From positions 62,001 to 126,000 of the forward strand of contig JAFUFJ010000004.1 of NCBI GenBank assembly GCA_017469955.1: DNA of 64,000 bases, read 5' to 3'. Made by a program: the position numbers and the translations under genes. Under the pieces are notes generated by a model, which saw only the letters and a program-made list of their open reading frames with translations, was not told where the DNA came from and did not search any database. This stretch comes from Prevotella sp. (GTDB lineage Bacteria; Bacteroidota; Bacteroidia; Bacteroidales; Bacteroidaceae). This document shows positions 1 through 64,000 of this stretch, one piece after another. Each line of letters begins with the position of its first letter. Within the stretch, counting starts at the first letter, position 1.

Positions 1-1257
1 GTGGGTTGCGGGCAAGTTATAGCGCAGTCCGATGGTTTGATAGAACCGGCTCTCGTCGATGTCGGCAATGTATCCCATGCGTCTGTATAGGTAAATGCCG
101 GCACTGACAGGCACAGAAAAGTGGCGGAAGAACACCTCATGTCGGGCACCAATGCCAACAACATGGGGTGAGTATCGGTAGCCTTCATGCCCGCCTTCGC
201 GGTCGAACTGGCCGATTCTGTAGGCATAATGGGCGTAGGCGTAGCCCACTTCCAGCCCGCTGGCATGCAGCAAATGGTAGCGAACCATCGGTGCAATGCT
301 CACGAAGGGTGACGCATAGAGGGGAGTCTTGTTGCTGTGGAACGCCTTGAAATGGTCGAGCAAGGTCTTGAACCCGCTCCCTCCAGCCACTTCGAGGTAA
401 GCCTTCCTCCCCTCAAAGGGCTGTCTGGCGCCCGTCGCGGAGGCCTCTTGACAGACAGCTTGCAGGTCATATTGCAGGCCGACAGTAGGCCCTATCGTGT
501 TGATGCCAAGGTTAGGACGGTCGAGAGTGCCGTTGCTGTAGTGCTTGAAGTCGGCTCCAAGTGAGACGCTCCACTGAGGGTTCAGCCGGTAACGGACCAC
601 TACTCCCGCCCCGAAGAAAATCGAAAGACGGGCGCCTATCTGCTCGTTGTCGATGTTGTCGCGCTCGTCAAAGGGGTCGGTGCAATAGGAAACTCCGTTC
701 TGAAGGTCAACTCCCACGGCCAGATTCCCCCGCCTGAAGAAGTCGTATTGCATGCCTCCGTAGAGGGTTATCAGCCTTCCGATGCGCGAATCGTAGGGAG
801 TTGAAGGGCGCGAGAGGTGCACATGAGTGAAATCGGCCACACTGATGCCGGCCTGAAGCATTGGATAGCCCATCGCCCTGTCATAGGGATTGCCGGCAGC
901 AGGCATTGGCTTCCACAGCAGACGGGCATCGAAACAACTCGTTCCATAGCTGTGAAGAATCTCTTTGTTATAGGGACCTTTGGGGATGAGATAGCTCACA
1001 TTTGCCGTAGCTTCGACCGAAAAGACACCCTTCGATGCCTCTTTTTCGCCCCAGACTTCCATGCCTTCACCGGCATCACCGGCAGCTTCCGAATGGAGAA
1101 GCCATCGGATTGAGTCGGGCTCAGACGCCTTTCCTGCCACACACGAAAGCCACGTCAGCAGCAGAACCAGTGCTGTCGTACGGCAGACACAGCGCCACTC
1201 TCCCTCAGAAGAAACGATGTGTGCCGGCCAGAAGAAGAAGCTTTCGTTGTTTGACAT
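1..1257 (-). CDS. PagL-like outer-membrane protein (acyloxyacyl hydrolase family), C-terminus cut by window edge
   Basis: This is a minus-strand gene whose last ~30 codons lie outside the window; 419 codons are visible with no stop. The start at 1257 is the first ATG after an in-frame TAA. A hydrophobic stretch at about residues 28-42 suggests a signal peptide, preceded by an unusually long N-terminal arm. Mid-protein it reads HYSNGTLDRPNLG, the His-x-Ser-Asn motif of PagL-type lipid A deacylases, where His and Ser are catalytic. No Glu is visible at the position expected for the third PagL catalytic residue. It aligns along its whole length with the protein at 55594-56868 (shared SYLIPKG, HSYGTS/HSFGTS, HASGLEV and YQTIGLRY segments). 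A beta-barrel location is inferred; enzyme activity is uncertain. Confidence 0.75.
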   Translation of the reverse strand, partial: MSNNESFFFWPAHIVSSEGEWRCVCRTTALVLLLTWLSCVAGKASEPDSIRWLLHSEAAGDAGEGMEVWGEKEASKGVFSVEATANVSYLIPKGPYNKEILHSYGTSCFDARLLWKPMPAAGNPYDRAMGYPMLQAGISVADFTHVHLSRPSTPYDSRIGRLITLYGGMQYDFFRRGNLAVGVDLQNGVSYCTDPFDERDNIDNEQIGARLSIFFGAGVVVRYRLNPQWSVSLGADFKHYSNGTLDRPNLGINTIGPTVGLQYDLQAVCQEASATGARQPFEGRKAYLEVAGGSGFKTLLDHFKAFHSNKTPLYASPFVSIAPMVRYHLLHASGLEVGYAYAHYAYRIGQFDREGGHEGYRYSPHVVGIGARHEVFFRHFSVPVSAGIYLYRRMGYIADIDESRFYQTIGLRYNLPATH

Positions 1258-1311
1258 AGCCGTCTTTTAAATCTTACAATGTCGTCTTTTGTATTTGACA
1301 TGGTCGCCTTT
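1246..1311 (-). repeat. three 22-bp tandem units overlapping the start codon of the PagL-like gene
   Basis: Read on the minus strand, three consecutive 22-bp units (1290-1311, 1268-1289, 1246-1267) each begin AAAGRCGRC and share ATGTCAAA or a close variant. The last unit contains the ATG at 1257. The core resembles family A units that read AAAGACGATC (see 8437-8458). Confidence 0.7.
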
Positions 1312-1318
1312 AAGAAAA

Positions 1319-1355
1319 TAACTGCCGATGGAGCCTGGCGCTCCACCAGCAGTTA
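1319..1355 (-). terminator. Terminator after the M16 peptidase gene
   Basis: Outer arms TAACTGC/GCAGTTA enclose an inner TGGAGC/GCTCCA pair. On the minus strand the hairpin is followed by a T-rich run (TTTTCTTA), as expected for intrinsic termination of the gene ending at 1402. Confidence 0.75.
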
Positions 1356-1401
1356 TTGCGAGTCTTTCTCCCTGATGTGGGGTCCAGACCAAAGGTTTTT
1401 C

Positions 1402-4224
1402 TTATTCTTCTGTCTCCTCAGGCAGCATGATGACGGTCACCTTGTTGCCAGAATTGAGGAACTCCTTCATGAATTTCTCGATGTCGGCAGGCGTCGTCTC
1501 AGAGACAATCTTCTTATAGTCGGTGTGAGAGTCGATGCCATACTTCTGGAAACGATGGATGATGCCGTTCCAGTACTGGTTGGTCTTGGCACGGTCGTCA
1601 GCCTGCTTGAGCATCACTTCCTTCACCTTTTGCAGCATTTCAGCATCGCAAGCCTCGGCCAAAGCGGGCACCTCGGCATTCATAATATCGATAGCTTCCT
1701 GCTTCTTCTCGGGCTTCATCGGGCAGTATGCCAGCAACACCACTTGATGGAAATCGTCGTCAATGCTGGCCGATCCCTGTGCGCCACATGTGTATGCTGC
1801 GCTGGCTTCCTCACGAATCTTCTTCAGATAAACCATTGAAAGCACCTGTCCGGCTATGTCTGCACAGATTGAATTCTCAAGCGTGTAGGGCATATCGTTA
1901 TTGTGCCAAATCATGTAGGCATTGGCTTTAGGCGTTTCCATCTTACGGGTGAAGATGTTGTCTACTTGTCCTTCAACCATGTTTGTGACACGTTTGCTGT
2001 GCACAACCTTGCCCTTTGCCGGCAGCGAACCGATGTATTGACAGACGAGAGGCTTGATGGAGTCGACGTCGAAGTTGCCCACTATGCGGAAGGTCCAGTC
2101 CTTTACATTGGCTGTACGCTCCTTGGCAATGGCGAGAATGCGGTCGTAGTCCACCTTCTTCAGCAAGTCAACCGTCATAGGAGCGAGGCGATGGTTGTGG
2201 CCATAGAGCGTCGCTGTGAGCGAGTCTGACAAGGCAACTTCGGGAGTAAGGTCGCGGTTCTTCAGCGCAACTTCAAGCTGATTCATCAGGTTGTCATAGG
2301 CTTTCTGGTCTTTATTGATGCCGGTGAAGTAGAGATAGAGCATCTGGAACATCGTCTCCACGTCTTTCGGTGTGGCATTTCCGTCAACACTCATGTACTT
2401 CTGGCCCATGGTCAAGTTGGCGTTTGCTATCTTTCCTGCCAGAGCTTTCTGGAGTTCTGTGCTCGAGAAGTTTGCCAGTCCACTCACACCAATCACGTTG
2501 TCGAAGAGCTGAATGTTGGCATAATCGCCCTCGCCATACAACGATTGTGCGCCAGGACCCTCACCATCAAGTATCACTTGGTCCTTCTTATAATCAGTTG
2601 GTAGGAGCGTAACCTTGGTGCCATTGGAAAGATATAGCTCGGTGTATCCGAACTTTTCATTCTTTATTTCCTTTTTGATCTTGCCTGGTTTCGGCAGCTT
2701 TGCCAGCAAGGGTTCGTCCTTTACGTTGTCGACAAAGGCAGTGATCTCTTCGGCGCGTGCCTCGTTTACGGCCTTGAGCAGTCCCTCTTTCGTGGGATAG
2801 TTGTCGTCGGCCTCGATGTTAAAGGATATGATGACCATGTTGGAGTCGTTCTTTGGCAGGAGTTCAGCCATGATGTTGTTGACGGCTTCGAGTGGCATCA
2901 TGGGCACCATTTGTGTCATTGTCTGGTATCTATAGTCGATGGAAGGCATCGGCTCATTATTGAGAAAATGCTCACGATACTGCACATAGAACTGCTCATT
3001 GAAGCGCTTTTCCTTGTTGGAATATTGTTTTTCAAGCTGACTAAGGTAGTTCTCCTTGTAGCGATCGTACTCAGTCTCGGTGAAACCGAACTCTGCTGCC
3101 TTGCGGGCTTCGATGAGTACTGCCTTTAGAGAGGCTTCTGTGAGGCTCATTTCCTTGGGCATTGCGGAGAGCGTGAAGGCGTCTTTAGTCTTGGCAAAGA
3201 TATAGTTGCCGTAGTCGGCGTCGGCCGATGTGAACGGTGCTTCTGGCTCTTGTGCGGCTTCGCGCAGGCGGTTGTTGAGCATTCCGACGGCTGCGTTGAT
3301 CATGTATTTGGTGAGAAGATAGCCTACGTTGTCTTTCATCTCGTCGGGAATGGGGTCGCTCTTGAACATGATGTCAATGCCGTTGACGGTCATTTCCTTG
3401 TCTTTGTCGATGATGACGATGGGCTCTGCGGTGTCGGGCACGGGCTCATCAACTACAGGAAGGGCGTTTTCGGGGTTCTTGATGTCGGCGAAAAGCTGTT
3501 TGATGACGGCCTCTGTATGGTCGACATCCACATCTCCGACGATGATGAGTCCTTGGTTTGAGGGGTGATACCACTTCTGATAATAGTCGCGAAGCTCCTG
3601 AGGCTTGAAGTTGTCGACCACCTCCATGAGTCCGATAGGATAGCGTACTCCGTATTTAGAGTTAGGATAGAGGGCCGGAAGGTTGCGCTCAAACATGCGG
3701 CTTGAGGCAGAAGTACGCAGACGCCACTCCTCATGTATGACCCCACGTTCTTTGTCTATTTCCTCAGGATCGAGAGAAAGTCCGGTCGACCAGTCGCGAA
3801 GTATGAGCAGGCATGAGTCGAGTGAAGCCTGATTTGTGGTAGGAACGTTGTTGATATTGTACACGGTCTGGTCGATAGAGGTATAGGCATTAAGGTCGCG
3901 ACCGAACTCAACTCCGATCGAACGGAGATACTCAATGAGTCCGTTTCCTTTGAAATTGTCGCTGCCATTGAAGGCCATATGCTCCAGGAAGTGGGCCAGT
4001 CCACGCTGTGACTCCTCTTCTTGTATCGAGCCAACCTTCTGTGCGATGTAGAAGTTTGCACGGTGTTCTGGCCAATTGTTGTGGCGGATGTAGTAGGTCA
4101 ATCCGTTCTCAAGTTTACCGATTCGCACGTCGGGATCGGCGGGAACCGGCGGCATTTGCATCTGCGCCTGGGCCAGAGATGCCACGGCGAGCAGAGCCGT
4201 TACGAATAGATGTCTTAGTCTCAT
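1402..4224 (-). CDS. M16 family zinc peptidase (insulinase/pitrilysin type), secreted
   Basis: The product is 940 residues. A signal peptide occupies about residues 1-20 (LLAVASLAQA). The inverted zinc-binding motif HFLEH is at residues 78-82, with acidic residues about 75 further on (VIHEEW) that would supply the third zinc ligand. The length and second-half repeat fit a double M16 clamshell in one chain, in which the C-terminal half is usually non-catalytic. Role: periplasmic or exported oligopeptide degradation (known for the family; substrate unknown here). It has its own -7 box at 4319-4326 and a terminator at 1319-1355, so it is probably monocistronic. Confidence 0.9.
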   Translation of the reverse strand: MRLRHLFVTALLAVASLAQAQMQMPPVPADPDVRIGKLENGLTYYIRHNNWPEHRANFYIAQKVGSIQEEESQRGLAHFLEHMAFNGSDNFKGNGLIEYLRSIGVEFGRDLNAYTSIDQTVYNINNVPTTNQASLDSCLLILRDWSTGLSLDPEEIDKERGVIHEEWRLRTSASSRMFERNLPALYPNSKYGVRYPIGLMEVVDNFKPQELRDYYQKWYHPSNQGLIIVGDVDVDHTEAVIKQLFADIKNPENALPVVDEPVPDTAEPIVIIDKDKEMTVNGIDIMFKSDPIPDEMKDNVGYLLTKYMINAAVGMLNNRLREAAQEPEAPFTSADADYGNYIFAKTKDAFTLSAMPKEMSLTEASLKAVLIEARKAAEFGFTETEYDRYKENYLSQLEKQYSNKEKRFNEQFYVQYREHFLNNEPMPSIDYRYQTMTQMVPMMPLEAVNNIMAELLPKNDSNMVIISFNIEADDNYPTKEGLLKAVNEARAEEITAFVDNVKDEPLLAKLPKPGKIKKEIKNEKFGYTELYLSNGTKVTLLPTDYKKDQVILDGEGPGAQSLYGEGDYANIQLFDNVIGVSGLANFSSTELQKALAGKIANANLTMGQKYMSVDGNATPKDVETMFQMLYLYFTGINKDQKAYDNLMNQLEVALKNRDLTPEVALSDSLTATLYGHNHRLAPMTVDLLKKVDYDRILAIAKERTANVKDWTFRIVGNFDVDSIKPLVCQYIGSLPAKGKVVHSKRVTNMVEGQVDNIFTRKMETPKANAYMIWHNNDMPYTLENSICADIAGQVLSMVYLKKIREEASAAYTCGAQGSASIDDDFHQVVLLAYCPMKPEKKQEAIDIMNAEVPALAEACDAEMLQKVKEVMLKQADDRAKTNQYWNGIIHRFQKYGIDSHTDYKKIVSETTPADIEKFMKEFLNSGNKVTVIMLPEETEE

Positions 4225-4318
4225 GTCTTGAATGTTTTGTTATTTTGATGTTTCTTTGATGCGTCTGACGGCCTGAAATGCTGTCGTTCCTACACGGAGA
4301 CGACTGACATTGACGGTG

Positions 4319-4326
4319 CAAAGTTA
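4319..4326 (-). promoter_or_regulatory. Bacteroidetes -7 box for the M16 peptidase gene
   Basis: TAACTTTG on the minus strand followed by CA, about 95 bases upstream of the ATG at 4224. Confidence 0.6.
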
Positions 4327-4492
4327 CATTTTATCTGCCGAATATGCAAGAAAAGAAGTTCGCTTTTGTTTGCAGACAGTGCGCAATAGTTGCCCGTCAG
4401 CGGGAGGAAGCGGCCGGAAAACCGCATCGAAGTCAAACATTTTTACCCGAAAATCCTGTCAGAAAAAATGCGCGTTCCAGCTCAAGGAAACG

Positions 4493-4690
4493 CTCTTTGC
4501 TGCCCTTTCACGGCCAGAAGCGTGAGGGTTCATCGCGAGAAAACGGCTCTTTCTGCCCAGGAAACCTAAGCTTTCTGCCGATGAACCCTCAGCATTCTCG
4601 CCGACAACCGGCAGACTTCTCGCCATGAAAGGGCAGACTTCTTGGCTGCAACCCTTAGCTTTCTCGGCAAGAAGGAATGAACGTTTTCGG
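4493..4690. repeat. Family B 22-bp ladder (about nine degenerate units)
   Basis: Consecutive 22-bp units run from 4493 to 4690, the best matching GAACCC-TAGCTTTCTCGGC (for example 4559-4580, 4581-4602, 4647-4668). The array contains nested inverted repeats. GCCCTTTCACGGC (4502-4514) pairs with GCCATGAAAGGGC (4622-4634). TGAGGGTTCATCG (4523-4535) pairs perfectly with CGATGAACCCTCA (4580-4592). The rest of the 800-base spacer (4225-5028) holds the two promoters; I see nothing recognisable in 4713-4930. Confidence 0.75.
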
Positions 4691-4940
4691 AAGAAAACTT
4701 CTAACTCAATGACTGTCATTTGGTTATTAAAATCGTTCATAACTCGAAAATTCCGGACGAAAATATTTCTTCCTCCGAATTTTCCACGCACGTTGCACTG
4801 AAAAAAGGGTGTTTGTCAAGAAAATTCTGCCCACCGACACTATACAGACGGGCACCGTCCGAAACCCGCTTCCATGACCAAACCGCCAGGCTCGGCGAAT
4901 AATCGTGCCGCGTTTTCTTTCCGATTTCAACTTTTATTGC

Positions 4941-4948
4941 TACCTTTG
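4941..4948 (+). promoter_or_regulatory. -7 box for the pfkB-argS genes
   Basis: TACCTTTG followed by CA, 80 bases before the ATG at 5029. Confidence 0.65.
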
Positions 4949-5028
4949 CACCGCAAACAAAAGCCGTCGGCAGCAACTGAAGGCTTCGGAAAACCGCCGG
5001 CAGCAACACCAAACAACCATTGCAACAC

Positions 5029-5910
5029 ATGAAAGATATCTGCTGTGTGGGCCACATCACCCGCGACAGGATTGTGACTCCACGCCAAACAGTCTATATG
5101 TCGGGAGGCACATCCTTCTATTTTGCCTATGCGCTCAACCAGCTTCCAAGGCGTGTTTCGTTCGAACTCGTCACCAAACTGGCCGAGGAAGATATGGCAG
5201 CTGTCAGCCAGATGAGGGACAGAGGCATCGACGTTCGTGTCTATCCAAGCCGTCAAACCGTCTTTTTTGAGAATAAATATGGCGAGAATCAAAACGAGCG
5301 AACTCAGCGGGTTTTGGCAAAAGCCGACCCGTTTGAGATCAGCGAAATGAGCGAGGTCGACGCCCGAATCTACCATCTTGGCACCCTCTTGGCCGACGAC
5401 TTCTCAAAGGATGTCGTCAGGTTTCTTTCCACCAAAGGCCGTATTTCAATCGATGCGCAAGGCTACCTGCGGGCCGTCGACGGCGAGAAAGTCAACGCAG
5501 TAGACTGGCAAGACAAGCTCGAGATACTCGCCTATACCGACATCATCAAGGTGAACGAACACGAAATGAAGGTCATCACAGGCAGCAATGATCCCTATGA
5601 AGCAGCACGAAAGTTGGCCGGATGGGGCGTGAAAGAGGTCGTCGTAACACTCGGAAGCGAGGGATCAATCATACTTGCCAACGGCCATTTCTATGACATT
5701 CCTGCCTATCGACCCAAAGAAATCGTCGACGCAACAGGCTGCGGCGACACCTATGCAGCAGGCTATCTATACTGTCGTTCACAAGGAATCAGCTTCGCAG
5801 AAGCAGGCCGTTTCGCCGCCGCCATGTGCACTTTAAAACTCGAACACAGCGGACCCTTCGACCGAACCATCGCCGAAGTAGAGCAGCTGGCTGCCTCTGA
5901 CAACCCATAG
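5029..5910 (+). CDS. PfkB family carbohydrate/nucleoside kinase
   Basis: The product is 293 residues, of ribokinase (PfkB) type. The N-terminal strand carries CCVGHITRD, and MSGGTSFYFA corresponds to the family's GG substrate motif. Near the C-terminus is the anion-hole signature DATGCGDTYAAGY with the likely catalytic base D240. The ATG at 5029 is preferred over an in-frame TTG at 5020. It phosphorylates a sugar or nucleoside with ATP in the cytoplasm; the substrate cannot be told from the sequence. The gene follows the promoter at 4941 and lies 56 bases before argS, with which it is probably co-transcribed. Confidence 0.85.
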   Translation: MKDICCVGHITRDRIVTPRQTVYMSGGTSFYFAYALNQLPRRVSFELVTKLAEEDMAAVSQMRDRGIDVRVYPSRQTVFFENKYGENQNERTQRVLAKADPFEISEMSEVDARIYHLGTLLADDFSKDVVRFLSTKGRISIDAQGYLRAVDGEKVNAVDWQDKLEILAYTDIIKVNEHEMKVITGSNDPYEAARKLAGWGVKEVVVTLGSEGSIILANGHFYDIPAYRPKEIVDATGCGDTYAAGYLYCRSQGISFAEAGRFAAAMCTLKLEHSGPFDRTIAEVEQLAASDNP

Positions 5911-5966
5911 AAACACCCCCTCAACTCATATCTCCATCAGAAAATCCTTTTAACCTCCAACAGAAC

Positions 5967-7808
5967 ATGAATATCGAAACCACCATCCTGAGCAGCGTCA
6001 CTGCTGCCATCAAGGAACTCTACGGGCAAGACGTGCCCGAGAAGATGATACAACTCCAGAAGACTCGCAGCGAATTTGAGGGACACCTCACGCTCGTTGT
6101 CTTCCCCTTTCTTAAGATTTCTCGCAAAGCACCCGAAGCTACCGCACAGGAAATAGGCCTCTGGATGCAGCAGAACTGTAAGGCTGTCGAGGCATACAAC
6201 GTGGTAAAAGGCTTCCTCAACATGGTCGTTTCACCACAAGCATGGGCACAACTGCTGAGCGACATCGACGCCAATCCCACCTTCGGCTACAAGGCTTCTA
6301 CCGATGAAAACCCGCTCGTCATGATCGAATATTCATCGCCCAACACCAACAAACCCCTCCATCTCGGACACGTTCGCAACAACTTGCTCGGATGGTCGCT
6401 GGCAAAAATCATGGAGGCTAACGGCAATCGTGTCGTTAAAACCAACATTGTCAACGACAGAGGCATCCATATATGCAAGTCAATGTTGGCATGGAAGAAG
6501 TGGGGAAACGGTGAGACTCCCGAGACGTCCGGCAAGAAAGGCGACCATCTTATCGGCGACTACTACGTGGCTTTCGACAAGCATTACCGCGAGGAAGTGA
6601 AGACTCTCATGGCAGAAGGCATGCCGGAGGAGCAGGCAAAGCAGGAAGCTCCGCTCATCAAAGAGGCTCATGAAATGCTCGTTCTCTGGGAAAAGGGCGA
6701 CAAAGAGGTGCGCGATCTCTGGGAGAAGATGAACGGATGGGTGTATGAAGGCTTCGATGAGACCTACAGAATGATGGGTGTATCGTTCGATAAAATCTAC
6801 TATGAGAGCCAGACTTACCTCAAGGGCAAGGCCAAGGTTGAGGAGGGACTTGCCAAAGGACTCTTCTTCAGGAAGGACGATAACAGCGTGTGGGCCGACC
6901 TCACCAATGAGGGTCTCGACCAGAAACTCCTGCTCCGCTCCGACGGAACGAGCGTCTATATGACCCAGGACATCGGCACAGCCGAGATGAGATACGAAGA
7001 CTACCCCATCGACAAGATGATCTATGTCGTGGGCAACGAGCAGAACTACCACTTCCAAGTGCTCTCCATCTTGCTCGACAGGCTGGGCTTCAAGTGGGGA
7101 AAAGAGCTCGTTCATTTCTCATATGGCATGGTAGAGCTGCCCAATGGAAAGATGAAGTCGCGCGAGGGAACGGTCGTTGATGCCGACGATCTGATGGCCT
7201 TGATGGTCAGCGATGCCCGCAAGACGTCCGAGGAACTGGGCAAGTTTGCCGATATGACGGAAGAAGAGCGCGACGACGTCGCACGCATTGTCGGCCTTGG
7301 AGCCCTGAAATACTTCATACTAAAGGTTGATGCACGCAAGAACATGCTCTTCAATCCCGAGGAGTCTATTGACTTCAATGGCAATACCGGACCCTTCATC
7401 CAGTACACTTATGCCCGCATCCGCAGCATCCTTCGCAAGGCTGATGCCGCTGAACAGTCGCCGTCGAGCCCCGGACAGCAGGCCGTTCAGGAGCAGAAGG
7501 GTGCCGAAAACGCTCAAGACAGCATGCTCAGCTATCCGTACAACGGCAAGGAAATCGAGCTCATCCAGAAGATGAACGAGTTTGCTGCCGTAGTAGAGCA
7601 GGCCGGAAAGGACTACTCTCCCAGCGGCATTGCAAACTATTGCTACGAACTGACGAAACTGTTCAACCAGTTCTACCACGACTATAGCATCCTGAATGCT
7701 GAGACCGAAGAGGCTAAACAGACCCGCCTCGTGCTGGCCCGCAACGTTGCCAAGGTGCTCAAGAACGGCATGGCTCTCCTTGGAATAGCAGTTCCCGAGC
7801 GCATGTAA
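5967..7808 (+). CDS. argS: Arginyl-tRNA synthetase
   Basis: The 613-residue product is of normal length for a class I ArgRS. An N-terminal additional domain (about 1-100) precedes the HIGH-type motif HLGH at 132-135 (NTNKPLHLGHVRNN). The Rossmann core contains TQDIGTAEMRYEDY, and KMKSREGT near 394-401 stands in for KMSKS. The C-terminal anticodon-binding helical domain ends in ALLGIAVPERM, a typical ArgRS end. It charges tRNA-Arg with arginine. A short Ser/Pro/Gln-rich insert (about residues 493-512) interrupts the C-terminal region. It is probably transcribed with the upstream PfkB gene. Confidence 0.97.
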   Translation: MNIETTILSSVTAAIKELYGQDVPEKMIQLQKTRSEFEGHLTLVVFPFLKISRKAPEATAQEIGLWMQQNCKAVEAYNVVKGFLNMVVSPQAWAQLLSDIDANPTFGYKASTDENPLVMIEYSSPNTNKPLHLGHVRNNLLGWSLAKIMEANGNRVVKTNIVNDRGIHICKSMLAWKKWGNGETPETSGKKGDHLIGDYYVAFDKHYREEVKTLMAEGMPEEQAKQEAPLIKEAHEMLVLWEKGDKEVRDLWEKMNGWVYEGFDETYRMMGVSFDKIYYESQTYLKGKAKVEEGLAKGLFFRKDDNSVWADLTNEGLDQKLLLRSDGTSVYMTQDIGTAEMRYEDYPIDKMIYVVGNEQNYHFQVLSILLDRLGFKWGKELVHFSYGMVELPNGKMKSREGTVVDADDLMALMVSDARKTSEELGKFADMTEEERDDVARIVGLGALKYFILKVDARKNMLFNPEESIDFNGNTGPFIQYTYARIRSILRKADAAEQSPSSPGQQAVQEQKGAENAQDSMLSYPYNGKEIELIQKMNEFAAVVEQAGKDYSPSGIANYCYELTKLFNQFYHDYSILNAETEEAKQTRLVLARNVAKVLKNGMALLGIAVPERM

Positions 7809-7884
7809 CAACCCGTCCAAGGCCTGAAGCGGACGGCTCGCGACACTGTTTCGCCTGCCGGATGCCGGCATTTCACCAAGAAAC

Positions 7885-8349
7885 ATGAACTTACAGAATC
7901 CTCCTGACTATCGCAACGACACCGTCTTGCCACTGCACATGGACGTAAAGGCCAAGGCATGGGCCGTCGATGCGGCCTGCTCGGGCAACCCGGGTCCGAT
8001 GGAATACCAAGCCATCGACCTGCAAACGGGCGCCCAGGTGTTCCACTACGGGCCGGTATACGGCACTAACAACATCGGCGAGTTCCTCGCCATCGTGCAT
8101 GCACTGGCCCTGATGGAGCAGAAAGGCATCCATGACAGGACCATCTACAGCGACTCATACAATGCCATCCTGTGGGTGAAGAAGAAGCAGTGCAAGACTA
8201 AACTCGAACGCAACCCGCAGACAGAAGCCCTCTATCAGGTCATCCGACGGGCCGAAAACTGGCTGCGAACGCATGCCGTCACCACGCCTATCCTCAAGTG
8301 GGAGACCTCGAAGTGGGGCGAGATACCGGCTGACTTCGGCCGTAAATAA
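7885..8349 (+). CDS. Ribonuclease H family protein (RNase HI fold)
   Basis: The product is 154 residues. RNase H active-site carboxylates are visible in order: D29 (VDAACSGNPGP), E66 (NNIGEFLAI), D90 (YSDSYNA) and D150 near the C-terminus (GEIPADFGRK). All four metal ligands are therefore present, and it should cleave RNA in RNA:DNA hybrids. A start at M19 is possible because the first 20 residues are poorly conserved-looking. It lies 76 bases after argS and ahead of a strong hairpin terminator, so it is probably the last gene of that unit. Confidence 0.85.
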   Translation: MNLQNPPDYRNDTVLPLHMDVKAKAWAVDAACSGNPGPMEYQAIDLQTGAQVFHYGPVYGTNNIGEFLAIVHALALMEQKGIHDRTIYSDSYNAILWVKKKQCKTKLERNPQTEALYQVIRRAENWLRTHAVTTPILKWETSKWGEIPADFGRK

Positions 8350-8373
8350 CAGAGAAGACGATGATTTTACCAT

Positions 8374-8409
8374 AAGAAAGCTTTCACTCGCCAAGGTGAA
8401 AGCTTTCTT
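8374..8409 (+). terminator. Intrinsic terminator after the RNase H gene
   Basis: A 14-bp stem AAGAAAGCTTTCAC / GTGAAAGCTTTCTT with an 8-base loop, followed by GTTTTG. It lies between convergent genes and could act on both strands. Confidence 0.85.
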
Positions 8410-8414
8410 GTTTT

Positions 8415-8524
8415 GTGGAGAAACGGTGCCTTTCCGGGAGTGAAAGACGATCTTTTATGCGACAATAGATGATGTTTTGCGAGGCAATAGATCATCTTTT
8501 GCGAGGCAATAGATGATGTTTTGC
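8415..8524. repeat. Family A 22-bp ladder between convergent genes
   Basis: Five abutting 22-bp units: 8415-8436 and 8437-8458 (degenerate), then 8459-8480, 8481-8502 and 8503-8524. The last three share GGCAATAGATSATSTTTTGC. The core is a near-perfect palindrome, GCAAAAGAT-N-ATCTTTTGC. Confidence 0.9.
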
Positions 8525-8586
8525 ATGCAGAATCCGTTGGGTCGCGGACAAAAGAGCAAAGCCTTCAGGGCTTTCTTCGGCAGACA

Positions 8587-10653
8587 TCAGTGTCTGTTCC
8601 GGTAGGCAGCAAGGCCTTGGTTGAGGAAGTCAAGGTATGCACCGACGTCCTCTTTGTAGCTGTGAGCTGGTGCAAGCGGGTTGCCTTCGTTGTCGACGGC
8701 CACGTAGAAGGGCTGCGTATTGGCTCCGAATTTATGGGTTTGCAGGTAGCTCCACTTCTTTCCGACGGTGTTCATCACCAGTCTTTCGCCGTTCTCTGAG
8801 ACCACAAAAGGCTCGCTGAGCCGGCTCTTGTCGTCGACAAAGAGCGAGATCAAGACATAGTCGTCATTGAGTCGTTGGGCAACACGGGGGTCAGTCCACA
8901 CCGCAGCTTCCATCTTTCTGCAGTTCACACAGCCGAATCCTGTGAAATCAAGCAGCACGGGCTTGCCCAGTTTCCTGGCTGCTCTCATGCCTTCATCATA
9001 GTCAGTATAGCGGGCTTCGACCACGTTGTTGTTGAGATTGAAGTCTTGTGTGGTGATTGGAGGGGCGAAAGCACTCACAGCTTTGCACGGTGCGCCCCAC
9101 AGTCCGGGCAGCATATAGACGGCGAAGGCTATCGAAACCAGTCCGCCCATCACACACAAGACGGGCATGGGGCGCTGCTCTCCGCCGACGATGTCGCTCT
9201 GGAATTTCAGCAATCCGACCAGATACAGGCCGAGCAAGAGGAAGATGGCGATCCACAACGAGAGGAATACTTCGCGATCAAGCAGGTGCCAGCCGTAGGC
9301 AAGGTCGGCAACTGAGAAGAACTTCAGTGCGAAAGCCAGCTCGATGAAGCCAAGAGTCACCTTCACGATGTTCATCCACGAGCCCGACTTCGGGGCTTCT
9401 TTCAGCCAGGAAGGGAACAGGGCGAAGAGCGTGAAGGGCAGGGCTAAGGCCAGGGCGAAGCCGAACATTCCCACAGCCGGACTGACGATGTTGCCCGAAG
9501 TGACGGCATCTACGAGCAGGAGTCCTATGATAGGTGCGGTGCAAGAGAATGACACCAGGGCCAGAGTGAAGGCCATCAAGAAGATGGAAATCAGTCCGCT
9601 TGTGTTTGAAGCCTTTGTGTCGACGGCGTTGGCCCATCGCGATGGCAGCTTGATTTCGAACCATCCGAAGAAGGAAAGGGCAAACACCACGAGCAGGACA
9701 AACAGGAAGATGTTGAAGAAGGCATTGGTCGACAGCTCGTTAAGCTTGCTCGGGCCGAAGAGAAGGGTGATGAAGAGTCCGAGCAACAGGTAGATAACGA
9801 TGATGCTGACGCCGTAGGTGAAGGCGTCGCTGATGCCCTTTCGGCGGTTGTCCTTTGCCCTTTTCAGGAAGAAACTGACCGTCATCGGAATGATGGGCCA
9901 TATACATGGCATGACGAGTGCGAGCAGTCCTCCGACGAATCCCAGCAGGAATATCGACCAAAGCGAGCGCTTCGAGAGGTCGTCGGCTGCCGATCCTCCG
10001 AGGGTTCTCAGCTGTTTGACGACGGGCTGCCACAGGCTTTCGGCGGTGTCGGCACTGGTTTCTCCGGCATCAGCGACAGCGGTCGTGTCGGCTTCAGCCG
10101 TGAGGGTGCCGTCGAGGGGTTCGGCTTCAGCTGCTTCGGCAGGAGCCTTGTCGCCGTCCTTGCTCTCGGCTGCGGGCTTCTCTTCTGCGGAAGGCAGGCT
10201 GACATGGCCGCTTTTCACGAACGGAACGTCCTGCGGAGGCAGGCATGTACGGTCGTTGCACGCCCCATAAGTGAGCGTACAGTCGATGGCGTAGTCAGGC
10301 TTTGTGAACTTGACTTTCTGCACAAACTGCGCGCTATGCTCAAAATAGCGCACAACGGCACCGAACAGTTCCTCGTATTCCTCAATCTCTTTTCCGCGTG
10401 GAGTGAGCCCTCCCACCAGCTCGACGCCGTCGAGTCTGCTCGTCTCGAGCGAGGCTTCTATCGGACCTGCGCCGTTGAGGTTGGTGCTATAGACGTGCCA
10501 TCCGTCGCTGATGGCGACCGAAAACACGATTTCTCCCGTGCCGTTGTCGGCGGTCTTCAGTTCAGAAGCGACCGTGACGGGGCTGACTATCTGGGCAAAA
10601 GCAGCCACAGTGCTCAGAATGACGGTGAGCGCCGTTGCGATTTTTCTTGTCAT
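8587..10653 (-). CDS. dsbD: DsbD-type thiol:disulfide interchange protein
   Basis: The product is 688 residues with the three-part DsbD layout. A signal peptide (about 1-20) leads into a periplasmic DsbD-alpha-like domain that contains CTLTYGACNDRTC. An acidic Ala/Glu/Asp-rich linker follows (about 165-210). Next is the CcdA-like membrane domain with its cysteine pair in LVMPCIWPIIP and ALVSFSCTAPIIG. A C-terminal thioredoxin-like domain carries C575-V-N-C578. It passes electrons from cytoplasmic thioredoxin to periplasmic thiols. It has its own -7 box at 10686 and converges on the RNase H gene across a repeat array. Confidence 0.93.
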   Translation of the reverse strand: MTRKIATALTVILSTVAAFAQIVSPVTVASELKTADNGTGEIVFSVAISDGWHVYSTNLNGAGPIEASLETSRLDGVELVGGLTPRGKEIEEYEELFGAVVRYFEHSAQFVQKVKFTKPDYAIDCTLTYGACNDRTCLPPQDVPFVKSGHVSLPSAEEKPAAESKDGDKAPAEAAEAEPLDGTLTAEADTTAVADAGETSADTAESLWQPVVKQLRTLGGSAADDLSKRSLWSIFLLGFVGGLLALVMPCIWPIIPMTVSFFLKRAKDNRRKGISDAFTYGVSIIVIYLLLGLFITLLFGPSKLNELSTNAFFNIFLFVLLVVFALSFFGWFEIKLPSRWANAVDTKASNTSGLISIFLMAFTLALVSFSCTAPIIGLLLVDAVTSGNIVSPAVGMFGFALALALPFTLFALFPSWLKEAPKSGSWMNIVKVTLGFIELAFALKFFSVADLAYGWHLLDREVFLSLWIAIFLLLGLYLVGLLKFQSDIVGGEQRPMPVLCVMGGLVSIAFAVYMLPGLWGAPCKAVSAFAPPITTQDFNLNNNVVEARYTDYDEGMRAARKLGKPVLLDFTGFGCVNCRKMEAAVWTDPRVAQRLNDDYVLISLFVDDKSRLSEPFVVSENGERLVMNTVGKKWSYLQTHKFGANTQPFYVAVDNEGNPLAPAHSYKEDVGAYLDFLNQGLAAYRNRH

Positions 10654-10685
10654 AGCTGTGTGATAAGTATACCTGTTCTCGCCTG

Positions 10686-10777
10686 CAAAGTTACGATTAA
10701 GCGAGCGAAATACAAAATATTTTTTGGATTTCCGAGTGTGAGTAACTTATTTAAAGTTACGATTAAGCGAGCGAAAT
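10686..10777 (-). promoter_or_regulatory. dsbD promoter with a duplicated 25-bp segment
   Basis: TAACTTTG (minus strand, 10686-10693) is the likely dsbD -7 box. A 25-bp segment beginning AAAGTTACGATTAAGC occurs identically at 10687-10711 and 10753-10777, 66 bases apart. In the distal copy the box reads TAACTTTA, so it is probably weaker or inactive. Confidence 0.65.
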
Positions 10778-10789
10778 GTCCTCGTTTCC

Positions 10790-10926
10790 CGCGCAGATAT
10801 CTATGATGTACGGTCCATACATCTGCTTGGTATGCTTCATACATCTAAGATGTACAGACCAGAAAGGATAGCTTTCTCGGCAAGAACGGGAAACGGCCTG
10901 CGAAAGAGAGGGAAGACTTGCAGGGG
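10790..10926. repeat. Family C ladder joined to a family B ladder
   Basis: Three 22-bp family C units (10790-10811, 10812-10833, 10834-10855), with cores such as CCATACATCTGC and CATACATCTAAGATGTAC, run into three family B-like units (10861-10882, 10883-10904, 10905-10926). The first of these contains AGAAAGGATAGCTTTCTCGG. A TACCTTTA at 11018-11025 is a weak candidate -7 box for the downstream gene. I see nothing else in 10654-11086. Confidence 0.75.
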
Positions 10927-11086
10927 TAAAGCGTCAGCATGACGCAGGTAAAGGCTGAGCACAATCGTTTACGTTGCTTTTTCTTCTTTCCGCGATGGCT
11001 ATATGAAGAAATCGTCGTACCTTTACGCCGTGAACGGGAACAGATCCCCTTGCGCCTTAAACTGCAAAAAGACTATTATATTAAAT

Positions 11087-14000
11087 ATGTACAGAAAAAC
11101 ATTCATCCTGTTGACATGCCTGCTGCTGTCAGCAACAGTCATGGCACAAAGCGAAGTCACTTTCACCGAAAGTCCTTCTGAAGGAGGCCTTGCCTTGGTG
11201 TCAGACGAGGGCATGTCGCCCATCGTTGTTGCCGAGAACGAGGAAGAAGTGGTGAGAACTGCGGCAGAATGCCTGGTCGAAGACCTTCAGCTCGTGACCG
11301 GCAAGAAGACCGAAGTCGTCAGCGATATGCCCTCTTCGGGCACCGCAGTCATTGCCGGAACGGTCGGCACGTCGGCCCTTCTTCGGCAACTTTCCGAAGC
11401 CGGCAAGCTCGACATCAGCGCCGTTGCAGGCAAATGGGAGGCCTATGGACTGCAGGTTGTCGACCGTCCGGCGGAGGGAATCGAAAGAGCACTCGTCGTA
11501 TTTGGCTCGACACCGCGCGGTACAGCCTATGGACTGTTCGACATTTCACGCGGTGCGGGTGTGTCACCTTTGGTATGGTGGGCCGACGTGAATCCTGCCA
11601 AAAGAGCAGCTGTTTACGCATCTTCGGGACGCACTATCGTCGGAGAACCGTCCGTGAAGTATCGAGGCATCTTCATCAATGACGAGGACTTTGGTCTGCA
11701 GCCTTGGGCTGCAAAAGGACCTGACAAGGCCTACAACAACATCGGGCCGAACACCTATACCAAGGTGATGGAACTGCTCCTACGCCTGCGAGCCAACACG
11801 TTGTGGCCGGCCATGCACGCCTCTTCGCGCGCCTTCTGGGACAACAAAGACAATCTTCCCATTGCAAAGAAGTACGACATCATGCTCGGCTCGTCGCACT
11901 GCGAGCAGATGTTACGTGATAATGAGTGGGAATGGAGACGCGCTCCTTACAACGGAACCAACGAAGACTGGAACTATGTCACCAACAAAACCAAGATACA
12001 GAACTACTGGGAAGAGCGCGTAAAAGAGAGCGTTGGCTATGACGCCATGTACACACTCGGCATGAGAGGCGTGCACGACTGGGCCATCTCAGGCTATCCT
12101 TCGACCCAAGACAAGGTGAACGGACTTACCGAAATCATCGGCTTCCAACGGTCGTTGCTCGACAAATACATGGGCAATGCAACCCAGGTTCCTCAACTTT
12201 TCATCCCTTATAAGGAAGTACTTGACGCCTATAATGCCGGCCTGAAAGTGCCTGAAGACATAACACTCTGCTGGGTAGACGACAACCATGGCTACATCAG
12301 ACAGATGCCAAAAGCCACAGAACAGGCACGATCGGGGGGCAACGGCGTGTACTATCACTTCTCCTATTGGGGCACTCCTGCCGACTATCTGTGGCTGTGC
12401 TCACACTCTCCGGCACTGACAAGCTACGAGTTGTCAAAGGCTTACCAGCAAGGAATACAAACACTCTGGATCATCAACGTGGGAGATATCAAGCCCGCAG
12501 AGATGGAACTTGAGTTTGCAATGGACCTTGCGTGGGACGTAGAGCAATGGTGTCCCGAGAAGGCTGCTGGCTATAATCGCTATTGGGCAGCAAAAACTTT
12601 CGGCGAAAACGTGGCCGAAGCCATTGCCAACATCAAGTCGGAATACTATAGACTGGCAGCAAACGGCAAGCCAGAGCACATCTTCCTCGTCGACTATACA
12701 AACGAAGAAATGGAACAACGCATGGCCGACTATGCCGAAATTGCCAGGCAAGTGGACGACGTCAAGGCCAATATCCCGGCAGAACTGCTCGATGCCTACT
12801 TCCAACTGGTGGAATATCCCGTCAAGGGAGCTTACTATATGAACGTGAAAACCTTCCGGGCAACGCAGAGTCTCAGCCTTGCTCGCAGCGGACATCGCGA
12901 CCAAGCTCTGGAATATGCGGCAGAGTCGCGCAAGGCTTACCGGCAGATTGCCGACCTTACCGGCAAGTACAACAAGGAAATTGCCAACGGAAAATGGGAC
13001 GGAATCATGAGCTTCAAGCCTCGCGGACTGGCCCAGTTCAACATGCCAGAGACAGCATCCTTGAGCAACATCGGCAACGTTGTCATGGACATGCCTGAGG
13101 AATCTCCCGCAACTGTCATACCGGCAACCGCCTATACGGCCAGCAACGGCGCCGAGTTTACCACCGTCGAAGGGCTTGGAGTCAGTGGAAAGAGCATCAC
13201 GATATGGCCCCTTGACATGAACACCTACAGCGCAACCCGGGCACCATACGTAGAATACGACGTGCCTGTGAAGGCCGGAATGAACACGATTGCCGTGCGA
13301 TGCCTGCCTACTTTCCCCGTCAACACGGACTATAACCTGAGGGTTGCGCTCAGCATCGACGGCAAACGTGCCACTGCCATATCGCTCAAGACCACCGCAA
13401 CGGAGGGGAAATGGAACCAGACAGTCGTGCAAGGCTTCAACGATGCCTCCGTGGAATACGAGAGCAACGGGGAACAAACCGTCAAGCTTCGCGTGGCTTT
13501 ACTCGATCCGGGCATCGTGATCAGCGACATACACGTCAGCCAACCCGCCAAGGAAGACCTCGAACTCACCGAGCGACTCATCCGAAACTACGACTTCGAG
13601 ATGAACGCTAATTGCGAAGAAAACCCAACAGGAAACATCGGAAGGGGCGTGCCTTGCGGATGGAACCAGAAGGGAAAACTCAACAAAGGCAGCAATGGGC
13701 TCGACTCTTACGGCGTCAATCAAGATGCAACCAACTATCATGGAAACAACGTTTGCTGGTTCAACTCCGTTCCAATGCCGGCAGATTTCGAGCTTTCACA
13801 GACCATTCCTGCCTCAGAACTGGAAGCCGGCACCTACAGAATCAGCTGCCTTCTGTGGGTCGAAAACGGCAAAAAGACCACATGCAGGCTGTTTGCCAAC
13901 GACAATGTTCAGTACTATGGCTACGAAAGTGACTACACCAACCTGCTTACATCCGGCGAGATCAACACCTTTGCAGGCTATGCCGGCGGAGATGCAGGCA

Positions 14001-14926
14001 ACATTGTATTGAAGGAAATGGAAGTATACGTCACCGCCAATGAGAACGAAGACCTCACGTTAGGCATCAAGACCAGCAACAAAAAGAACGACGGAACGAC
14101 GGCTACTGACAACGCAGGATGGTTTAAAGTCGACTACTTCCGCATCAACAAGGTAAGCAACGTGCCCCCGCAGAAGGACGAAGATCTCGCGCTTACCGAA
14201 CAAGTCATCCGCAACTATGACTTCGAACTCTACCAGTCGGGCAACAACATTCTCGAAAACACCTCGGGAGACACCCGGAGATACACGCCCTACGGATGGA
14301 ACATCACGGGCGCTTTTCCCGGACAGTCGTACGGCATCAACCGCGATGCCGGCAACCCTCACAAGACAAACGTAGCCTGGTGCCTGCCTCAGGGAGGCTA
14401 CTTCCCCGACGGATTCGAACTCTATCAAGTCGTGAAAGCCGAAGACCTCACCCCGGGACGCTATCTCGTGCAGTGCAAACTGTGGGTGGAAGAGAACTAT
14501 CTGGGCACCACTCGTCTCTTTGCAAACAACCAAGTGCAGTACTACGGAATGGACATTGACTACGAGAACAACCTCACCAGCGGCGAAGAAAACTCCTTTG
14601 CCGGCTACATAGGAGGCACCAATGGCAACTTCATCCTTCAAGACATGTATGTCTATGTCGACCTGAAAGAGGGCGAGAACCTTCGTCTCGGCATCCGATC
14701 AGACGCACGACAAAGCAACGGAACCCTGCACCCTGAATACAAGAACGGTTGGTTCAAGACCGACTATTTCCGCATCAACAAGGTAGAAGAAACAGCCCTC
14801 AACCAACCTGTTACAGCCCTCAACCAACACACAAACACCATCTACGACCTGCAAGGACGGCAGGTAAGCCGGCAACCGGCAAAAGGCTTCTACATCAAAA
14901 ACGGACAGAAATACGTCGTCAGATAG
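11087..14926 (+). CDS. GH115 family alpha-glucuronidase with two tandem C-terminal modules
   Basis: The 1279-residue product starts with a signal peptide (MYRKTF...SATVMAQ), which is why the ATG at 11087 is chosen over an upstream one at 11003. Residues ~20-820 look like a GH115 xylan alpha-1,2-(4-O-methyl)glucuronidase: KYRGIFINDEDFGLQPWA, NTLWPAMHA and WVDDNHGYIRQM are characteristic. Two homologous ~200-residue modules follow (about 824-1023 and 1033-1234). Each opens with a LIRNYDFE-type segment and closes with WFK-DYFRINKV; they are probably carbohydrate-binding jelly rolls. The last ~25 residues (IYDLQGRQV...GFYIKNGQKYVVR) resemble a type IX secretion tail. It would remove glucuronic acid side chains from xylan outside the cytoplasm. 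Confidence 0.88.
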   Translation: MYRKTFILLTCLLLSATVMAQSEVTFTESPSEGGLALVSDEGMSPIVVAENEEEVVRTAAECLVEDLQLVTGKKTEVVSDMPSSGTAVIAGTVGTSALLRQLSEAGKLDISAVAGKWEAYGLQVVDRPAEGIERALVVFGSTPRGTAYGLFDISRGAGVSPLVWWADVNPAKRAAVYASSGRTIVGEPSVKYRGIFINDEDFGLQPWAAKGPDKAYNNIGPNTYTKVMELLLRLRANTLWPAMHASSRAFWDNKDNLPIAKKYDIMLGSSHCEQMLRDNEWEWRRAPYNGTNEDWNYVTNKTKIQNYWEERVKESVGYDAMYTLGMRGVHDWAISGYPSTQDKVNGLTEIIGFQRSLLDKYMGNATQVPQLFIPYKEVLDAYNAGLKVPEDITLCWVDDNHGYIRQMPKATEQARSGGNGVYYHFSYWGTPADYLWLCSHSPALTSYELSKAYQQGIQTLWIINVGDIKPAEMELEFAMDLAWDVEQWCPEKAAGYNRYWAAKTFGENVAEAIANIKSEYYRLAANGKPEHIFLVDYTNEEMEQRMADYAEIARQVDDVKANIPAELLDAYFQLVEYPVKGAYYMNVKTFRATQSLSLARSGHRDQALEYAAESRKAYRQIADLTGKYNKEIANGKWDGIMSFKPRGLAQFNMPETASLSNIGNVVMDMPEESPATVIPATAYTASNGAEFTTVEGLGVSGKSITIWPLDMNTYSATRAPYVEYDVPVKAGMNTIAVRCLPTFPVNTDYNLRVALSIDGKRATAISLKTTATEGKWNQTVVQGFNDASVEYESNGEQTVKLRVALLDPGIVISDIHVSQPAKEDLELTERLIRNYDFEMNANCEENPTGNIGRGVPCGWNQKGKLNKGSNGLDSYGVNQDATNYHGNNVCWFNSVPMPADFELSQTIPASELEAGTYRISCLLWVENGKKTTCRLFANDNVQYYGYESDYTNLLTSGEINTFAGYAGGDAGNIVLKEMEVYVTANENEDLTLGIKTSNKKNDGTTATDNAGWFKVDYFRINKVSNVPPQKDEDLALTEQVIRNYDFELYQSGNNILENTSGDTRRYTPYGWNITGAFPGQSYGINRDAGNPHKTNVAWCLPQGGYFPDGFELYQVVKAEDLTPGRYLVQCKLWVEENYLGTTRLFANNQVQYYGMDIDYENNLTSGEENSFAGYIGGTNGNFILQDMYVYVDLKEGENLRLGIRSDARQSNGTLHPEYKNGWFKTDYFRINKVEETALNQPVTALNQHTNTIYDLQGRQVSRQPAKGFYIKNGQKYVVR

Positions 14927-14958
14927 CCTCCCTGACAACCTGTATCCCGCCCTTCGAG

Positions 14959-15112
14959 AGGAAGTAACGGCACCCTTCTGCCTACGAAAGTACGCCTTTC
15001 AACCGAAAAAAGAGCGCCTTTCTGCCGGCAATAGATCATCTTTTACCCGGCAATAGATCATCTTTTGGTGAGCAAAACATCATCTTTTGCTCACCAAAAG
15101 ATATACTTTTTT
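14959..15112. repeat. Family A 22-bp ladder upstream of the tRNA
   Basis: Seven units in strict 22-bp register. The first three (from 14959, 14981, 15003) are degenerate. Those at 15025-15046 and 15047-15068 carry GGCAATAGATCATCTTTT. Those at 15069-15090 and 15091-15112 carry AAAACATCATCTTTTGC and related text. Across two units GTGAGCAAAA and TTTTGCTCAC (15068-15093) form a 10-bp stem. Confidence 0.85.
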
Positions 15113-15167
15113 CGCCTCATGGCTTATTTTTTTTCGCCATTTAGGTGGCTATTTCATTTTTAATTCG

Positions 15168-15175
15168 TAATTTTG
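15168..15175 (+). promoter_or_regulatory. -7 box for the tRNA gene
   Basis: TAATTTTG followed by CAGCC, 32 bases before the tRNA 5' end. Confidence 0.6.
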
Positions 15176-15207
15176 CAGCCGAAACAAGCACACTGTTCTT
15201 GTCTCGA

Positions 15208-15281
15208 GGGCTTTTAGCTCAGTTGGTTAGAGCAACAGACTCATAATCTGGAGGTCGTAGGTTCAAGCCCTACATGGCCCA
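15208..15281 (+). tRNA. tRNA with anticodon CAT (tRNA-Met, probably elongator)
   Basis: A 74-base cloverleaf can be drawn. The acceptor arms are GGGCTTT and ATGGCCC with discriminator A. The D-arm is GCTC/GAGC around AGTTGGTTA, the anticodon loop is CTCATAA, and the T-arm GTAGG-TTCAAGC-CCTAC is perfect. No CCA is encoded. Elongator Met is the likeliest identity. Ile2, which also has an encoded CAT anticodon, cannot be excluded by eye. Confidence 0.93.
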
Positions 15282-15318
15282 CAAAGATGCATCAGACGGC
15301 AAGCCTGATGCATCTTTG
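15282..15318 (+). terminator. Intrinsic terminator directly after the tRNA
   Basis: A perfect 14-bp stem, CAAAGATGCATCAG / CTGATGCATCTTTG, with a 9-base loop, followed by CTTTAT. It abuts the tRNA 3' end. Confidence 0.85.
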
Positions 15319-15375
15319 CTTTATGGACTCAGCCCGTCAACATCGGCAAAAAAAACATAAATAATGCGCATTTAT

Positions 15376-15406
15376 TTTGTATTACCGCCAACATCCACTA
15401 TCTTTG
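15376..15406 (+). promoter_or_regulatory. dapB promoter (-33 TTTG and -7 TATCTTTG)
   Basis: TTTG at 15376-15379 and TATCTTTG at 15399-15406 are separated by 19 bases, the spacing of the Bacteroidetes consensus. The ATG is 22 bases after the -7 box. Confidence 0.75.
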
Positions 15407-15428
15407 CAGCGTAATATTACGCATTGAC

Positions 15429-16145
15429 ATGAAAATAGCATTGATCGGTTACGGCAAGATGGGCCACATGATAGAAGACGTTGCCCGCAGCCGTGGCCAC
15501 GAGATTGTGAGCATCATCGACGTAGGCAACCAGCAGGACTTTGAGAGCGAAGCCTTTGCTTCGGCCGATGTGGCCATCGAATTCACCAACCCTACGGCTG
15601 CCTATGGCAACTATCTCAAGGCATTTGCCAAAGGACTGAAGGTCGTAAGCGGTTCGACCGGCTGGATGAAAGAGCATGGAGAGGAGGTCAGAAAGGCCTG
15701 CTCTGAGGGCGGGAACACGCTGTTCTGGGCCTCAAACTTCTCGATCGGAGTGGCGGTCTTTTCTGCCGTCAACCGCTATCTTGCCGGCATCATGAACCAG
15801 TTTTCCCAATACGACGTGGAGCTTGAAGAGACCCATCACGTGCATAAGATCGACCATCCGTCGGGCACGGCCATCACCCTTGCCGACGACATTGTAGGCC
15901 GTCTCGACCGGAAAGACGCATGGTCAGAGGACACGACCGACCCCCGTCTGCTGCGCATCGACCACATACGGCGCGGCGAAGTGGCCGGCATCCATACTAT
16001 CCGCTACGACTCTGAGGCCGACCTGATTACCATTTCGCACGAAGCACACTCGCGAAAGGGATTCGCGCTCGGAGCCGTTCTGGCTGCCGAATACACCCAA
16101 ACCCACTCAGGACTGCTCACCATCTCAGACATGTTCCCTTTTTAA
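15429..16145 (+). CDS. dapB: 4-hydroxy-tetrahydrodipicolinate reductase
   Basis: The 238-residue product has an N-terminal nucleotide-binding motif (IALIGYGKMGHM) and the DapB catalytic segment ELEETHHVHKIDHPSGTA, with the catalytic His and Lys. It reduces dihydrodipicolinate precursors with NAD(P)H in lysine and diaminopimelate synthesis, in the cytoplasm. It has its own promoter and is the first gene of a tight four-gene cluster (dapB, lepB, lepB-like, wbqC-like). Confidence 0.96.
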   Translation: MKIALIGYGKMGHMIEDVARSRGHEIVSIIDVGNQQDFESEAFASADVAIEFTNPTAAYGNYLKAFAKGLKVVSGSTGWMKEHGEEVRKACSEGGNTLFWASNFSIGVAVFSAVNRYLAGIMNQFSQYDVELEETHHVHKIDHPSGTAITLADDIVGRLDRKDAWSEDTTDPRLLRIDHIRRGEVAGIHTIRYDSEADLITISHEAHSRKGFALGAVLAAEYTQTHSGLLTISDMFPF

Positions 16146-16211
16146 GTCCTGGCGAAAACCACCCATAGCAAACCAGAAACCATCGGGAAAAGACCGAACC
16201 TTCTATCAGAC

Positions 16212-17726
16212 ATGGCAAAGAAATACAAGAAAAGCGAAAAGAAGAAAGTAAACATGAAAGTGCAATGGACAAAGTTCATCATCGTCCTTGCGTTGTATCT
16301 CATCTTTCTATACTGGGTAAAGTCGTGGCTCGGCCTGCTGGTCGTCCCCTTCATCTACGACGCCTATATCTCGAAAAAGATCAACTGGCAGTGGTGGAAG
16401 GACGCCGAAAAGCCCGTCAGGGCGGTCATGTCATGGGTTGACGCCATCGTGTTTGCCCTCGTAGCCGTATACTTCATCAACCAGTTCTTCTTCCAAAACT
16501 ACGTGATTCCCTCCAGTTCGCTGGAGAAATCACTGCTCACCGGCGACTATCTCTTTGTCTCAAAACTGAGCTATGGGCCACGCATCCCGCAGACACCCCT
16601 CACGATGCCGCTCACCCAACACACCATGCCTCTCTTTGGAACGAAGTCATACTTCGACTGGCCCCATTGGGATTACCGTCGCGTAAAAGGTCTTGGCAAC
16701 GTACAACTCAACGACATCGTCGTGTTCAACTACCCTGCCGGCGACACGATAGTCAGCGAACCTCAGTATCAAACCTACTACTACGACCTCGTATACGAGA
16801 ACGGTGAGGCCATCTACAAGAACAACTATCCCCACCCTGTCGACCCAAAGAACCTCAATGCGCAGCAGCAACACGACTACTATGACTTCATTTATGCCAT
16901 AGGAAGGAACTATGTGGCCAACAATCCCAATACCTTTGGCCACATTTCTTCTCGACCAACCGACCGAAGAGAAAACTATGTCAAGCGCTGCGTAGGCCTG
17001 CCAGGACAGACGCTTCAGATAAAAAACAAGATCGTATATCTTGACGGCGTGGCCAACAAAGAGCCCGAAAATGTGCAATATCGCTATAATGTCGTCTTCA
17101 AAGAGAATGCCCAACTGACCGACGAACTACTGAAAGAACTGGCCATAACCGGTGAGGATCTCGGGCTGACAAGCATGGCTCTCGGCGATCTTCACAAGCA
17201 TGGCTACGTCGTTCTCTATAGCCGTGAGGTCTGCACTCCGCTGACTTATCATGCAGCCGAGGTGCTGAAGCAGCGCACCGACCTTGTGGAGTCGATCCAG
17301 ATTATCAACGACTTCGGGTCAGACGACCAGCTATACCCGAAGAACAAGGTGACGGGTTGGACGTGCGACAACTACGGTCCTGTGTGGATTCCGCAAAAAG
17401 GCAAGTCGATAGACCTTACGGTCGACAACGTGGCCGTCTATGAACGCCCCATTAAAGTCTATGAAGGCAACGACTTGAAGGTGAAGAACGGGCAGGTATA
17501 TATCAACGGACAACTGGCTAAGAGCTACACTTTCAAGATGGACTACTACTGGATGCAGGGCGACAACCGCCACAATTCTGCCGATTCACGCTATTGGGGT
17601 TTCGTGCCCGAAGACCACATTGTAGGCAAGCCTATCTTCATTTGGTGGTCGAGTGATCCCGACCGTCACGGCATCTCCGGCATCCGTTGGAGCCGTTTAG
17701 GCAAAGTTGTCGACAACATAAAATAG
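16212..17726 (+). CDS. lepB: Signal peptidase I (S26)
   Basis: The 504-residue product is long for LepB. It has a lysine-rich start, two or three hydrophobic segments (about 20-50 and 74-96) and the catalytic Ser103 in VIPSSSLEKSLLTGD. The catalytic Lys258 lies in YVKRCVGLPG, and the C-terminal box is GDNRHNSADSRYWGFV. Long inserts lie between the Ser and Lys boxes and again after the Lys box. It removes signal peptides on the outer face of the inner membrane. It lies 66 bases after dapB and 10 bases before its degenerate paralogue. Confidence 0.95.
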   Translation: MAKKYKKSEKKKVNMKVQWTKFIIVLALYLIFLYWVKSWLGLLVVPFIYDAYISKKINWQWWKDAEKPVRAVMSWVDAIVFALVAVYFINQFFFQNYVIPSSSLEKSLLTGDYLFVSKLSYGPRIPQTPLTMPLTQHTMPLFGTKSYFDWPHWDYRRVKGLGNVQLNDIVVFNYPAGDTIVSEPQYQTYYYDLVYENGEAIYKNNYPHPVDPKNLNAQQQHDYYDFIYAIGRNYVANNPNTFGHISSRPTDRRENYVKRCVGLPGQTLQIKNKIVYLDGVANKEPENVQYRYNVVFKENAQLTDELLKELAITGEDLGLTSMALGDLHKHGYVVLYSREVCTPLTYHAAEVLKQRTDLVESIQIINDFGSDDQLYPKNKVTGWTCDNYGPVWIPQKGKSIDLTVDNVAVYERPIKVYEGNDLKVKNGQVYINGQLAKSYTFKMDYYWMQGDNRHNSADSRYWGFVPEDHIVGKPIFIWWSSDPDRHGISGIRWSRLGKVVDNIK

Positions 17727-17736
17727 CCCCTTCACG

Positions 17737-18144
17737 ATGCGTCAGACCCTTAGTTTCCTGTTAACACTGACGCTCATGGTGGCACTTGCACTGTCCATCC
17801 GAGCCTGGGTTGCCAGCCTTTGTGTCGTGCGGACGGCCCATCCCCGGCAGGAAATGCTTCGCGGCGACAGGGTATTGGTATGGAAGCTGGCCCGCGAGTT
17901 TCGTCAAGGCGACCTTGTTGTCTTTGGAAACCCGTCGAAAAGCATCGGCCGTATTGAGGCTGTTCCGGGCGATACCATCACCGTCGATGCCACGCAATAT
18001 CTCATTCCCCGTCCGTGCTTAGGCTCTTGTACGTGCCACGGATGCAGCATCTACCTTGTGGTTGCAGCCGATTCGCTGCGACATGTCCTGCGAGGAAGCG
18101 ACATCATCGGCAGGGCCTATCGCATCTTTCCTCTCCGCCGATGA
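17737..18144 (+). CDS. S26 signal-peptidase-like protein without catalytic residues
   Basis: The 135-residue product has one N-terminal transmembrane segment (about 5-28) and a shortened signal-peptidase fold: LRGDRVLVWKL matches box B and IEAVPGDTITV matches box D. Aligned to LepB next door by the GD and PGD anchors, the catalytic Ser is replaced by His35 and the catalytic Lys by Gly71 (the nearest Lys is K68). It is therefore probably inactive, or a partner or regulator of LepB. A CxxxCxCxxC cluster (LGSCTCHGCS) is notable and could bind metal or form disulfides. It begins 10 bases after lepB, and its stop overlaps the next start (ATGA). Confidence 0.8.
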   Translation: MRQTLSFLLTLTLMVALALSIRAWVASLCVVRTAHPRQEMLRGDRVLVWKLAREFRQGDLVVFGNPSKSIGRIEAVPGDTITVDATQYLIPRPCLGSCTCHGCSIYLVVAADSLRHVLRGSDIIGRAYRIFPLRR

Positions 18145-18821
18145 CCACCGTTCAGCTCTCTCCCACCTACTTTGGTCCCATACAATGGTATCAGAAGCTC
18201 TGCCGATACGACAGGGTGCTGATCGACTGTGGCGTACCTTTCCAGAAGCAGAGCTACCAGAACCGCTGCATCATAGCCGGTGCCAACGGCCTTCAGGGGC
18301 TCACCGTACCCGTTTGTTCGGGAGGAACCGTGAACGGCGAGAGCAGAAAAGTGGACACCGAGAGGCATGAAACAAGGGAAGAGGGGAGAAGAGAGAGGGG
18401 AGAAAGGGGCAGGATGATCTCTGAGCATGGCAACTGGCGCCACGTTCATTGGCAAGCACTCTGCTCGGCTTACGGCGACAGTCCTTTCTTTCTTTACTAT
18501 GCCGACGACCTGCGAATGTTCTTCGAAGAGCACCACTGGCAGAGCCTTTTCGACCTTGACATGGCCGTCACGGGCAAGATTTGCGAACTGCTTGACATCC
18601 GCCCCAACGTCGAAATTCTTGCGCCATCCAACCGTTTCACCCCCGGAGAGGACATCGACGACCTGCGCCTTGCCATCCATCCCAAGCATCCCCGGCCCGA
18701 CTTCTCGTTCACGCCCAAGCCCTATTACCAGGTGTTTGCCCGCCGTCATGGCTTTCAACCCAACCTTAGCATCCTCGACCTGCTGTTCAACATGGGCAAC
18801 GAGTCCGTGCTCTATCTCTGA
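18141..18821 (+). CDS. WbqC-like family protein
   Basis: The 226-residue product begins MTTVQLSPTYFGPIQWYQKL and contains VPFQKQSYQNRCIIAGANG and LTVPV, typical of the WbqC-like family (known from O-antigen clusters, biochemical role unknown). The ATG at 18141 overlaps the previous stop codon, indicating translational coupling. Residues about 64-92 are an Arg/Glu-rich low-complexity insert encoded by a purine-rich tract (about 18331-18415). The insert sits between two conserved halves and is probably a loop. Confidence 0.8.
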   Translation: MTTVQLSPTYFGPIQWYQKLCRYDRVLIDCGVPFQKQSYQNRCIIAGANGLQGLTVPVCSGGTVNGESRKVDTERHETREEGRRERGERGRMISEHGNWRHVHWQALCSAYGDSPFFLYYADDLRMFFEEHHWQSLFDLDMAVTGKICELLDIRPNVEILAPSNRFTPGEDIDDLRLAIHPKHPRPDFSFTPKPYYQVFARRHGFQPNLSILDLLFNMGNESVLYL

Positions 18822-18906
18822 GAAAGCTAAGGAATATGATCCATACCAGGCACGTGTACGAACCATACCAGGCAGATGTATGAACCATACACCATAGATG
18901 TATGCG
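18819..18906. repeat. Family C 22-bp ladder with one B-like unit
   Basis: Four 22-bp units start inside the stop codon of the preceding gene. 18819-18840 contains GAGAAAGCTAAG, a family B core. 18841-18862 and 18863-18884 share CCATACCAGGCA. 18885-18906 contains CCATACACCATAGATGTATG. The mixture shows that B and C units can occupy one ladder. Confidence 0.85.
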
Positions 18907-18937
18907 CGCGAAACAACGGCAGCTACGGGAAGAAGCA

Positions 18938-19022
18938 AGGCCGAAAAGCGGCTTTTTGGTTCGATTTTAATGTTTTTCGGTTCAATTATGACAGTGTCAT
19001 TGCTGCCAAATGACTACCTTTG
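18938..19022 (+). promoter_or_regulatory. GH38 promoter with two A-like 22-bp units
   Basis: TACCTTTG (19015-19022) is the -7 box. Two 22-bp units lie upstream (18938-18959, 18960-18981). The second begins TTCGATTTTAATGTTTTTCG and matches the element at 46474-46495 ahead of the GH2 gene at the same 55-base distance from the -7 box. Confidence 0.7.
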
Positions 19023-19050
19023 CAGCCGAAAATACAAATCAATACTGCAC

Positions 19051-21510
19051 ATGATCAGGAAAACAGTACTTGCGATTGCGCTCGCGACAATCAGCCTTTC
19101 TTCGGCAGCACAGGAACGAAACAAGTCGTATTTTGCCGACGGATTCCACGGCGGAGTATACGGTCACTACCCTTTAGCCTGGTATACACAGTTCATGATC
19201 GACCAGCTCGACCAGAATCCGCAGTGGCGAATAGGCCTTGAACTGGAACCCGAGACATGGGACTCCGTCAAGGTACATACCCCAGAAGCTTATGCCCGAT
19301 GGCAGCAAGTGGTGGTGGGAGAGCAGGTGGAATACACCAATCCCGGCTATGCACAGTCGTATCTCTACCCCGTGTTAGGCGAGAGTATTATCCGACAATT
19401 CCAATATGGAATGCGCAAATTGCACCAGCATTTCCCCACGATGACTTTCACAACATACAGTACTGAGGAGCCATGCTTCACGAGTTGTCTGCCCCAGATA
19501 CTCCATCAGCTGGGCTTCCGCCATGCTGTTTTGAAATGTCCCGACACCTGCTGGGGCGGTTATACTGAGGCATTTGGAGGAGAGTTGGTCAACTGGATAG
19601 GCCCCGACGGCACCAGCCTTGTTTCCGTTCCCCGCTATGAATGCGAGGCACTTGAGGAGAATTCCGTGTGGCAAACCAAGGCCTGGAAGAACAATCGCGA
19701 CTATCTTCAGGCCTGCAAAAGGGCCGGAATACAGCACCCCGTAGGCATGTGTTACCAAGATGCCGGGTGGAAATACGGGCCGTGGCTGGGCAAGAACCAC
19801 CGCTCAGAATACGTAAGATGGACAGACTACATCGAGACGATTGCCGACCCTTCTTCGGCTACAGACTACCGCATGCCACAGGAAGACGTAAGGGTTGCAC
19901 TCGTCTGGGGGTCACAAGTCATGCAGAGAATAGGCAGACAAGTGCGCCACGCCGAGAACACTATTCTGGAAGCAGAGCGCCTTTCCTCGATGAGATACGT
20001 CATCGACGGCACCAAGCCCGACCAGACCTCACTCGACGAAGCCTGGCGAACGCTCCTCTTGGCACAGCACCATGACTCGTGGATAGTGCCCTATAACCGC
20101 CTGAACAAACAAGGAACATGGGCCGACAACATTGCCATCTGGACCGACCAGACATGCCAACGCGCCGGAAAAACCATTGCCGAAGCAACCGCTTCAACCG
20201 AGACTTCCGGCCGGCAAACCTACTACAACACCACGGGAAAAGCCCGCAAGGAAATCGTCACCGGACGCCGAAGCGACGGAACTGTCATCGACTTCCAAGT
20301 CACACTGCCTGCCTTCGGATACGTGACCGTTGACGCCGACAGCCTGCAACTGCCAGCCTCCAAGCCGCACATCAAGGTGAAAAAAGAACAGGCAACACTC
20401 GAAAACAACCAGTATCGCCTTGTCTTCGACCTCAAGCGGGGAGGCATTCTCACCTCACTTTACGACAAGTCGCAGGCCAAAGAACTGGTCGATGCAAAGA
20501 GCAACTACGGCTTTGGCGAACTGAGAGGCTACTTCGAAAGCTACAGACGATTCTGCTCTTCCACCGAGAAACCAGCCACAGCCGAGGTAGTAAAAGACAA
20601 CAACTTCGTGCAAAGCCTGTGCATCAGCGGCGAGATTGCCGGAGTGGGATTCTCGCAAACCTATACCCTTCTGAAGGATCAGCCACAGATAGACGTCGAC
20701 CTTCTCATTGACTGGAAACACAATACCCGCATCGGAAACCACTACAAACGTCAGAAAGGCGACAAATCAGCACCCTTCTACAACACGAAATACATGCTCA
20801 ACGTGCTCTTCCCGGCTAACCTAAAAGACCCGAAACTGTGGAAGAATGCACCCTACGATGTTTGTGAAAGTCGACTTGACAGCACATTCTTCGACCGCTG
20901 GACCGACATCCGTCACAACATCATTCATTCATGGATCGACATCGCAGAGACCAGCGTTAACAAGAAGAACGCTGGCGGATTAGCCCTGCTTTCCGACCAC
21001 ACCACATCCTATTCCTTTGCCAAAGACTACCCCTTGGCACTCACTGTTCAGTATTCTGGCACAGGACTCTGGGGACGAGACCATCGCATCACCACCAAGA
21101 CACAGCTGAGATATGCCCTCGTTCCACATAGGGGAATGTGGGACGAAGCTGGCATTTCTGACATTAATGAGAACTGGAACCGCACCACAATGCCCCAGCA
21201 AACTCAGCCAGAAAAGCAGCAAAACTTGATGGACATCGGCAGCAAAGGCCTGCAAATCAGTTCGCTGACCATCGACGATCAGGGCGACTTGCTGCTCAGA
21301 CTCTTCAATGCCGATGGCGACGAACAACCACAAAACATCACGTTGAACTTCCCCGTTCAATCCGTCGAAGAGGTCGACTTACGCGGAAACACACAACAAA
21401 AACTCACCATGGACGGACCCCTTCTCACCGTACAAATGCCCCGTTTCGGCCTGCGAACCTATCGCATCCGGCCGGCAACCCATGGCAATCCTACCCGTCA
21501 AAACCACTAA
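19051..21510 (+). CDS. GH38-type alpha-mannosidase, secreted
   Basis: The 819-residue product begins with a signal peptide (MIRKTVLAIALATISLSSAAQ); the ATG at 19051 follows the -7 box by 28 bases. LLLAQHHDSWIVPYN corresponds to the His-rich QHHDA-type motif of GH38. The C-terminal half (YRLVFDLKRGGILTSLYDK) matches the GH38 C-terminal beta domain. The N-terminal catalytic domain is divergent, and I cannot place the nucleophile Asp with confidence. It would cleave alpha-mannosidic linkages in N-glycans or mannan in the periplasm. A GH92 gene follows 19 bases later, supporting a shared mannose-glycan role. Confidence 0.8.
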   Translation: MIRKTVLAIALATISLSSAAQERNKSYFADGFHGGVYGHYPLAWYTQFMIDQLDQNPQWRIGLELEPETWDSVKVHTPEAYARWQQVVVGEQVEYTNPGYAQSYLYPVLGESIIRQFQYGMRKLHQHFPTMTFTTYSTEEPCFTSCLPQILHQLGFRHAVLKCPDTCWGGYTEAFGGELVNWIGPDGTSLVSVPRYECEALEENSVWQTKAWKNNRDYLQACKRAGIQHPVGMCYQDAGWKYGPWLGKNHRSEYVRWTDYIETIADPSSATDYRMPQEDVRVALVWGSQVMQRIGRQVRHAENTILEAERLSSMRYVIDGTKPDQTSLDEAWRTLLLAQHHDSWIVPYNRLNKQGTWADNIAIWTDQTCQRAGKTIAEATASTETSGRQTYYNTTGKARKEIVTGRRSDGTVIDFQVTLPAFGYVTVDADSLQLPASKPHIKVKKEQATLENNQYRLVFDLKRGGILTSLYDKSQAKELVDAKSNYGFGELRGYFESYRRFCSSTEKPATAEVVKDNNFVQSLCISGEIAGVGFSQTYTLLKDQPQIDVDLLIDWKHNTRIGNHYKRQKGDKSAPFYNTKYMLNVLFPANLKDPKLWKNAPYDVCESRLDSTFFDRWTDIRHNIIHSWIDIAETSVNKKNAGGLALLSDHTTSYSFAKDYPLALTVQYSGTGLWGRDHRITTKTQLRYALVPHRGMWDEAGISDINENWNRTTMPQQTQPEKQQNLMDIGSKGLQISSLTIDDQGDLLLRLFNADGDEQPQNITLNFPVQSVEEVDLRGNTQQKLTMDGPLLTVQMPRFGLRTYRIRPATHGNPTRQNH

Positions 21511-21529
21511 AATCACTAAAAACATACAT

Positions 21530-23845
21530 ATGAAACGAACGCTTTGCTTGCTGTTGACCATTGCAGGATGGTCAGTTCTCAACGCACAAACCAAGACTCC
21601 TGCCGATTATGTCAATCCATTCATCGGCGCAAGTACCAATGTAGATGCCGCAGGAGCCTATCATGGATTGGGCAAAACCTTCCCTGGAGCCACCACGCCA
21701 TATGGCCTTACTCAAGTATCTCCACAAACAATCACGGGCGGAGACAATGGACCTGGTTACAGCTTTGAGCACAAAACCATCGAAGGATTCGCAATGACGC
21801 AGATGAGCGGCATAGGGTGGAACGGCGACCTTGGTAACTTTCTTGTCATGCCTACCACAGGAAAGCTGAAGACCATTGCCGGGAAAGAAGGCGGGAAAGA
21901 CGGATGGCGTTCCCGTTATGACAAAGCTTCCGAGGTGGCTCGTGCCGGCTATTATGCGGCATTTCTGACTGACTACAGCATCAGAGTGGAAACCTCTGCC
22001 ACGACGCATTGCGGCATATTACGCATGACTTTCCCGCAAAACCCGCTCTCAAGAATACAGATTGACCTCGCAAGACGTGTGGGAGGCACGGCAGAAGTAG
22101 AAGAAGTCTCTGTCACAAATGCCAACACCATTGAGGGATATATGCGGTGTACGCCCGACGGAGGAGGCTGGGGCGACGGCGAGGGAAAGGGCCTTTATAC
22201 CGTTTTCTTCCATGCAGAATTCTCGCGACCGCTGAGCAACTACGGTTTCTGGTCGGCCGAAATACCGGAAGGAACGAGCCGACACAACGACGATGTCGTG
22301 AGCGAGGACTACCTGAACCGTGTGGCCAATGCCGCTATTATCCGCGACAAGCAGTCGGTAAAAGGCCGTCATGTCGGGTTCTTCACAGAGTTTCCTACCG
22401 AACCCAACGAGCAAATCGAGCTGAAAGTGGGCATCTCTTTCGTGGACATTGAGGGCGCCCGCAGGAATTTTGAGGCAGAGATCAAGGACAAGACCTTCGA
22501 GGATGTGCGCCTTGCTGCTCGTGAACAATGGAATAAAGAGCTAAGCAGAATACAGATAAAGGGCGGTACTGACGACGAGAAGACTATCTTCTATACCGCA
22601 CTTTACCACACGATGATCGATCCACGTCTATATGTTGACGTCGACGGACGGTATGTTGGCGGTGACTATCAGATACACAACAGCACTGCAGACTTTACCA
22701 AACGCACCATCTTCAGTGGCTGGGATGTCTTTCGTTCGCAGTTTCCATTGCAGACAATCATCAATCCGGAACTGGTTAATGACATGCTCGGCTCGCTCAT
22801 TTCGATGGCCGAACAGAGCGGGAAAGAGTACTATGAACGCTGGGAGTTCCTCAACAGCTACTCGGGATGCATGCTCGGCAATCCGGCCATCTCTGTCCTT
22901 GCCGACGCTTATGCCAAGGGCATCAGGGGCTACGACATAGAGAAAGCCTACCAGTATGCCAAGAATTCCTCGGCAAGATTCGGCAACGACAAGCTGGGAT
23001 ACACGCCCGGCACGCTCGGCCTTTCACACACTCTTGAGTATGCCTACACCGACTGGTGCGTCGCCCAGCTGGCCAAAGCGCTCGGCAAAAAGGCCGACGA
23101 GCGTGAATTTCTCAAAAAGAGCCAGGCCTACAGGAATCTCTTTGACAAGGAGAAACGGTGGTTCCGTCCGCGCAATGAAGACGGCTCGTGGGTCGAATGG
23201 CCCAAGGAAGGCCGTCTGCAAGAGTGGTATGGAGCCATGGAAAGCGATGCCTTGCAGCAGGGATGGTTTGTCCCTCACGACGTAAAGGGCATGGTGTCAC
23301 TGATGGGAGGACGCCGTTCGGTGGTGAAAGACCTGCAATGGATGTTCGAGCAGACGCCCGAAGACATGCTTTGGAACGTCTACTACAACCACGCCAACGA
23401 GCCCGTTCACTTCGTCCCTTACCTGTTCAATCAGCTTGAAACGCCATGGCTGACCCAGTATTGGACCCGTTTTATCTGCACCCATGCATATAATAATAAG
23501 GTAGAAGGCTTGTGCGGCAACGAAGACGTTGGCCAGATGTCAGCCTGGTATGTGTTGTCTTCGTCGGGCATCCATCAGGCATGTCCCGGCGACACTCGGT
23601 TTGAAATCACCTCACCAGTGTTCGACGACGTGACCTACAACATTCCCGCTCGCGGAGGTGTTCAGGCCTCGACGTTCACCATCAAGGCCCACGACAACTC
23701 GCCCAAGAACGTCTATATACAGCGTATAATGCTCAATGGAAAGCCTTGGACGAAGACCTGGATCGACTATTCCGACATCCTTCGCGGAGGAACACTGGAG
23801 CTGTGGATGGGGCCGAAGCCCAAGACTACGGGCTGGAAGCGGTAG
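21530..23845 (+). CDS. GH92 alpha-mannosidase
   Basis: The 771-residue product has a signal peptide (MKRTLCLLLTIAGWSVLNAQ). The N-terminal VNPFIGASTN...FPGATTPYG and GYSFEHKTIEGF are hallmarks of GH92. The catalytic (alpha/alpha)6 domain contains GWDVFRSQFPL, NEPVHFVPYLFN and GLCGNEDVGQMSAWYV. GH92 enzymes are calcium-dependent exo-alpha-mannosidases that invert configuration. The ATG at 21530 is preferred to one at 21482, which would overlap the GH38 gene. It is co-transcribed with GH38, and a terminator follows. Confidence 0.95.
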   Translation: MKRTLCLLLTIAGWSVLNAQTKTPADYVNPFIGASTNVDAAGAYHGLGKTFPGATTPYGLTQVSPQTITGGDNGPGYSFEHKTIEGFAMTQMSGIGWNGDLGNFLVMPTTGKLKTIAGKEGGKDGWRSRYDKASEVARAGYYAAFLTDYSIRVETSATTHCGILRMTFPQNPLSRIQIDLARRVGGTAEVEEVSVTNANTIEGYMRCTPDGGGWGDGEGKGLYTVFFHAEFSRPLSNYGFWSAEIPEGTSRHNDDVVSEDYLNRVANAAIIRDKQSVKGRHVGFFTEFPTEPNEQIELKVGISFVDIEGARRNFEAEIKDKTFEDVRLAAREQWNKELSRIQIKGGTDDEKTIFYTALYHTMIDPRLYVDVDGRYVGGDYQIHNSTADFTKRTIFSGWDVFRSQFPLQTIINPELVNDMLGSLISMAEQSGKEYYERWEFLNSYSGCMLGNPAISVLADAYAKGIRGYDIEKAYQYAKNSSARFGNDKLGYTPGTLGLSHTLEYAYTDWCVAQLAKALGKKADEREFLKKSQAYRNLFDKEKRWFRPRNEDGSWVEWPKEGRLQEWYGAMESDALQQGWFVPHDVKGMVSLMGGRRSVVKDLQWMFEQTPEDMLWNVYYNHANEPVHFVPYLFNQLETPWLTQYWTRFICTHAYNNKVEGLCGNEDVGQMSAWYVLSSSGIHQACPGDTRFEITSPVFDDVTYNIPARGGVQASTFTIKAHDNSPKNVYIQRIMLNGKPWTKTWIDYSDILRGGTLELWMGPKPKTTGWKR

Positions 23846-23871
23846 ACTTCCGCTCTGCAACACTTGCATTC

Positions 23872-23902
23872 ACCGGCAGGAAGGCTTTTCTTTCCTGCCG
23901 GT
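23872..23902 (+). terminator. Intrinsic terminator after the GH38-GH92 operon
   Basis: An 11-bp stem ACCGGCAGGAA / TTCCTGCCGGT with a 9-base loop, followed by TTTGTTGT. Confidence 0.85.
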
Positions 23903-24012
23903 TTTGTTGTGCCTTTTCCGGCAGAAGGGGTGCCTTCCCGACGCAGAAAAGCAAGAGAGTACCTGCTTTCCGGGAGAGAAAACAAAAAAAACTTAAAGTT
24001 TATCTGGAGTTC

Positions 24013-24043
24013 TTTGTGTTACATTTGCTATTTGTTAACTTTG
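24013..24043 (+). promoter_or_regulatory. Promoter of the DUF1080 gene (-33 TTTG, -7 TAACTTTG)
   Basis: TTTG at 24013-24016 and TAACTTTG at 24036-24043 have a 19-base spacer. The ATG lies 28 bases downstream. Confidence 0.75.
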
Positions 24044-24071
24044 CATTCACATAACTTTAAACCATTCGATC

Positions 24072-25067
24072 ATGAAAAAAGTAAACGTTCTTATTCTTTC
24101 CATGCTGCTCATCGGGCTGACAACTGTCGCCCAAGCCCAGCAGAACAACGACACTCCAACAGCCAAGTTGCTGAAACTTCGCACAGAGATGGAGCAGGCT
24201 TCAACCCCTAAACAGCAGCAGATGCTCATCGGAGAGATGGGCCAGACTGAGACTTTCGTAGCCCTGGTCACCGTCGGAAAATACCTTGACAACCCACAGT
24301 TGCAGAAGGCTGCTGCCAGGGAAGTGGCACGCATCGCCCTCGCACATCCCGAATATGACGGATACAACACTCGCCAACTGCTGGCAAAAGCCTATCCCTT
24401 CGTGGGCGGAAAGCAGCGCAAAGCCATCGTAGCCCAGCTGGCAAAGACACCCACAGAGGGCTTCGTTAGCCACTTCAATGGTCGAGACCTCACGGGCTGG
24501 AAGGGCCTTGTCGAGAACCCGATAGTACGCGAAAACATGACACCTTTGCAGCTTGCAAAGGCACAAGTGGAGGCCGATCAGCGCATGAGAGACGACTGGA
24601 AAGTGGAAGACGGGCTGCTTGCCTACACTGGAAACGGCTACGACAACATCTGCACCGTTGAGCAATATGCCGACTTTGAGATGCTTGTCGACTGGCGACT
24701 GGACCCCAATGGCGACGAGCCTGATGCCGGAATCTACCTGAGAGGCACCCCACAGGTGCAGATTTGGGACATCGCCCGCGTAAACGTCGGTGCCCAAGTA
24801 GGCTCTGGCGGACTCTACAACAACCAGGTCAACAAGGACATTCCGCTCTGCGTGGCTGACAATAAACTGGGTGAATGGAACTCTTTCCACATCAAAATGG
24901 TCGGCGATCGCGTGACTGTTTACCTCAACGGCATCCTCGTTGTCGACAGCGTTGTGCTCGAGAACTACTGGGATCGCTCGCGACCCATCTTCCCCATCGA
25001 GCAGATTGAACTGCAGGCTCACGGCAGCAAGGTCTACTATCGCGACATCTACATCAAGCGACTCTAA
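24072..25067 (+). CDS. DUF1080 protein (3-keto-disaccharide hydrolase-like), secreted
   Basis: The 331-residue product has a signal peptide (about 1-24). A short helical region (about 30-130) precedes a C-terminal concanavalin-like DUF1080 domain: HFNGRDLTGWKG, WKVEDGLLAY, DAGIYLRG and WNSFHIKMVGDRVTVYLNG. The family includes 3-keto-glycoside hydrolases and many sugar-binding or hydrolytic proteins of unknown specificity. It has its own promoter and terminator, so its link to the mannosidases upstream is positional only. Confidence 0.85.
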   Translation: MKKVNVLILSMLLIGLTTVAQAQQNNDTPTAKLLKLRTEMEQASTPKQQQMLIGEMGQTETFVALVTVGKYLDNPQLQKAAAREVARIALAHPEYDGYNTRQLLAKAYPFVGGKQRKAIVAQLAKTPTEGFVSHFNGRDLTGWKGLVENPIVRENMTPLQLAKAQVEADQRMRDDWKVEDGLLAYTGNGYDNICTVEQYADFEMLVDWRLDPNGDEPDAGIYLRGTPQVQIWDIARVNVGAQVGSGGLYNNQVNKDIPLCVADNKLGEWNSFHIKMVGDRVTVYLNGILVVDSVVLENYWDRSRPIFPIEQIELQAHGSKVYYRDIYIKRL

Positions 25068-25160
25068 GGCGGAAACACGCCGCTTCCATCAGGAAACCCA
25101 TTGACTTTCTGTCGGTTTCCAGATGCATGGCGCGCCTCTCCGGCAACCCTTCAACCCCAC

Positions 25161-25200
25161 AAGAGCGGTCCTTCATCGGCAGATGCAGGGCCGCTCTTTT
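25161..25200 (+). terminator. Intrinsic terminator after the DUF1080 gene
   Basis: AAGAGCGG and CCGCTCTT arms with flanking CC/GG pairs and a T-run at the 3' end. Confidence 0.7.
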
Positions 25201-25221
25201 CCATCATCCCAAGCCTACCCG

Positions 25222-25309
25222 CCAAGACACCATGCTGGTACGGTTCATACCAAGCACATGTATGCTCCATACACCATAGATATATCAACCGTACATCATA
25301 GATGTATGC
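25222..25309. repeat. Family C 22-bp ladder
   Basis: Four units. A degenerate one at 25222-25243 is followed by 25244-25265 (TTCATACCAAGCACATGTAT), 25266-25287 (CCATACACCATAGATATAT) and 25288-25309 (CCGTACATCATAGATGTATG). The remainder of 25310-25516 holds only the promoter of the next gene. Confidence 0.8.
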
Positions 25310-25460
25310 ACGATATCCACGCCCTTTCTCCCTGACAAAAAACCGGGACGCAGCCGTCAGAAGACAGCACTCTGCCCCATCATCCCAGCCACTAACCGAC
25401 AAAAATCAGCACATACCCGAAATTTTCCGCCAAAAAAGACGCTTTATTTTGTAATTTTGT

Positions 25461-25468
25461 TACCTTTG
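25461..25468 (+). promoter_or_regulatory. -7 box of the first SLC13 gene
   Basis: TACCTTTG, 48 bases before the ATG at 25517. No clear -33 TTTG is seen at the usual spacing. Confidence 0.6.
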
Positions 25469-25516
25469 TAAATCTTTTGCTTAAAAACGCAGAATTACTA
25501 ATTTATAAACCATTTT

Positions 25517-27085
25517 ATGAACGACATCACACAAGTAGACGCTGCAACCGCAGTGCAAGAAGAAACGAACAGCAGTTCGTCGTTCGACCGCAAGCGCCAC
25601 ATCACTGGCGCTATCCTCGGGCCTCTCTGTGCCTTGCTCATCTGGTTCTCCCCCATCGAGGGACTCTCTCCTGAAGCTCACAAGCTATTAGCCATTATGT
25701 CGCTCGTCGCCATTTGGTGGATAACAGAGCCTGTTGCCATACCAGTCACGTCGATCTTAGGCCCCACTCTCTGCGTCATCTTCGGCGTAGTAAGCATGAA
25801 ATCAGCCTTCAGCGCCTTCGCAAACCCGATGATCTTCCTCTTCATGGGCGGATTCATCATCGCCAAAGGCATGATGGTCAACGGCCTCGACAAGCGCATA
25901 GCCTACGGTATTATGTCCATGAAATGGGTGGGAGACTCGCCCCGTCGCATCTTCCTTGCTATCGGTCTTGCCTGTATGGTCTGCTCCGGATGGATCAGCA
26001 ACACCGCCACCGCAGCCATGATGTTCCCCATTGCCCTCGGACTTCTCGAAGCCATCCGCGAAATGATGGCAGCCAACGGCAAGGTAATCGACCTGAAAAG
26101 CTACAAATATGCCACGGGCCTTATGCTCATGACTGCTTACGCATGCTCCATAGGCGGCGTACTTACGCCCATCGGAACCCCGCCGAACATCATCATGATC
26201 GGCTTCCTTGGCGAACTTGCTCCCGAAGCTCCGAAGGTGACATTCTTCAACTGGATGGTGTGGGGATTCATAGCTATGATATGCTACTTCGTCATCGCTT
26301 ACATCGTGCTCTGGCGCATGTTCCCGTCTGATGTGAAACACATCGAAGGCGCACAAGAGTTCATCCAGGCCCGCGTCAGCGAGCTCGGCAAGTGGACCCG
26401 CGCCCAAAAGAACACCCTTATCGCCTTCATCGTGGCCGTCACACTTTGGGTAGCACCAGGCATTCTGAGCGTCATCTACGGCTCAGACGCAGCCATCGTG
26501 AAAGAATACAACAAATACTTCCCTGAAGCCATCGCAGCCATGGTCGGCGCACTGCTCTTCTTTTTCCTGCCCGTCAACCTCAAAAAAGGCGAAATGACCT
26601 TAAAATGGAAAGACGCAGTTGCCGGAGTTGAATGGGGCACACTGCTCCTTTTCGGCGGAGGACTGGCAATGGGCGGACTCATGTATGAGACCGGTCTGTC
26701 TGAGTGGATTGGCGAAGGCATCAAAGTAATGATGGGCGGGCAACCCTCAGAGATACTCTTCGTCGCCGTCTTCTGTGTGGCAGCCCTGCTGCTTTCCGAA
26801 CTCACGTCGCACACAGCAGCCACCAACCTCATCGGCCCGATTGCCATAGGTACGGCACTTTCCATGGGATTCAGCCCCATTCCTGTCGCTGTAGGCATCG
26901 CACTTTCCTCATCTCTCGGCTTCATGATGCCGGTATCTACACCGCCGAATGCCATCGTCTATGCTTCAGGCTACATACCCATCACGAAGATGATCAAGTC
27001 GGGTGTCATCATCGACTTCATCGGTATTGCCGTCGTAACGATACCCGTCGTGCTCTTGCTCGTCAAGATGATCATGGGCGTCTGA
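25517..27085 (+). CDS. SLC13/DASS family sodium:anion symporter
   Basis: The 522-residue product has about a dozen hydrophobic segments. The two SNT-type anion-binding motifs are present as SNTATAAMMFP and LTSHTAATNLIGP. The companion re-entrant loops read GTPPNIIMIG and VSTPPNAIVY. DASS proteins import di- or tricarboxylates or sulfate with sodium; the substrate cannot be assigned. A soluble N-terminal arm of ~30 residues is present. A paralogue of the same family follows, separated by a terminator and its own promoter. Confidence 0.9.
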   Translation: MNDITQVDAATAVQEETNSSSSFDRKRHITGAILGPLCALLIWFSPIEGLSPEAHKLLAIMSLVAIWWITEPVAIPVTSILGPTLCVIFGVVSMKSAFSAFANPMIFLFMGGFIIAKGMMVNGLDKRIAYGIMSMKWVGDSPRRIFLAIGLACMVCSGWISNTATAAMMFPIALGLLEAIREMMAANGKVIDLKSYKYATGLMLMTAYACSIGGVLTPIGTPPNIIMIGFLGELAPEAPKVTFFNWMVWGFIAMICYFVIAYIVLWRMFPSDVKHIEGAQEFIQARVSELGKWTRAQKNTLIAFIVAVTLWVAPGILSVIYGSDAAIVKEYNKYFPEAIAAMVGALLFFFLPVNLKKGEMTLKWKDAVAGVEWGTLLLFGGGLAMGGLMYETGLSEWIGEGIKVMMGGQPSEILFVAVFCVAALLLSELTSHTAATNLIGPIAIGTALSMGFSPIPVAVGIALSSSLGFMMPVSTPPNAIVYASGYIPITKMIKSGVIIDFIGIAVVTIPVVLLLVKMIMGV

Positions 27086-27119
27086 TACACTTCACGGCAG
27101 CTTCAGCCTGCCTTCACGG

Positions 27120-27172
27120 GTTCCGACAGCGCGGAAATGGTGCAGAAAGGGCACCGTTCCCGCTGTCGGAAC
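27120..27172 (+). terminator. Large stem-loop terminator between the two symporter genes
   Basis: Outer stem GTTCCGACAGCG / CGCTGTCGGAAC with inner GGAA/TTCC and GGTGC/GCACC pairs, followed by TCCTTTTTAT. Confidence 0.85.
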
Positions 27173-27243
27173 TCCTTTTTATACCCCTGAAAGCCATCCA
27201 AGTCAAGACTTCTTCCTGCCTTGGAAAAAAGTTGTTTTTTTTC

Positions 27244-27274
27244 TTTGTCCTCTGCAAAAGTTGCAGTACCTTTG
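27244..27274 (+). promoter_or_regulatory. Promoter of the second SLC13 gene
   Basis: TTTG at 27244-27247 and TACCTTTG at 27267-27274 have a 19-base spacer. The ATG lies 27 bases downstream. Confidence 0.75.
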
Positions 27275-27301
27275 CAGCCGCAAATCAAATTTAGGACAAA
27301 A

Positions 27302-28807
27302 ATGTTTCACAGTTTTCAAGGATTCCATCTTGTAGAGGCGTATCATAAGATGCGTCATGCAGAACGGTTCCACCCTACAACCGTGTTCAAAAAGGGTATT
27401 GAGATCGTCATCGTCTTGCTTGTCACGCTATTTCTCTGGAATGTGCAGTCGTCTTTCTACGGCATTGACGGGCTGACTATTGTGCAGCAACGCATTATAG
27501 CCATCTTTGCCTTTGCCACGCTGATGTGGATTCTCGAGGTTGTTCCTTCCTGGGCTACGTCGGTAGCCATCATAGGATTGATGCTTTTGTTCACCTCTGA
27601 CAGTGGCATCAAGTTCATGGTCGACCCAGAAAAGGTAGGAACGCTGCTGAGCTACAAGGCCATTATGGCCACATTTGCCGACCCAGTCATCATGCTTTTC
27701 ATCGGTGGTTTCATCCTTGCCATTGCCGCAACTAAGACAGGACTCGATGCCCAGCTGGCCAAAGTGCTGCTCAAACCCTTCGGCACTCGCAGTGAAAATG
27801 TGCTGCTTGGCTTCCTGCTCATCACGGGATTGTTCTCGATGTTCGTGTCAAACACTGCCACTGCTGCCATGATGCTGACGTTCCTCACGCCCGTGTTCCG
27901 CCAGCTTCCTCCCGAGGGAAAGGGACGCATCGCGATGGCTTTGTCGATTCCCGTGGCTGCAAACCTTGGCGGAATGGGTACACCAATAGGCACTCCGCCG
28001 AACACCATCGCCCTGAAATACCTGAACGACCCTGAGGGACTGAACCTTGGACTGGGCTTCGGACAATGGATGATGTTCATGTTCCCGCTGGTCATTGTGC
28101 TGATGATCATCAGTTGGATGTTGCTCAAGAAGATGTTTCCCTTCACCCAGAAGAACATCGAACTGAAGATTGAAGGCAGTATGAAGAAAGACATCCGCAC
28201 GTATATCGTCATCATTACCTTCTTCGTCACTGTGCTTCTTTGGCTGCTTGACACGGTGACTGGCATCAATTCTTACACCGTAGCTCTGATACCTTTCGTG
28301 GTGTTTGCCCTGACAGGCGTCATCAACAAGCGCGACCTGGAGGAGATCAACTGGTCGGTTATCTGGATGGTGGCCGGCGGATTTGCCCTCGGCTACGGCC
28401 TAAATGCTTCGGGACTGGCAGCCAATGCCGTAGAAAGCATCCCCTTCGGACAGCTCTCTCCCATCGTGATCCTGGTCGTTTCAGGCCTTATTTGCTATGC
28501 TCTTTCCAACTTCATCTCTAACTCTGCCACGGCAGCTTTGCTCATGCCGATCCTCGCATTCGTATGCGGTGCGATGGGCAATGTGCTGGATCCTATCGGA
28601 GGAACGCCCACTGTGCTCATCGGAGTTGCCATCGCTGCGTCGAGCGCCATGGTGCTTCCTATCTCAACTCCGCCAAATGCGCTGGCCTATGCCACCAACC
28701 TTGTCGAGCAGAAAGACATGGCAAAGATCGGCCTCATCGTAGGCATCATCAGCATGGTGCTGGGCTATGCCCTGCTCTATCTCATGGGAACAATGCATAT
28801 TCTGTAA
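27302..28807 (+). CDS. SLC13/DASS family sodium:anion symporter, second copy
   Basis: The 501-residue product has multiple membrane segments, with motifs SNTATAAMMLTFL, GTPIGTPPNTIALKYL, ISNSATAALLMPI and ISTPPNALAYATNL. Sequence outside the motifs differs widely from its neighbour, so this looks like an old paralogue, possibly with another substrate. The ATG at 27302 is chosen because the longer reading frame (from 27221) would start upstream of the promoter. A perfect 13-bp hairpin terminator follows. Confidence 0.9.
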   Translation: MFHSFQGFHLVEAYHKMRHAERFHPTTVFKKGIEIVIVLLVTLFLWNVQSSFYGIDGLTIVQQRIIAIFAFATLMWILEVVPSWATSVAIIGLMLLFTSDSGIKFMVDPEKVGTLLSYKAIMATFADPVIMLFIGGFILAIAATKTGLDAQLAKVLLKPFGTRSENVLLGFLLITGLFSMFVSNTATAAMMLTFLTPVFRQLPPEGKGRIAMALSIPVAANLGGMGTPIGTPPNTIALKYLNDPEGLNLGLGFGQWMMFMFPLVIVLMIISWMLLKKMFPFTQKNIELKIEGSMKKDIRTYIVIITFFVTVLLWLLDTVTGINSYTVALIPFVVFALTGVINKRDLEEINWSVIWMVAGGFALGYGLNASGLAANAVESIPFGQLSPIVILVVSGLICYALSNFISNSATAALLMPILAFVCGAMGNVLDPIGGTPTVLIGVAIAASSAMVLPISTPPNALAYATNLVEQKDMAKIGLIVGIISMVLGYALLYLMGTMHIL

Positions 28808-28847
28808 GCCGTCAGCCCCGCATCTGCGGACTGTACGCATCATAGTC

Positions 28848-28880
28848 ATCACCCTTGCCGGCCAGTTCGGCAAGGGTGAT
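28848..28880 (+). terminator. Intrinsic terminator after the second symporter
   Basis: A perfect 13-bp stem ATCACCCTTGCCG / CGGCAAGGGTGAT with a 7-base loop, followed by TTTCTTC. Confidence 0.9.
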
Positions 28881-28885
28881 TTTCT

Positions 28886-29039
28886 TCATCCCTGAGCGCC
28901 ACTGCCGAGAAAGCTAAGACTTCAGGGTAAGAACTCATAGCTTTCATGTCAATAAACCTAAGCTTTCTCGTCCAGAACCCATAGACTTCTCACCCTGAAG
29001 TCATAGCTTTCTCAGCCACGACCCAAAGGCCTTCCGCCG
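28886..29039. repeat. Family B 22-bp ladder
   Basis: Seven abutting 22-bp units from 28886. Those at 28930, 28952, 28974 and 28996 are clearest (cores TCATAGCTTTC, CCTAAGCTTTCTCG, CCCATAGACTTCTC, TCATAGCTTTCTC). The unit at 28908-28929 is inverted relative to the others. It pairs with text around 28988-29012 (GAGAAAGCTAAGACTTCAGG against CCTGAAGTCATAGCTTTCTC), so the whole array can fold as one long hairpin. Confidence 0.85.
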
Positions 29040-29112
29040 GCAACGGCAAGGAAAATGCCTCCCGTTAACGCTATTTATGCTTCCAGATGATGCCTTTCTA
29101 CGGGAAAATACC

Positions 29113-29120
29113 TATCTTTG
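29113..29120 (+). promoter_or_regulatory. -7 box of the CotH-like gene
   Basis: TATCTTTG followed by CAGG, 28 bases before the ATG at 29149. Confidence 0.65.
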
Positions 29121-29148
29121 CAGGTTGTACAAGCATACAGAACCCGCA

Positions 29149-31398
29149 ATGAACAACCATCACAACGACACGAAACCCAACGCCATACGCCTGCTGACCC
29201 TCTGCCTGACGGCAGTGCTATGCAGCCTTTCAGCCCATGCACAACGGTGGGACAACTACCGCAACAGCATGGCAAATCAGAACGTTCAGCTCGACGAGAC
29301 CAACTTGCCCATCGTCTTTATCGAGGTAGACGGGCGCACAATACAGCGCGACAGCTATGTGCTCGGACGCATGAAGATCGTCGACAATGGGCCAGAAAGC
29401 TTAAACTACGGCGACACAATAGCCCGCCCCGACCAGCACATCGACTACGAAGGATGGATAGCTATCAAGTATAGAGGCAACTCATCCTTCACCGGATACA
29501 AGAATCCATATACCTTCCGTACGCTCGAAACCAGCCTCCTGCCCGACGAAGGAGGCGCCAAACAGAAAGTGAAAATCCTCGGAATGGGCAAAGACAACAA
29601 ATGGATCTTCATCGCCCCATGGTCAGACAAGACCATGTTCCGCGACATCCTCTCGTTTGAACTCGCCCGGCCGTGGATGGACTACGTGCCCACCGTGAAG
29701 CTCTGCGAGGTGATTCTCGACGGCTACTACTACGGCGTTTACGGCATCGGAGAGCGCGCTTCAAAGGGTAAACACCGACTGAACTTGCACGACATCGGCA
29801 GCGACGAAGGCGACTTGTCTGGAGACATCCAGGTCGAAATCGACCGCCCCGACCAGGACTATTACGCCTCACGCTACCGACCTTGGCGCAACTCTACGGG
29901 CACAGAGAAAAGCGGTTACCGCATCTGCTATCAATATAAATCACCCGACGGCGACGACTTTCTCGCCATGAACAACTACGGAATAGCCGAAAAAAACGCA
30001 GTGCAGAGGCAGATCAACACCATGGAAGCCGCCTTTGCAAGCGACAACTATACCGACTCTTTGACCGGCTATCACCACTACATCGACGAGACTTCGTTCA
30101 TAGACTACATGATCTCTACCGAGGTGAGTAACAACATAGATGGCTATCGACTCTCGACCAATCTCTACAAGTATAGCGACACCCGTGCCCGTAATGAAGA
30201 CCTCGACCCGAGGTGGAAGATGTCGATATGGGACTACAATCTGGCCTGGGGCAACGCTAACTACAACAACGGACAGTTCACCGACACGTGGCATTACAAC
30301 TTCAACAGTTCGTTTGGCGACGAGCAACAGGTGCCCTTCTACTGGTACAAGCTCATGGCCGACCCCGACTTCACTGAGGCTTTACACCAGCGATGGAAGC
30401 TATATAGGGAGGGAAACCATTCCGATAGACGCTTTCAAGAGACAGTAGACTCACTCTCAACGCTCGTCACTTCTCATGGTGCACAACAACGAAACCAGCA
30501 GGCATGGAATATCATTGGCCGCGAGGTTTGGCCCAATCCTTACGTAGGACGGTCGTACAAAGAGGAGGTCGACTATCTAAAAGAATGGGCAGCAACACGC
30601 ATGTCTTTCCTCGACAAACACTGGCTCCCAAAGGTTAAGAAGAACACGACGCCGGTCATGACCACCAGCGGCATGAACGCCGACGTTATCGTTGAAGGCC
30701 TTCCGGCCAGCCAATACTCCACGGCATCCATCGACGCCAACCGCGCGTTCTATGCCAAAACGCTCAAATCGGAAGGCGGACTGCCGGGCACTCGTCTCGT
30801 CACTTCTGAGGCTGAAGGAATCACCTACAGGCTCGAACCCTACAGCACTTACAACGCGGTTATTCTGCGACAAAACCAACAATCGCAAGAAATCACCTTC
30901 ACTCCCTTCGCCACAAACAGGCTGTATGTGCTTGCAACGTCGGCCAACGGCATGTCGGTTGTCGACTTCGTCATCCACTATTCTGACGGTACCGACTCGG
31001 ACATTCAGAGCCTCGAAATACGCGATTTTTCCGTACCAAATCCACTCGGAACGGAGGCTTTGACGGCATTAGGCAACATCAACACTGCCACCGACGCCTA
31101 TAATTCGGGCACATGCCACAGCGCAATGTTCGACCTTGAGCTCGAGGCCGAGCCTGAACGCTACATTACTTCCCTCACCGTCACGGCGAGAAACACGGCC
31201 TATGCCACCCTCTTTGCTTTTGCCCGTGAGGTTGTTCAGCAACCTACATCGGTGACCATCGTCGAGAACAACGGGCCAGAACCGTCAGCCGGGGCGTACT
31301 ATAACCTTGCCGGACAACAGATGCCTCAGCCCCAACCAGGCATCAACATCATCAGAAAGCCCGACGGAACCGTGCGCAAGGTCGTTGTCAAGCGATAG
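29149..31398 (+). CDS. CotH kinase family surface protein
   Basis: The 749-residue product has a signal peptide (about 13-35, ending SAHAQ). A CotH-like domain spans ~90-450: IKYRGNSSFTGYKNPYTF, DKTMFRDILSFELARPW, GYYYGVYGIGERA and, later, WKMSIWDYNLAWGNANY. In spore CotH and related proteins this fold phosphorylates proteins; in Bacteroidetes its substrates are unknown. The C-terminus (YYNLAGQQMPQ...IRKPDGTVRKVVVKR) resembles a type IX secretion tail, so surface exposure is inferred. It is monocistronic: own promoter upstream, repeat array and hairpin downstream. Confidence 0.85.
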   Translation: MNNHHNDTKPNAIRLLTLCLTAVLCSLSAHAQRWDNYRNSMANQNVQLDETNLPIVFIEVDGRTIQRDSYVLGRMKIVDNGPESLNYGDTIARPDQHIDYEGWIAIKYRGNSSFTGYKNPYTFRTLETSLLPDEGGAKQKVKILGMGKDNKWIFIAPWSDKTMFRDILSFELARPWMDYVPTVKLCEVILDGYYYGVYGIGERASKGKHRLNLHDIGSDEGDLSGDIQVEIDRPDQDYYASRYRPWRNSTGTEKSGYRICYQYKSPDGDDFLAMNNYGIAEKNAVQRQINTMEAAFASDNYTDSLTGYHHYIDETSFIDYMISTEVSNNIDGYRLSTNLYKYSDTRARNEDLDPRWKMSIWDYNLAWGNANYNNGQFTDTWHYNFNSSFGDEQQVPFYWYKLMADPDFTEALHQRWKLYREGNHSDRRFQETVDSLSTLVTSHGAQQRNQQAWNIIGREVWPNPYVGRSYKEEVDYLKEWAATRMSFLDKHWLPKVKKNTTPVMTTSGMNADVIVEGLPASQYSTASIDANRAFYAKTLKSEGGLPGTRLVTSEAEGITYRLEPYSTYNAVILRQNQQSQEITFTPFATNRLYVLATSANGMSVVDFVIHYSDGTDSDIQSLEIRDFSVPNPLGTEALTALGNINTATDAYNSGTCHSAMFDLELEAEPERYITSLTVTARNTAYATLFAFAREVVQQPTSVTIVENNGPEPSAGAYYNLAGQQMPQPQPGINIIRKPDGTVRKVVVKR

Positions 31399-31405
31399 GC
31401 TTTCC

Positions 31406-31537
31406 TGCGGCAAGTCCTGACATTCTTCCTGAAAAAGACCTGCAAAGACGAGGCAATAGATAATGTTTTGCAAGGCAATAGATAATGTTTTGCGGGCCAA
31501 TAGATGATGTTTTGCCTGAAAGAGGATTTTCTTTTAC
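31406..31537. repeat. Family A 22-bp ladder between convergent genes
   Basis: Six units. Those at 31450-31471, 31472-31493 and 31494-31515 share CAATAGATRATGTTTTGC almost exactly. Those from 31406, 31428 and 31516 are degenerate but in register. Confidence 0.88.
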
Positions 31538-31543
31538 ACGAAC

Positions 31544-31578
31544 AAAGGCAGGCTTTCTATTTTTGAAAGCCTGCCTTT
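31544..31578 (+). terminator. Bidirectional terminator between convergent genes
   Basis: A perfect 14-bp stem AAAGGCAGGCTTTC / GAAAGCCTGCCTTT with a short T-rich loop, between the CotH-like (+) and GH43 (-) genes. Confidence 0.85.
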
Positions 31579-31640
31579 ATGATGAACGACCGCCTGTGTC
31601 CAGAGGCGGAATGCTTCATGTCCAGCCCGGGACTGGCCGC

Positions 31641-32642
31641 CTATTTCTTCTGCTTTTTGGCCTTTGGCTGCTTGAATTTCGTCTTGCCTACGCCTTCGAA
31701 GGTGATTTTCACGGGCTCGATACGTCCGTCGGGACGGAACGTCAGGCGGTCGACGCAGGTCACACGATGGTTCCCGTCGGTCTCTCCCAATGGCCTACGA
31801 TGGTAGATAATGTAGTATTCGTCGCTGCCTTTTGCCTTGACTACCGAGTGGTGTCCTGCTCCTGTAGCCACACTTGGGCCTTGCTGAAGGATGGTTCCGA
31901 TGCGCTCAAAGGGGCCGAAAGGTGAGTCGCTGATGGCATAGGCCACCCGATAGTCGGGACCAGTCCATCCGCCTTCGCTCCACATGAAGTAGTATTTTCC
32001 GCCTCTTTTGAGCATGAACGGTCCCTCGACATAGCCTTTTGGCGTCACTTCCCGGTAAGTGGTTCCGTCGGCAAAGGGCACGATGCTCAGCAAGTCGTCG
32101 GCCAGACGCACTACATTACAGTGGCCCCAGCCTCCGTAGTACATGTAGTATTGTCCGTCGTCATCTCTGAAAACATACTGGTCAATGGGCTGTGCGCCGT
32201 TAATGATGTGTCCGATAAGCGGCCGTCCAAGAGCATCTTTGTAGGGGCCTTCGGGCCGGGTTGCGGTGGCGACTCCTATGCCTCCGACCTCGCCTTCGTG
32301 CACGTCGTTGGCGCCAAAGAAGAAGTAATAGGTGCCGTTCTTTTCGATGACTGACGGTGCCCACATGGCCATATGGGCCCATTTCACTTCGGCTGATGTG
32401 AGTACGTTCTCATGTTTCTTCCAGTTGACGAGGTCCTTCGTCGAGAAGGCATCAAAGTGAAGTTGCTCCTTATAGGGTGCCGAATAGGTGGGGAACACCC
32501 AGCATTCTTTCCCATAGACGATGCCTTCGGGGTCGGCATACCAGCCTTCAAAGATAGGGTTTCCACTCGTTTTTTTCTTTTCCTGGGCCTGTGCGCCGAC
32601 GGTAAAGGCTGCCATCAAGGCCATGCATAGTGTTTTCTTCAT
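31641..32642 (-). CDS. GH43 family glycoside hydrolase, secreted
   Basis: The 333-residue product has a signal peptide (about 1-20) and a five-bladed propeller GH43 core with the expected acidic triad. D37 in YADPEGI is the likely base, D154 in PIDQYVF the pKa modulator and E206 in YVEGPFM the likely acid. GH43 members act on arabinan, arabinoxylan or xylo-oligosaccharides; specificity cannot be assigned. The C-terminus is lysine-rich (KQPKAKKQKK). It is the third gene of a tight minus-strand run (helicase, esterase, GH43; gaps about 20 bases). Confidence 0.9.
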   Translation of the reverse strand: MKKTLCMALMAAFTVGAQAQEKKKTSGNPIFEGWYADPEGIVYGKECWVFPTYSAPYKEQLHFDAFSTKDLVNWKKHENVLTSAEVKWAHMAMWAPSVIEKNGTYYFFFGANDVHEGEVGGIGVATATRPEGPYKDALGRPLIGHIINGAQPIDQYVFRDDDGQYYMYYGGWGHCNVVRLADDLLSIVPFADGTTYREVTPKGYVEGPFMLKRGGKYYFMWSEGGWTGPDYRVAYAISDSPFGPFERIGTILQQGPSVATGAGHHSVVKAKGSDEYYIIYHRRPLGETDGNHRVTCVDRLTFRPDGRIEPVKITFEGVGKTKFKQPKAKKQKK

Positions 32643-32662
32643 ACGACAGATGTTATTGGTTT

Positions 32663-33661
32663 CTAATTGTTCACTTTCGGTTCTGCTCCGATTCCCATCT
32701 CCTTCAGTGTGTCGCGGAAGGTCTTTGTGGCGGGCTTGCGCTCGGGATATTCCTCGGTGGTGTCGATATGCAGGAGGTCTTTGCCGAAGATCAGCCTCGA
32801 CAAGTTGTCGGTCATTTCGTTGCGAGCCTCCTCTTTCAGGTAGATTCCGGCAATGATGTGGTCGGAGCCTTCATAGCGATGCATCAGCGTAGGCACGCCC
32901 ATTGCCTTCACTGCGGGCATGTAATAGTCGGGGCCGAAGGCCGAAAATGCTCCGTCTTGCAGCACTACCTTCCCGTAAGGCACCAGCTGGTCGGCCGTTC
33001 CGTGATAGGCAATAATGGGGCAAGGCTTGCGTCTCCACACGAGCGTGTCGGCATTGCTCACCCAGATTCCTCCGGCACAAGGGATGACTGCCGCATAGTT
33101 GAACCCCTCGGGCAGGCGACTTGTGGCCAAGGGATGGTCGTTGCATACGAGATATTCGGCCGTGATGCTGTTGATAGCTCCCGCCGATGAGCCGCTGATG
33201 ACGATGAGACTCGTGTCGGCTTGCCACTCTTTTGCGTGGTCAATGACATAGCGCGTGGCGTCGAAAAGGTCTTCTATACCCATTCTGACGGCATCTCCAT
33301 AGGCCGAAGCGAAGTTGGTTGAGTCGAGCTTCACGCCTTCGTCTTTCAGTCTTCTGATGCCCAACCGATAGTCAATGCCCACGGCTATGTAGCCCTTCTG
33401 GGCAAAGTGCTCAAGTACAGGACGCCCGTCCTCACGCTTTCCGCCCTCCCATCCTCCGCCGAACGAGAAGATAAAAACGGGGCGAAGGCCCTGCACCTCG
33501 GCCGTAGTGTCAACATATACGTCAAGCCTGAGCGCCTGTTTCTCCTTGGAAGCATACTCATGGGTCGTGACTTCAATGTTCTTGTTCTTGGAATTGGCGC
33601 AGAGATTCAGGCAACAAAGCAAAACCAGGAATCCGAGCAGGAAAAAGAATTTTCTTTTCAT
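32663..33661 (-). CDS. Secreted alpha/beta-hydrolase (esterase/lipase type)
   Basis: The 332-residue product starts with a signal peptide (FFFLLGFLVLLCCLNLC; a lipobox is doubtful). The oxyanion region FSFGGGWEGG, nucleophile Ser159 in GSSAG, Asp224 in HGTADQLVP and His268 in GSDHIIAG complete a hydrolase triad. The family includes carbohydrate acetyl- and feruloyl-esterases. Its neighbour is a GH43 20 bases downstream, so deacylation of hemicellulose is plausible but is an inference. Confidence 0.85.
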   Translation of the reverse strand: MKRKFFFLLGFLVLLCCLNLCANSKNKNIEVTTHEYASKEKQALRLDVYVDTTAEVQGLRPVFIFSFGGGWEGGKREDGRPVLEHFAQKGYIAVGIDYRLGIRRLKDEGVKLDSTNFASAYGDAVRMGIEDLFDATRYVIDHAKEWQADTSLIVISGSSAGAINSITAEYLVCNDHPLATSRLPEGFNYAAVIPCAGGIWVSNADTLVWRRKPCPIIAYHGTADQLVPYGKVVLQDGAFSAFGPDYYMPAVKAMGVPTLMHRYEGSDHIIAGIYLKEEARNEMTDNLSRLIFGKDLLHIDTTEEYPERKPATKTFRDTLKEMGIGAEPKVNN

Positions 33662-33682
33662 AGGCTATTGTTGTTGGTGGGA

Positions 33683-35620
33683 TTATTCGCTGTAGCGCAG
33701 GGCTTCTACGTATTCATAGAGCTTTTTGTAGAAGGGATGTCGGCAGAGAGTATGAGGGTCGCCAAGGATGATGAGCTTCATTCTGGCCCGCGTAATGGCC
33801 ACGTTCATGCGGCGAAGGTCACGCAGGAAGCCGATTTGTCCTTCGTCATTGGACCGCACAAGAGAGATAAGAATGACATCTCGCTCCTGTCCCTGAAAAC
33901 CATCGACGGTGTTGACCGAGATGAGTTGTCGATAAGGCTTGAAGACTTGTCGCTTCCTGATGAGGCTTCTCAAGTACTGAACTTGGGCTCGATAGGGAGA
34001 AATGATGCCCACGTCGATGCGTTCTTCAAGGATGCGTAGCTTACCTATCTTGTTGAAATATTGCTCCAAAGTGTCGAGCGTCATGTCGGCTTCTGCTTTA
34101 TTAATACGCCCAAACGAGGCACCAATAAAGGTCTCACCGGCCGTGTTGTCTGGCTCTTCCGGCAGTTTTTCGGGAGCAAGCCACTCAATGGGAAGGTCAT
34201 AGTCGAGGATGCCCCGATACCTTACTTCGGGAGCACACTCCACTTTCCCGTCGTAAAACCAGTCAGAAGAGAAGCGCATGATTTCCTCATTCATGCGATA
34301 TTGCATCCGCAAGAGCCTCACAACCTCGGGCTTCTGCTCGACGATTCGCTCCATCAATGTCTTTCCCAAGCCACCTTTCAGGGCTGCAACCGACTTCACT
34401 GTGGGGGGCAACTGACAGTGATCACCGGCAAAAACCACGCGAGAACCCCTCCTGATTGGTATCCAACAAGCAGCTTCCATGGCCTGTGCGGCCTCGTCGA
34501 TGAATAGCGTTGTAAACTTCATCCCATCAAGAAGCCGGTTAGCCGAACCGACAAGTGTCGAGGCGATGACACGCGCTTCTCCGAAAAGTTCGGCATTGAT
34601 ACGAATCTCAAGTTCGGCCGTTCTGCCTTTAAGACTTTCCAGTTTCTGATGATAATGCTCGTCGCGCCGACCCTTCCGGCTGCGAAGTTCGCGTATTGCT
34701 TTTCGCAAAGCCCACAGTTGAGGATAGTCTGGATGGGCCTCAAAGCGACGCTCATAGGTGAAGGAGAGCATCTTGTCATCCACTCTTACGGGGTTTCCGA
34801 TGCGCAGAACGTTGATGCCTCTGTCGATAAGTCGTTCGGAAATCCAGTCGACAGCCATATTAGATTGGGCGCAGACAAGTACCTGATTTTCCCGTCTTAG
34901 GGTCTCATGTATGGCCTCAACAAGCGTGGTTGTCTTGCCAGTTCCGGGCGGTCCATGCACGACAACCACATCCTTTGCCCTCAACACTTCATTGACAGCT
35001 TGCTCTTGAGTGGCGTTAAGCCAGGGAAAACGGATGTCGCCAAACGAGAATTTCTCTGCCTTTTGCCGTGTATAAAAGAGGTCTCTCAGGTAGGCTAATC
35101 GATTGTTGCTGGCCCGCATCACCCGCTCTAATGCGTCGAACATGGTGCGATAGCTGGTTTCATCGAACGACAATTGCACGTGGACTCCATTGTCTTCCCG
35201 GGCAGAACCCGACCCTTTCGAGCCGACAGGCGTGCCGCTTGCTGGCATGATCGAACCGCTTGCTGCCGTATTCAGGTCGGCTAACGGGGCATTGTCGGCG
35301 ACACTAATCACCATCTTGTCTCCGTCGACATAGCTTACTGTGCCCACTATCTTGCCCAGCATCACCGGCTTTCCGAACTCAAAGTTGTGTTCAACGTCCT
35401 GGTCTTGCGTACGGAACACCTCCACAACGCGCTGGTTGAGCGGGTTGAAATAGCTCTTTCCAATGCGGACATTCATCCATGCATCGCCACGTTTGGCGCG
35501 CCTTTCGATGCCAAACGTCTCGGATTGTGCGGTGAAAGTCTCCTTCTCATAGGCATATTCCATTTGCAAAAGAAACCTTTGCCGCTGCAATTCCAGTATG
35601 GGTGAATAAGTGTTCATCAT
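33683..35620 (-). CDS. Superfamily 1 DNA/RNA helicase (UPF1/IGHMBP2-like)
   Basis: The 645-residue product carries SF1B motifs in order: Walker A VHGPPGTGKTTTLVEAI, Walker B FIDEAAQAMEAA, GDHCQLPPTVKS, YRMNEEIMRFSS, VNTVDGFQGQERDVI and NVAITRARMKLIILGD. An N-terminal beta-barrel-like domain (~1-150) matches the IGHMBP2-type layout. A 5'-to-3' helicase acting in the cytoplasm is expected. The start is taken as the ATG at 35620 (an ATG at 35617 is equally possible), only three bases after a TAACTTTG box, so the mRNA may be leaderless. The esterase and GH43 genes follow. Confidence 0.9.
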   Translation of the reverse strand: MMNTYSPILELQRQRFLLQMEYAYEKETFTAQSETFGIERRAKRGDAWMNVRIGKSYFNPLNQRVVEVFRTQDQDVEHNFEFGKPVMLGKIVGTVSYVDGDKMVISVADNAPLADLNTAASGSIMPASGTPVGSKGSGSAREDNGVHVQLSFDETSYRTMFDALERVMRASNNRLAYLRDLFYTRQKAEKFSFGDIRFPWLNATQEQAVNEVLRAKDVVVVHGPPGTGKTTTLVEAIHETLRRENQVLVCAQSNMAVDWISERLIDRGINVLRIGNPVRVDDKMLSFTYERRFEAHPDYPQLWALRKAIRELRSRKGRRDEHYHQKLESLKGRTAELEIRINAELFGEARVIASTLVGSANRLLDGMKFTTLFIDEAAQAMEAACWIPIRRGSRVVFAGDHCQLPPTVKSVAALKGGLGKTLMERIVEQKPEVVRLLRMQYRMNEEIMRFSSDWFYDGKVECAPEVRYRGILDYDLPIEWLAPEKLPEEPDNTAGETFIGASFGRINKAEADMTLDTLEQYFNKIGKLRILEERIDVGIISPYRAQVQYLRSLIRKRQVFKPYRQLISVNTVDGFQGQERDVILISLVRSNDEGQIGFLRDLRRMNVAITRARMKLIILGDPHTLCRHPFYKKLYEYVEALRYSE

Positions 35621-35623
35621 ATG

Positions 35624-35631
35624 CAAAGTTA
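35624..35631 (-). promoter_or_regulatory. -7 box abutting the helicase start codon
   Basis: TAACTTTG on the minus strand followed by CAT and then ATGATG. Initiation a few bases after the box would leave almost no 5' leader. Confidence 0.65.
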
Positions 35632-35693
35632 CGGTATTTCTCCGAATTATCGGCTTTTCCCTGAAAAATAGTCAAAAAAAGAAGTGGAAAAGT

Positions 35694-35724
35694 TTTGCCA
35701 AGTTGTGGAAATCAACTACTTTTG
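35694..35724 (+). promoter_or_regulatory. Promoter of the GYF/CD225 gene
   Basis: TTTG at 35694-35697 and TACTTTTG at 35717-35724 have a 19-base spacer. The ATG is 47 bases downstream. Confidence 0.7.
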
Positions 35725-35771
35725 CACCATTCTAAAGCTAAGGATTATACTATTAAATCCGTATACAAACG

Positions 35772-36302
35772 ATGAACAGCTACTATTATTTAAACGAAAA
35801 AGGCGAACAGATGGGGCCTGTTGAAGGCTCTGAACTGCTGACCAGAGGAGTGATGTTCTCCACATTAGTCTGGACTCCAGGCATGAAAGAATGGAAGGAA
35901 GCCGGCACGATTGACGAGCTGAGACCTCTTTTTACACCACCACAGAACCCCTACCAGACGAGCTATGACGCCCAGGAACGGCCTTCTCGTCAGGAACGAT
36001 CCTATGGATATTCGGCCGAGACCCATACCGGGCAGCCCGACGTTGCTCCTCCTCGTCCTGACAATTACATGGTTTGGGCCATCATAACCACCATCTGTTG
36101 CTGTCTGCCTCTTGGCATCTATTCCATTGTTCTCTCGTCGAGGGTCAACGGATACTATATGGCCAAGCGCTACGACGAGGCCTATGCTGCTGCCGAAGAA
36201 GCCAAGAAATGGGTCATCATCACGGCTGTTGTAGGATTTGTCATGAGCTTTGCCTATGGTATTCTCTCATACATGACAGCCTTAGGAACACTCTCTTCAT
36301 AG
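35772..36302 (+). CDS. GYF_2 plus CD225/dispanin-like membrane protein
   Basis: The 176-residue product opens with a GYF_2-like domain (YYYLNEKGEQMGPVEGSELL...TLVWTPGMKEW, about 1-55). A Pro/Gln/Arg-rich linker (56-95) leads to two hydrophobic segments (about 98-122 and 147-172) around NGYYMAKRYDEAYAAAEEAKKW. This is the arrangement of bacterial CD225/interferon-induced transmembrane family proteins. Function in bacteria is unknown. It is monocistronic with its own promoter. Confidence 0.85.
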   Translation: MNSYYYLNEKGEQMGPVEGSELLTRGVMFSTLVWTPGMKEWKEAGTIDELRPLFTPPQNPYQTSYDAQERPSRQERSYGYSAETHTGQPDVAPPRPDNYMVWAIITTICCCLPLGIYSIVLSSRVNGYYMAKRYDEAYAAAEEAKKWVIITAVVGFVMSFAYGILSYMTALGTLSS

Positions 36303-36375
36303 ACGACTGAGGGCTAAACACGCCCTTCGACACCTTATTAATAATAAAACGCACTATCATTCTTACATAAGACAG

Positions 36376-36414
36376 CACCCCATCCTGCCGGCCAACGGCT
36401 GGCAGAATGGGGTG
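36376..36414. other. Stem-loop in the spacer before the frameshifted gene
   Basis: CACCCCAT and ATGGGGTG arms enclose CTGCCGGCC / GGCTGGCAG pairs around a short loop. No T-run follows on either strand, so it may be a leader structure rather than a terminator. Confidence 0.5.
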
Positions 36415-36452
36415 TAACCGTTAGATAAAGTTACTAAAAACCAATAAAAATC

Positions 36453-39400
36453 ATGCCTAAGAAACATCTATTCAGAACGCTGTTCCTTGCCCTCATGCTC
36501 GTCATAGGCTGCATGAACCATGCTTGGGGAGCAGAAAAGACGTGGAGTTGGACCGCAAAATCTCCGATTATTGAAGACGGAAGCACCTTTGGTAGCAACC
36601 CTTCCTTCACCTTAAAAATCAACACTGGCGCGAAGCAATCACTCAATTCAGAGAAAGGATGGCAGTATGGTTCCAACAACTCTGCCGGCAAAATAACCCT
36701 TACTTCCAACGCGAACTTCACCAACATCAAGAGCATTACGGTCAACACATCGGTCAATTCAAGCAAAAAAGGGACGCTTGTCATTGCCGTAGGCGACAGC
36801 CAAGAGAGAGCTATCAGACAGGCCCTACTCCCACAGATTACTCCTATAAACCGGTCAATTTACTAACGGGGGGGGTAAAAATAACTATCTCTGGTAGTAG
36901 TTCTGCCGTATACCTTAAGTCGATAAAGATTGTCTATGAGGAGGAGAACAGCGACGAAACGCAGGTAGCTACGCCTACTTTCACCCCTGCATCGGGCTCA
37001 ACCTTGACTGCAAACGAAGGCACTGTTGCCATCAGCACATCGACTTCCGGCGCAGAAATCTACTATACCACCGACGGAGAAACACCCACCATTGCCTCAA
37101 CAAAATACGCTTCACCCTTTGTTTTCACAGAAACCGGCACGGCAACCGTCAAGGCCATTGCCGTGAAAGACGGCCTGACCGAAAGTGAAGTGGCAACGGC
37201 CACCTACACCATCGCCGAAAAAGGCACCCCAGTCACTCCCACTCATCTGCTATATGAGAGCGTAAGCTCCTACACAGGGAGCGACGGTTCGAGTGAGATT
37301 GCCACCAACAACCAAAACCTTGACTACCGGAAGTGGACCAAGTTCAGTGGCATTTACTTAGGCATCAACGGCTGTCTTAAGCTTGGAGCCAATTCGAAGA
37401 CGGGCTCTATGACGGCCGAAAACATTGCATTGACAGGCAATGGCACCCTTCGGTTCAGCCTGAAGAAATATGGTTCGGACACGGGAAAGCTGAAGGTCAC
37501 TGTCACTGGTGCCAAAGCCAACGGCGACACGAAGGCCATAGAATACACTCCTTCCGACGACTTTGTTGAATATACCATCGCACTGACCGAAGCAAACGGC
37601 AGCGTTTCCCTCATCTTTGAGACCACGTCAAAGCGAGCCTACCTGGACGAAATCATCCTTGACGAAGACAACCTGGAGCCTTCAGGACTGGCTTATGACC
37701 CCAACCAATACACCGCAGCCCTCGGGAAACCTTTCGAGACTCCTGTGCTCAGCAATCCTAACAACCTGCCCGTCAGCTATGCAAGCACGAACGAAGACGT
37801 GGCGACGGTTGACGCTTCTACGGGAGAAGTGACGCTGAAGAGCGTCGGAACGACGGTCGTTTCGGCCTCGTTTGCAGGCAATGAAACCTATAGAGAGGGC
37901 ACGGCCAACTATGTGCTGACGGTCGTTGACGTGCCTGCTGCACCCGAGTTCAGCATCGCAACCGGCACCACCGTCTACAAGGGACGGGTGCTAAGCATCA
38001 AGGCTGAGGGCGCTTCGTCGATCACCTACACCTACAACGGCAGCGAGAAGACTGTCGAAGGCAGCAATGCCACCCAAGCCCTCTCGGCCAAAGGCGAGCA
38101 GATTGTCACGGCCTATGCTACGAATGTTGCTGGAGAAAGCCCCCTGACAACGGCCACCTACTATGTAGTTGAGCGTCCCGAAGCACCCGTTTTGACGACA
38201 GTAACGGTGTTTGCCAACCAGTTGACGGTCACGATTTCGTCAGACGAAGCCAACGTTGCTTTCTATTATACCACAGACGAAAGCCAGCCAACCCTCGAGT
38301 CAACACGCTATGAGTCGCCCTTCACCATCTCGGAAACCACCATCGTGAAGGCCATCTCGGCTATCGAAACCGTGACGAGCAGCAGCCATTCTGAGGCCAA
38401 ATACACCAAGAACATGCCCGTGACTACGGTGGAAAAAGACGGATGGCTGCGCATCAACTCCGAGGAAGAGATGAAGCAAGTATGCACGCTTGGCCAACCA
38501 GTCATCTTCACCAACCGCGTCACTGACGGCAAGACCGACAAGTATGTCATGTCGGCAACGGTAAAATCAAGCAACAACCGCGACGGCATTAACATCGGCA
38601 CCAGCTATGAGGAAGGCGGACAAGTGGTCTACTTGACCGACGAACAGAAGAGCAAAGCGGCCATGATCTATCCCGAATACACCTCGGGAAAGGGCTTCAC
38701 TTGGTATGACTCTTCTGCGGGAGGCTACTATCAATGCACCCTGAAGGGCAGCACGAACGAGTTTCTTTGCTACTCCGATGACAATGAAAACTACAGCGAA
38801 GACTATACCTACACCGACTTGACCTTCGGCGACGACGGCAAGGAAGTGCTGCTTCGATTCAACTATGACTCAGGCATCAGCCACCCAACCATACGCAACC
38901 TGCGCTACAACAGCCAGAACAGTCTCTTTAATGGCTATGCTGACGGCACCCAACAGGGCATCAGTATCTACTACGAAGGCGTCCGACAAGAGGAAGCTCT
39001 GACGCTCGACGAGCAGCTGACCAACAGCCCGTCAATCGCTGAAAAGCAAAACACGACGGTCAGCGTCAACCTCTATCGGGCCCTGACTGCCGGCATGTGG
39101 AACGCTATATGCCTGCCGTTCGACCTCAGCGACGCCCAGCTGACGACCCTCTTCGGCGAGGGATACCGGCTGCAGGAGTTTGACAACGTGAGCGAAGACG
39201 GCGGCATCCACCTGAACTTCAAGGCCACAGGCGCGCTGAAAGCCGGCCTGCCCTACATCGTGAAGCCTACGCAAACGGTCGAGAAGGGAGCCCTTGTCGT
39301 GCTGAGCGACGTAGTGCTCACCAGCACCGAGCCCACCGTCGTGAGCCACACAGGCAGCGAAGGCGACTATACCTACCAGGGCATCTACGACCCGACGAGC

Positions 39401-39715
39401 CTCGAAGTGGGCAACAAGCAGACGGTATTCATCGGAGCCGGCAACAAACTCTACTGGTCAAACAGCAGCAATCCGATGCGCGCCTTCCGAGGATTCTTCA
39501 CCTTGCCCACGCCCGAAGCAGCATCAAAACTGTTCATCTCTGTGGATGAAGACGGCACTCCGACCGACATCTCGGCCGTGGGAGCGGGCGGAATGGCTGT
39601 CGCTGCCAGTGCTGAACGGGTATATTCGCTCACCGGACAGCTCATGGGACAGAGCCTGAAGAGCCTGCCAAGCGGCGTATATATCGTGAACGGAAGAAAG
39701 ATGATCGTAAAGTAA
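36453..39715 (+). pseudogene. Frameshifted secreted surface protein with chitobiase-type repeats
   Basis: Frame 1 (36453-36866) encodes a signal peptide (MPKKHLFRTLFLALMLVIGC) and ~110 further residues, then stops at 36864. Homology continues in another frame to 39715. The switch must lie near AGAGAGAG (36803-36810): removing one AG would read ...GDSQE then SYQTGPTPTDYSY in one frame. The restored protein would be ~1085 residues. It has two chitobiase C-terminal-like repeats (YYTTDGETPT, YYTTDESQPT), an Ig-like domain (PVSYASTNEDVATVD) and a sorting-tail end (YSLTGQLM...GVYIVNGRKMIVK). A run of eight G (36868-36875) lies just after the stop. It may be a true pseudogene, phase variation or a sequencing error. 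Confidence 0.8.
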
Positions 39716-39729
39716 GGAGGACTCAAGAC

Positions 39730-39933
39730 ATGGACAAGAAAACATATATCATCCCACTTATAGAGACCTGCCATATGGCAGGAACGGCAGTCATGGCAGG
39801 ATCTATACTGGTAAACCCTGAAGACGACGACCCCATCACACCCGGTGGCGGGGGCGATCCGGGCGAGTTTGCCAAGGGAACCGACTGGGACGACGAGGAC
39901 GAAGGCCTGCCTCGCTTCAGCATCTGGGACTAA
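39730..39933 (+). CDS. Small acidic protein downstream of the surface protein (67 residues)
   Basis: I do not recognise a named family. The N-terminus (MDKKTYIIPLIETCHMAGTA) is followed by a glycine-rich acidic segment (DDDPITPGGGGDPGEF) and an acidic tail ending FSIWD. No signal peptide or membrane segment is evident. It starts 14 bases after the preceding stop and has an AAGGAGG Shine-Dalgarno-like sequence (39714-39720), which is unusual for Bacteroidetes and supports translation. Its coupling to a large surface protein suggests an accessory role. That is inference. Confidence 0.6.
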   Translation: MDKKTYIIPLIETCHMAGTAVMAGSILVNPEDDDPITPGGGGDPGEFAKGTDWDDEDEGLPRFSIWD

Positions 39934-40008
39934 CTCTCCGGCTGCTTCAGCCCCCTTCACCAAATGAAAGACCAGCCAATCGACAGGCCGGGAAAACACA
40001 TCTCCTTG

Positions 40009-40140
40009 AGAAAGCTAAGACTTCAGCCCCAGAAGTCTTAGCTTTCTTGCTGACAACTCTATCCTTTCTCACCCAGAACCCATAGACTTCTCGGGCTAAA
40101 AGGATAGCTTTCTCGGAACGCCGGGCCAGGCTGCTGCGGA
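40009..40140. repeat. Family B 22-bp ladder between convergent genes
   Basis: Six units from 40009. The first two form a perfect 16-bp hairpin: AGAAAGCTAAGACTTC (40009-40024) with GAAGTCTTAGCTTTCT. Those at 40053, 40075 and 40097 carry CTATCCTTTCTC, CCCATAGACTTCTCGG and GGATAGCTTTCTCGG. Beyond it (40141-40352) I see nothing recognisable. Confidence 0.85.
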
Positions 40141-40352
40141 AGAACCGTGAGACAAGCCTGCATGAAAGCCTGCCGAACGGGACGACAGGCCAGCGAAACG
40201 ACATCAAAAAACAGCCACCCGGCAGGGGTGACTGCAAGCGTATCAAGAGAGCATCGCTCACGCTGGCGAACGAAAAGGGACGGCCTTCGCGGACCATCCG
40301 CACAGCATGCTGCAGGACGACGGCCCCGAGAAAGCCCGGCATCAAGAATACT

Positions 40353-41189
40353 TCACTCCTCTTCCAGCAAGTGAAGCCCCTCGGGAAGGATGTCGATCAG
40401 GCGACGGCGATAGAGGTCTCCGACCGCCTTCTTGAAGGTTTTCTTGCTGACATGGAACTCGTTGCGTATCACGTCGGCATCGGTCTTGTCGCCAAAGGGG
40501 CACACTCCGCCCCGGCTTCGCAGGTAATAGAGCAGCTCTTCGGCAAAGTCTTCGGTCATCTGCCGGCCCGAAGGCTGCAGCGAAATGTCGAGCTTGCCGT
40601 CGCCTCTGACCTGACTTACATAGCCTCTGAGGCGCTGTCCTGTGCGCACAGGCTGATAGATCTGGTCGTCGTAGATGAGGCCTGCGTAGGTGTTGTTGAC
40701 GATACACTTGAAGCCGAGGTCGGTCTTCTGCCAGACAAGCAGCGACACTTCCTGCCCGTTCTTGTAGGGAGCAGGGTCGCTGTTGAGGTATTTGTCGACC
40801 TTTGCCGTCGCTACAAGACGGTAGCTTTCAGAGTCGATGTGAACGTAGACGATATAGCTTCGTCCCACCTCCATGCGCTGCTTCTGCTCGCGGAAGGGAC
40901 AAAAAAGGTCTTTCGTGAGGCCCCAGTTGAGGAAGGCTCCATACTTATTAACCCATGCTACCTCGAGAAAAGCGAAGTCGCCCACGCAGGCTAATGGCTT
41001 TTCAGTGGTAGCAATCAGGCGCTCATCCTGGTCGAGATAGAGGAAGACATCTACCTCATCGCCCACACCAATGCCTGCCGGCACATACTTCTGGGGAAGC
41101 AAAATGTCGCCCTCAGACCCTCCGTCAAGGTAAAGTCCGAAGTCGACACGCTTGATAACTCTCAGTCGATTATAGTCTCCAAGTTTCAT
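40353..41189 (-). CDS. S1-domain RNA-binding protein, CvfB-like
   Basis: The 278-residue product has three S1-like OB segments (VDFGLYLDGGSEGDILLP; VNKYGAFLNWGLTKDLFCPF; LGFKCIVNNTYAGLIYDD) followed by a C-terminal winged-helix-like region (DADVIRNEFHVSKKTFKKAVGDLYR). This is the CvfB layout. CvfB proteins bind RNA; the regulatory role here is unknown. The ATG at 41189 (MKLGDYNRL) is preferred to an upstream GTG at 41234. It lies 62 bases after lolD on the same strand. Confidence 0.87.
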   Translation of the reverse strand: MKLGDYNRLRVIKRVDFGLYLDGGSEGDILLPQKYVPAGIGVGDEVDVFLYLDQDERLIATTEKPLACVGDFAFLEVAWVNKYGAFLNWGLTKDLFCPFREQKQRMEVGRSYIVYVHIDSESYRLVATAKVDKYLNSDPAPYKNGQEVSLLVWQKTDLGFKCIVNNTYAGLIYDDQIYQPVRTGQRLRGYVSQVRGDGKLDISLQPSGRQMTEDFAEELLYYLRSRGGVCPFGDKTDADVIRNEFHVSKKTFKKAVGDLYRRRLIDILPEGLHLLEEE

Positions 41190-41251
41190 ATTCTCATCCG
41201 TAATATTGGCTGAACAAGATGGCCGCCCAGCCACTTCAGCCCGTAAAAGGG

Positions 41252-41902
41252 CTACAAGAGCAGCCCGTCTTTCATCTTTATCGTACGATCAGTGATAGCG
41301 GCAAGCCCCTCGTCGTGGGTCACAATGACGAAGGTCTGGCCGAAACGGTCGCGCAAGTCGAAAAACAACTGGTGGAGCTCGGCCTTGTTCCTCGAGTCGA
41401 GCGAGCCCGAAGGTTCGTCAGCAAGCACCACATCGGGATGGTTGACCAGCGCCCTTGCCACGGCCACCCGCTGCTTTTCTCCGCCGCTTAGCTCAGCCGG
41501 CTTGTGGTCGGCACGGTCGGTCAAGCCCATGAAGTCCAACAACTCAAGGGCACGCTGGCGGGCCTCTCTCTGCGACTTTCCTGCTATATATGCCGGTATC
41601 ATCACGTTCTCGATGGCCGTGAACTCTGGCAAAAGCTGATGGAACTGGAACACAAAGCCAATGTGACGGTTGCGGAATTCGGCCAGCTTTCGCTGCGAAA
41701 GCTTGGTGGCATCGATGCCGTCGATGGTCACGATACCTGTGTCAGGTCGGTCAAGAGTGCCTATGATCTGGAGCAAAGTGGTCTTGCCCGCTCCGCTCGG
41801 ACCTACGATACTCACCACTTCACCCTTGCCGATGTGCAGGTCGATACCCTTCAAAACCTGCAGCGAGCCAAAGCTCTTTGTGATATTCTTGATAGTAATC
41901 AT
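41252..41902 (-). CDS. lolD: Lipoprotein-releasing ABC transporter ATPase LolD-type
   Basis: The 216-residue product has Walker A GPSGAGKT at 34-41, the Q-loop [16 protein letters not shown], signature LSGGEKQR, Walker [13 protein letters not shown] and H-loop VTHDEG. The Leu-Leu-Pro-Glu-Phe segment and overall length match LolD and related FtsE/MacB-class ATPases. LolCE-type permeases are not in the window. Expected role: powering lipoprotein release from the inner membrane. It lies downstream of the antiporter gene with a 106-base spacer holding a 22-bp triple repeat. Confidence 0.85.
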
Positions 41903-41905
41903 ATC

Positions 41906-41971
41906 TCGTTCCTAATGCTATCATTCCTTGTTCCCAATGTAAGCTTTCCCTGTTCCCAATGTAAGCTTTCC
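41906..41971 (-). repeat. Three 22-bp tandem units just upstream of lolD
   Basis: Units 41906-41927, 41928-41949 and 41950-41971; the last two differ at one or two positions (GTTCCCAATGTAAGCTTTCC in both). The array ends three bases before the lolD start codon, so it occupies the mRNA leader or promoter. Confidence 0.85.
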
Positions 41972-42008
41972 TTGCCATGCCGTCACTTACAGCCTGTACC
42001 GGCAGCCG

Positions 42009-44126
42009 TCACAGCCTCCTGAACCACTCGCGTATCTCTTCATAGGCACTATGCTCCTCGGTATGCTGAGGCTGTGCAAACGTCATCTCGTCCATAGCAT
42101 CTCCATACTGGTCGGGGAAGATGATCATCAGGCTCGTACCCGAGAAGAAGCGAGTAAGCTCCTCAGGCAGGCGTTCAACGGCATTTTTGTAGGAGACTGT
42201 TCCCTTTCGTGCAGCAATAACGACAAACAAATGGTCCTCAGCTATCGTGCCTGCTACCCGAGGAAGCTCGTTCCAATGCTCCATAGAGGAATACTCTGAA
42301 CGGGCATTTGGATGACGGTTCTGCATGTAAGTGGAGATGAGTTGCAGCGTGTCTTGGCGCCCATGAAACTGGATTCGGCAGTCAAGATTGCCGGCAAGAC
42401 GCGCCAATCGTTCCAGCCACCGGTAGAATCCTGGCTCAAACTGGGCACGGGAAGGCACCGCAACTTGTATGCGTCGCAAGGTAGAAAGGGGCTGCATCAG
42501 GCGCGCCATGATGATCTGTCTGTTCAATCCGTTGAAGAGACTTTGATGAAATTCACCCCAAAACTTCGTCGAAACCTCCTTGTGAGTGTGCATTCCTATG
42601 AGGATTTCCGAGGCATTGAACTCCTTGAAAGCATGCTTGATTCCATTGGCAATATTGGCAGCAACACGAACTTGTGTCTGCATTCTCACATCGGCTGCGG
42701 CAGCAAACTGTGTCACTTGTTCCAACAAACGCTGCCCCTTCTCCTGGTTGACCTTCATCTTTGCGTCGTCATAGACTACGTTCAATGCCACTAATTCGCG
42801 GTTCAACTTGTCGTTACGCATGAGGATTGCCAGGTTGATAAGTCGGTTGGCATACTCGGGATACTTTACGGGAATGAGCATCTTCTCGTCGTCAACATGG
42901 CTATTATCGTCAGGAGCGACCTCCTTGTCTCTCAATGTAATTAGCTGAGCTGAACGCTCAGTTACGAGGGTAGAGATGACACATGTGAACAAGATCATTA
43001 TGACAACACCATTAAGCATGTCGTCACCTACGAGGTAGTTTCCTGCCGAAACTTCCAGTTTCATGCCGACCATCACCATCGCGATTGCTGCTGCTGCATG
43101 GGCAGAAGTGAGGCCAAACATCATATGACCTGACGACCATGGAAGGCGAAAAAGGTAACAGGAGACGTAGGCAGCCAAGGCCTTTCCGACCGTTCCCACA
43201 AAGACTATTGCCAGAACAACCCATACTATATTGCCACCCGAGAATAGGATTCTCAGGTTGATCAGCATGCCTACACCTATTAGGAAATAAGGAATGAAAA
43301 GGGCATTGCCGATGAATTCCAGCCTGTTCATCAACGGAGAAAGGCGGGGAATGTAACGGTTCAGAATCAGACCGGAAAGGAATGCTCCGAAGATACCTTC
43401 CATTCCTATCAGTTCGCTCAATGCTGCGCTCATGAACATCATTGACAATGTGAAGATGAACTGCATCACAGCATCGGAATATCGGCGCAGAAACCATCGC
43501 GTAAGTCTCGGTATGAGCAGGATCATTGCAGCAACATACAGGGCGAATTTCAGGGCGAACCATACCCAGAACACAATGCCGCTTCCTCCACGGAAGGAAG
43601 ACACGATGACTGCAAGGCCGACCAAAGCCAGCAGCAAGGCTACCATTGTCGCCCCTACACTGAGTGCAACGCTGGGCTTGCGGCTTAGTCCGTAGCGGCT
43701 GATAATCGGATAAGCAACGAGTGTATTCGAAGCCATGATGCAGCTCAGCAGCAGCGAAGCCATGGCGGTGTAGCCCAAAACAGTCACGCCCATCAAGCAA
43801 GTCATCAGGAAAGGGATGCCGAAAGAAAGCAGTCCAAACAGCAACATTCGGTAGCGATTGCGCTTAAAGCCCTCCATATCCATCTCCAATGCTGCCAAGA
43901 ACATGATATAGTAGAGTCCCACTTTGCCGAACAATTCGAACGACTCGTCTCTGTCAAGTATGTTTAAACCGTATTGTCCGACCAGCACACCTGCCAGCAC
44001 CATTCCGATGATATGCGGTATTCGCAGCTTGCCCATGATAATGGGGGCAAACAGGATGATGAGCAATACCACGAAGAATATCAACGTAGGATTGGTTATT
44101 GGGAAGTATTGTACGAGGTCGAGCAT
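42009..44126 (-). CDS. CPA2-type cation:proton antiporter with cytoplasmic domain
   Basis: The 705-residue product has ~12 membrane segments in the first ~400 residues, typical of Na+(K+)/H+ exchangers: IPHIIGMVLAGVLVGQYG, GLYYIMFLAALEMDM and GIFGAFLSGLILNR. The remaining ~300 residues are soluble and contain two stretches resembling universal-stress-like folds (INLAILMRNDKLNRELVALNV; LFVVIAARKGTVSY). It would exchange cations and protons across the inner membrane. It starts 16 bases downstream of the GH76 gene and is probably co-transcribed with it, although no functional link is apparent. Confidence 0.88.
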   Translation of the reverse strand: MLDLVQYFPITNPTLIFFVVLLIILFAPIIMGKLRIPHIIGMVLAGVLVGQYGLNILDRDESFELFGKVGLYYIMFLAALEMDMEGFKRNRYRMLLFGLLSFGIPFLMTCLMGVTVLGYTAMASLLLSCIMASNTLVAYPIISRYGLSRKPSVALSVGATMVALLLALVGLAVIVSSFRGGSGIVFWVWFALKFALYVAAMILLIPRLTRWFLRRYSDAVMQFIFTLSMMFMSAALSELIGMEGIFGAFLSGLILNRYIPRLSPLMNRLEFIGNALFIPYFLIGVGMLINLRILFSGGNIVWVVLAIVFVGTVGKALAAYVSCYLFRLPWSSGHMMFGLTSAHAAAAIAMVMVGMKLEVSAGNYLVGDDMLNGVVIMILFTCVISTLVTERSAQLITLRDKEVAPDDNSHVDDEKMLIPVKYPEYANRLINLAILMRNDKLNRELVALNVVYDDAKMKVNQEKGQRLLEQVTQFAAAADVRMQTQVRVAANIANGIKHAFKEFNASEILIGMHTHKEVSTKFWGEFHQSLFNGLNRQIIMARLMQPLSTLRRIQVAVPSRAQFEPGFYRWLERLARLAGNLDCRIQFHGRQDTLQLISTYMQNRHPNARSEYSSMEHWNELPRVAGTIAEDHLFVVIAARKGTVSYKNAVERLPEELTRFFSGTSLMIIFPDQYGDAMDEMTFAQPQHTEEHSAYEEIREWFRRL

Positions 44127-44142
44127 AAGCGTTCGCTAACGA

Positions 44143-46203
44143 CTATCTTACAATGAATTTCTTGCCCCCACGGATATATATGCCTGCAGGCAGCTGAGTG
44201 CCGTCGTCTTTCATCAGTGTTCCCTGCAGGTTGTAGGTGCGTCGGTCGGCTGTTTCGGCCGGTGTGCTACCGGGAAGTCTTACGTCTGCGGTTCCGTCGG
44301 CAAAGATAAACGAGTGAAGACGCATGCCCGAGCCACTGAAAGTGAAGTAGATGCTGTGGCGTCCGGAAATCTCTTTGTCGAGTGTTATCTCGCTGTAGTC
44401 CCACTCTTGCGGCAGCATTTCCGACGTTCCTATGAGCTGACCTTCGGCAATAGAGTCAAGATAGACGTAGACTTGCGAATGGTCATTCGAGGCGTTGGCT
44501 CTCAGAACCAGCTTTGATGCCTTACGGTCACCGAACTCAACGTTGTGGAATCCCAGATAGGAACTTGCCGCAGATGCCGTTGTATGGGGCGTTTCGCCGT
44601 CGGAAAGGGTGTTGTCCAACTGGAATCTTCTTACGTCGTCAAAGTATCTTACCTCGGTGGTTTCGAAGGCGTTTTTGGTGAAAAGTCCGTTGACATGGGC
44701 GTTGAACGCTACTGAAACGGCCGTCGAAGCGCTGAAAGGCTCTGTGGTTTTCTGTGTAGTTCCCTCCATGCGCTGCAGGCTTTCGTTGGTCTTCGTGAGC
44801 CATGCCGACCAGATGATACCTTTTGAATTGCGGTTCTGATAGGCGTGCCAGGCATTGGAAGCCATCCAGTCGAGCACTTCGGGATGGTTCATTTCCTGCG
44901 CATAGCGGCGGGCATAGCGCATGTAGATGCCCTTGAATCCGCACAAGTCGCCGCTGATAGTCTGGCAGACGTGGACGAAATTGTTGCTGTTTGTGAGGTG
45001 AGAAATGGTATAGTTGTGGATGCGTTCAGCGTCCTGTTTGTACATGGGGTCTTTTGTATAGTTGTAGAGAAGGACGGCTGCTCCGAGCATGGTTCCTTGG
45101 TTGTAAGTGGAAGCCCACGAGTTGAAGTCGCCCGACATGGTGCCGTCTTCGTTCCACGCCCGGCTGTCATATACCTGTCCTGTGGAAGGAACGAAGAGCA
45201 GACGGCGCTGTGCTGCGTAGATGTCAAGTGCCTTTTCGTAGTAAGAATCGTCGCCGGTCATCTGTGCCAAGTAGCAGGCTGCAATGGTTGCCGGACAGTT
45301 GATGCAGGAGTTAGTTCCAAGCTTGTTCGACTGGTCTTGGCACCAGATAAGCGTGCCGAACTGCTGTTTTGCCCTCGCATACATGCGGTCGAAGTTGCTC
45401 TTTGCCTTGGTAAGATAGTCATTTGTGCCAAAATACTGGTAGGCACGTATGCATGCAAGTACCATCCAAGTGATGTCATCGTTGTAGGCATTGTAGCTCC
45501 AGTCGGTGCGGTTTCGGGCGTTAAAATTGTTGTAGAGCTGCTGGAAGTAGGTCTGGTATTTTTTGTTTCCCGTCGTCTCGAAGGCGTCAAGTATGGTTTC
45601 AAACATCTCTGCGTCGCCCCACCAACCGCCGTTTCCGAGCACGTATCCTGTGCTTGCGCGCTTATAGTAGTAGGCCATGAAGTCGTCCATGATGTCGTCT
45701 CGGGTGCTGCTGTCGAAGGTTTTCCTGAAATCATCGTCCTCTACGACCTCCCATTCGGCATTGGTTGCCGACGAGAGCGACATCACTCTCAGCTGCACTT
45801 CGTTCTCTACCTCCGCCACCGAGAGCTTGTATCGGCGCGTATAGTTGTAGATGCTATAGGTGTCTTCCTTGCCTTCGACGGGCTCGAACACCCATGCTCC
45901 GGTCGTCTTGCTGGCGCTTTCTGTGCGTTGGTTGACGTTGGCGCCGGTATAGTTGAGGAACAGTCCCGTGTAGGCATTCTTCAGTTGATACTTTCCTTCG
46001 CCTGCATCAATGAGCAGCCAGCGTTGTGCTGCCACGCTGGTTTCGTCCCAAAGCACGACGGCAGTGTTGTTGGCAATGCCGGCATTGATGGGGAAAGCCG
46101 ACTTTCCCGACTGCGTAAGCCGGTAGTAATGGCCAGGAGTCAGAGCTGCCTGGGCAAGCGTTGCCGTCGTGAAAACGAGCAATAGTAATGATAGTCTTTT
46201 CAT
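44143..46203 (-). CDS. GH76 family endo-alpha-1,6-mannanase with lectin-like domains
   Basis: The 686-residue product has a signal peptide (MKRLSLLLLVFTTATLAQA; the ATG at 46203 follows the -7 box, unlike the longer frame from 46293). Residues ~22-155 look ricin-B-like (FPINAGIANNTAVVLWDE, QRWLLIDAGEGKYQL). The (alpha/alpha)6 GH76 domain follows, with the catalytic Asp pair D242-D243 in YNAYNDDITWM and CQDQSNKLGTNSCINCPATIA. Then comes a CBM6-like jelly roll (~545-650) and a type IX-like tail (YNLQGTLM...GIYIRGGKKFIVR). It would attack the alpha-1,6-mannan backbone and is divergent from the GH2 gene. Confidence 0.9.
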   Translation of the reverse strand: MKRLSLLLLVFTTATLAQAALTPGHYYRLTQSGKSAFPINAGIANNTAVVLWDETSVAAQRWLLIDAGEGKYQLKNAYTGLFLNYTGANVNQRTESASKTTGAWVFEPVEGKEDTYSIYNYTRRYKLSVAEVENEVQLRVMSLSSATNAEWEVVEDDDFRKTFDSSTRDDIMDDFMAYYYKRASTGYVLGNGGWWGDAEMFETILDAFETTGNKKYQTYFQQLYNNFNARNRTDWSYNAYNDDITWMVLACIRAYQYFGTNDYLTKAKSNFDRMYARAKQQFGTLIWCQDQSNKLGTNSCINCPATIAACYLAQMTGDDSYYEKALDIYAAQRRLLFVPSTGQVYDSRAWNEDGTMSGDFNSWASTYNQGTMLGAAVLLYNYTKDPMYKQDAERIHNYTISHLTNSNNFVHVCQTISGDLCGFKGIYMRYARRYAQEMNHPEVLDWMASNAWHAYQNRNSKGIIWSAWLTKTNESLQRMEGTTQKTTEPFSASTAVSVAFNAHVNGLFTKNAFETTEVRYFDDVRRFQLDNTLSDGETPHTTASAASSYLGFHNVEFGDRKASKLVLRANASNDHSQVYVYLDSIAEGQLIGTSEMLPQEWDYSEITLDKEISGRHSIYFTFSGSGMRLHSFIFADGTADVRLPGSTPAETADRRTYNLQGTLMKDDGTQLPAGIYIRGGKKFIVR

Positions 46204-46248
46204 GTTGTCTTGTTGGTTGGTTATGTTGTTGTTCTGCTTATCTGCCTG

Positions 46249-46256
46249 CAAATTTA
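46249..46256 (-). promoter_or_regulatory. -7 box of the GH76 gene
   Basis: TAAATTTG on the minus strand followed by CAGGCAG, 45 bases before the ATG at 46203. Confidence 0.55.
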
Positions 46257-46363
46257 CAAAATTATTGTCAGTCTGCAGCATTTTCAAAGGCAAAAAATCG
46301 AAGAACGCACTGACAGACTGCCCTCAAACCGATGCTTCCTTGACAAGAAAGGGCAGCTGTAGT

Positions 46364-46495
46364 GAAGCAAAAGATGATGTATTGCGGAGCAAAAGATCAT
46401 CTATTGGTGAGCAAAAGATAATGTATTGCCGACCAAAAGATGATCTGTTGCAGGGTGAAAGATGGTGTTTTGATTCGATTTTGATATCTTTTGGT
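46364..46495. repeat. Family A 22-bp ladder in the GH76/GH2 divergent promoter region
   Basis: Six units in strict register: 46364, 46386, 46408, 46430, 46452 and 46474. The first four share GCAAAAGAT(G/C/A)AT(G/C)TRTTG. The last becomes TTCGATTTTGATATCTTTTG and is shared with the GH38 promoter. This is the only family A array squarely between two divergent promoters. Confidence 0.9.
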
Positions 46496-46536
46496 TCGAA
46501 TTTTACAGCTCGTACAGATTAATCTTCCTACCTTTG
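46474..46536 (+). promoter_or_regulatory. GH2 promoter with the element shared with GH38
   Basis: TACCTTTG at 46529-46536 is the -7 box. The 35 bases from 46474 match 27 of 35 positions of 18960-18994 without a gap, and the element-to-box distance (55 bases) is identical. Confidence 0.7.
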
Positions 46537-46619
46537 CACGCAAATCTTCCAAAGCCCCCACTCCTGCAACCGCGGGCTTTGGGAAAATCTATTCTGACGA
46601 CCATCAAGAACAACAGATA

Positions 46620-49295
46620 ATGAAGAAAACGATTTTGACGGCAACTGCGGGTTGCCTGCTGGCCTGTCTTTCTGCACAGGCACAAGAGAAAGTGATGTCG
46701 CTCAACACGGTTGACAGGCAAGTAGTGTGGACTGTCGCGCCGCAAGACGAAGTGAAGGCCTCGGGAAAGGAAGTGTCGCAGGCCGGCTTTGCTTTTGCCG
46801 ATGGCGTAGAAGCACCCGTTCCCGGCGTCGTGTTCACGGCCTATGTCAACGCCGGACGCGAGGAAAATCCCGATCTTGCCGACAACATCTACCGCGTAGA
46901 CGAGACCAAATACAGCAAGCCCTACTGGTATCGCACCGAGTTCGGGCCCATTTCACGGGCCGAAGGCAAGCGCGTGTGGCTCTGCTTCGACAACACCAAC
47001 CGCTATGCCGACTTCTATTTCAACGGACATAAGATATCGGGCACCGAGGAATCGACCAAAGACGTGAGCGGCCACATGCTGCGTTCACGCTTTGATGTGA
47101 CGCCCTATTACAACGAATCGGGACAAAACGCCGTGGCAGTGCTTATCTATGACGCCGACCAGAAGAAGACCCGCGACGACAAAGGACCGTATGGCGTGGC
47201 GTGCAGCCCAAGCTATCTGGCCGGTGCAGGATGGGATTGGATGCCTTATGTGCCAGGCCGGCTGGCCGGTATCACGGGCAATGCCTACGTAGAAACTTCG
47301 GAAGACGTGACACTGGAAGACCCTTGGGTGCGCTCCTACCTGCCCAGTCTCGACCGCGCAGAGCTCAGTGTTTCGGCTGATGTGCGCAACCTCACCGGCA
47401 AAGAACAGCGCATCACCCTCGAGGGAACTATCCAACCAGGCAATATTTCCTTCAGCAAAGACTACGTGATCAGAGGCCATGAAAAGCGCACTTTGCACCT
47501 GAACAGCGACGAAGCGGCCAGCCTCGTGGTCAGCAACCCTAAGCTGTGGTGGCCTAACGGCTATGGAGAGCCCAACCTATACGAATGCCGTCTGAAGCTC
47601 TCGGTCGACGGAAAACAGGGAGCAGAGAAAGCCTTCCGCTTCGGAATCAAGAAATACGAGTACCGCATCGAGAAAAACTCAGCCGACTATCCCGTGCTGA
47701 CCCTCTACATCAACGGACAGAAAGTGTTCCTGAAAGGAGGCAACTGGGGCATGAGTGAGTATCTGTTGCGCATGCATGGGACGCAATATGAGCTGCCGAT
47801 ACGCCTGCATAAAGAGATGAACTACAACATGATTCGCCTCTGGACAGGTTGTGTGACAGACGATGAATTCTATGACTACTGCGACCAGTATGGCATCCTT
47901 GTATGGAACGATTTCTGGCTCTACGTGGCTTGGAACGACGTGGTTGAGCACGATGCCTTTAAGATAAATGCCCGCGATAAGGTACGCCGGTTGCGCAATC
48001 ACCCGTCGATTGCCGTCTGGTGCGGTGCCAATGAAACCCATCCCGTGGCAGACATCGACCAGGCATTGCGAATGATTATCATGGAAGAAGACGCCAACGA
48101 CCGACTCTATACCTCCTGTTCAAACCAAGATGCAAAGTCAGGTTCGGGCTGGTGGAAGGACCTTCCTCCGCGACATCACTTCGAGACGTCGGCCTCCAAC
48201 CTTGCCTTCAACAAGCCAAGTTACCCCTATGGCGTCGACCATGGCTATGGATTCCGCTCGGAAATCGGCATGGCTACGTTCCCGACTTATGAGAGTACAC
48301 GCCTGTTTATACCGGAAAAAGACCAGTGGCCCCTTCCTTCTGATGAGCAATTAGAGAAAGATGACAACACCGTATGGAATAGACATTTCTTCGGGAAAGA
48401 GGCCTGGAATGGCGGACCTATAGACTATAAGAAGTCGGTCAACGACCGCTATGGTGAGTCTAAATCCTTAGAAGAGTTCTGCGAAAAAGCCCAGCTGATC
48501 AACCTTGAAGACATGAAAGGCATGTATGAAGCATGGAACGACAAGATGTGGAACGACGCCTCTGCACTGCTCATCTGGATGAGTCATCCCGCCTATCCGT
48601 CGTTTGTCTGGCAGACCTACGACTACTATTACGACCCGACAGGGTGCTATTGGGGAGCTAAACAGGCATGCGAACCTCGGCATATCCAATGGAATTGCCT
48701 GACGAACAGCGTCAAGGTCATCAATGCTACAAGCCGTCCCTTGCGGGGAGTGCGGGCCGAAGTGCGCGTCTTTGACATCAACGGACAGGAAGTACCCGAA
48801 CTCTTCCAGACGGCAACCGTCAACGTTGAAGCCTCCAACATCAAGGAAGCATTCGTTATAGACTTTGGAAAGTCAGCCCAACTGACGCCCATTCACTTCC
48901 TTTGCCTTACCCTAACACAGGGAGGAACGACGATCTCTGAGAACTTCTATTGGCGCAATGGTGAGCAAGAACTCGACTATCGCGAGCTGACAACCCTGCC
49001 GGAAGCCAAGCTGAAAATTGAGAAAACAACCTATGACAAGGCAAAAGGAACGCTGGCTTTCAAACTGAAGAACGCCTCCAATTCGGTGGCTTTTGCCAAT
49101 CGTCTGCGCCTTGTCAATGCGAAAACCGGTGCCCGTGTGCTGCCCGCCATTATGAATGATGGGTATGTTACGCTGCTTCCAAACGAAAGCAAGGACATCA
49201 CTGTCGAGATGCCGGCCGGCCAAACAGCCCAAGGAGTGAAAGTGCTCGTCAAGCAATTCGGCAAGAAAGAGCGCACGCTGGCTACCTTTAAATAG
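46620..49295 (+). CDS. GH2 family beta-mannosidase-like enzyme
   Basis: The 891-residue product has a signal peptide (MKKTILTATAGCLLACLSAQAQ). A sugar-binding domain (WYRTEFGPISRAEGKRVWLCFD), an Ig-like domain (LWWPNGYGEPNLYEC) and a TIM barrel follow. The acid/base is E472 in WCGANETH and the likely nucleophile E548 in GFRSEIGMATFP. Proximity to GH76 and the architecture favour beta-mannosidase; exo-beta-glucosaminidase is an alternative. A promoter element is shared with the GH38 gene. A GH78 gene follows 73 bases later on the same strand. Confidence 0.87.
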   Translation: MKKTILTATAGCLLACLSAQAQEKVMSLNTVDRQVVWTVAPQDEVKASGKEVSQAGFAFADGVEAPVPGVVFTAYVNAGREENPDLADNIYRVDETKYSKPYWYRTEFGPISRAEGKRVWLCFDNTNRYADFYFNGHKISGTEESTKDVSGHMLRSRFDVTPYYNESGQNAVAVLIYDADQKKTRDDKGPYGVACSPSYLAGAGWDWMPYVPGRLAGITGNAYVETSEDVTLEDPWVRSYLPSLDRAELSVSADVRNLTGKEQRITLEGTIQPGNISFSKDYVIRGHEKRTLHLNSDEAASLVVSNPKLWWPNGYGEPNLYECRLKLSVDGKQGAEKAFRFGIKKYEYRIEKNSADYPVLTLYINGQKVFLKGGNWGMSEYLLRMHGTQYELPIRLHKEMNYNMIRLWTGCVTDDEFYDYCDQYGILVWNDFWLYVAWNDVVEHDAFKINARDKVRRLRNHPSIAVWCGANETHPVADIDQALRMIIMEEDANDRLYTSCSNQDAKSGSGWWKDLPPRHHFETSASNLAFNKPSYPYGVDHGYGFRSEIGMATFPTYESTRLFIPEKDQWPLPSDEQLEKDDNTVWNRHFFGKEAWNGGPIDYKKSVNDRYGESKSLEEFCEKAQLINLEDMKGMYEAWNDKMWNDASALLIWMSHPAYPSFVWQTYDYYYDPTGCYWGAKQACEPRHIQWNCLTNSVKVINATSRPLRGVRAEVRVFDINGQEVPELFQTATVNVEASNIKEAFVIDFGKSAQLTPIHFLCLTLTQGGTTISENFYWRNGEQELDYRELTTLPEAKLKIEKTTYDKAKGTLAFKLKNASNSVAFANRLRLVNAKTGARVLPAIMNDGYVTLLPNESKDITVEMPAGQTAQGVKVLVKQFGKKERTLATFK

Positions 49296-49297
49296 GC

Positions 49298-49363
49298 AGA
49301 ACCCTATCGTCCAACCTGAAAAAACCTATCCGTTCTTACCGAGAATCATACCCATCATCCCGA
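49298..49363. repeat. Possible family B ladder between GH2 and GH78
   Basis: Three units in 22-bp register (49298, 49320, 49342) starting AGAACCCTAT, AAAAACCTAT and AGAATCATAC. They are weak matches to the B core and could be coincidental. Confidence 0.4.
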
Positions 49364-49368
49364 CAACT

Positions 49369-51927
49369 ATGAGGAAAGTATTCGCATTTCTGCTGCTTCT
49401 CAGCCCGTCTTTGCTGACGGCTCATGTCATTGACCTTCGCTGTGAAGACCGTGTTTCGCCCCTCGGCATCGACACCACCGAGCCGCATTTCAGCTGGAAG
49501 AACACGCTTGACCACAACGGACAGCTGCAAAAGTCCTATGAAATTCAGGTCGCTTCCGACAGCATCCTGTTGGCAACAGGCAAGGCAGACTTATGGAAAA
49601 GCGGAAAAGTGAAGTCGCAAGACCAGGTGATGGTGCCCTATCAAGGCCTGCCTCTGAAAGAGAAGCAGCTGTGCTATTGGAGGGTTCGCACGTGGGATGA
49701 GCACGGACGCCGTTCTAAATGGAGCGCTGTCGCACGCTTTGCCGTGGGCATTCTCAGCGAGATGAAGGGCGAATACATCGGAAGTGTCACCGAGAAGTCG
49801 GAAGAAAAGGCCTTCGACGTCACTCCGATGTTCCGCAAAACCTTGCGGCTAAGTCCCCGCTTCACCACCTTTGCCCATGTCAACTCGCTCGGCTATCATG
49901 AGCTTTACGTCAACGGAAGGCGTGTGGGCAATACGGTATTGCAGCCTGCGATGTCGCAGCTCGACCAGCATTCGCTCATCGTTACCTATGACATCACCCC
50001 CTATTTGCATGACGGAGACAACGAGATCATTATCTGGACTGGGCAAGGATGGTATAAGAAACAGAACTTCAATGCCCAGTATGACGGCCCGTTAGTGAAA
50101 GCAGAGTTCGACCAATTGGTGAGCGGTCAGTGGCAGACCATTGCCCAAACCGACGGTAGTTGGCAAGCACTCTCGAGCGGATACACCTACACTGGCACGT
50201 GGTATCCCTTACAGTTCGGAGGCGAAAAGGTGGACGGTCTGAGCGAAATGCCAAAGAACCGAGACCGGCTTCCGTGGCATTCAGCCTCGACTTTTGTCGT
50301 TGAAAATATGCATGCCACACCCCAGCTTTTCGACGGAAACCGCATCATCGACCGCCTGAATCCACAGACCATCACACCTTCCGACGGCTCCATCCTTGTC
50401 GATTTCGGACGGGTTGTGACGGGCTGGCTGCAGGTGGATTTCGACGATCTCGCAGCCGGACAGGAGGTGTTGATGGAATATACCGACTACATTCCCGCCG
50501 GTTCAGCCTTTGAAAGCCAGGGAGAGTCGGACGTCTACGTGGCAAAAGGCACGGGCAAAGAGACCTTCCGCAACCGATTCCACCATCATGCCTTCCGCTA
50601 TGTGCGCATCAACACTGCCCACGTCAGGAAGGCTACGGCCCTGCAAATCAGCGGTCTGTCGCCGCGAGAGGCTTCTGCTTTCGCCTGCGACGACAAGTCG
50701 TTGAATGCTGTTCACGACATGATCCACTACACGATGCAATGCCTTACGTTCAGCGGCTATATGGTAGACTGCCCGCATCTCGAACGAATGGGCTACGGAG
50801 GCGACGGCAATTCGTCGACGATGACGCTGCAAACCATGTATAATGTCTCGCCCACCTACATGAACTGGCTATCGGCTTGGGGCGACACCATGGACGAAGA
50901 CGGCTCACTTCCGCATGTGGCGCCGGCCGGAGGGGGTGGAGGTGGGCCCTATTGGTGTGGCTTTATCGTGAAAGCTCCCTGGCGAACCTACCTCAACTAC
51001 GGCGACAATCGGCTGCTAAAACGTCACTATGGCCAGATGAAACTGTGGCTTTCCTACGTGAGAAAGTATATGAAAAACGACCTGCTTCATCCGTGGCCTG
51101 ACACCAAGAACCGCATGTGGTTTCTCGGCGACTGGCTGGCTCCAAACGGCATAGACGTGGGCGGTGAGTCGGTGATTCATGCCAACAACTGTTTTATCAG
51201 CGACTGTTTGGCCAACATGACCGCCATTGCCACGCAGCTTGGTCACGACGATGATGCCCGATACTATGCCTCATGGCGCGAGACTCTCAACAGAGCTATC
51301 CACGAGAAGTTCTACCATCCTGCCACAGAAACCTATGCCAACGGCACCCCGCTCGACCAGGCTTATGCACTGCTTGCAGGCGTTCCGACCGACGCAACCC
51401 TCAGCAAGAAGGTGGAGCAACGGCTCGTCAGCGACTCATATGGGCGGTATAACACCCACATTGCTGCCGGTCTCTTCGGCGTTCCTGTCTTCACCGAATG
51501 GGCCATCCGAAGCCGACAAGCCAACCTCATGGCTGCGATCTTACGTCAAAAAGACTATCCCGGCTACCTGTATATGATCGAGAATGGTGCCACAACAACG
51601 TGGGAATACTGGAACGGAGAGCGCAGCCGTGTGCACAACTGTTATAACGGAATAGGCACTTGGTTCTACCAGGCAATGGCCGGCATTCGTCCCGACTACG
51701 ATGCTCCGGGCTACCGACACTTCTTCATCGACCCGCAACCTGTCGAGGGCATCACCCATGTAGAAGCCTCTAAACCGACGCCTTACGGCACTATCCGCAT
51801 CGAGAAAAACGGACGTGAAGTGCGCGTAGTCATCCCCGTAGGCACCACGGCGACGGCCTTCCCGAGCACCGCTTATGAGCAGGTTCTGCCTGCCGGAGAG
51901 CACACGCTCGTCAGCCCTGAGGAGTAG
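49369..51927 (+). CDS. GH78 alpha-L-rhamnosidase
   Basis: The 852-residue product has a signal peptide (about 1-18). Fibronectin-like and jelly-roll N-terminal domains (VSPLGIDTTEPHFSWK, YWRVRTWDEHGRRSKWS) precede the (alpha/alpha)6 catalytic domain. Its acid motif DCPHLERMGYGGDG places the likely general acid at E472, and GATTTWEYWNGE supplies the base. A Gly-rich loop (GGGGGGPYW) lies between them. It releases terminal alpha-L-rhamnose from pectic or plant glycosides. It probably shares the GH2 transcript. Confidence 0.93.
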   Translation: MRKVFAFLLLLSPSLLTAHVIDLRCEDRVSPLGIDTTEPHFSWKNTLDHNGQLQKSYEIQVASDSILLATGKADLWKSGKVKSQDQVMVPYQGLPLKEKQLCYWRVRTWDEHGRRSKWSAVARFAVGILSEMKGEYIGSVTEKSEEKAFDVTPMFRKTLRLSPRFTTFAHVNSLGYHELYVNGRRVGNTVLQPAMSQLDQHSLIVTYDITPYLHDGDNEIIIWTGQGWYKKQNFNAQYDGPLVKAEFDQLVSGQWQTIAQTDGSWQALSSGYTYTGTWYPLQFGGEKVDGLSEMPKNRDRLPWHSASTFVVENMHATPQLFDGNRIIDRLNPQTITPSDGSILVDFGRVVTGWLQVDFDDLAAGQEVLMEYTDYIPAGSAFESQGESDVYVAKGTGKETFRNRFHHHAFRYVRINTAHVRKATALQISGLSPREASAFACDDKSLNAVHDMIHYTMQCLTFSGYMVDCPHLERMGYGGDGNSSTMTLQTMYNVSPTYMNWLSAWGDTMDEDGSLPHVAPAGGGGGGPYWCGFIVKAPWRTYLNYGDNRLLKRHYGQMKLWLSYVRKYMKNDLLHPWPDTKNRMWFLGDWLAPNGIDVGGESVIHANNCFISDCLANMTAIATQLGHDDDARYYASWRETLNRAIHEKFYHPATETYANGTPLDQAYALLAGVPTDATLSKKVEQRLVSDSYGRYNTHIAAGLFGVPVFTEWAIRSRQANLMAAILRQKDYPGYLYMIENGATTTWEYWNGERSRVHNCYNGIGTWFYQAMAGIRPDYDAPGYRHFFIDPQPVEGITHVEASKPTPYGTIRIEKNGREVRVVIPVGTTATAFPSTAYEQVLPAGEHTLVSPEE

Positions 51928-51962
51928 CATTTGCATGCTTTCCAGAGAAAATACTGTAAAAA

Positions 51963-52018
51963 TTCTTGCCTGTTTTTAACACTTCCCGACGTAAAAAAGA
52001 GTTGAAAACAGGCAAGAA
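51963..52018 (-). terminator. Stem-loop terminator, best oriented for the RluA-type gene
   Basis: A 14-bp stem TTCTTGCCTGTTTT / AAAACAGGCAAGAA around a ~28-base loop. On the minus strand it is followed by TTTTTACAG. It may also stop GH78 transcripts. Confidence 0.65.
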
Positions 52019-52057
52019 AACAACCCTTCAATCGGTCAACCCATCCACTTACAATCG

Positions 52058-52189
52058 ACAAAAATCGCCCATTTCATCGAGAAAGCTATCCTTTCTTGCG
52101 CACAGTTCTGCCCATTGACGGCAAGAAGGCTATGGCTTCATCGCGAGAACCCTTAGCTTTCTGACTGAGAAGGGATAGCTTTCTTGGAA
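52058..52189. repeat. Family B 22-bp ladder between convergent genes
   Basis: Six units from 52058, best at 52080 (AGAAAGCTATCCTTTCTTG), 52124, 52146 (AGAACCCTTAGCTTTCTG) and 52168 (AGAAGGGATAGCTTTCTTGG). The unit at 52080 pairs with that at 52168 over 16 of 17 positions, closing the array as a hairpin. Confidence 0.85.
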
Positions 52190-52223
52190 ACGGCGCTTCA
52201 AAAACAACGTGTCAAACATCATC

Positions 52224-52262
52224 CTTTTCTTTCATAAACGACATAAATCATTGAAAGAAAAG
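52224..52262. repeat. 11-bp perfect inverted repeat
   Basis: CTTTTCTTTCA (52224-52234) and TGAAAGAAAAG (52252-52262) flank 17 bases. The role is unknown. A small TTTTCC-GTC-GGAAAA hairpin lies at 52381-52395. I see nothing else between 52190 and 52436. Confidence 0.6.
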
Positions 52263-52436
52263 CAGTTGCCGGTTCTGTAATTACTTACTTCGAAATGTGT
52301 CAGCCATCATCACTTATCGGGAGAAAAAGCACCAAGGCCGTGGGGTTTGTCCTGCTTTTTCCAAGTTTTTAACATTTGATTTTCCGTCGGAAAACATGCT
52401 TTCTAAAGGAAGAGCCTGTCGCCTTTGCCCCAGATT

Positions 52437-54047
52437 TCAGAACGGTGCGGGCCGCGAAAACGAGAGACGCTCGCCGGAAACAGGATGGACGAAGCTGATT
52501 TCCTCGGCATGCAGATAGAGCCTGTCGGCCTTTTTACCGTAGAGAGGGTCGCCCATGATGGGGATTCCTAGTCCCTCTTTGTGGGCACAATGCACCCGAA
52601 GCTGGTGGGTTCGGCCTGTCTCCGGCCAGAGCAAGACGCTCCTTTCGCCGGTCAGTTCATAGCGTGTCACGGCTGTTTTGCCCCGCTCGCGGTCGACAAT
52701 CTGGCGTGGTCTGTCAAGGATGTCGGGCCGAAGAGGCAGGTTGACGGTGCCCTTTTCGCCCGTCCTTCGGTGGGGTTCAGCAAGTAAAGCCACATATTTC
52801 TTCTGCACGACACGGTCGGAAAACTGCCGCTGCAGCAAGCGATGCACACGGCGAGTCTTGGCAACGACCATCAGCCCCGACGTGTGCATGTCGAGCCGAT
52901 GTACCATGAGCGGGCCGTCGGCCTCAGGAAACAGCTCGCGAACGATGGTGGCCACCGAGCGTTTCTCGCGCTTTCCCGGCACACTGAGCATGCCTGCGGG
53001 CTTGGCAACAACGGCCAGAAAGTCGTCTGACCACACCACTTCAAGACCGACTTCGTCCCGCTTTTCGTGCATGTCGACGGCCAAGTCGCTGCTGAGCATC
53101 CACTGAAGTATCGGACGACACTTGCCCGTGCAGGCCGGATAGCACTGCATGTGGTGGCGTATTTCGTCGCCAGGCGAGGCACCATACCAGAACATCGCCA
53201 TCTGAAGAGGTTGCAAGTGATGGGCGAAGGCATACTGAAGCAGCTTGGGTTCGCAGCACTCGCCGGCACCAGCAGGGGGCATTCCCTGCGGCATGTCTTT
53301 GAAAATATCGAGTAAACTGCGACGCTCGCCCTTGCCATTGAGCATCTCAAACTGGAGGAAGAGCCACTGCTGCAGGGCATCAGAGCGCTGCCGGCGCTGC
53401 TGTTTCAGGCTGGCAATGGCCGACTCTTGGCGCTCAACAACATCGCGAAGCGGAGCCATCTTCTCGCGCCAGAGCAGCTTTGTGCGGTGCAGCTCTGCTT
53501 TCTGATACTGGCTTTCGCGCACCATCTGCTGCTGTTCGGCCGACGAAAGAAAGCCTTCTTTGCGCCGTTCGTCGCGCAGGCACTTGCCCATTCTCATCGT
53601 ATATGCAGCCTCGTCAATGGCTATTCCGGCCTCCTTCTCAAGCTGCCGGAGTTTCTCTCGCGCCTGAAGAAACGAGGCTTCTGCCGACAAACGCTCCACC
53701 TCCTGATTGAGAAGGCTGATGCCGGCCTCTTCCTTCTTGAAGTATCCTTCGGGTGACAGGTAGTCGAACACGGGCGGAACAAAGCCCTCCCAGTCGTTGC
53801 GGTCGGCTATTTGTCCCGAATAGGCCACAAGGTAGAAGAGCTCGCCGCCGGCCTTTGAGGAAGTGTCGGCTACGACAAGCACGCCGAACATCTTCCCCTC
53901 GACGCTGTGCTCCATGAGCCTTCCGACCATGGGAAGGGCTTCTTCAATGGCAGCCTTGCAAGCCGGATGGAGCTCGTAGTCCATCGGATTGTTCATCAAC
54001 CGTGGCCGGGGCACGGGAGTTCTGAGAGGATGCAGTATCTCGTTCAT
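52437..54047 (-). CDS. RluA-family pseudouridine synthase with long N-terminal domain
   Basis: The 536-residue product has the RluA catalytic motif HRLDMHTSG with Asp386, preceded by VVAKPAGMLSVPG and followed by ETGRTHQLRVHCA. The first ~330 residues are an extra domain (GKMFGVLVV, FVPPVFDYLSPEGYFKKEE, a Gln/Arg/Glu-rich coiled coil at ~130-220). I believe this domain is common in Bacteroidetes members of the family. The ATG at 54047 (MNEILHPLRTPVP) is chosen over the longer frame from 54194 because a -7 box lies at 54141-54148. It converts uridine to pseudouridine in rRNA or tRNA; the target site is unknown. Confidence 0.87.
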   Translation of the reverse strand: MNEILHPLRTPVPRPRLMNNPMDYELHPACKAAIEEALPMVGRLMEHSVEGKMFGVLVVADTSSKAGGELFYLVAYSGQIADRNDWEGFVPPVFDYLSPEGYFKKEEAGISLLNQEVERLSAEASFLQAREKLRQLEKEAGIAIDEAAYTMRMGKCLRDERRKEGFLSSAEQQQMVRESQYQKAELHRTKLLWREKMAPLRDVVERQESAIASLKQQRRQRSDALQQWLFLQFEMLNGKGERRSLLDIFKDMPQGMPPAGAGECCEPKLLQYAFAHHLQPLQMAMFWYGASPGDEIRHHMQCYPACTGKCRPILQWMLSSDLAVDMHEKRDEVGLEVVWSDDFLAVVAKPAGMLSVPGKREKRSVATIVRELFPEADGPLMVHRLDMHTSGLMVVAKTRRVHRLLQRQFSDRVVQKKYVALLAEPHRRTGEKGTVNLPLRPDILDRPRQIVDRERGKTAVTRYELTGERSVLLWPETGRTHQLRVHCAHKEGLGIPIMGDPLYGKKADRLYLHAEEISFVHPVSGERLSFSRPAPF

Positions 54048-54140
54048 CGTGTGGGCGACAGTGATAAGCCGCAGATCATCGGCCGACTGCTGTCTTTCCT
54101 GAAGATAAAGCCATGCCGGCACGGCCGTCTGTCGTGGCTG

Positions 54141-54148
54141 CAAAAATA
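54141..54148 (-). promoter_or_regulatory. -7 box of the RluA-type gene
   Basis: TATTTTTG on the minus strand followed by CAGCC, 93 bases before the ATG at 54047. Confidence 0.55.
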
Positions 54149-54234
54149 AGAAAAAACGACCACTTGGCACAGGAAAACTTCCAGTTTTTCTCAAAAAAGC
54201 GAAAAATCTTTTTCCCTAATTCGCTTCTTTGTCG

Positions 54235-54242
54235 TATCTTTG
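54235..54242 (+). promoter_or_regulatory. -7 box of the YitT gene
   Basis: TATCTTTG followed by CACG, 26 bases before the ATG at 54269. It diverges from the RluA promoter. Confidence 0.65.
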
Positions 54243-54268
54243 CACGCCAAACAACGAAAGGTAAAGAA

Positions 54269-55165
54269 ATGGAAATGGAGCAAATCAGCCGTTCGGCTAT
54301 GTTTAAAGAGATACGCGACTATGCATTCATAGCCGTGGCGATGCTGTTCTATTGTATCGGCTGGACGGTATTTCTCTTGCCCAACGACATCGCGACGGGC
54401 GGCGTTCCTGGCGTGTCGTCGGTGCTTTATTGGGGACTGGGCATACCTGTGCAGTGGAGCTACTTCGTCATCAATGCCGTATTGATGGTGTTTGCCTTGC
54501 GCATTCTGGGTCGTAAGTTCTGCCTGAAGACCATCTTTGCCATCGTCGTGCTGACCACTTTGATATCGGTAGTCAGCGAGTTGACCGCCGGAACGGTGCT
54601 GCTTCGCGACCAGCCTTTTATGGCAGCTGTGCTTGGAGCATGCTTTTGTGGCACGGGAGTAGGGCTCGGTCTGTCGGTTGGAGGGTCGACAGGCGGAACA
54701 GATATCATTGCAGCCATCGTCAACAAGTATCACGACATCTCGCTCGGACGCGTGATATTAATATGCGATGTCATCATCATCTCGTCGAGCTTCTTCGTGC
54801 TTCACAGCTGGGAGAAGGTCATCTATGGCTACGTAGTGCTCTATATCACGGCTTTTTGTGTTGACCAAGTGGTGAATACCCGTCGGCAATCGGTGCAGTT
54901 TTTCATCATCACCGACAAGTATGAAGAGATCGGACATCGCATTAATCTCGACCCCCACCGGGGCTGTACGGTCATCAACGGCCAGGGCTTCTACAGCGGA
55001 AGAGAGGTGAAGATGCTCTTCGTGCTGGCAAAAAAGTCGGAGAGTGCGCGCATCTTTGAGATCATCAATGAGATCGATCCGGCAGCCTTCGTGTCGCAAA
55101 GTGCCGTGATCGGCGTCTACGGAGAGGGCTTCGACCGCTTTAAAGTGAGACGCCACAAGGCCTGA
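54269..55165 (+). CDS. YitT family membrane protein
   Basis: The 298-residue product has five or six membrane segments in the first ~205 residues (LPNDIATGGVPGVSSVLYW; GTGVGLGLSVGGSTGGTDIIA are YitT hallmarks). A C-terminal DUF2179 soluble domain follows (GHRINLDPHRGCTVINGQGFYSG; INEIDPAAFVSQSAVIGVYGEGF). The family is widespread, and its transport or sensing function is not established. The start at 54269 is used because the -7 box is 26 bases upstream; a longer frame begins within the RluA promoter. Confidence 0.9.
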   Translation: MEMEQISRSAMFKEIRDYAFIAVAMLFYCIGWTVFLLPNDIATGGVPGVSSVLYWGLGIPVQWSYFVINAVLMVFALRILGRKFCLKTIFAIVVLTTLISVVSELTAGTVLLRDQPFMAAVLGACFCGTGVGLGLSVGGSTGGTDIIAAIVNKYHDISLGRVILICDVIIISSSFFVLHSWEKVIYGYVVLYITAFCVDQVVNTRRQSVQFFIITDKYEEIGHRINLDPHRGCTVINGQGFYSGREVKMLFVLAKKSESARIFEIINEIDPAAFVSQSAVIGVYGEGFDRFKVRRHKA

Positions 55166-55268
55166 CTTCCACTGTTTTCCTGCAAGAAGAGGCCGTCTGG
55201 CAACGGCCAAGCGATGCCGGCAAGAAAGAAAACGCTCAGGAAAACCATCCGCACTCCTTATTTCTATT

Positions 55269-55422
55269 ACACACAACGCTGCCCTTTCCGGCAGTGAAAG
55301 ATCATGTTTTGCCCAGTAAAAGATCATGTTTTGCAGGGCAATAGATCATGTTTTGCCCGATGAAAGACAACACTTCTCCTCGTAGAAAGGCTGGAAACTC
55401 CCGATGAAATGGGGCATTTTTG
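55269..55422. repeat. Family A 22-bp ladder upstream of the second PagL-like gene
   Basis: Units from 55269: degenerate 55269-55290 (AACGCTGCCCTTTCCG, matching the first unit of the array at 8415). Then 55291, 55313 and 55335, each with RATCATGTTTTGC, and degenerate 55357, 55379 and 55401. The -7 box of the next gene lies 80-120 bases further on. Nothing recognisable in 55166-55268 apart from a small GGCCGT/ACGGCC hairpin. Confidence 0.85.
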
Positions 55423-55500
55423 CACGACATCCAGTGTCCGTTTTTTCTGCAAAAACAACGATATTTACAGAAAAAGACGGCGAAAACGGAAAAAATGCAT

Positions 55501-55508
55501 TACCTTTG
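55501..55508 (+). promoter_or_regulatory. -7 box of the PagL-like gene and downstream regulator
   Basis: TACCTTTG followed by CAACTG, 85 bases before the ATG at 55594. Confidence 0.6.
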
Positions 55509-55593
55509 CAACTGATATGCTGCCGTTGGAAAAGCGGGAACCATTAGCAAGCCCGGCCGACTGCATGATTCCTTGCAGAAGAAAAACTGCCCT

Positions 55594-56868
55594 ATGACTC
55601 AACGAACCCTTCGCACTCACTGCCACAAACGGTGGCCTGCATTGCTTGCAGCCTTCCTTTTTACTATTACAATCCAAGCCGAAGAGAGCGATTCTGTCGG
55701 CCGTCGACACGACATATTGTCGGTGGGCGTGTCGGCCAACATGAGCTATCTCATCCCGAAAGGCGACCACAACAAGGCTGTTCTGCACAGCTTCGGCACG
55801 AGCTATGTGGACGCGCGTCTGATGTGGAAGGCCCGTCAAGGACAAGAGTCGGCATACGACCTGGCCCTGAACAGGCCCGAATTAGAGGCAGGACTGATGT
55901 TTTCGAACTTCAGCCACATACACATCAAGGACCAGAACACTCCATACGAGTCGGGCGCAGGTGACATCATTGCAGCCTATCTGGGATTGAGATATGAGTT
56001 TGTGCAGCACCGGAAATGGGGCGCGGGCGTAGAGGTTCAGAACGGACTTGCCTATGCTACCAGGCCATTCAACGACAGGAATAACGCCGACAACTGGCTG
56101 ATTGGCTCGCGACTGTCGGTATATATCGCCGCCGCACCTTTCATAAGATACAGCATCAACGACCAGTGGGCACTGGCACTTTCGGCTGACTTCAAGCACT
56201 TCAGCAACGGCACTGTGAGCCGTCCTAACCTCGGAGCTAACACAGTTGGACCGTCACTTCTCGTCAGGTATACGCCCGAAAGCCGGCGGGAAAGCTACGT
56301 CCAGACCGCAGGAAACACGGCCGACGACGCCGAAAGACAGCTGGCTCTCACACGTGATGCCTTTGAAAAGGGCCTCTACATGGAGGTGAGCGCGGGGATA
56401 GGACTCAACACTTTGCGCGACAGATTCTCGACCTATCATTCCAGCGAAAACCCCGTACATGCCACACCTACGGTGATGCTCTCGGGCATGTATCGCTATC
56501 ACCTGATGCACGCCAGCGGTCTGGAAGTGGACTATAACTATGCAAAATATGCAAGCCACATCGGCTTCTACGACCAGATGAATGGCCATGACGGCTATGA
56601 CTACTCACGACACGTGGTGGGAATGGGCTTCCGACACGAGATGTTCTTCCGACATGTGTCGGCGCATATGGGCGCCGGTTACTACCTTTACCGGCACATG
56701 GGATACACAGCTTCCACACAAGAGGGACGCTCATATCAGACCATCGGACTGCGCTACAGCCTGCCTTGTACGGACGACAGGCTGTTTATAGGCTACAATG
56801 TGAAGGCCCACAACTTCTCGAAGGCAGACTGTATGCAGTTTCATATAGGATGGAGGCTGAGACGATGA
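55594..56868 (+). CDS. PagL-like outer-membrane protein (acyloxyacyl hydrolase family)
   Basis: The 424-residue product has a signal peptide ending near TITIQAEE. The PagL His-x-Ser motif reads KHFSNGTVSRPNLGANT. As in the paralogue at the left edge, no Glu is visible at the third catalytic position. Alternating amphipathic strands and an aromatic-rich C-terminus (MQFHIGWRLRR) fit an outer-membrane barrel. Lipid A deacylation is the family function; activity is uncertain. The regulator gene starts 32 bases after the stop and may be co-transcribed. Confidence 0.8.
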   Translation: MTQRTLRTHCHKRWPALLAAFLFTITIQAEESDSVGRRHDILSVGVSANMSYLIPKGDHNKAVLHSFGTSYVDARLMWKARQGQESAYDLALNRPELEAGLMFSNFSHIHIKDQNTPYESGAGDIIAAYLGLRYEFVQHRKWGAGVEVQNGLAYATRPFNDRNNADNWLIGSRLSVYIAAAPFIRYSINDQWALALSADFKHFSNGTVSRPNLGANTVGPSLLVRYTPESRRESYVQTAGNTADDAERQLALTRDAFEKGLYMEVSAGIGLNTLRDRFSTYHSSENPVHATPTVMLSGMYRYHLMHASGLEVDYNYAKYASHIGFYDQMNGHDGYDYSRHVVGMGFRHEMFFRHVSAHMGAGYYLYRHMGYTASTQEGRSYQTIGLRYSLPCTDDRLFIGYNVKAHNFSKADCMQFHIGWRLRR

Positions 56869-56900
56869 GCCGGCCATCAGCACCGGAACACTGAAAAAAC

Positions 56901-58508
56901 ATGCACAAAAGACACGTCAAGAAAAACTACAGCCAAATGAAATCTGCCTGTCAAACCATTCTGGTGCTGGCCTGTCTGCTTGCCAGCTGCACCGACAACA
57001 ACCCACATTATATAATAGGTGTGTCGCAATGTTCGGAAGACATCTGGCGCAACAAGCTCAACGAGGAAATGAGAATGGGCACCTATGCCTATGAAAACAC
57101 CGAGCTCAACATCGTGTCGGCCAACGACGACTCGCAACGGCAAATCGAACAAATCAACCAGTTCGTGGACCAAAAGGTTGACTTGCTCATCATCTCTCCC
57201 AACCAATTATCAACGATTTCGCCAGCCATCGAACGGGCATACGAGGCCGATATTCCCGTGATTCTTTTCGACAGGAAGACTGATTCGCCACATTACACCG
57301 CCTTTATCGGGGCCGACAACTACGAGATGGGGCGGGCACTCGGAAACTATATTGCCACACAACTCGACGGGAAAGGCAACATCATTGAAATAGAAGGATT
57401 AAAAGGCTCGTCGCCAGCCATTGAAAGACACAACGGCTTTCTTCACGCTATCAGCCAATATCCACGACTGAACATCGTCGCTTCGCTCGAGGGTGACTGG
57501 ACTGAAGAGAGTGGAAAAAGGGCCATGGAGACCTTCATTGACGCGCAGAAGACGGGGCAGCAGGCCGGACATCACGAAGCAGAAAGGAAGATTGACTTTG
57601 TGTTTGGACAGAACGACCGCATGGCAATAGGAGCCAGAAAGGCACTCATCGACAAGCAAATGCTCACGAGCGACATCCGATTTGCAGGCATTGACGGCCT
57701 TGCATCCAAAGGAGGCGGTCTCGAACTCGTCAGCGAAGGTGTGCTGACGGCATCCTATATCTATCCTACTGCGGGAGACCGTGTCATCGAACTGGCTATG
57801 GACATCCTCCAAAACCAACCTTTCGAAAAGGACAATTACCTGCAATCGGCACTCGTCACACGCGACAATGCTTCGGTACTTCTGATGCAGGCAAAGGAAA
57901 TAAACCGGCAGGCCAAGAACCTGAGAGCTATCCACGAACAGGCTGCACACTATCTTTCTACCTACACCTTGCAGCGCATTGTCATGATACTTTTGGGCAC
58001 AACCGTCCTGTTACTCGCAGGGTCGGCCTACTTCCTCATACGTGTCAACAGGTCAAAGACGCGCCTTAACCGACAACTCACACAGAGGAACGAAGAGTTC
58101 AGACAGCAGCAGGAAGAACTTGAAAAGAACCTGGAGCAGAAGAGGAAACTGGCCAATGAGATCAAGCTCATCAGCAAAACACAGACGCCTCTCGTTGCCA
58201 AACTGCGCAAAATCATCAGCGAACATCTCGAAGACCCGGCCTTCAACGTCAACGAACTGGCAAGCGAAATGGCCATGAGCCGAGTGCAACTCTATCGAAA
58301 AATCAAAGCGCAGACAGGCCTGACCATCATCGAGCTTATCAGGAATGTACGCCTCGAAAAGGCGAGAGACTTGTTTGAAAACACCGACTATAACGTTTCC
58401 CAAGTGGCAGGAATGACAGGGTTTACCACCTTGCAGTACTTCATTAAATGCTTCAAGGACGAATATGGCGTCACTCCTTACGAATATATCAAGACGACAG
58501 AAAAATAA
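56901..58508 (+). CDS. Membrane-anchored periplasmic-binding-domain/AraC regulator
   Basis: The 535-residue product starts with a signal or lipoprotein-like segment (LACLLASC; an internal ATG at 56937 is an alternative start). A LacI-type sugar-binding domain spans ~35-345 (YIIGVSQCSEDIW, LLIISPNQLSTISPAIERAY, VILFDRKTD, YTAFIGADNYEMG). One transmembrane helix (~358-382) leads to a short coiled coil and a C-terminal AraC helix-turn-helix (~430-535; SRVQLYRKIKAQTG, GFTTLQYFIKCFKDEYGVTPYEY). The N-terminal half resembles fructose-sensing hybrid two-component regulators of Bacteroides fructan loci. Kinase and receiver domains are absent. It presumably senses fructose and controls the genes downstream. 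Confidence 0.87.
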   Translation: MHKRHVKKNYSQMKSACQTILVLACLLASCTDNNPHYIIGVSQCSEDIWRNKLNEEMRMGTYAYENTELNIVSANDDSQRQIEQINQFVDQKVDLLIISPNQLSTISPAIERAYEADIPVILFDRKTDSPHYTAFIGADNYEMGRALGNYIATQLDGKGNIIEIEGLKGSSPAIERHNGFLHAISQYPRLNIVASLEGDWTEESGKRAMETFIDAQKTGQQAGHHEAERKIDFVFGQNDRMAIGARKALIDKQMLTSDIRFAGIDGLASKGGGLELVSEGVLTASYIYPTAGDRVIELAMDILQNQPFEKDNYLQSALVTRDNASVLLMQAKEINRQAKNLRAIHEQAAHYLSTYTLQRIVMILLGTTVLLLAGSAYFLIRVNRSKTRLNRQLTQRNEEFRQQQEELEKNLEQKRKLANEIKLISKTQTPLVAKLRKIISEHLEDPAFNVNELASEMAMSRVQLYRKIKAQTGLTIIELIRNVRLEKARDLFENTDYNVSQVAGMTGFTTLQYFIKCFKDEYGVTPYEYIKTTEK

Positions 58509-58609
58509 AATTACCGCCATATCAAGCAACATCCAACTCTTCTGAAGCCCTGCTAAGTGTGTTTTACGACACCCTGCATGCAAGAGATTCTTCCTCCCTC
58601 CCAAAGAAC

Positions 58610-58659
58610 AAATGTTACATTCTACGTAATAAATGTTACATTTGAACGAAATGTTACAT
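58610..58659 (+). promoter_or_regulatory. Three direct repeats, candidate operator of the fructan locus
   Basis: AAATGTTACAT occurs three times (58610-58620, 58631-58641, 58649-58659). Starts are 21 and 18 bases apart, ending 42 bases upstream of the -7 box at 58702. Direct repeats at near-helical spacing are typical of AraC-type binding sites. The regulator gene is immediately upstream. Confidence 0.65.
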
Positions 58660-58701
58660 AAAATGAACGATTTGTTTGTATTATTGCTTGAAGTTTTACC
58701 T

Positions 58702-58709
58702 TATCTTTG
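58702..58709 (+). promoter_or_regulatory. -7 box of the fructan operon
   Basis: TATCTTTG followed by CAGCC, 57 bases before the ATG at 58767. Confidence 0.7.
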
Positions 58710-58766
58710 CAGCCAAGAACAACTGTCTTGGGAATCTAAGAACAAAAGGTATTTTTCAAAAAAGCA

Positions 58767-60356
58767 ATGATGAAAACGCACCTGCTAACTATTCTGACGA
58801 TGATTGGAGGGACCTCTTTTGCCCAGAAAATTTCGGCAAAGACCTTCAAACAGCCTGCTATTGTCATCGAAAAAAGAGAAGGCACCAACACTTCAGACCC
58901 AGAAGTGTCATTCGCAACACTGCTGAAAGAGATGGTCAACCCGGCAAACAACGTGGAATTCCCCACACCGTTCTACCGGTCATCTCAGGTAAGCAGCTAC
59001 GATCGTTCGTCAGTTGTTCCAGGGAAAACAGGATGGTTTGCCGACGACGACGGTTTCGGTTATGTAAGGCTTGAAATAGGAAAGAGCCGTTGTGAGAAGG
59101 TGCTTTTCGACGAAGAGGGACCCGGAGCTGTCACACGCATCTGGCTAACTACGAGCGACAAGCGTGGCACCCTGCGCTTCTACTTTGACCATTCGCGCGA
59201 ACCACAAATATTAATTCCAGCCTATGACATGAGCCGTTTCCCGCTTTCGGCAGGAGCATCTCTGTCGTATAACCACACTCACTACAAGAATACTCTTGAA
59301 CATACGGGAGGCAACACGTTCTATTTGCCGATACCTTATGCACGACATTTGAAAATAACGCTTGAGGAACACGACCCTTCCGTGCGCGTACCTCATTATT
59401 ATCAAATAGGCTATCGCACGTATATTCAAGGTACAAAGGTCAAAAGTTTTTCTCTTGACGAGATGCGCCAAAGCCAGTCTTTGCTGCAAAAGGTGAACAA
59501 CGACCTGCAAGACCCTCCGGCTCCAGTCTGTAAAAACGAGATATCGAAAGAGGTCAAGAGCAACAGCATCATACATATTGACGGCAAAGATCAAGCGGTC
59601 AACAAACTAAGCATCAGACTAAAAGAAATGAATGACGAGCAGTATCGGCGCGTCGTCAATGGAACACGCTTGCAGATATCGTTCGACGGAACGTCCTGCG
59701 TGGAGAGTACTCTGGCTCATTTCTTCGGAGGAGGAGACGACAGCCCGCAGACAAAATGCTGGTATTTCGAGAACAACGGGAAGGGATGGATGGAATGCTG
59801 GTGGGTGATGCCGTTCAAGAAACAAGCCGAGATACGGTTCATCTGCGAAGAAGACGTTCCGTTTGAAGCCATGGCAACAGTAGGAACGGCAGACTACACG
59901 TGGACAAGCAACACTCTTTACTTCCACGCGACAAGCAAAACAGAGAAAGACATTAAAGTCAGCAAAGAATACAACACGCTCAATCCCATCGACTGGAACT
60001 TCATTACCATCGACGGACGCGGCGTTTATGTGGGTGACATGTTGGCTGTCAACAACAAACTTCCCAACTGGTTTGGCGAAGGCGACGAACGTATCTACGT
60101 TGACAGCGAGCCATTTCCTTCGTTCATGGGAACAGGTCTCGAAGACTATTATAACTGTTCTTGGGCACCGGTAGTCCCTTTCCTGACGCCTTTCGGTGGC
60201 GTTCCCCGGGCACACGACAAGACTTCTCACGGAAAAAGCACATGGCTGCGCACCCGTAACACCGACGCTATCCCCTTCAACCACCGCTTGCATTTCGATT
60301 TTGAGATGGAAGGCTGGTCGAACGGAACGGTAGATTACTCCACCGTCTCTTTCTAG
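58767..60356 (+). CDS. DUF2961/GH172 family protein with possible premature amber stop
   Basis: The 529-residue product has a signal peptide (about 1-19). DUF2961 hallmarks are GYVRLEIG, DEEGPGAVTRIWLTT, GLEDYYNCSW and the C-terminal SNGTVDYSTVSF. DUF2961 proteins are now GH172, which includes difructose-dianhydride and arabinofuranosidase enzymes, consistent with the GH32 gene in the same run. The frame stops at TAG (60354-60356), exactly where the family usually continues WYG. Without that TAG the frame would add YGDLTARLYNP and stop at 60392. The true end may therefore be 60392. A lipoprotein gene follows. Confidence 0.85.
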   Translation: MMKTHLLTILTMIGGTSFAQKISAKTFKQPAIVIEKREGTNTSDPEVSFATLLKEMVNPANNVEFPTPFYRSSQVSSYDRSSVVPGKTGWFADDDGFGYVRLEIGKSRCEKVLFDEEGPGAVTRIWLTTSDKRGTLRFYFDHSREPQILIPAYDMSRFPLSAGASLSYNHTHYKNTLEHTGGNTFYLPIPYARHLKITLEEHDPSVRVPHYYQIGYRTYIQGTKVKSFSLDEMRQSQSLLQKVNNDLQDPPAPVCKNEISKEVKSNSIIHIDGKDQAVNKLSIRLKEMNDEQYRRVVNGTRLQISFDGTSCVESTLAHFFGGGDDSPQTKCWYFENNGKGWMECWWVMPFKKQAEIRFICEEDVPFEAMATVGTADYTWTSNTLYFHATSKTEKDIKVSKEYNTLNPIDWNFITIDGRGVYVGDMLAVNNKLPNWFGEGDERIYVDSEPFPSFMGTGLEDYYNCSWAPVVPFLTPFGGVPRAHDKTSHGKSTWLRTRNTDAIPFNHRLHFDFEMEGWSNGTVDYSTVSF

Positions 60357-60413
60357 TATGGAGACCTGACTGCTCGTCTTTACAATCCTTAGATTATATT
60401 TAACACACACAAT

Positions 60414-61934
60414 ATGATACAGAAAAAATTAGTAAACCTGCTAATGGCCGGCTTATCACTACTGGCTATTGGCTGCAGCGACGAAGTTGAAGACATCGTC
60501 ATCAAGCCAGATGCACTCACTCTTTCCAACTTTTCTATCGGGTATGTCAGCGCCGAAGAGAAAGACTTGGGGGTTGCATGGTCATGGTCTATGCTTCCTA
60601 AGGGGATGCAAATGGACATTACCGTACTGCGTGAGGGACAACCCTACACACATGAACTGACAAGAGCTACCAGCATCGTTCAAAAGAATCTGGAAGCTAA
60701 TGTGCGCTTTGATTATCTTTTCCGTCTCTTCGACGGCACCAACTACAGCGATGCCATTCTTAAAACCTATACCCGGCAAGGTGCTTCCACCCTAAGTGGG
60801 CTTACCGTAAGTCAACAAGAAGGTGCCCAAGAATATGAGGCTTTGCTCGCATGGAACGCTTCACTCGATGCTACAGAGATAGTCATTGAGGGCAGTAATG
60901 GCACAAAAACCATCAACGAAACCATTGACGGAAAAGCCGTAGAACATGCCGTTGCTGGTGTGAATGACGGTGAAACATGGACATTTACCTTAACAGCCTG
61001 CAACGAAAAAGGCGATGCATTGCCTGTGTCGACAACCCTAAGAGCCGGAAAACAGAAGGTTGCCTTCCTAAGCAACTATGCCACTCCCGAGGAACTTGTT
61101 GAGAAAGGCGACGACGACGAGGCCTCTGCATGGCTATGGTTCCATGAGAATTATCCCAACAGCCGTTATCTCTATGCTGGTGACATCAAATCAAAAGAGA
61201 CGCTTGATGAATTCCGCGTACTCTTCTATATCCGTGATCTCGACTCGGGAACCGAAAGCAGTGTGTGGGCACAACCACGCGTTTTACAACAGGCTACACC
61301 ATACATCACAGAGTGGTATCGTGAGGGTGGCAACCTGCTTTTGTGGCAACACGCCGTGACTTTCATTACTGATCTCGGTCGTATTGATCAAGGCTTGCTC
61401 CGCTCAAATGACCGCCGTATCACCATTGGCCGTGGCTCATGGAACCAAGGACAATGGTACATGGCTGTACAAATCAATCCCGGTAGTTACTTTGTTAGGG
61501 ACTTTTCTGGGCATCCTATATATAAAGATGTTGACGTAAGAACTGACGGACGTTCGAAATATATCACAGTAAAGGGACCGGCTTGGACGGAAGATCACAA
61601 CTGTTGTTTCTTCAATATCCCCAACCGTCTGACAGGTATCAGCGACCAAGATCCACGCTGTTACGAAAAACTGACAAATACTTATGGCATCTATCCGCTT
61701 GCTGTATGGGATTCACAGATAGACTGGGTGAGCCAACTCAATGTTTGGGAAGCCCGACAAGGCAATACCGACTTCAAGGGAACTGTGCTCTGCGTAGGTA
61801 ATGGAGGCTTGGAGTTTTCTTATAAAAACGCAGACGGAACACCCGACAAGAGTGCCTATCCAAAGAACTCTCCTTTCCAAGCTACCGTATTAAAAATAGC
61901 AAAGAACGCAATTGAATATCTAAAAACCATATGA
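60414..61934 (+). CDS. Surface lipoprotein, DUF4960-like (putative fructan-binding)
   Basis: The 506-residue product begins with a lipoprotein signal (LLMAGLSLLAIGC). Two Ig/fibronectin-like segments occupy ~25-220. A C-terminal globular domain (~225-506) contains KVAFLSNYATPEEL, GGNLLLWQHAVTFITDLG and GNGGLEFSYKNADG, which I associate with DUF4960 proteins of Bacteroidetes fructan loci (family assignment by memory). Position between GH172 and GH32 supports a role in binding or processing fructan at the cell surface. No catalytic motif is recognised. Confidence 0.65.
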   Translation: MIQKKLVNLLMAGLSLLAIGCSDEVEDIVIKPDALTLSNFSIGYVSAEEKDLGVAWSWSMLPKGMQMDITVLREGQPYTHELTRATSIVQKNLEANVRFDYLFRLFDGTNYSDAILKTYTRQGASTLSGLTVSQQEGAQEYEALLAWNASLDATEIVIEGSNGTKTINETIDGKAVEHAVAGVNDGETWTFTLTACNEKGDALPVSTTLRAGKQKVAFLSNYATPEELVEKGDDDEASAWLWFHENYPNSRYLYAGDIKSKETLDEFRVLFYIRDLDSGTESSVWAQPRVLQQATPYITEWYREGGNLLLWQHAVTFITDLGRIDQGLLRSNDRRITIGRGSWNQGQWYMAVQINPGSYFVRDFSGHPIYKDVDVRTDGRSKYITVKGPAWTEDHNCCFFNIPNRLTGISDQDPRCYEKLTNTYGIYPLAVWDSQIDWVSQLNVWEARQGNTDFKGTVLCVGNGGLEFSYKNADGTPDKSAYPKNSPFQATVLKIAKNAIEYLKTI

Positions 61935-61935
61935 T

Positions 61936-63465
61936 ATGAAAAGACATCTCGCAATATTTGCCATGGCTATGCTGGCAGTAGGCTGTGGCGACAAAGAATA
62001 CAACCTCATCTTTGAGGAAGCTGAACATAAAGAAGGTGAGAGTATCGAGATAGGGAAAACCGGCGGTAATGACAGTAATTGGTATCGTGAACCTATGCGA
62101 CCTCAGATTCACTTCACACCTGCCAAGAACTGGATCAACGACCCTAACGGCATGGTTTACGCCGATGGTGTCTGGCACCTCTATTATCAGTACAATCCCT
62201 ACGGCAACAATTGGGGCAACATGTCTTGGGGACATGCCACATCAACAGATCTTTTCCACTGGAAAGAACAGCCTGTTGCCATCGAACCAGATGCACTGGG
62301 ATACATCTATTCCGGCTCAGCTGTGCTTGACAAAGACAACACTTCTGGGTTCGGAAAGAATGCCATCGTGGCCATGTATACTGCTCATGGAGCCCATGAA
62401 CAGCAATGTATCGCCTACAGTACTGATGGAGGTATGACCTTTACTAAGTATGAAGGCAACCCTGTTATCAAGAACACAACCCACGGCGACTATCGCGATC
62501 CTAAGGTTGTTTGGGATGAAGACACCCATATGTGGTATTGCATTTTCGCCCTCGGAGATGAGCATACTGCCCAAATATGGAAGTCTTCCGACCTGAAATC
62601 GTGGACTCTTTGTTCTACGTTCTCTGCCGGCTCTTATGCAGGATGCAACCGCGGAGTGTGGGAATGTACCGACCTTTTTCCTGTTACTTACAAAGGAGAG
62701 CGCAAGTGGATTCTCACGGTTAACGTCAGCGACGGGGGCCCTGTTGTCGGATCTGGCACCATGTACTTTGTAGGAAATTTCAACGGGCAGCGTTTCACCG
62801 CAGACCGTTATGACTATCCTCTATGGGAAGATCACGGCATGGATGATTATGCTTCTGTCACTTGGAGCAACACTGGTTCCCGGTTAATATGCATTGGTTG
62901 GATGAACAATCAAGCCTATTCAGGCAATTATCCAGTGTCGCCTTGGCGGTCATGCATGACCCTTCCCCGGGAAATGGTACTTGAAGAATACAATGGACAA
63001 CCTTTATTGAAAACCACTATCGTGAAGGAAATCGAAAGTATTGCAGACGCTTGGCAGCCTGTTTCGGCTCGTCAGCTTGACGTAAAAGACGCCTACCAAC
63101 TCAACGTTACCGTCAACATGACTGCAGACTGCTCCATCACTTTGGCCAACAGGCAAGGGCAAGAATACGGGATTCGTGTGGATGCTGCCCGTCGCGACCT
63201 TGTCATCAACCGTGGAGCCAAGACGGGAATCACCAGTTTCTCCGGCAACTTCCCCATCACATCCATGCGGTCTTCACTCTATACTGACAAAGAGCAGGTA
63301 ACGCTATGTATCTATGTTGACCAGTCAAACGTAGAAGTGACAACCGAAGACGGGTCTGTCATCATGTCGACGCTTGTCTTCCCTGAAAGTCTATACGACC
63401 AAGTTATCATTACGGGGCAGGAAGCCAAGGCTCAGGTTCGCAATCTCCGACGCGTATGGGACTAA
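61936..63465 (+). CDS. GH32 family fructanase (lipoprotein)
   Basis: The 509-residue product has a lipobox (MAMLAVGC). The GH32 triad is intact: nucleophile D69 in WINDPNGM, transition-state stabiliser D188 in YRDPKVVW and acid/base E243 in WECTDLFPV. A beta-sandwich domain forms the C-terminus (~360-509). It hydrolyses beta-fructosyl linkages in levan, inulin or sucrose; exo versus endo action cannot be told. The start is one base after the previous stop (TGATATG), indicating translational coupling. Confidence 0.95.
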   Translation: MKRHLAIFAMAMLAVGCGDKEYNLIFEEAEHKEGESIEIGKTGGNDSNWYREPMRPQIHFTPAKNWINDPNGMVYADGVWHLYYQYNPYGNNWGNMSWGHATSTDLFHWKEQPVAIEPDALGYIYSGSAVLDKDNTSGFGKNAIVAMYTAHGAHEQQCIAYSTDGGMTFTKYEGNPVIKNTTHGDYRDPKVVWDEDTHMWYCIFALGDEHTAQIWKSSDLKSWTLCSTFSAGSYAGCNRGVWECTDLFPVTYKGERKWILTVNVSDGGPVVGSGTMYFVGNFNGQRFTADRYDYPLWEDHGMDDYASVTWSNTGSRLICIGWMNNQAYSGNYPVSPWRSCMTLPREMVLEEYNGQPLLKTTIVKEIESIADAWQPVSARQLDVKDAYQLNVTVNMTADCSITLANRQGQEYGIRVDAARRDLVINRGAKTGITSFSGNFPITSMRSSLYTDKEQVTLCIYVDQSNVEVTTEDGSVIMSTLVFPESLYDQVIITGQEAKAQVRNLRRVWD

Positions 63466-63518
63466 GACTTATGCCTTACACACAAGCAAAAACAGTAATA
63501 TTTTAATAAACTTACAAT

Positions 63519-64000
63519 ATGAAAAAAGTTCTGATTCTGGTTCTTGTAGCAATGGTATCCATTGCTGCAAATGCACAACTCATTGACAAACAAAATCCAT
63601 ATCTGACTACATGGATGCACAACCAAGACCCATATACCGTAAAAGCCATGGTCTTCAATGACGGTGTTTTTTGGGCCGACTATGCCAACAATGGCGGACA
63701 ATCGGGTGTCTTGCTTGGCACACCTCCCACTGATAGCAATGGAAAAGAATGGTATGAGGCCGGCTATACCCTGACCAATTACAGTGAGGATATAGCCTGG
63801 GAAGACCGGGTTGCCCCCTTCGGAACGGGAACTTGGGCTGGCGATAATATTCTGGCCGACCTCTATTTCCGCCGTTCTTTTACACTTGACAGTCCTATAG
63901 AGGGTCCCGTTGTTCTGGCTGGAGCTATTGACGACGGTCCGGCTGAAGTCTATCTTAATGGCGTTCTTCTTGCAAAAGTCGAAGATGCCAACCCCGACTG
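63519..64000 (+). CDS. Secreted protein of the fructan locus, C-terminus cut by window edge
   Basis: Only 160 codons are visible. A signal peptide (MKKVLILVLVAMVSIAANAQ) is followed by a region ending in a jelly-roll-like segment (LADLYFRRSFTLDS, AGAIDDGPAEVYLNGVLL) of the kind that precedes some GH2 or GH32 catalytic domains. I do not recognise the family. One possibility is an N-terminal domain of a second GH32 enzyme. It lies 53 bases after the GH32 gene on the same strand. Confidence 0.75.
   Translation, partial: MKKVLILVLVAMVSIAANAQLIDKQNPYLTTWMHNQDPYTVKAMVFNDGVFWADYANNGGQSGVLLGTPPTDSNGKEWYEAGYTLTNYSEDIAWEDRVAPFGTGTWAGDNILADLYFRRSFTLDSPIEGPVVLAGAIDDGPAEVYLNGVLLAKVEDANPD

What the first reader, a model, noticed from the sequence alone, without database searches (positions are those of the whole stretch)
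1246..55422. Intergenic ladders of degenerate repeats with a universal 22-bp unit
At least a dozen spacers carry arrays of 2 to 9 abutting units, and in every one I measured the period is exactly 22 bp: 1246, 4493, 8415, 10790, 14959, 18819, 18938, 25222, 28886, 31406, 40009, 41906, 46364, 52058 and 55269. The core sequence differs (families A, B, C and two minor ones), but the period does not, and one ladder can mix cores (18819, 10790). 22 bp is not a codon multiple, and units are not separated by spacers. Two helical turns per unit would place each core on the same DNA face, suggesting a multimeric DNA-binding protein, a polymerising nucleoid factor, or a replication-slippage element with a fixed template length. 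I know of no named family with this behaviour.
Basis: seen in the sequence. Interest (0 to 1): 0.85.

Follow-up and report, generated by a model that had tools for sequence, protein, structure and literature searches.

The report
Genome-wide 11-base rhythm with repeat ladders
Many gaps between genes in this Prevotella-type genome hold ladders of mirror-image 22-letter repeats, and these ladders sit in step with an 11-letter rhythm of A/T-rich and G/C-rich DNA that runs through the genes themselves for thousands of letters, as if the chromosome were held along one face of its helix.

Summary
In detail: 14 of the 15 listed sites have period 22 (18938 does not). Each unit is a 19-bp odd palindrome plus a 3-bp linker, so half-sites alternate every 11 bp. 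Three cores (A, B, C) dominate. Ladders are discrete: core B has five units in 62 of 81 arrays, length changes are rare, and near-identical arrays sit in unrelated spacers. Other Prevotella, and other genera of the family, carry period-22 ladders with different cores; the other families sampled do not.

The larger finding: the ladders lie in register with a chromosome-wide A/T comb of period 11.022 bp, phase-coherent over about 2 kb and running through genes. From coding DNA 150-1200 bp away, the dyad phase of 123 of 137 ladders is predicted to a quarter cycle. Third codon positions swing from 27% to 61% A+T with phase. Permuting synonymous codons removes about 90% of the coding signal. A 150-kb E. 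coli sample shows none of this.

Best reading: rotational-register signals for DNA held along one face by a nucleoid protein or filament. No protein was identified. Some relatives have ladders without a detectable comb.

The parts
1250..1311 (.). Minor-core 22-bp ladder, about 2.8 units
   Evidence: TRF period 22; lag 22 ranks first of lags 15-40, 29/44 matches, 0 of 300 shuffles
4559..4665 (-). Core-B ladder, 5 units (GAGAA...TTCTC dyads)
8440..8524 (.). Core-A ladder, 4 units in register, the last three strong; between convergent genes RNase H and DsbD
10794..10856 (-). Core-C ladder, 3 units, flanked on one side by a core-B-like unit
15028..15112 (.). Core-A ladder, 4 units, upstream of tRNA-Met(CAT) at 15208-15282
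18842..18904 (+). Core-C ladder, 3 units, preceded by a core-B-like unit; overlaps the listed ORF start of the GH38 gene (ATG 18898)
25224..25308 (.). Core-C ladder, 4 units
28907..29013 (-). Core-B ladder, 5 units
31453..31515 (+). Core-A ladder, 3 units, between convergent genes CotH and GH43
40008..40114 (-). Core-B ladder, 5 units; 0.90 identical to another copy (L191:15462) whose 40-bp flanks are only 0.30 identical
41905..41971 (.). Minor-core 22-bp ladder (GTTCCCAATGnAAGC...), about 2.9 units
   Evidence: TRF period 22; lag 22 match 37/44
46367..46473 (.). Core-A ladder, 5 units, between divergent genes
52123..52185 (.). Core-B ladder, 3 scoring units, between convergent genes
55294..55356 (-). 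Core-A ladder, 3 units
1..63000 (.). 11.02-bp A/T comb through genes and spacers
   Evidence: 21 of 21 3-kb bins have comb amplitude 0.077-0.132 against a 99th-percentile background of 0.029-0.040. Third codon positions of the GH115 gene (11003-14926) swing between 0.16 and 0.64 A+T when folded at 11.022 bp; six genes were tried, clear in four, weak in two

Best explanation
Shown: the 22-bp ladders are dispersed intergenic elements made of dyad units with half-sites every 11 bp. In this genome their dyads fall on the G/C-rich phase of an A/T comb of period 11.022 bp that continues, phase-coherent, through coding DNA for kilobases and is written mainly in synonymous codon choice. Inferred: the comb is a rotational-register signal. 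AA/TT recurs on one face of the helix at each turn, so that DNA with about 11.02 bp per turn in the cell is held or wrapped along one face by an abundant nucleoid protein or filament, without losing register across genes. The ladders are its strongest sites: dyad-symmetric docking or anchor arrays in spacers, where no codon limits the sequence. Their core sequence is species-specific because the reading protein's base contacts evolve and because whole arrays are copied between spacers, while the geometry (11/22 bp, dyads, G/C at the dyads, few length changes) is kept by selection.
For: Geometry: odd dyads in 84 of 84 own-genome arrays that pass the dyad test (98 tested), 14 of 16 in other genus members (35 tested), 17 of 20 in named relatives (35 tested). 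G/C lies at the dyads in 82/82, 17/17, 17/21 and 7/7 dyad-passing arrays of four groups. Length: in 167 places found by gap-tolerant profiles (built from gap-free arrays, gap priors raised), 13,299 columns and 2,862 substitutions, 6 alignments contain a gap and 3 change length. Register: the dyad phase predicted from coding bases 150-1200 bp away has R=0.90 at pi in each family; A 30/33, B 67/75, C 26/29 lie within a quarter cycle; random spacer points give R=0.08, n=302. G016 gives 9 of 11 (R=0.85), named loci with a comb 6 of 8 (R=0.73). Comb: A/T autocorrelation peaks at 11.02 bp at lags 330-700 (x79 the median), 1000-2000 (x128) and 2000-5000 (x77); coding-only gives x64, x103 and x65. Synonymous permutation cuts the coding signal at lags 200-600 from 0.00215 to 0.00022. 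Codon position 3 A+T is 0.614 in phase against 0.272 opposite; AA and TT are in phase, GC, GG, CC and CG out of phase. The one own 20-kb stretch of 40 without A/B/C arrays, L187, has no third-position modulation, is below background in 4 of its 6 3-kb bins and holds a relaxase and a ResIII/methylase pair. Against RNA roles: no orientation bias significant at 5%, T-runs depleted.
Against: No protein was identified and no binding was tested. Ladders occur without a detectable long-range comb: G024 (lag 22 z=5.5; no comb), and other genera of the family (12 of 131 spacers), where dyads are not in register (n=9, R=0.15). In G010, which has a comb, 0 of 4 arrays were in register (R=0.17); G004 gave 2 of 4, and named loci without a clear comb 4 of 15. 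So ladders do not strictly depend on the comb. Three unrelated cores in one genome would need three reading specificities or purely shape-based reading. Comb modulation is weaker in spacers (0.70/0.49) than at third codon positions (0.61/0.27), which is not what a spacer-centred signal predicts. Facing arms avoid complementarity in the own genome, which the model does not explain.
Confidence: 0.48

Rival explanations
1. Mutational imprint: the chromosome is continuously wrapped or supercoiled in a sequence-set register, and mutation or repair differs between the inner and outer face of the helix, so an A/T comb accumulates at weakly constrained sites without being selected. Ladders are then sequences that happen to fit or set the register.
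For: Codon position 3 is modulated most and positions 1 and 2 less, as expected for a pressure filtered by protein constraint. A probable mobile island lacks most of the comb, as expected for DNA that has not had time to acquire it.
Against: Ladders are discrete elements with strong base-level conservation at some positions, near-identical copies in unrelated spacers and very few length changes, which a mutational imprint does not give. PMC7537859 (passages and one section read) argues that genomic periodicity rises with codon selection and so is selected.
Confidence: 0.2
2. DNA gyrase platforms, like BIME-2 of E. coli: the ladders are wrapping sites for gyrase, placed to absorb transcription-driven supercoils.
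For: E. coli gyrase sites share a symmetric ~130-bp motif with periodic GC% (10.75 bp) thought to be read by shape, and BIME-2 palindromes are enriched for gyrase cleavage (PMC6379681, section 23 and passages). Arrays are commoner between convergent genes (35 of 58 spacers >=150 bp) than divergent ones (22 of 61; Fisher P=0.010). GC% outside the core arrays is periodic, best fits 10.5-10.9 bp over short zones.
Against: The genome-wide period is 11.022, not 10.75. The periodic pattern runs for kilobases, far beyond a 130-bp footprint. Gyrase is a conserved enzyme (general knowledge), so species-specific cores and dyads every 11 bp are not expected from it.
Confidence: 0.13
3. Selfish dispersed palindromes (REP-, REPIN- or MITE-like) mobilised by a transposase; the register reflects survival of in-phase insertions only.
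For: 72 pairs of five-unit core-B arrays are >=0.84 identical with flanks at 0.26-0.38 and a sharp step at the array ends, involving 38 of 62 arrays; 53 pairs exceed the 99.9th percentile of a column-shuffled null where 1.9 are expected. Unit number is narrow. 27 of 40 relatives searched have a Y1 transposase match, among them G010, G016, G004 and G006, which have period-22 signal.
Against: No Y1 (RAYT-type) match in the own assembly (75.6% complete), nor in G003 and G012 (99% complete), which show period-22 signal (z 2.8 and 4.1). No target-site duplication for lengths 3-7. Neutral copies should collect indels; very few are seen.
Confidence: 0.12
4. RNA-level elements: hairpins, terminators or mRNA-stabilising structures formed by transcribed ladders.
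For: Units are palindromic and the strands can fold. 11 bp is also the A-form RNA helical repeat (recalled).
Against: Facing arms are less complementary than chance (e.g. core B L3-R3 z=-6.2), and no mirrored-arm pair covaries positively beyond z=1.5. T5 runs downstream are depleted, 11 of 290 against 548 of 4,636. No orientation bias relative to genes significant at 5%. In the window no Rfam family but tRNA reaches its gathering score.
Confidence: 0.03
5. Minisatellites made by replication slippage with a fixed 22-nt template.
For: Tandem units at a constant period.
Against: Narrow unit numbers with position-specific consensus, register with flanking coding DNA, and ladders mixing cores at one fixed period (also L206).
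Confidence: 0.03

Closest known systems
~10-11-bp genomic (A-tract) periodicity of prokaryotic chromosomes (PMC7537859: passages and one section; PMC3431218, PMC3940949, PMC4132750: passages)
   Same: An ~11-bp period, AA/TT in phase, present in coding DNA. Some chromosomes show it persistently. PMC7537859 reports an E. coli period of 11.066 bp, with periodicity extending at least 1 kb; PMC4132750 reports third codon positions as its preferred carrier.
   Different: Much stronger here: third-position A+T goes from 27% to 61% with a phase predicted from flanking DNA 40-900 bp away, while 150 kb of E. coli gave 0.456 against 0.439. Locking to discrete dyad ladders is not mentioned in the passages read.
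REP / BIME / REPIN elements (PMC3733652 and PMC2817692: search listings only; PMC6379681: passages)
   Same: Many intergenic palindromic repeats per genome in compound arrays, possible gyrase link.
   Different: Strict 22-bp period, three unrelated cores with the same geometry, no RAYT found in this assembly, no GTAG or CGTC tag at the core ends by inspection, register with coding DNA.
BrickBuilt MITE of Porphyromonas gingivalis (PMC4596501: abstract and passages)
   Same: Intergenic, abutting tandem units of nearly the same length (23 nt); P. gingivalis belongs to the same order (recalled).
   Different: 23 not 22 nt; 19 copies in strain ATCC 33277 with leader and tail ends. Here no leader or tail was seen, cores differ between genomes, and the 22-bp peak is missing from the other-family sample (2 of 91 spacers).
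PINSR, 188-bp intergenic repeat of the Prevotella intermedia/nigrescens group (PMC4755523: one section and passages)
   Same: 177-184 intergenic copies per genome, no terminal inverted repeats, lineage-specific, absent from most conjugative and mobilisable transposons.
   Different: Not described as a 22-bp ladder. Its consensus was not readable here, so whether PINSR is such a ladder is open; 188 bp is close to 8.5 units. The one P. disiens locus held shows a 22-bp array and a comb of 10.92 bp.
E. coli DNA gyrase motif (PMC6379681: section 23 and passages)
   Same: Symmetric GC% periodicity thought to be read by DNA shape.
   Different: 130 bp and 10.75 bp, against kilobases and 11.022 bp here.

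Membership tests
~11-bp genomic periodicity | Excess of like-nucleotide spacings at multiples of ~11 bp, genome-wide | tested here: met
   Period 11.022 bp in 864 kb of the own genome; 39 of 40 20-kb stretches; 254 of 261 3-kb bins
~11-bp genomic periodicity | Carried by third codon positions, not by protein repeats | tested here: met
   Synonymous permutation removes about 90% of the coding signal, leaving a residue above background (0.00022 against 0.00003); codon position 3 modulated most
REP/RAYT (REPIN) | RAYT (Y1) transposase encoded in the genome | tested here: inconclusive
   0 matches in the own assembly, but it is 75.6% complete; 0 also in G003 and G012 (99% complete) with period-22 signal; matches in G010, G016, G004, G006
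REP/RAYT (REPIN) | GTAG or CGTC tag at one end of the palindrome (definition from the PMC3733652 search listing) | tested here: not met
   By inspection: core ends are GCAA, GAGA and CATA
MITE | Terminal inverted repeats | tested here: inconclusive
   Core-B ends are inverted (GAGAAAGCT...AGCTTTCTC), but every internal unit is also a dyad
MITE | Target-site duplication | tested here: not met
   No length from 3 to 7 exceeds the null among 62 core-B arrays; length 8 stopped the script and 9 was not reached
BrickBuilt | 23-nt unit with leader and tail | tested here: not met
   Unit 22 for A, B and C; no shared leader or tail, flank identity 0.26-0.38
Intrinsic terminator | Hairpin followed by a T-run | tested here: not met
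   T5 runs in 11 of 290 downstream flanks against 548 of 4,636 background
Structured RNA | Compensatory covariation of paired arms | tested here: not met
   Mirrored arms: highest z 1.5; facing arms anti-complementary
PINSR | Match to the 188-bp consensus | not testable with these tools
   The consensus is in a figure that is not held
Gyrase strong site | Gyrase binding or cleavage at the element | not testable with these tools
   Needs cleavage mapping; only GC% periodicity compared

The most novel reading that the evidence does not exclude
Some Prevotella chromosomes carry a kilobase-coherent helical-register code: across most genes the synonymous codons are chosen by which face of the DNA helix they lie on, and dyad ladders in the spacers are the matching anchor sites of a chromosome-coating protein filament with an 11.02-bp repeat. 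This would be a bacterial counterpart of rotational nucleosome positioning, but continuous rather than particle by particle.
Probability: 0.35. Interest if true: 0.95.

Novelty: new variant of a known kind. Interest (0 to 1): 0.85.

Why it matters
The role of ~11-bp periodicity in bacterial genomes is unsettled, and in E. coli the signal is faint (about 2 percent variation in spacing abundance, PMC7537859 passage). Here it is strong enough to predict third-position A+T from flanking DNA up to 900 bp away, it has discrete matching elements, and it is largely missing from a probable mobile island in the same genome. That makes the question directly testable: which protein or topology reads the register, and whether it is selected or a mutational imprint. 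It would also mean that codon choice in these bacteria is set in large part by chromosome structure.

Tried and rejected
RNA hairpins: within-unit and mirrored-arm covariation was tested; facing arms avoid complementarity and mirrored arms do not covary positively.

Long palindrome: an axis test suggested each array is one long inverted repeat. I withdrew this, because an array's centre always has most half-sites on both sides, so the test is confounded.

RAYT, target-site duplications, terminators and orientation bias: all negative or inconclusive.

Orthologous spacers: what lies downstream of argS-RNase H differs between the named loci (RNase H near argS in 68 loci printed), so position-by-position comparison of spacers was not possible. 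Lag 21 in pooled relatives is inflated by 7-bp repeats and leftover coding DNA; it was re-tested after dropping spacers with 7-bp repeats.

Block shuffles as a control: 99-bp blocks leave a residue at 11 bp (0.00009, x19), as expected because 99 is 9 x 11; 100-bp blocks cut it to 0.00002, still 3-4 times their background.

Phase of the comb at argS in seven sequences: no single phase; four of seven lie at 0.51-0.64 pi at the gene start. Too few to use.

Literature: ten searches returned no description of 22-bp dyad ladders in Bacteroidaceae in the listings seen. The library holds only open-licence papers, so this is weak evidence of absence.

HU-family genes (6 matches in the own genome) were listed as candidates and not pursued.
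Full report
SOURCE. Its arginyl-tRNA synthetase is at best about 80% identical to those of named Prevotella genomes, so I call it Prevotella-type. Genes were called here as long open reading frames, not with a trained gene finder. 'Genus', 'family' and 'order' follow the kinship labels of the search tool.

OBSERVATION. At 14 of the 15 listed sites lag 22 is the best of lags 15-40, and 0 (13 sites) or 1 (one site) of 300 shuffles reached it; 18938 fails. Over 464 kb of the same genome (window plus 20 stretches), lag 22 in 210 spacers stands about 30 sd above the median, with peaks also at 44, 66, 88 and 110; coding DNA shows only a small rise at lag 22, 0.2545 against about 0.245. 77 of 210 spacers pass an array threshold against a mean of 0.6 in shuffles.

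ANATOMY. Three cores account for 12 of the 14 confirmed window ladders: A GCAAWASATnATSTWTTGC, B GAGAAnnCTWAGnnTTCTC and C CATACATCTnAGATGTATG (approximate consensus), each followed by a variable 3-bp linker. All are imperfect palindromes centred on a base pair, so half-sites alternate in direction every 11 bp. Hits to the symmetrised weight matrices are separated only by 22, 44 or 66 bp up to a distance of 80: 197 pairs at 22, none at other spacings. In 864 kb (window plus 40 stretches, 38% of the assembly) there are 35 A, 81 B and 29 C arrays of two or more units. Unit number is narrow: A has three units in 27 of 35, B five in 62 of 81, C three in 15 and four in 13 of 29. Units have position-specific consensus, and A and C ladders tend to be flanked by degenerate B-like units in the same register.

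CONSTRAINT AND COPYING. A gap-tolerant profile search (profiles built from gap-free arrays, gap priors raised) found 167 places, 13,299 aligned columns and 2,862 substitutions. Six alignments held any gap and three a net length change. Pairwise identity of five-unit B arrays averages 0.73; 53 of 1,891 pairs exceed the 99.9th percentile of a column-shuffled null, 1.9 expected. 72 pairs reach 0.84 or more, involving 38 of 62 arrays, and in those pairs the flanks fall to 0.26-0.38 with a sharp step at the array ends. So whole arrays appear to be copied between spacers, by transposition or gene conversion. No target-site duplication of length 3-7 was seen.

NOT RNA. Facing arms within a unit, and across a linker, are less complementary than chance in families A and B (core B L3-R3 z=-6.2, L4-R4 -4.5, L2-R2 -3.9); in C the adjacent arms show no clear effect. 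Mirrored arms do not covary positively (highest z 1.5). T5 runs are depleted downstream (11 of 290 against 548 of 4,636). Orientation shows no significant bias in co-directional spacers (B 12 same, 19 opposite; A 10 and 3, P=0.09; C 3 and 2). Arrays are commoner in convergent (35 of 58) than divergent (22 of 61) spacers of 150 bp or more, P=0.010; co-directional 53 of 105. In the window only a tRNA reaches an Rfam gathering score. An earlier test that suggested long hairpins is confounded and is withdrawn.

SPREAD. Spacers of 70 bp or more with at least 26 of 44 self-matches at lag 22, after dropping 7-bp repeats: own genome 98 of 331 (40 stretches, window not included); other genus members 32 of 294; 80 named loci 38 of 497; other genera of the family 12 of 131; other families of the order 2 of 91. 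Lag 22 was the commonest of lags 13-40 in the first four groups. Cores differ between species. Of 60 genomes, core A is far above its control only in the own genome and G010, and modestly in G006. Nine of 398 genus genomes, the own one included, have any tandem match to a loose core-B pattern (that pattern has the 22-bp period built in, so it is no evidence for the period). Dyads pass in 84 of 98, 16 of 35, 20 of 35 and 6 of 11 arrays of the four groups. The axis lies on a base in 115 of 120 passing Prevotella arrays, but between bases in 5 of 6 from other genera. One feature is shared across different cores: G/C at the dyads and A/T midway, in 82/82, 17/17, 17/21 and 7/7 dyad-passing arrays.

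THE COMB. Around ladders the intergenic A/T signal at 11.0 bp keeps a nearly constant phase out to 330 bp; coding bases show a signal of similar size, whose phase was not printed, and the random-centre control was run for intergenic bases only. This led to a genome-wide test. A/T autocorrelation of 864 kb peaks at 11.02 bp at lags 330-700 (79 times the median background), 1000-2000 (128 times) and 2000-5000 (77 times). Coding DNA alone gives 64, 103 and 65 times; base-shuffled DNA gives 2-3 times and no 11.02 peak. The period is 11.022 bp, and the amplitude falls smoothly, at first by about half per 1.2 kb. 100-bp block shuffles cut the power at lags 2000-5000 to 0.00002, against 0.00032. Permuting synonymous codons within 433 genes, proteins unchanged, cuts the coding signal at lags 200-600 from 0.00215 to 0.00022, still above the 0.00003 background. 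With the phase predicted from DNA 40-900 bp away, third codon positions are 61.4% A+T in phase and 27.2% in the opposite phase; position 1 is 52.7 and 41.6, position 2 is 65.3 and 58.7, spacers 70.2 and 49.1. AA and TT follow the A/T phase; GC, GG, CC and CG oppose it. In the window, folding at a single fixed period shows it directly: the GH115 gene (11003-14926) runs from 0.16 to 0.64 A+T at third positions; six genes were tried, clear in four and weak in two.

LADDERS ARE IN REGISTER. Predicting the phase at each ladder's dyad only from coding bases 150-1200 bp away puts 30 of 33 A, 67 of 75 B and 26 of 29 C ladders (three or more units) within a quarter cycle of the G/C phase (R=0.90 in each family). 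Random spacer points give R=0.08 (n=302). The two flanks agree in phase across arrays (R=0.63, n=123), across array-free spacers (0.57, n=104) and across mid-gene points (0.53, n=35), so ladders follow the comb rather than set it locally.

WHO HAS THE COMB. 39 of 40 own 20-kb stretches pass, and 254 of 261 own 3-kb bins. Of stretches from other genus members 15 of 39 pass, 9 of them from G016 (9 of 9); 14 of 78 named loci, 2 of 19 other-genus and 2 of 14 other-family stretches pass; a decoy period band gives 5 of 150, so the weaker calls are uncertain. Strong named cases are Hoylesella buccalis (L129), H. marshii (L156), Prevotella disiens (L146, at 10.92 bp) and L134. Loci with a comb also have a stronger spacer lag-22 signal (median z 3.13, n=33, against 1.30, n=116; P=4e-6). 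150 kb of E. coli K-12 shows no long-range coherence by this method, although PMC7537859 reports from the whole genome a weak periodicity reaching at least 1 kb. A probable mobile island in the own genome (L187: N6/N4 methylase, ResIII, KAP NTPase, Schlafen-type AlbA_2 protein, relaxase; a tRNA at 17572-17653) is below background in 4 of 6 3-kb bins, the first two bins being just above it (1.04 and 1.18), has no third-position modulation (0.590 against 0.594) and no A/B/C arrays.

RESULTS AGAINST A SIMPLE STORY. G024 has period-22 signal (z=5.5) but no comb. Register test elsewhere: G016 9 of 11 (R=0.85), named loci with a comb 6 of 8 (R=0.73), G004 2 of 4, G010 0 of 4 although G010 has a comb, other named loci 4 of 15 (R=0.30), other genera 2 of 9 (R=0.15). 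Ladders may therefore be the older, family-wide feature, and the coherent comb an elaboration in some lineages. Spacers are less modulated than third codon positions. No protein has been named.

MECHANISM, GRADED. Shown by sequence: dyad ladders, fixed geometry, near-identical copies, comb, register, synonymous encoding. Inferred: selection for rotational register, a protein or filament holding one face of the DNA, ladders as its anchor sites, species-specific cores through co-evolution and copying. Period 11.02 fits the common view that ~11 bp reflects the pitch of negatively supercoiled DNA (PMC4132750, abstract passage), so supercoiling alone could set the pitch. The main rivals are a mutational imprint on DNA held in register, and gyrase platforms like BIME-2 (PMC6379681, section 23: 130-bp motif, 10.75 bp).

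NOVELTY. The comb is an extreme case of a known phenomenon. The ladders, and their locking to synonymous codon choice in neighbouring genes, were not found in the ten literature searches made. I call it a new variant of a known kind, with a bolder reading left open.

Noticed in passing
L187:1-18000 (G000:C6:260001-278000): Probable mobile island: N6/N4 methylase, ResIII, KAP NTPase, Schlafen AlbA_2 protein, MobA-type relaxase, tRNA at 17572-17653. It lacks ladders and most of the comb, so register could serve as a marker for acquired DNA.
   Followed up: partly
L193:1-6000 and L046:1-3000: Further own-genome bins without the comb at contig starts, nature unknown.
   Followed up: partly
L146 (Prevotella disiens): Comb with a different period, about 10.92 bp (third positions 0.760 against 0.478), so the pitch may differ between species.
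   Followed up: partly
L206:4729 (unnamed other genus, G065): Ladder with outer units of one core, three inner units of another, then outer units again, at one fixed 22-bp period.
   Followed up: no
L220 (unnamed other genus, G092): Two different 22-bp cores within 20 kb.
   Followed up: no
G000:C19:7368-7926: Two neighbouring HU-family matches, one in a 477-aa open frame; HU family has 6 matches in this assembly.
   Followed up: no
L035:11907 and L035:15419: Two core-B ladders 3.5 kb apart, 0.94 identical, sharing also the left 40-bp flank (0.85): a recent local duplication.
   Followed up: partly
argS in window, L129, L134, L156, L133: Comb phase at the argS start is similar in four named loci (0.51-0.64 pi) but not in the window, L146 or L086; register might be inherited in part.
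   Followed up: partly
Spacers of several Prevotella loci: Many spacers with self-match at lag 14 or 21 (23 each of 531), largely lost when 7-bp repeats are dropped; they inflate lag 21 in pooled data.
   Followed up: partly
L075, L076, L170-L175 (G024): Strong lag 64-65 signal in spacers, possibly a CRISPR array; not examined.
   Followed up: no
window 18842-18904: Core-C ladder overlaps the listed ORF start of the GH38 gene (ATG 18898); the true start is probably further downstream.
   Followed up: no
Own genome, A and B arrays: Facing half-sites avoid being perfect complements (core B GT-GT 1 observed, 14.2 expected; GT-CC 43 against 17.7). Unexplained.
   Followed up: partly
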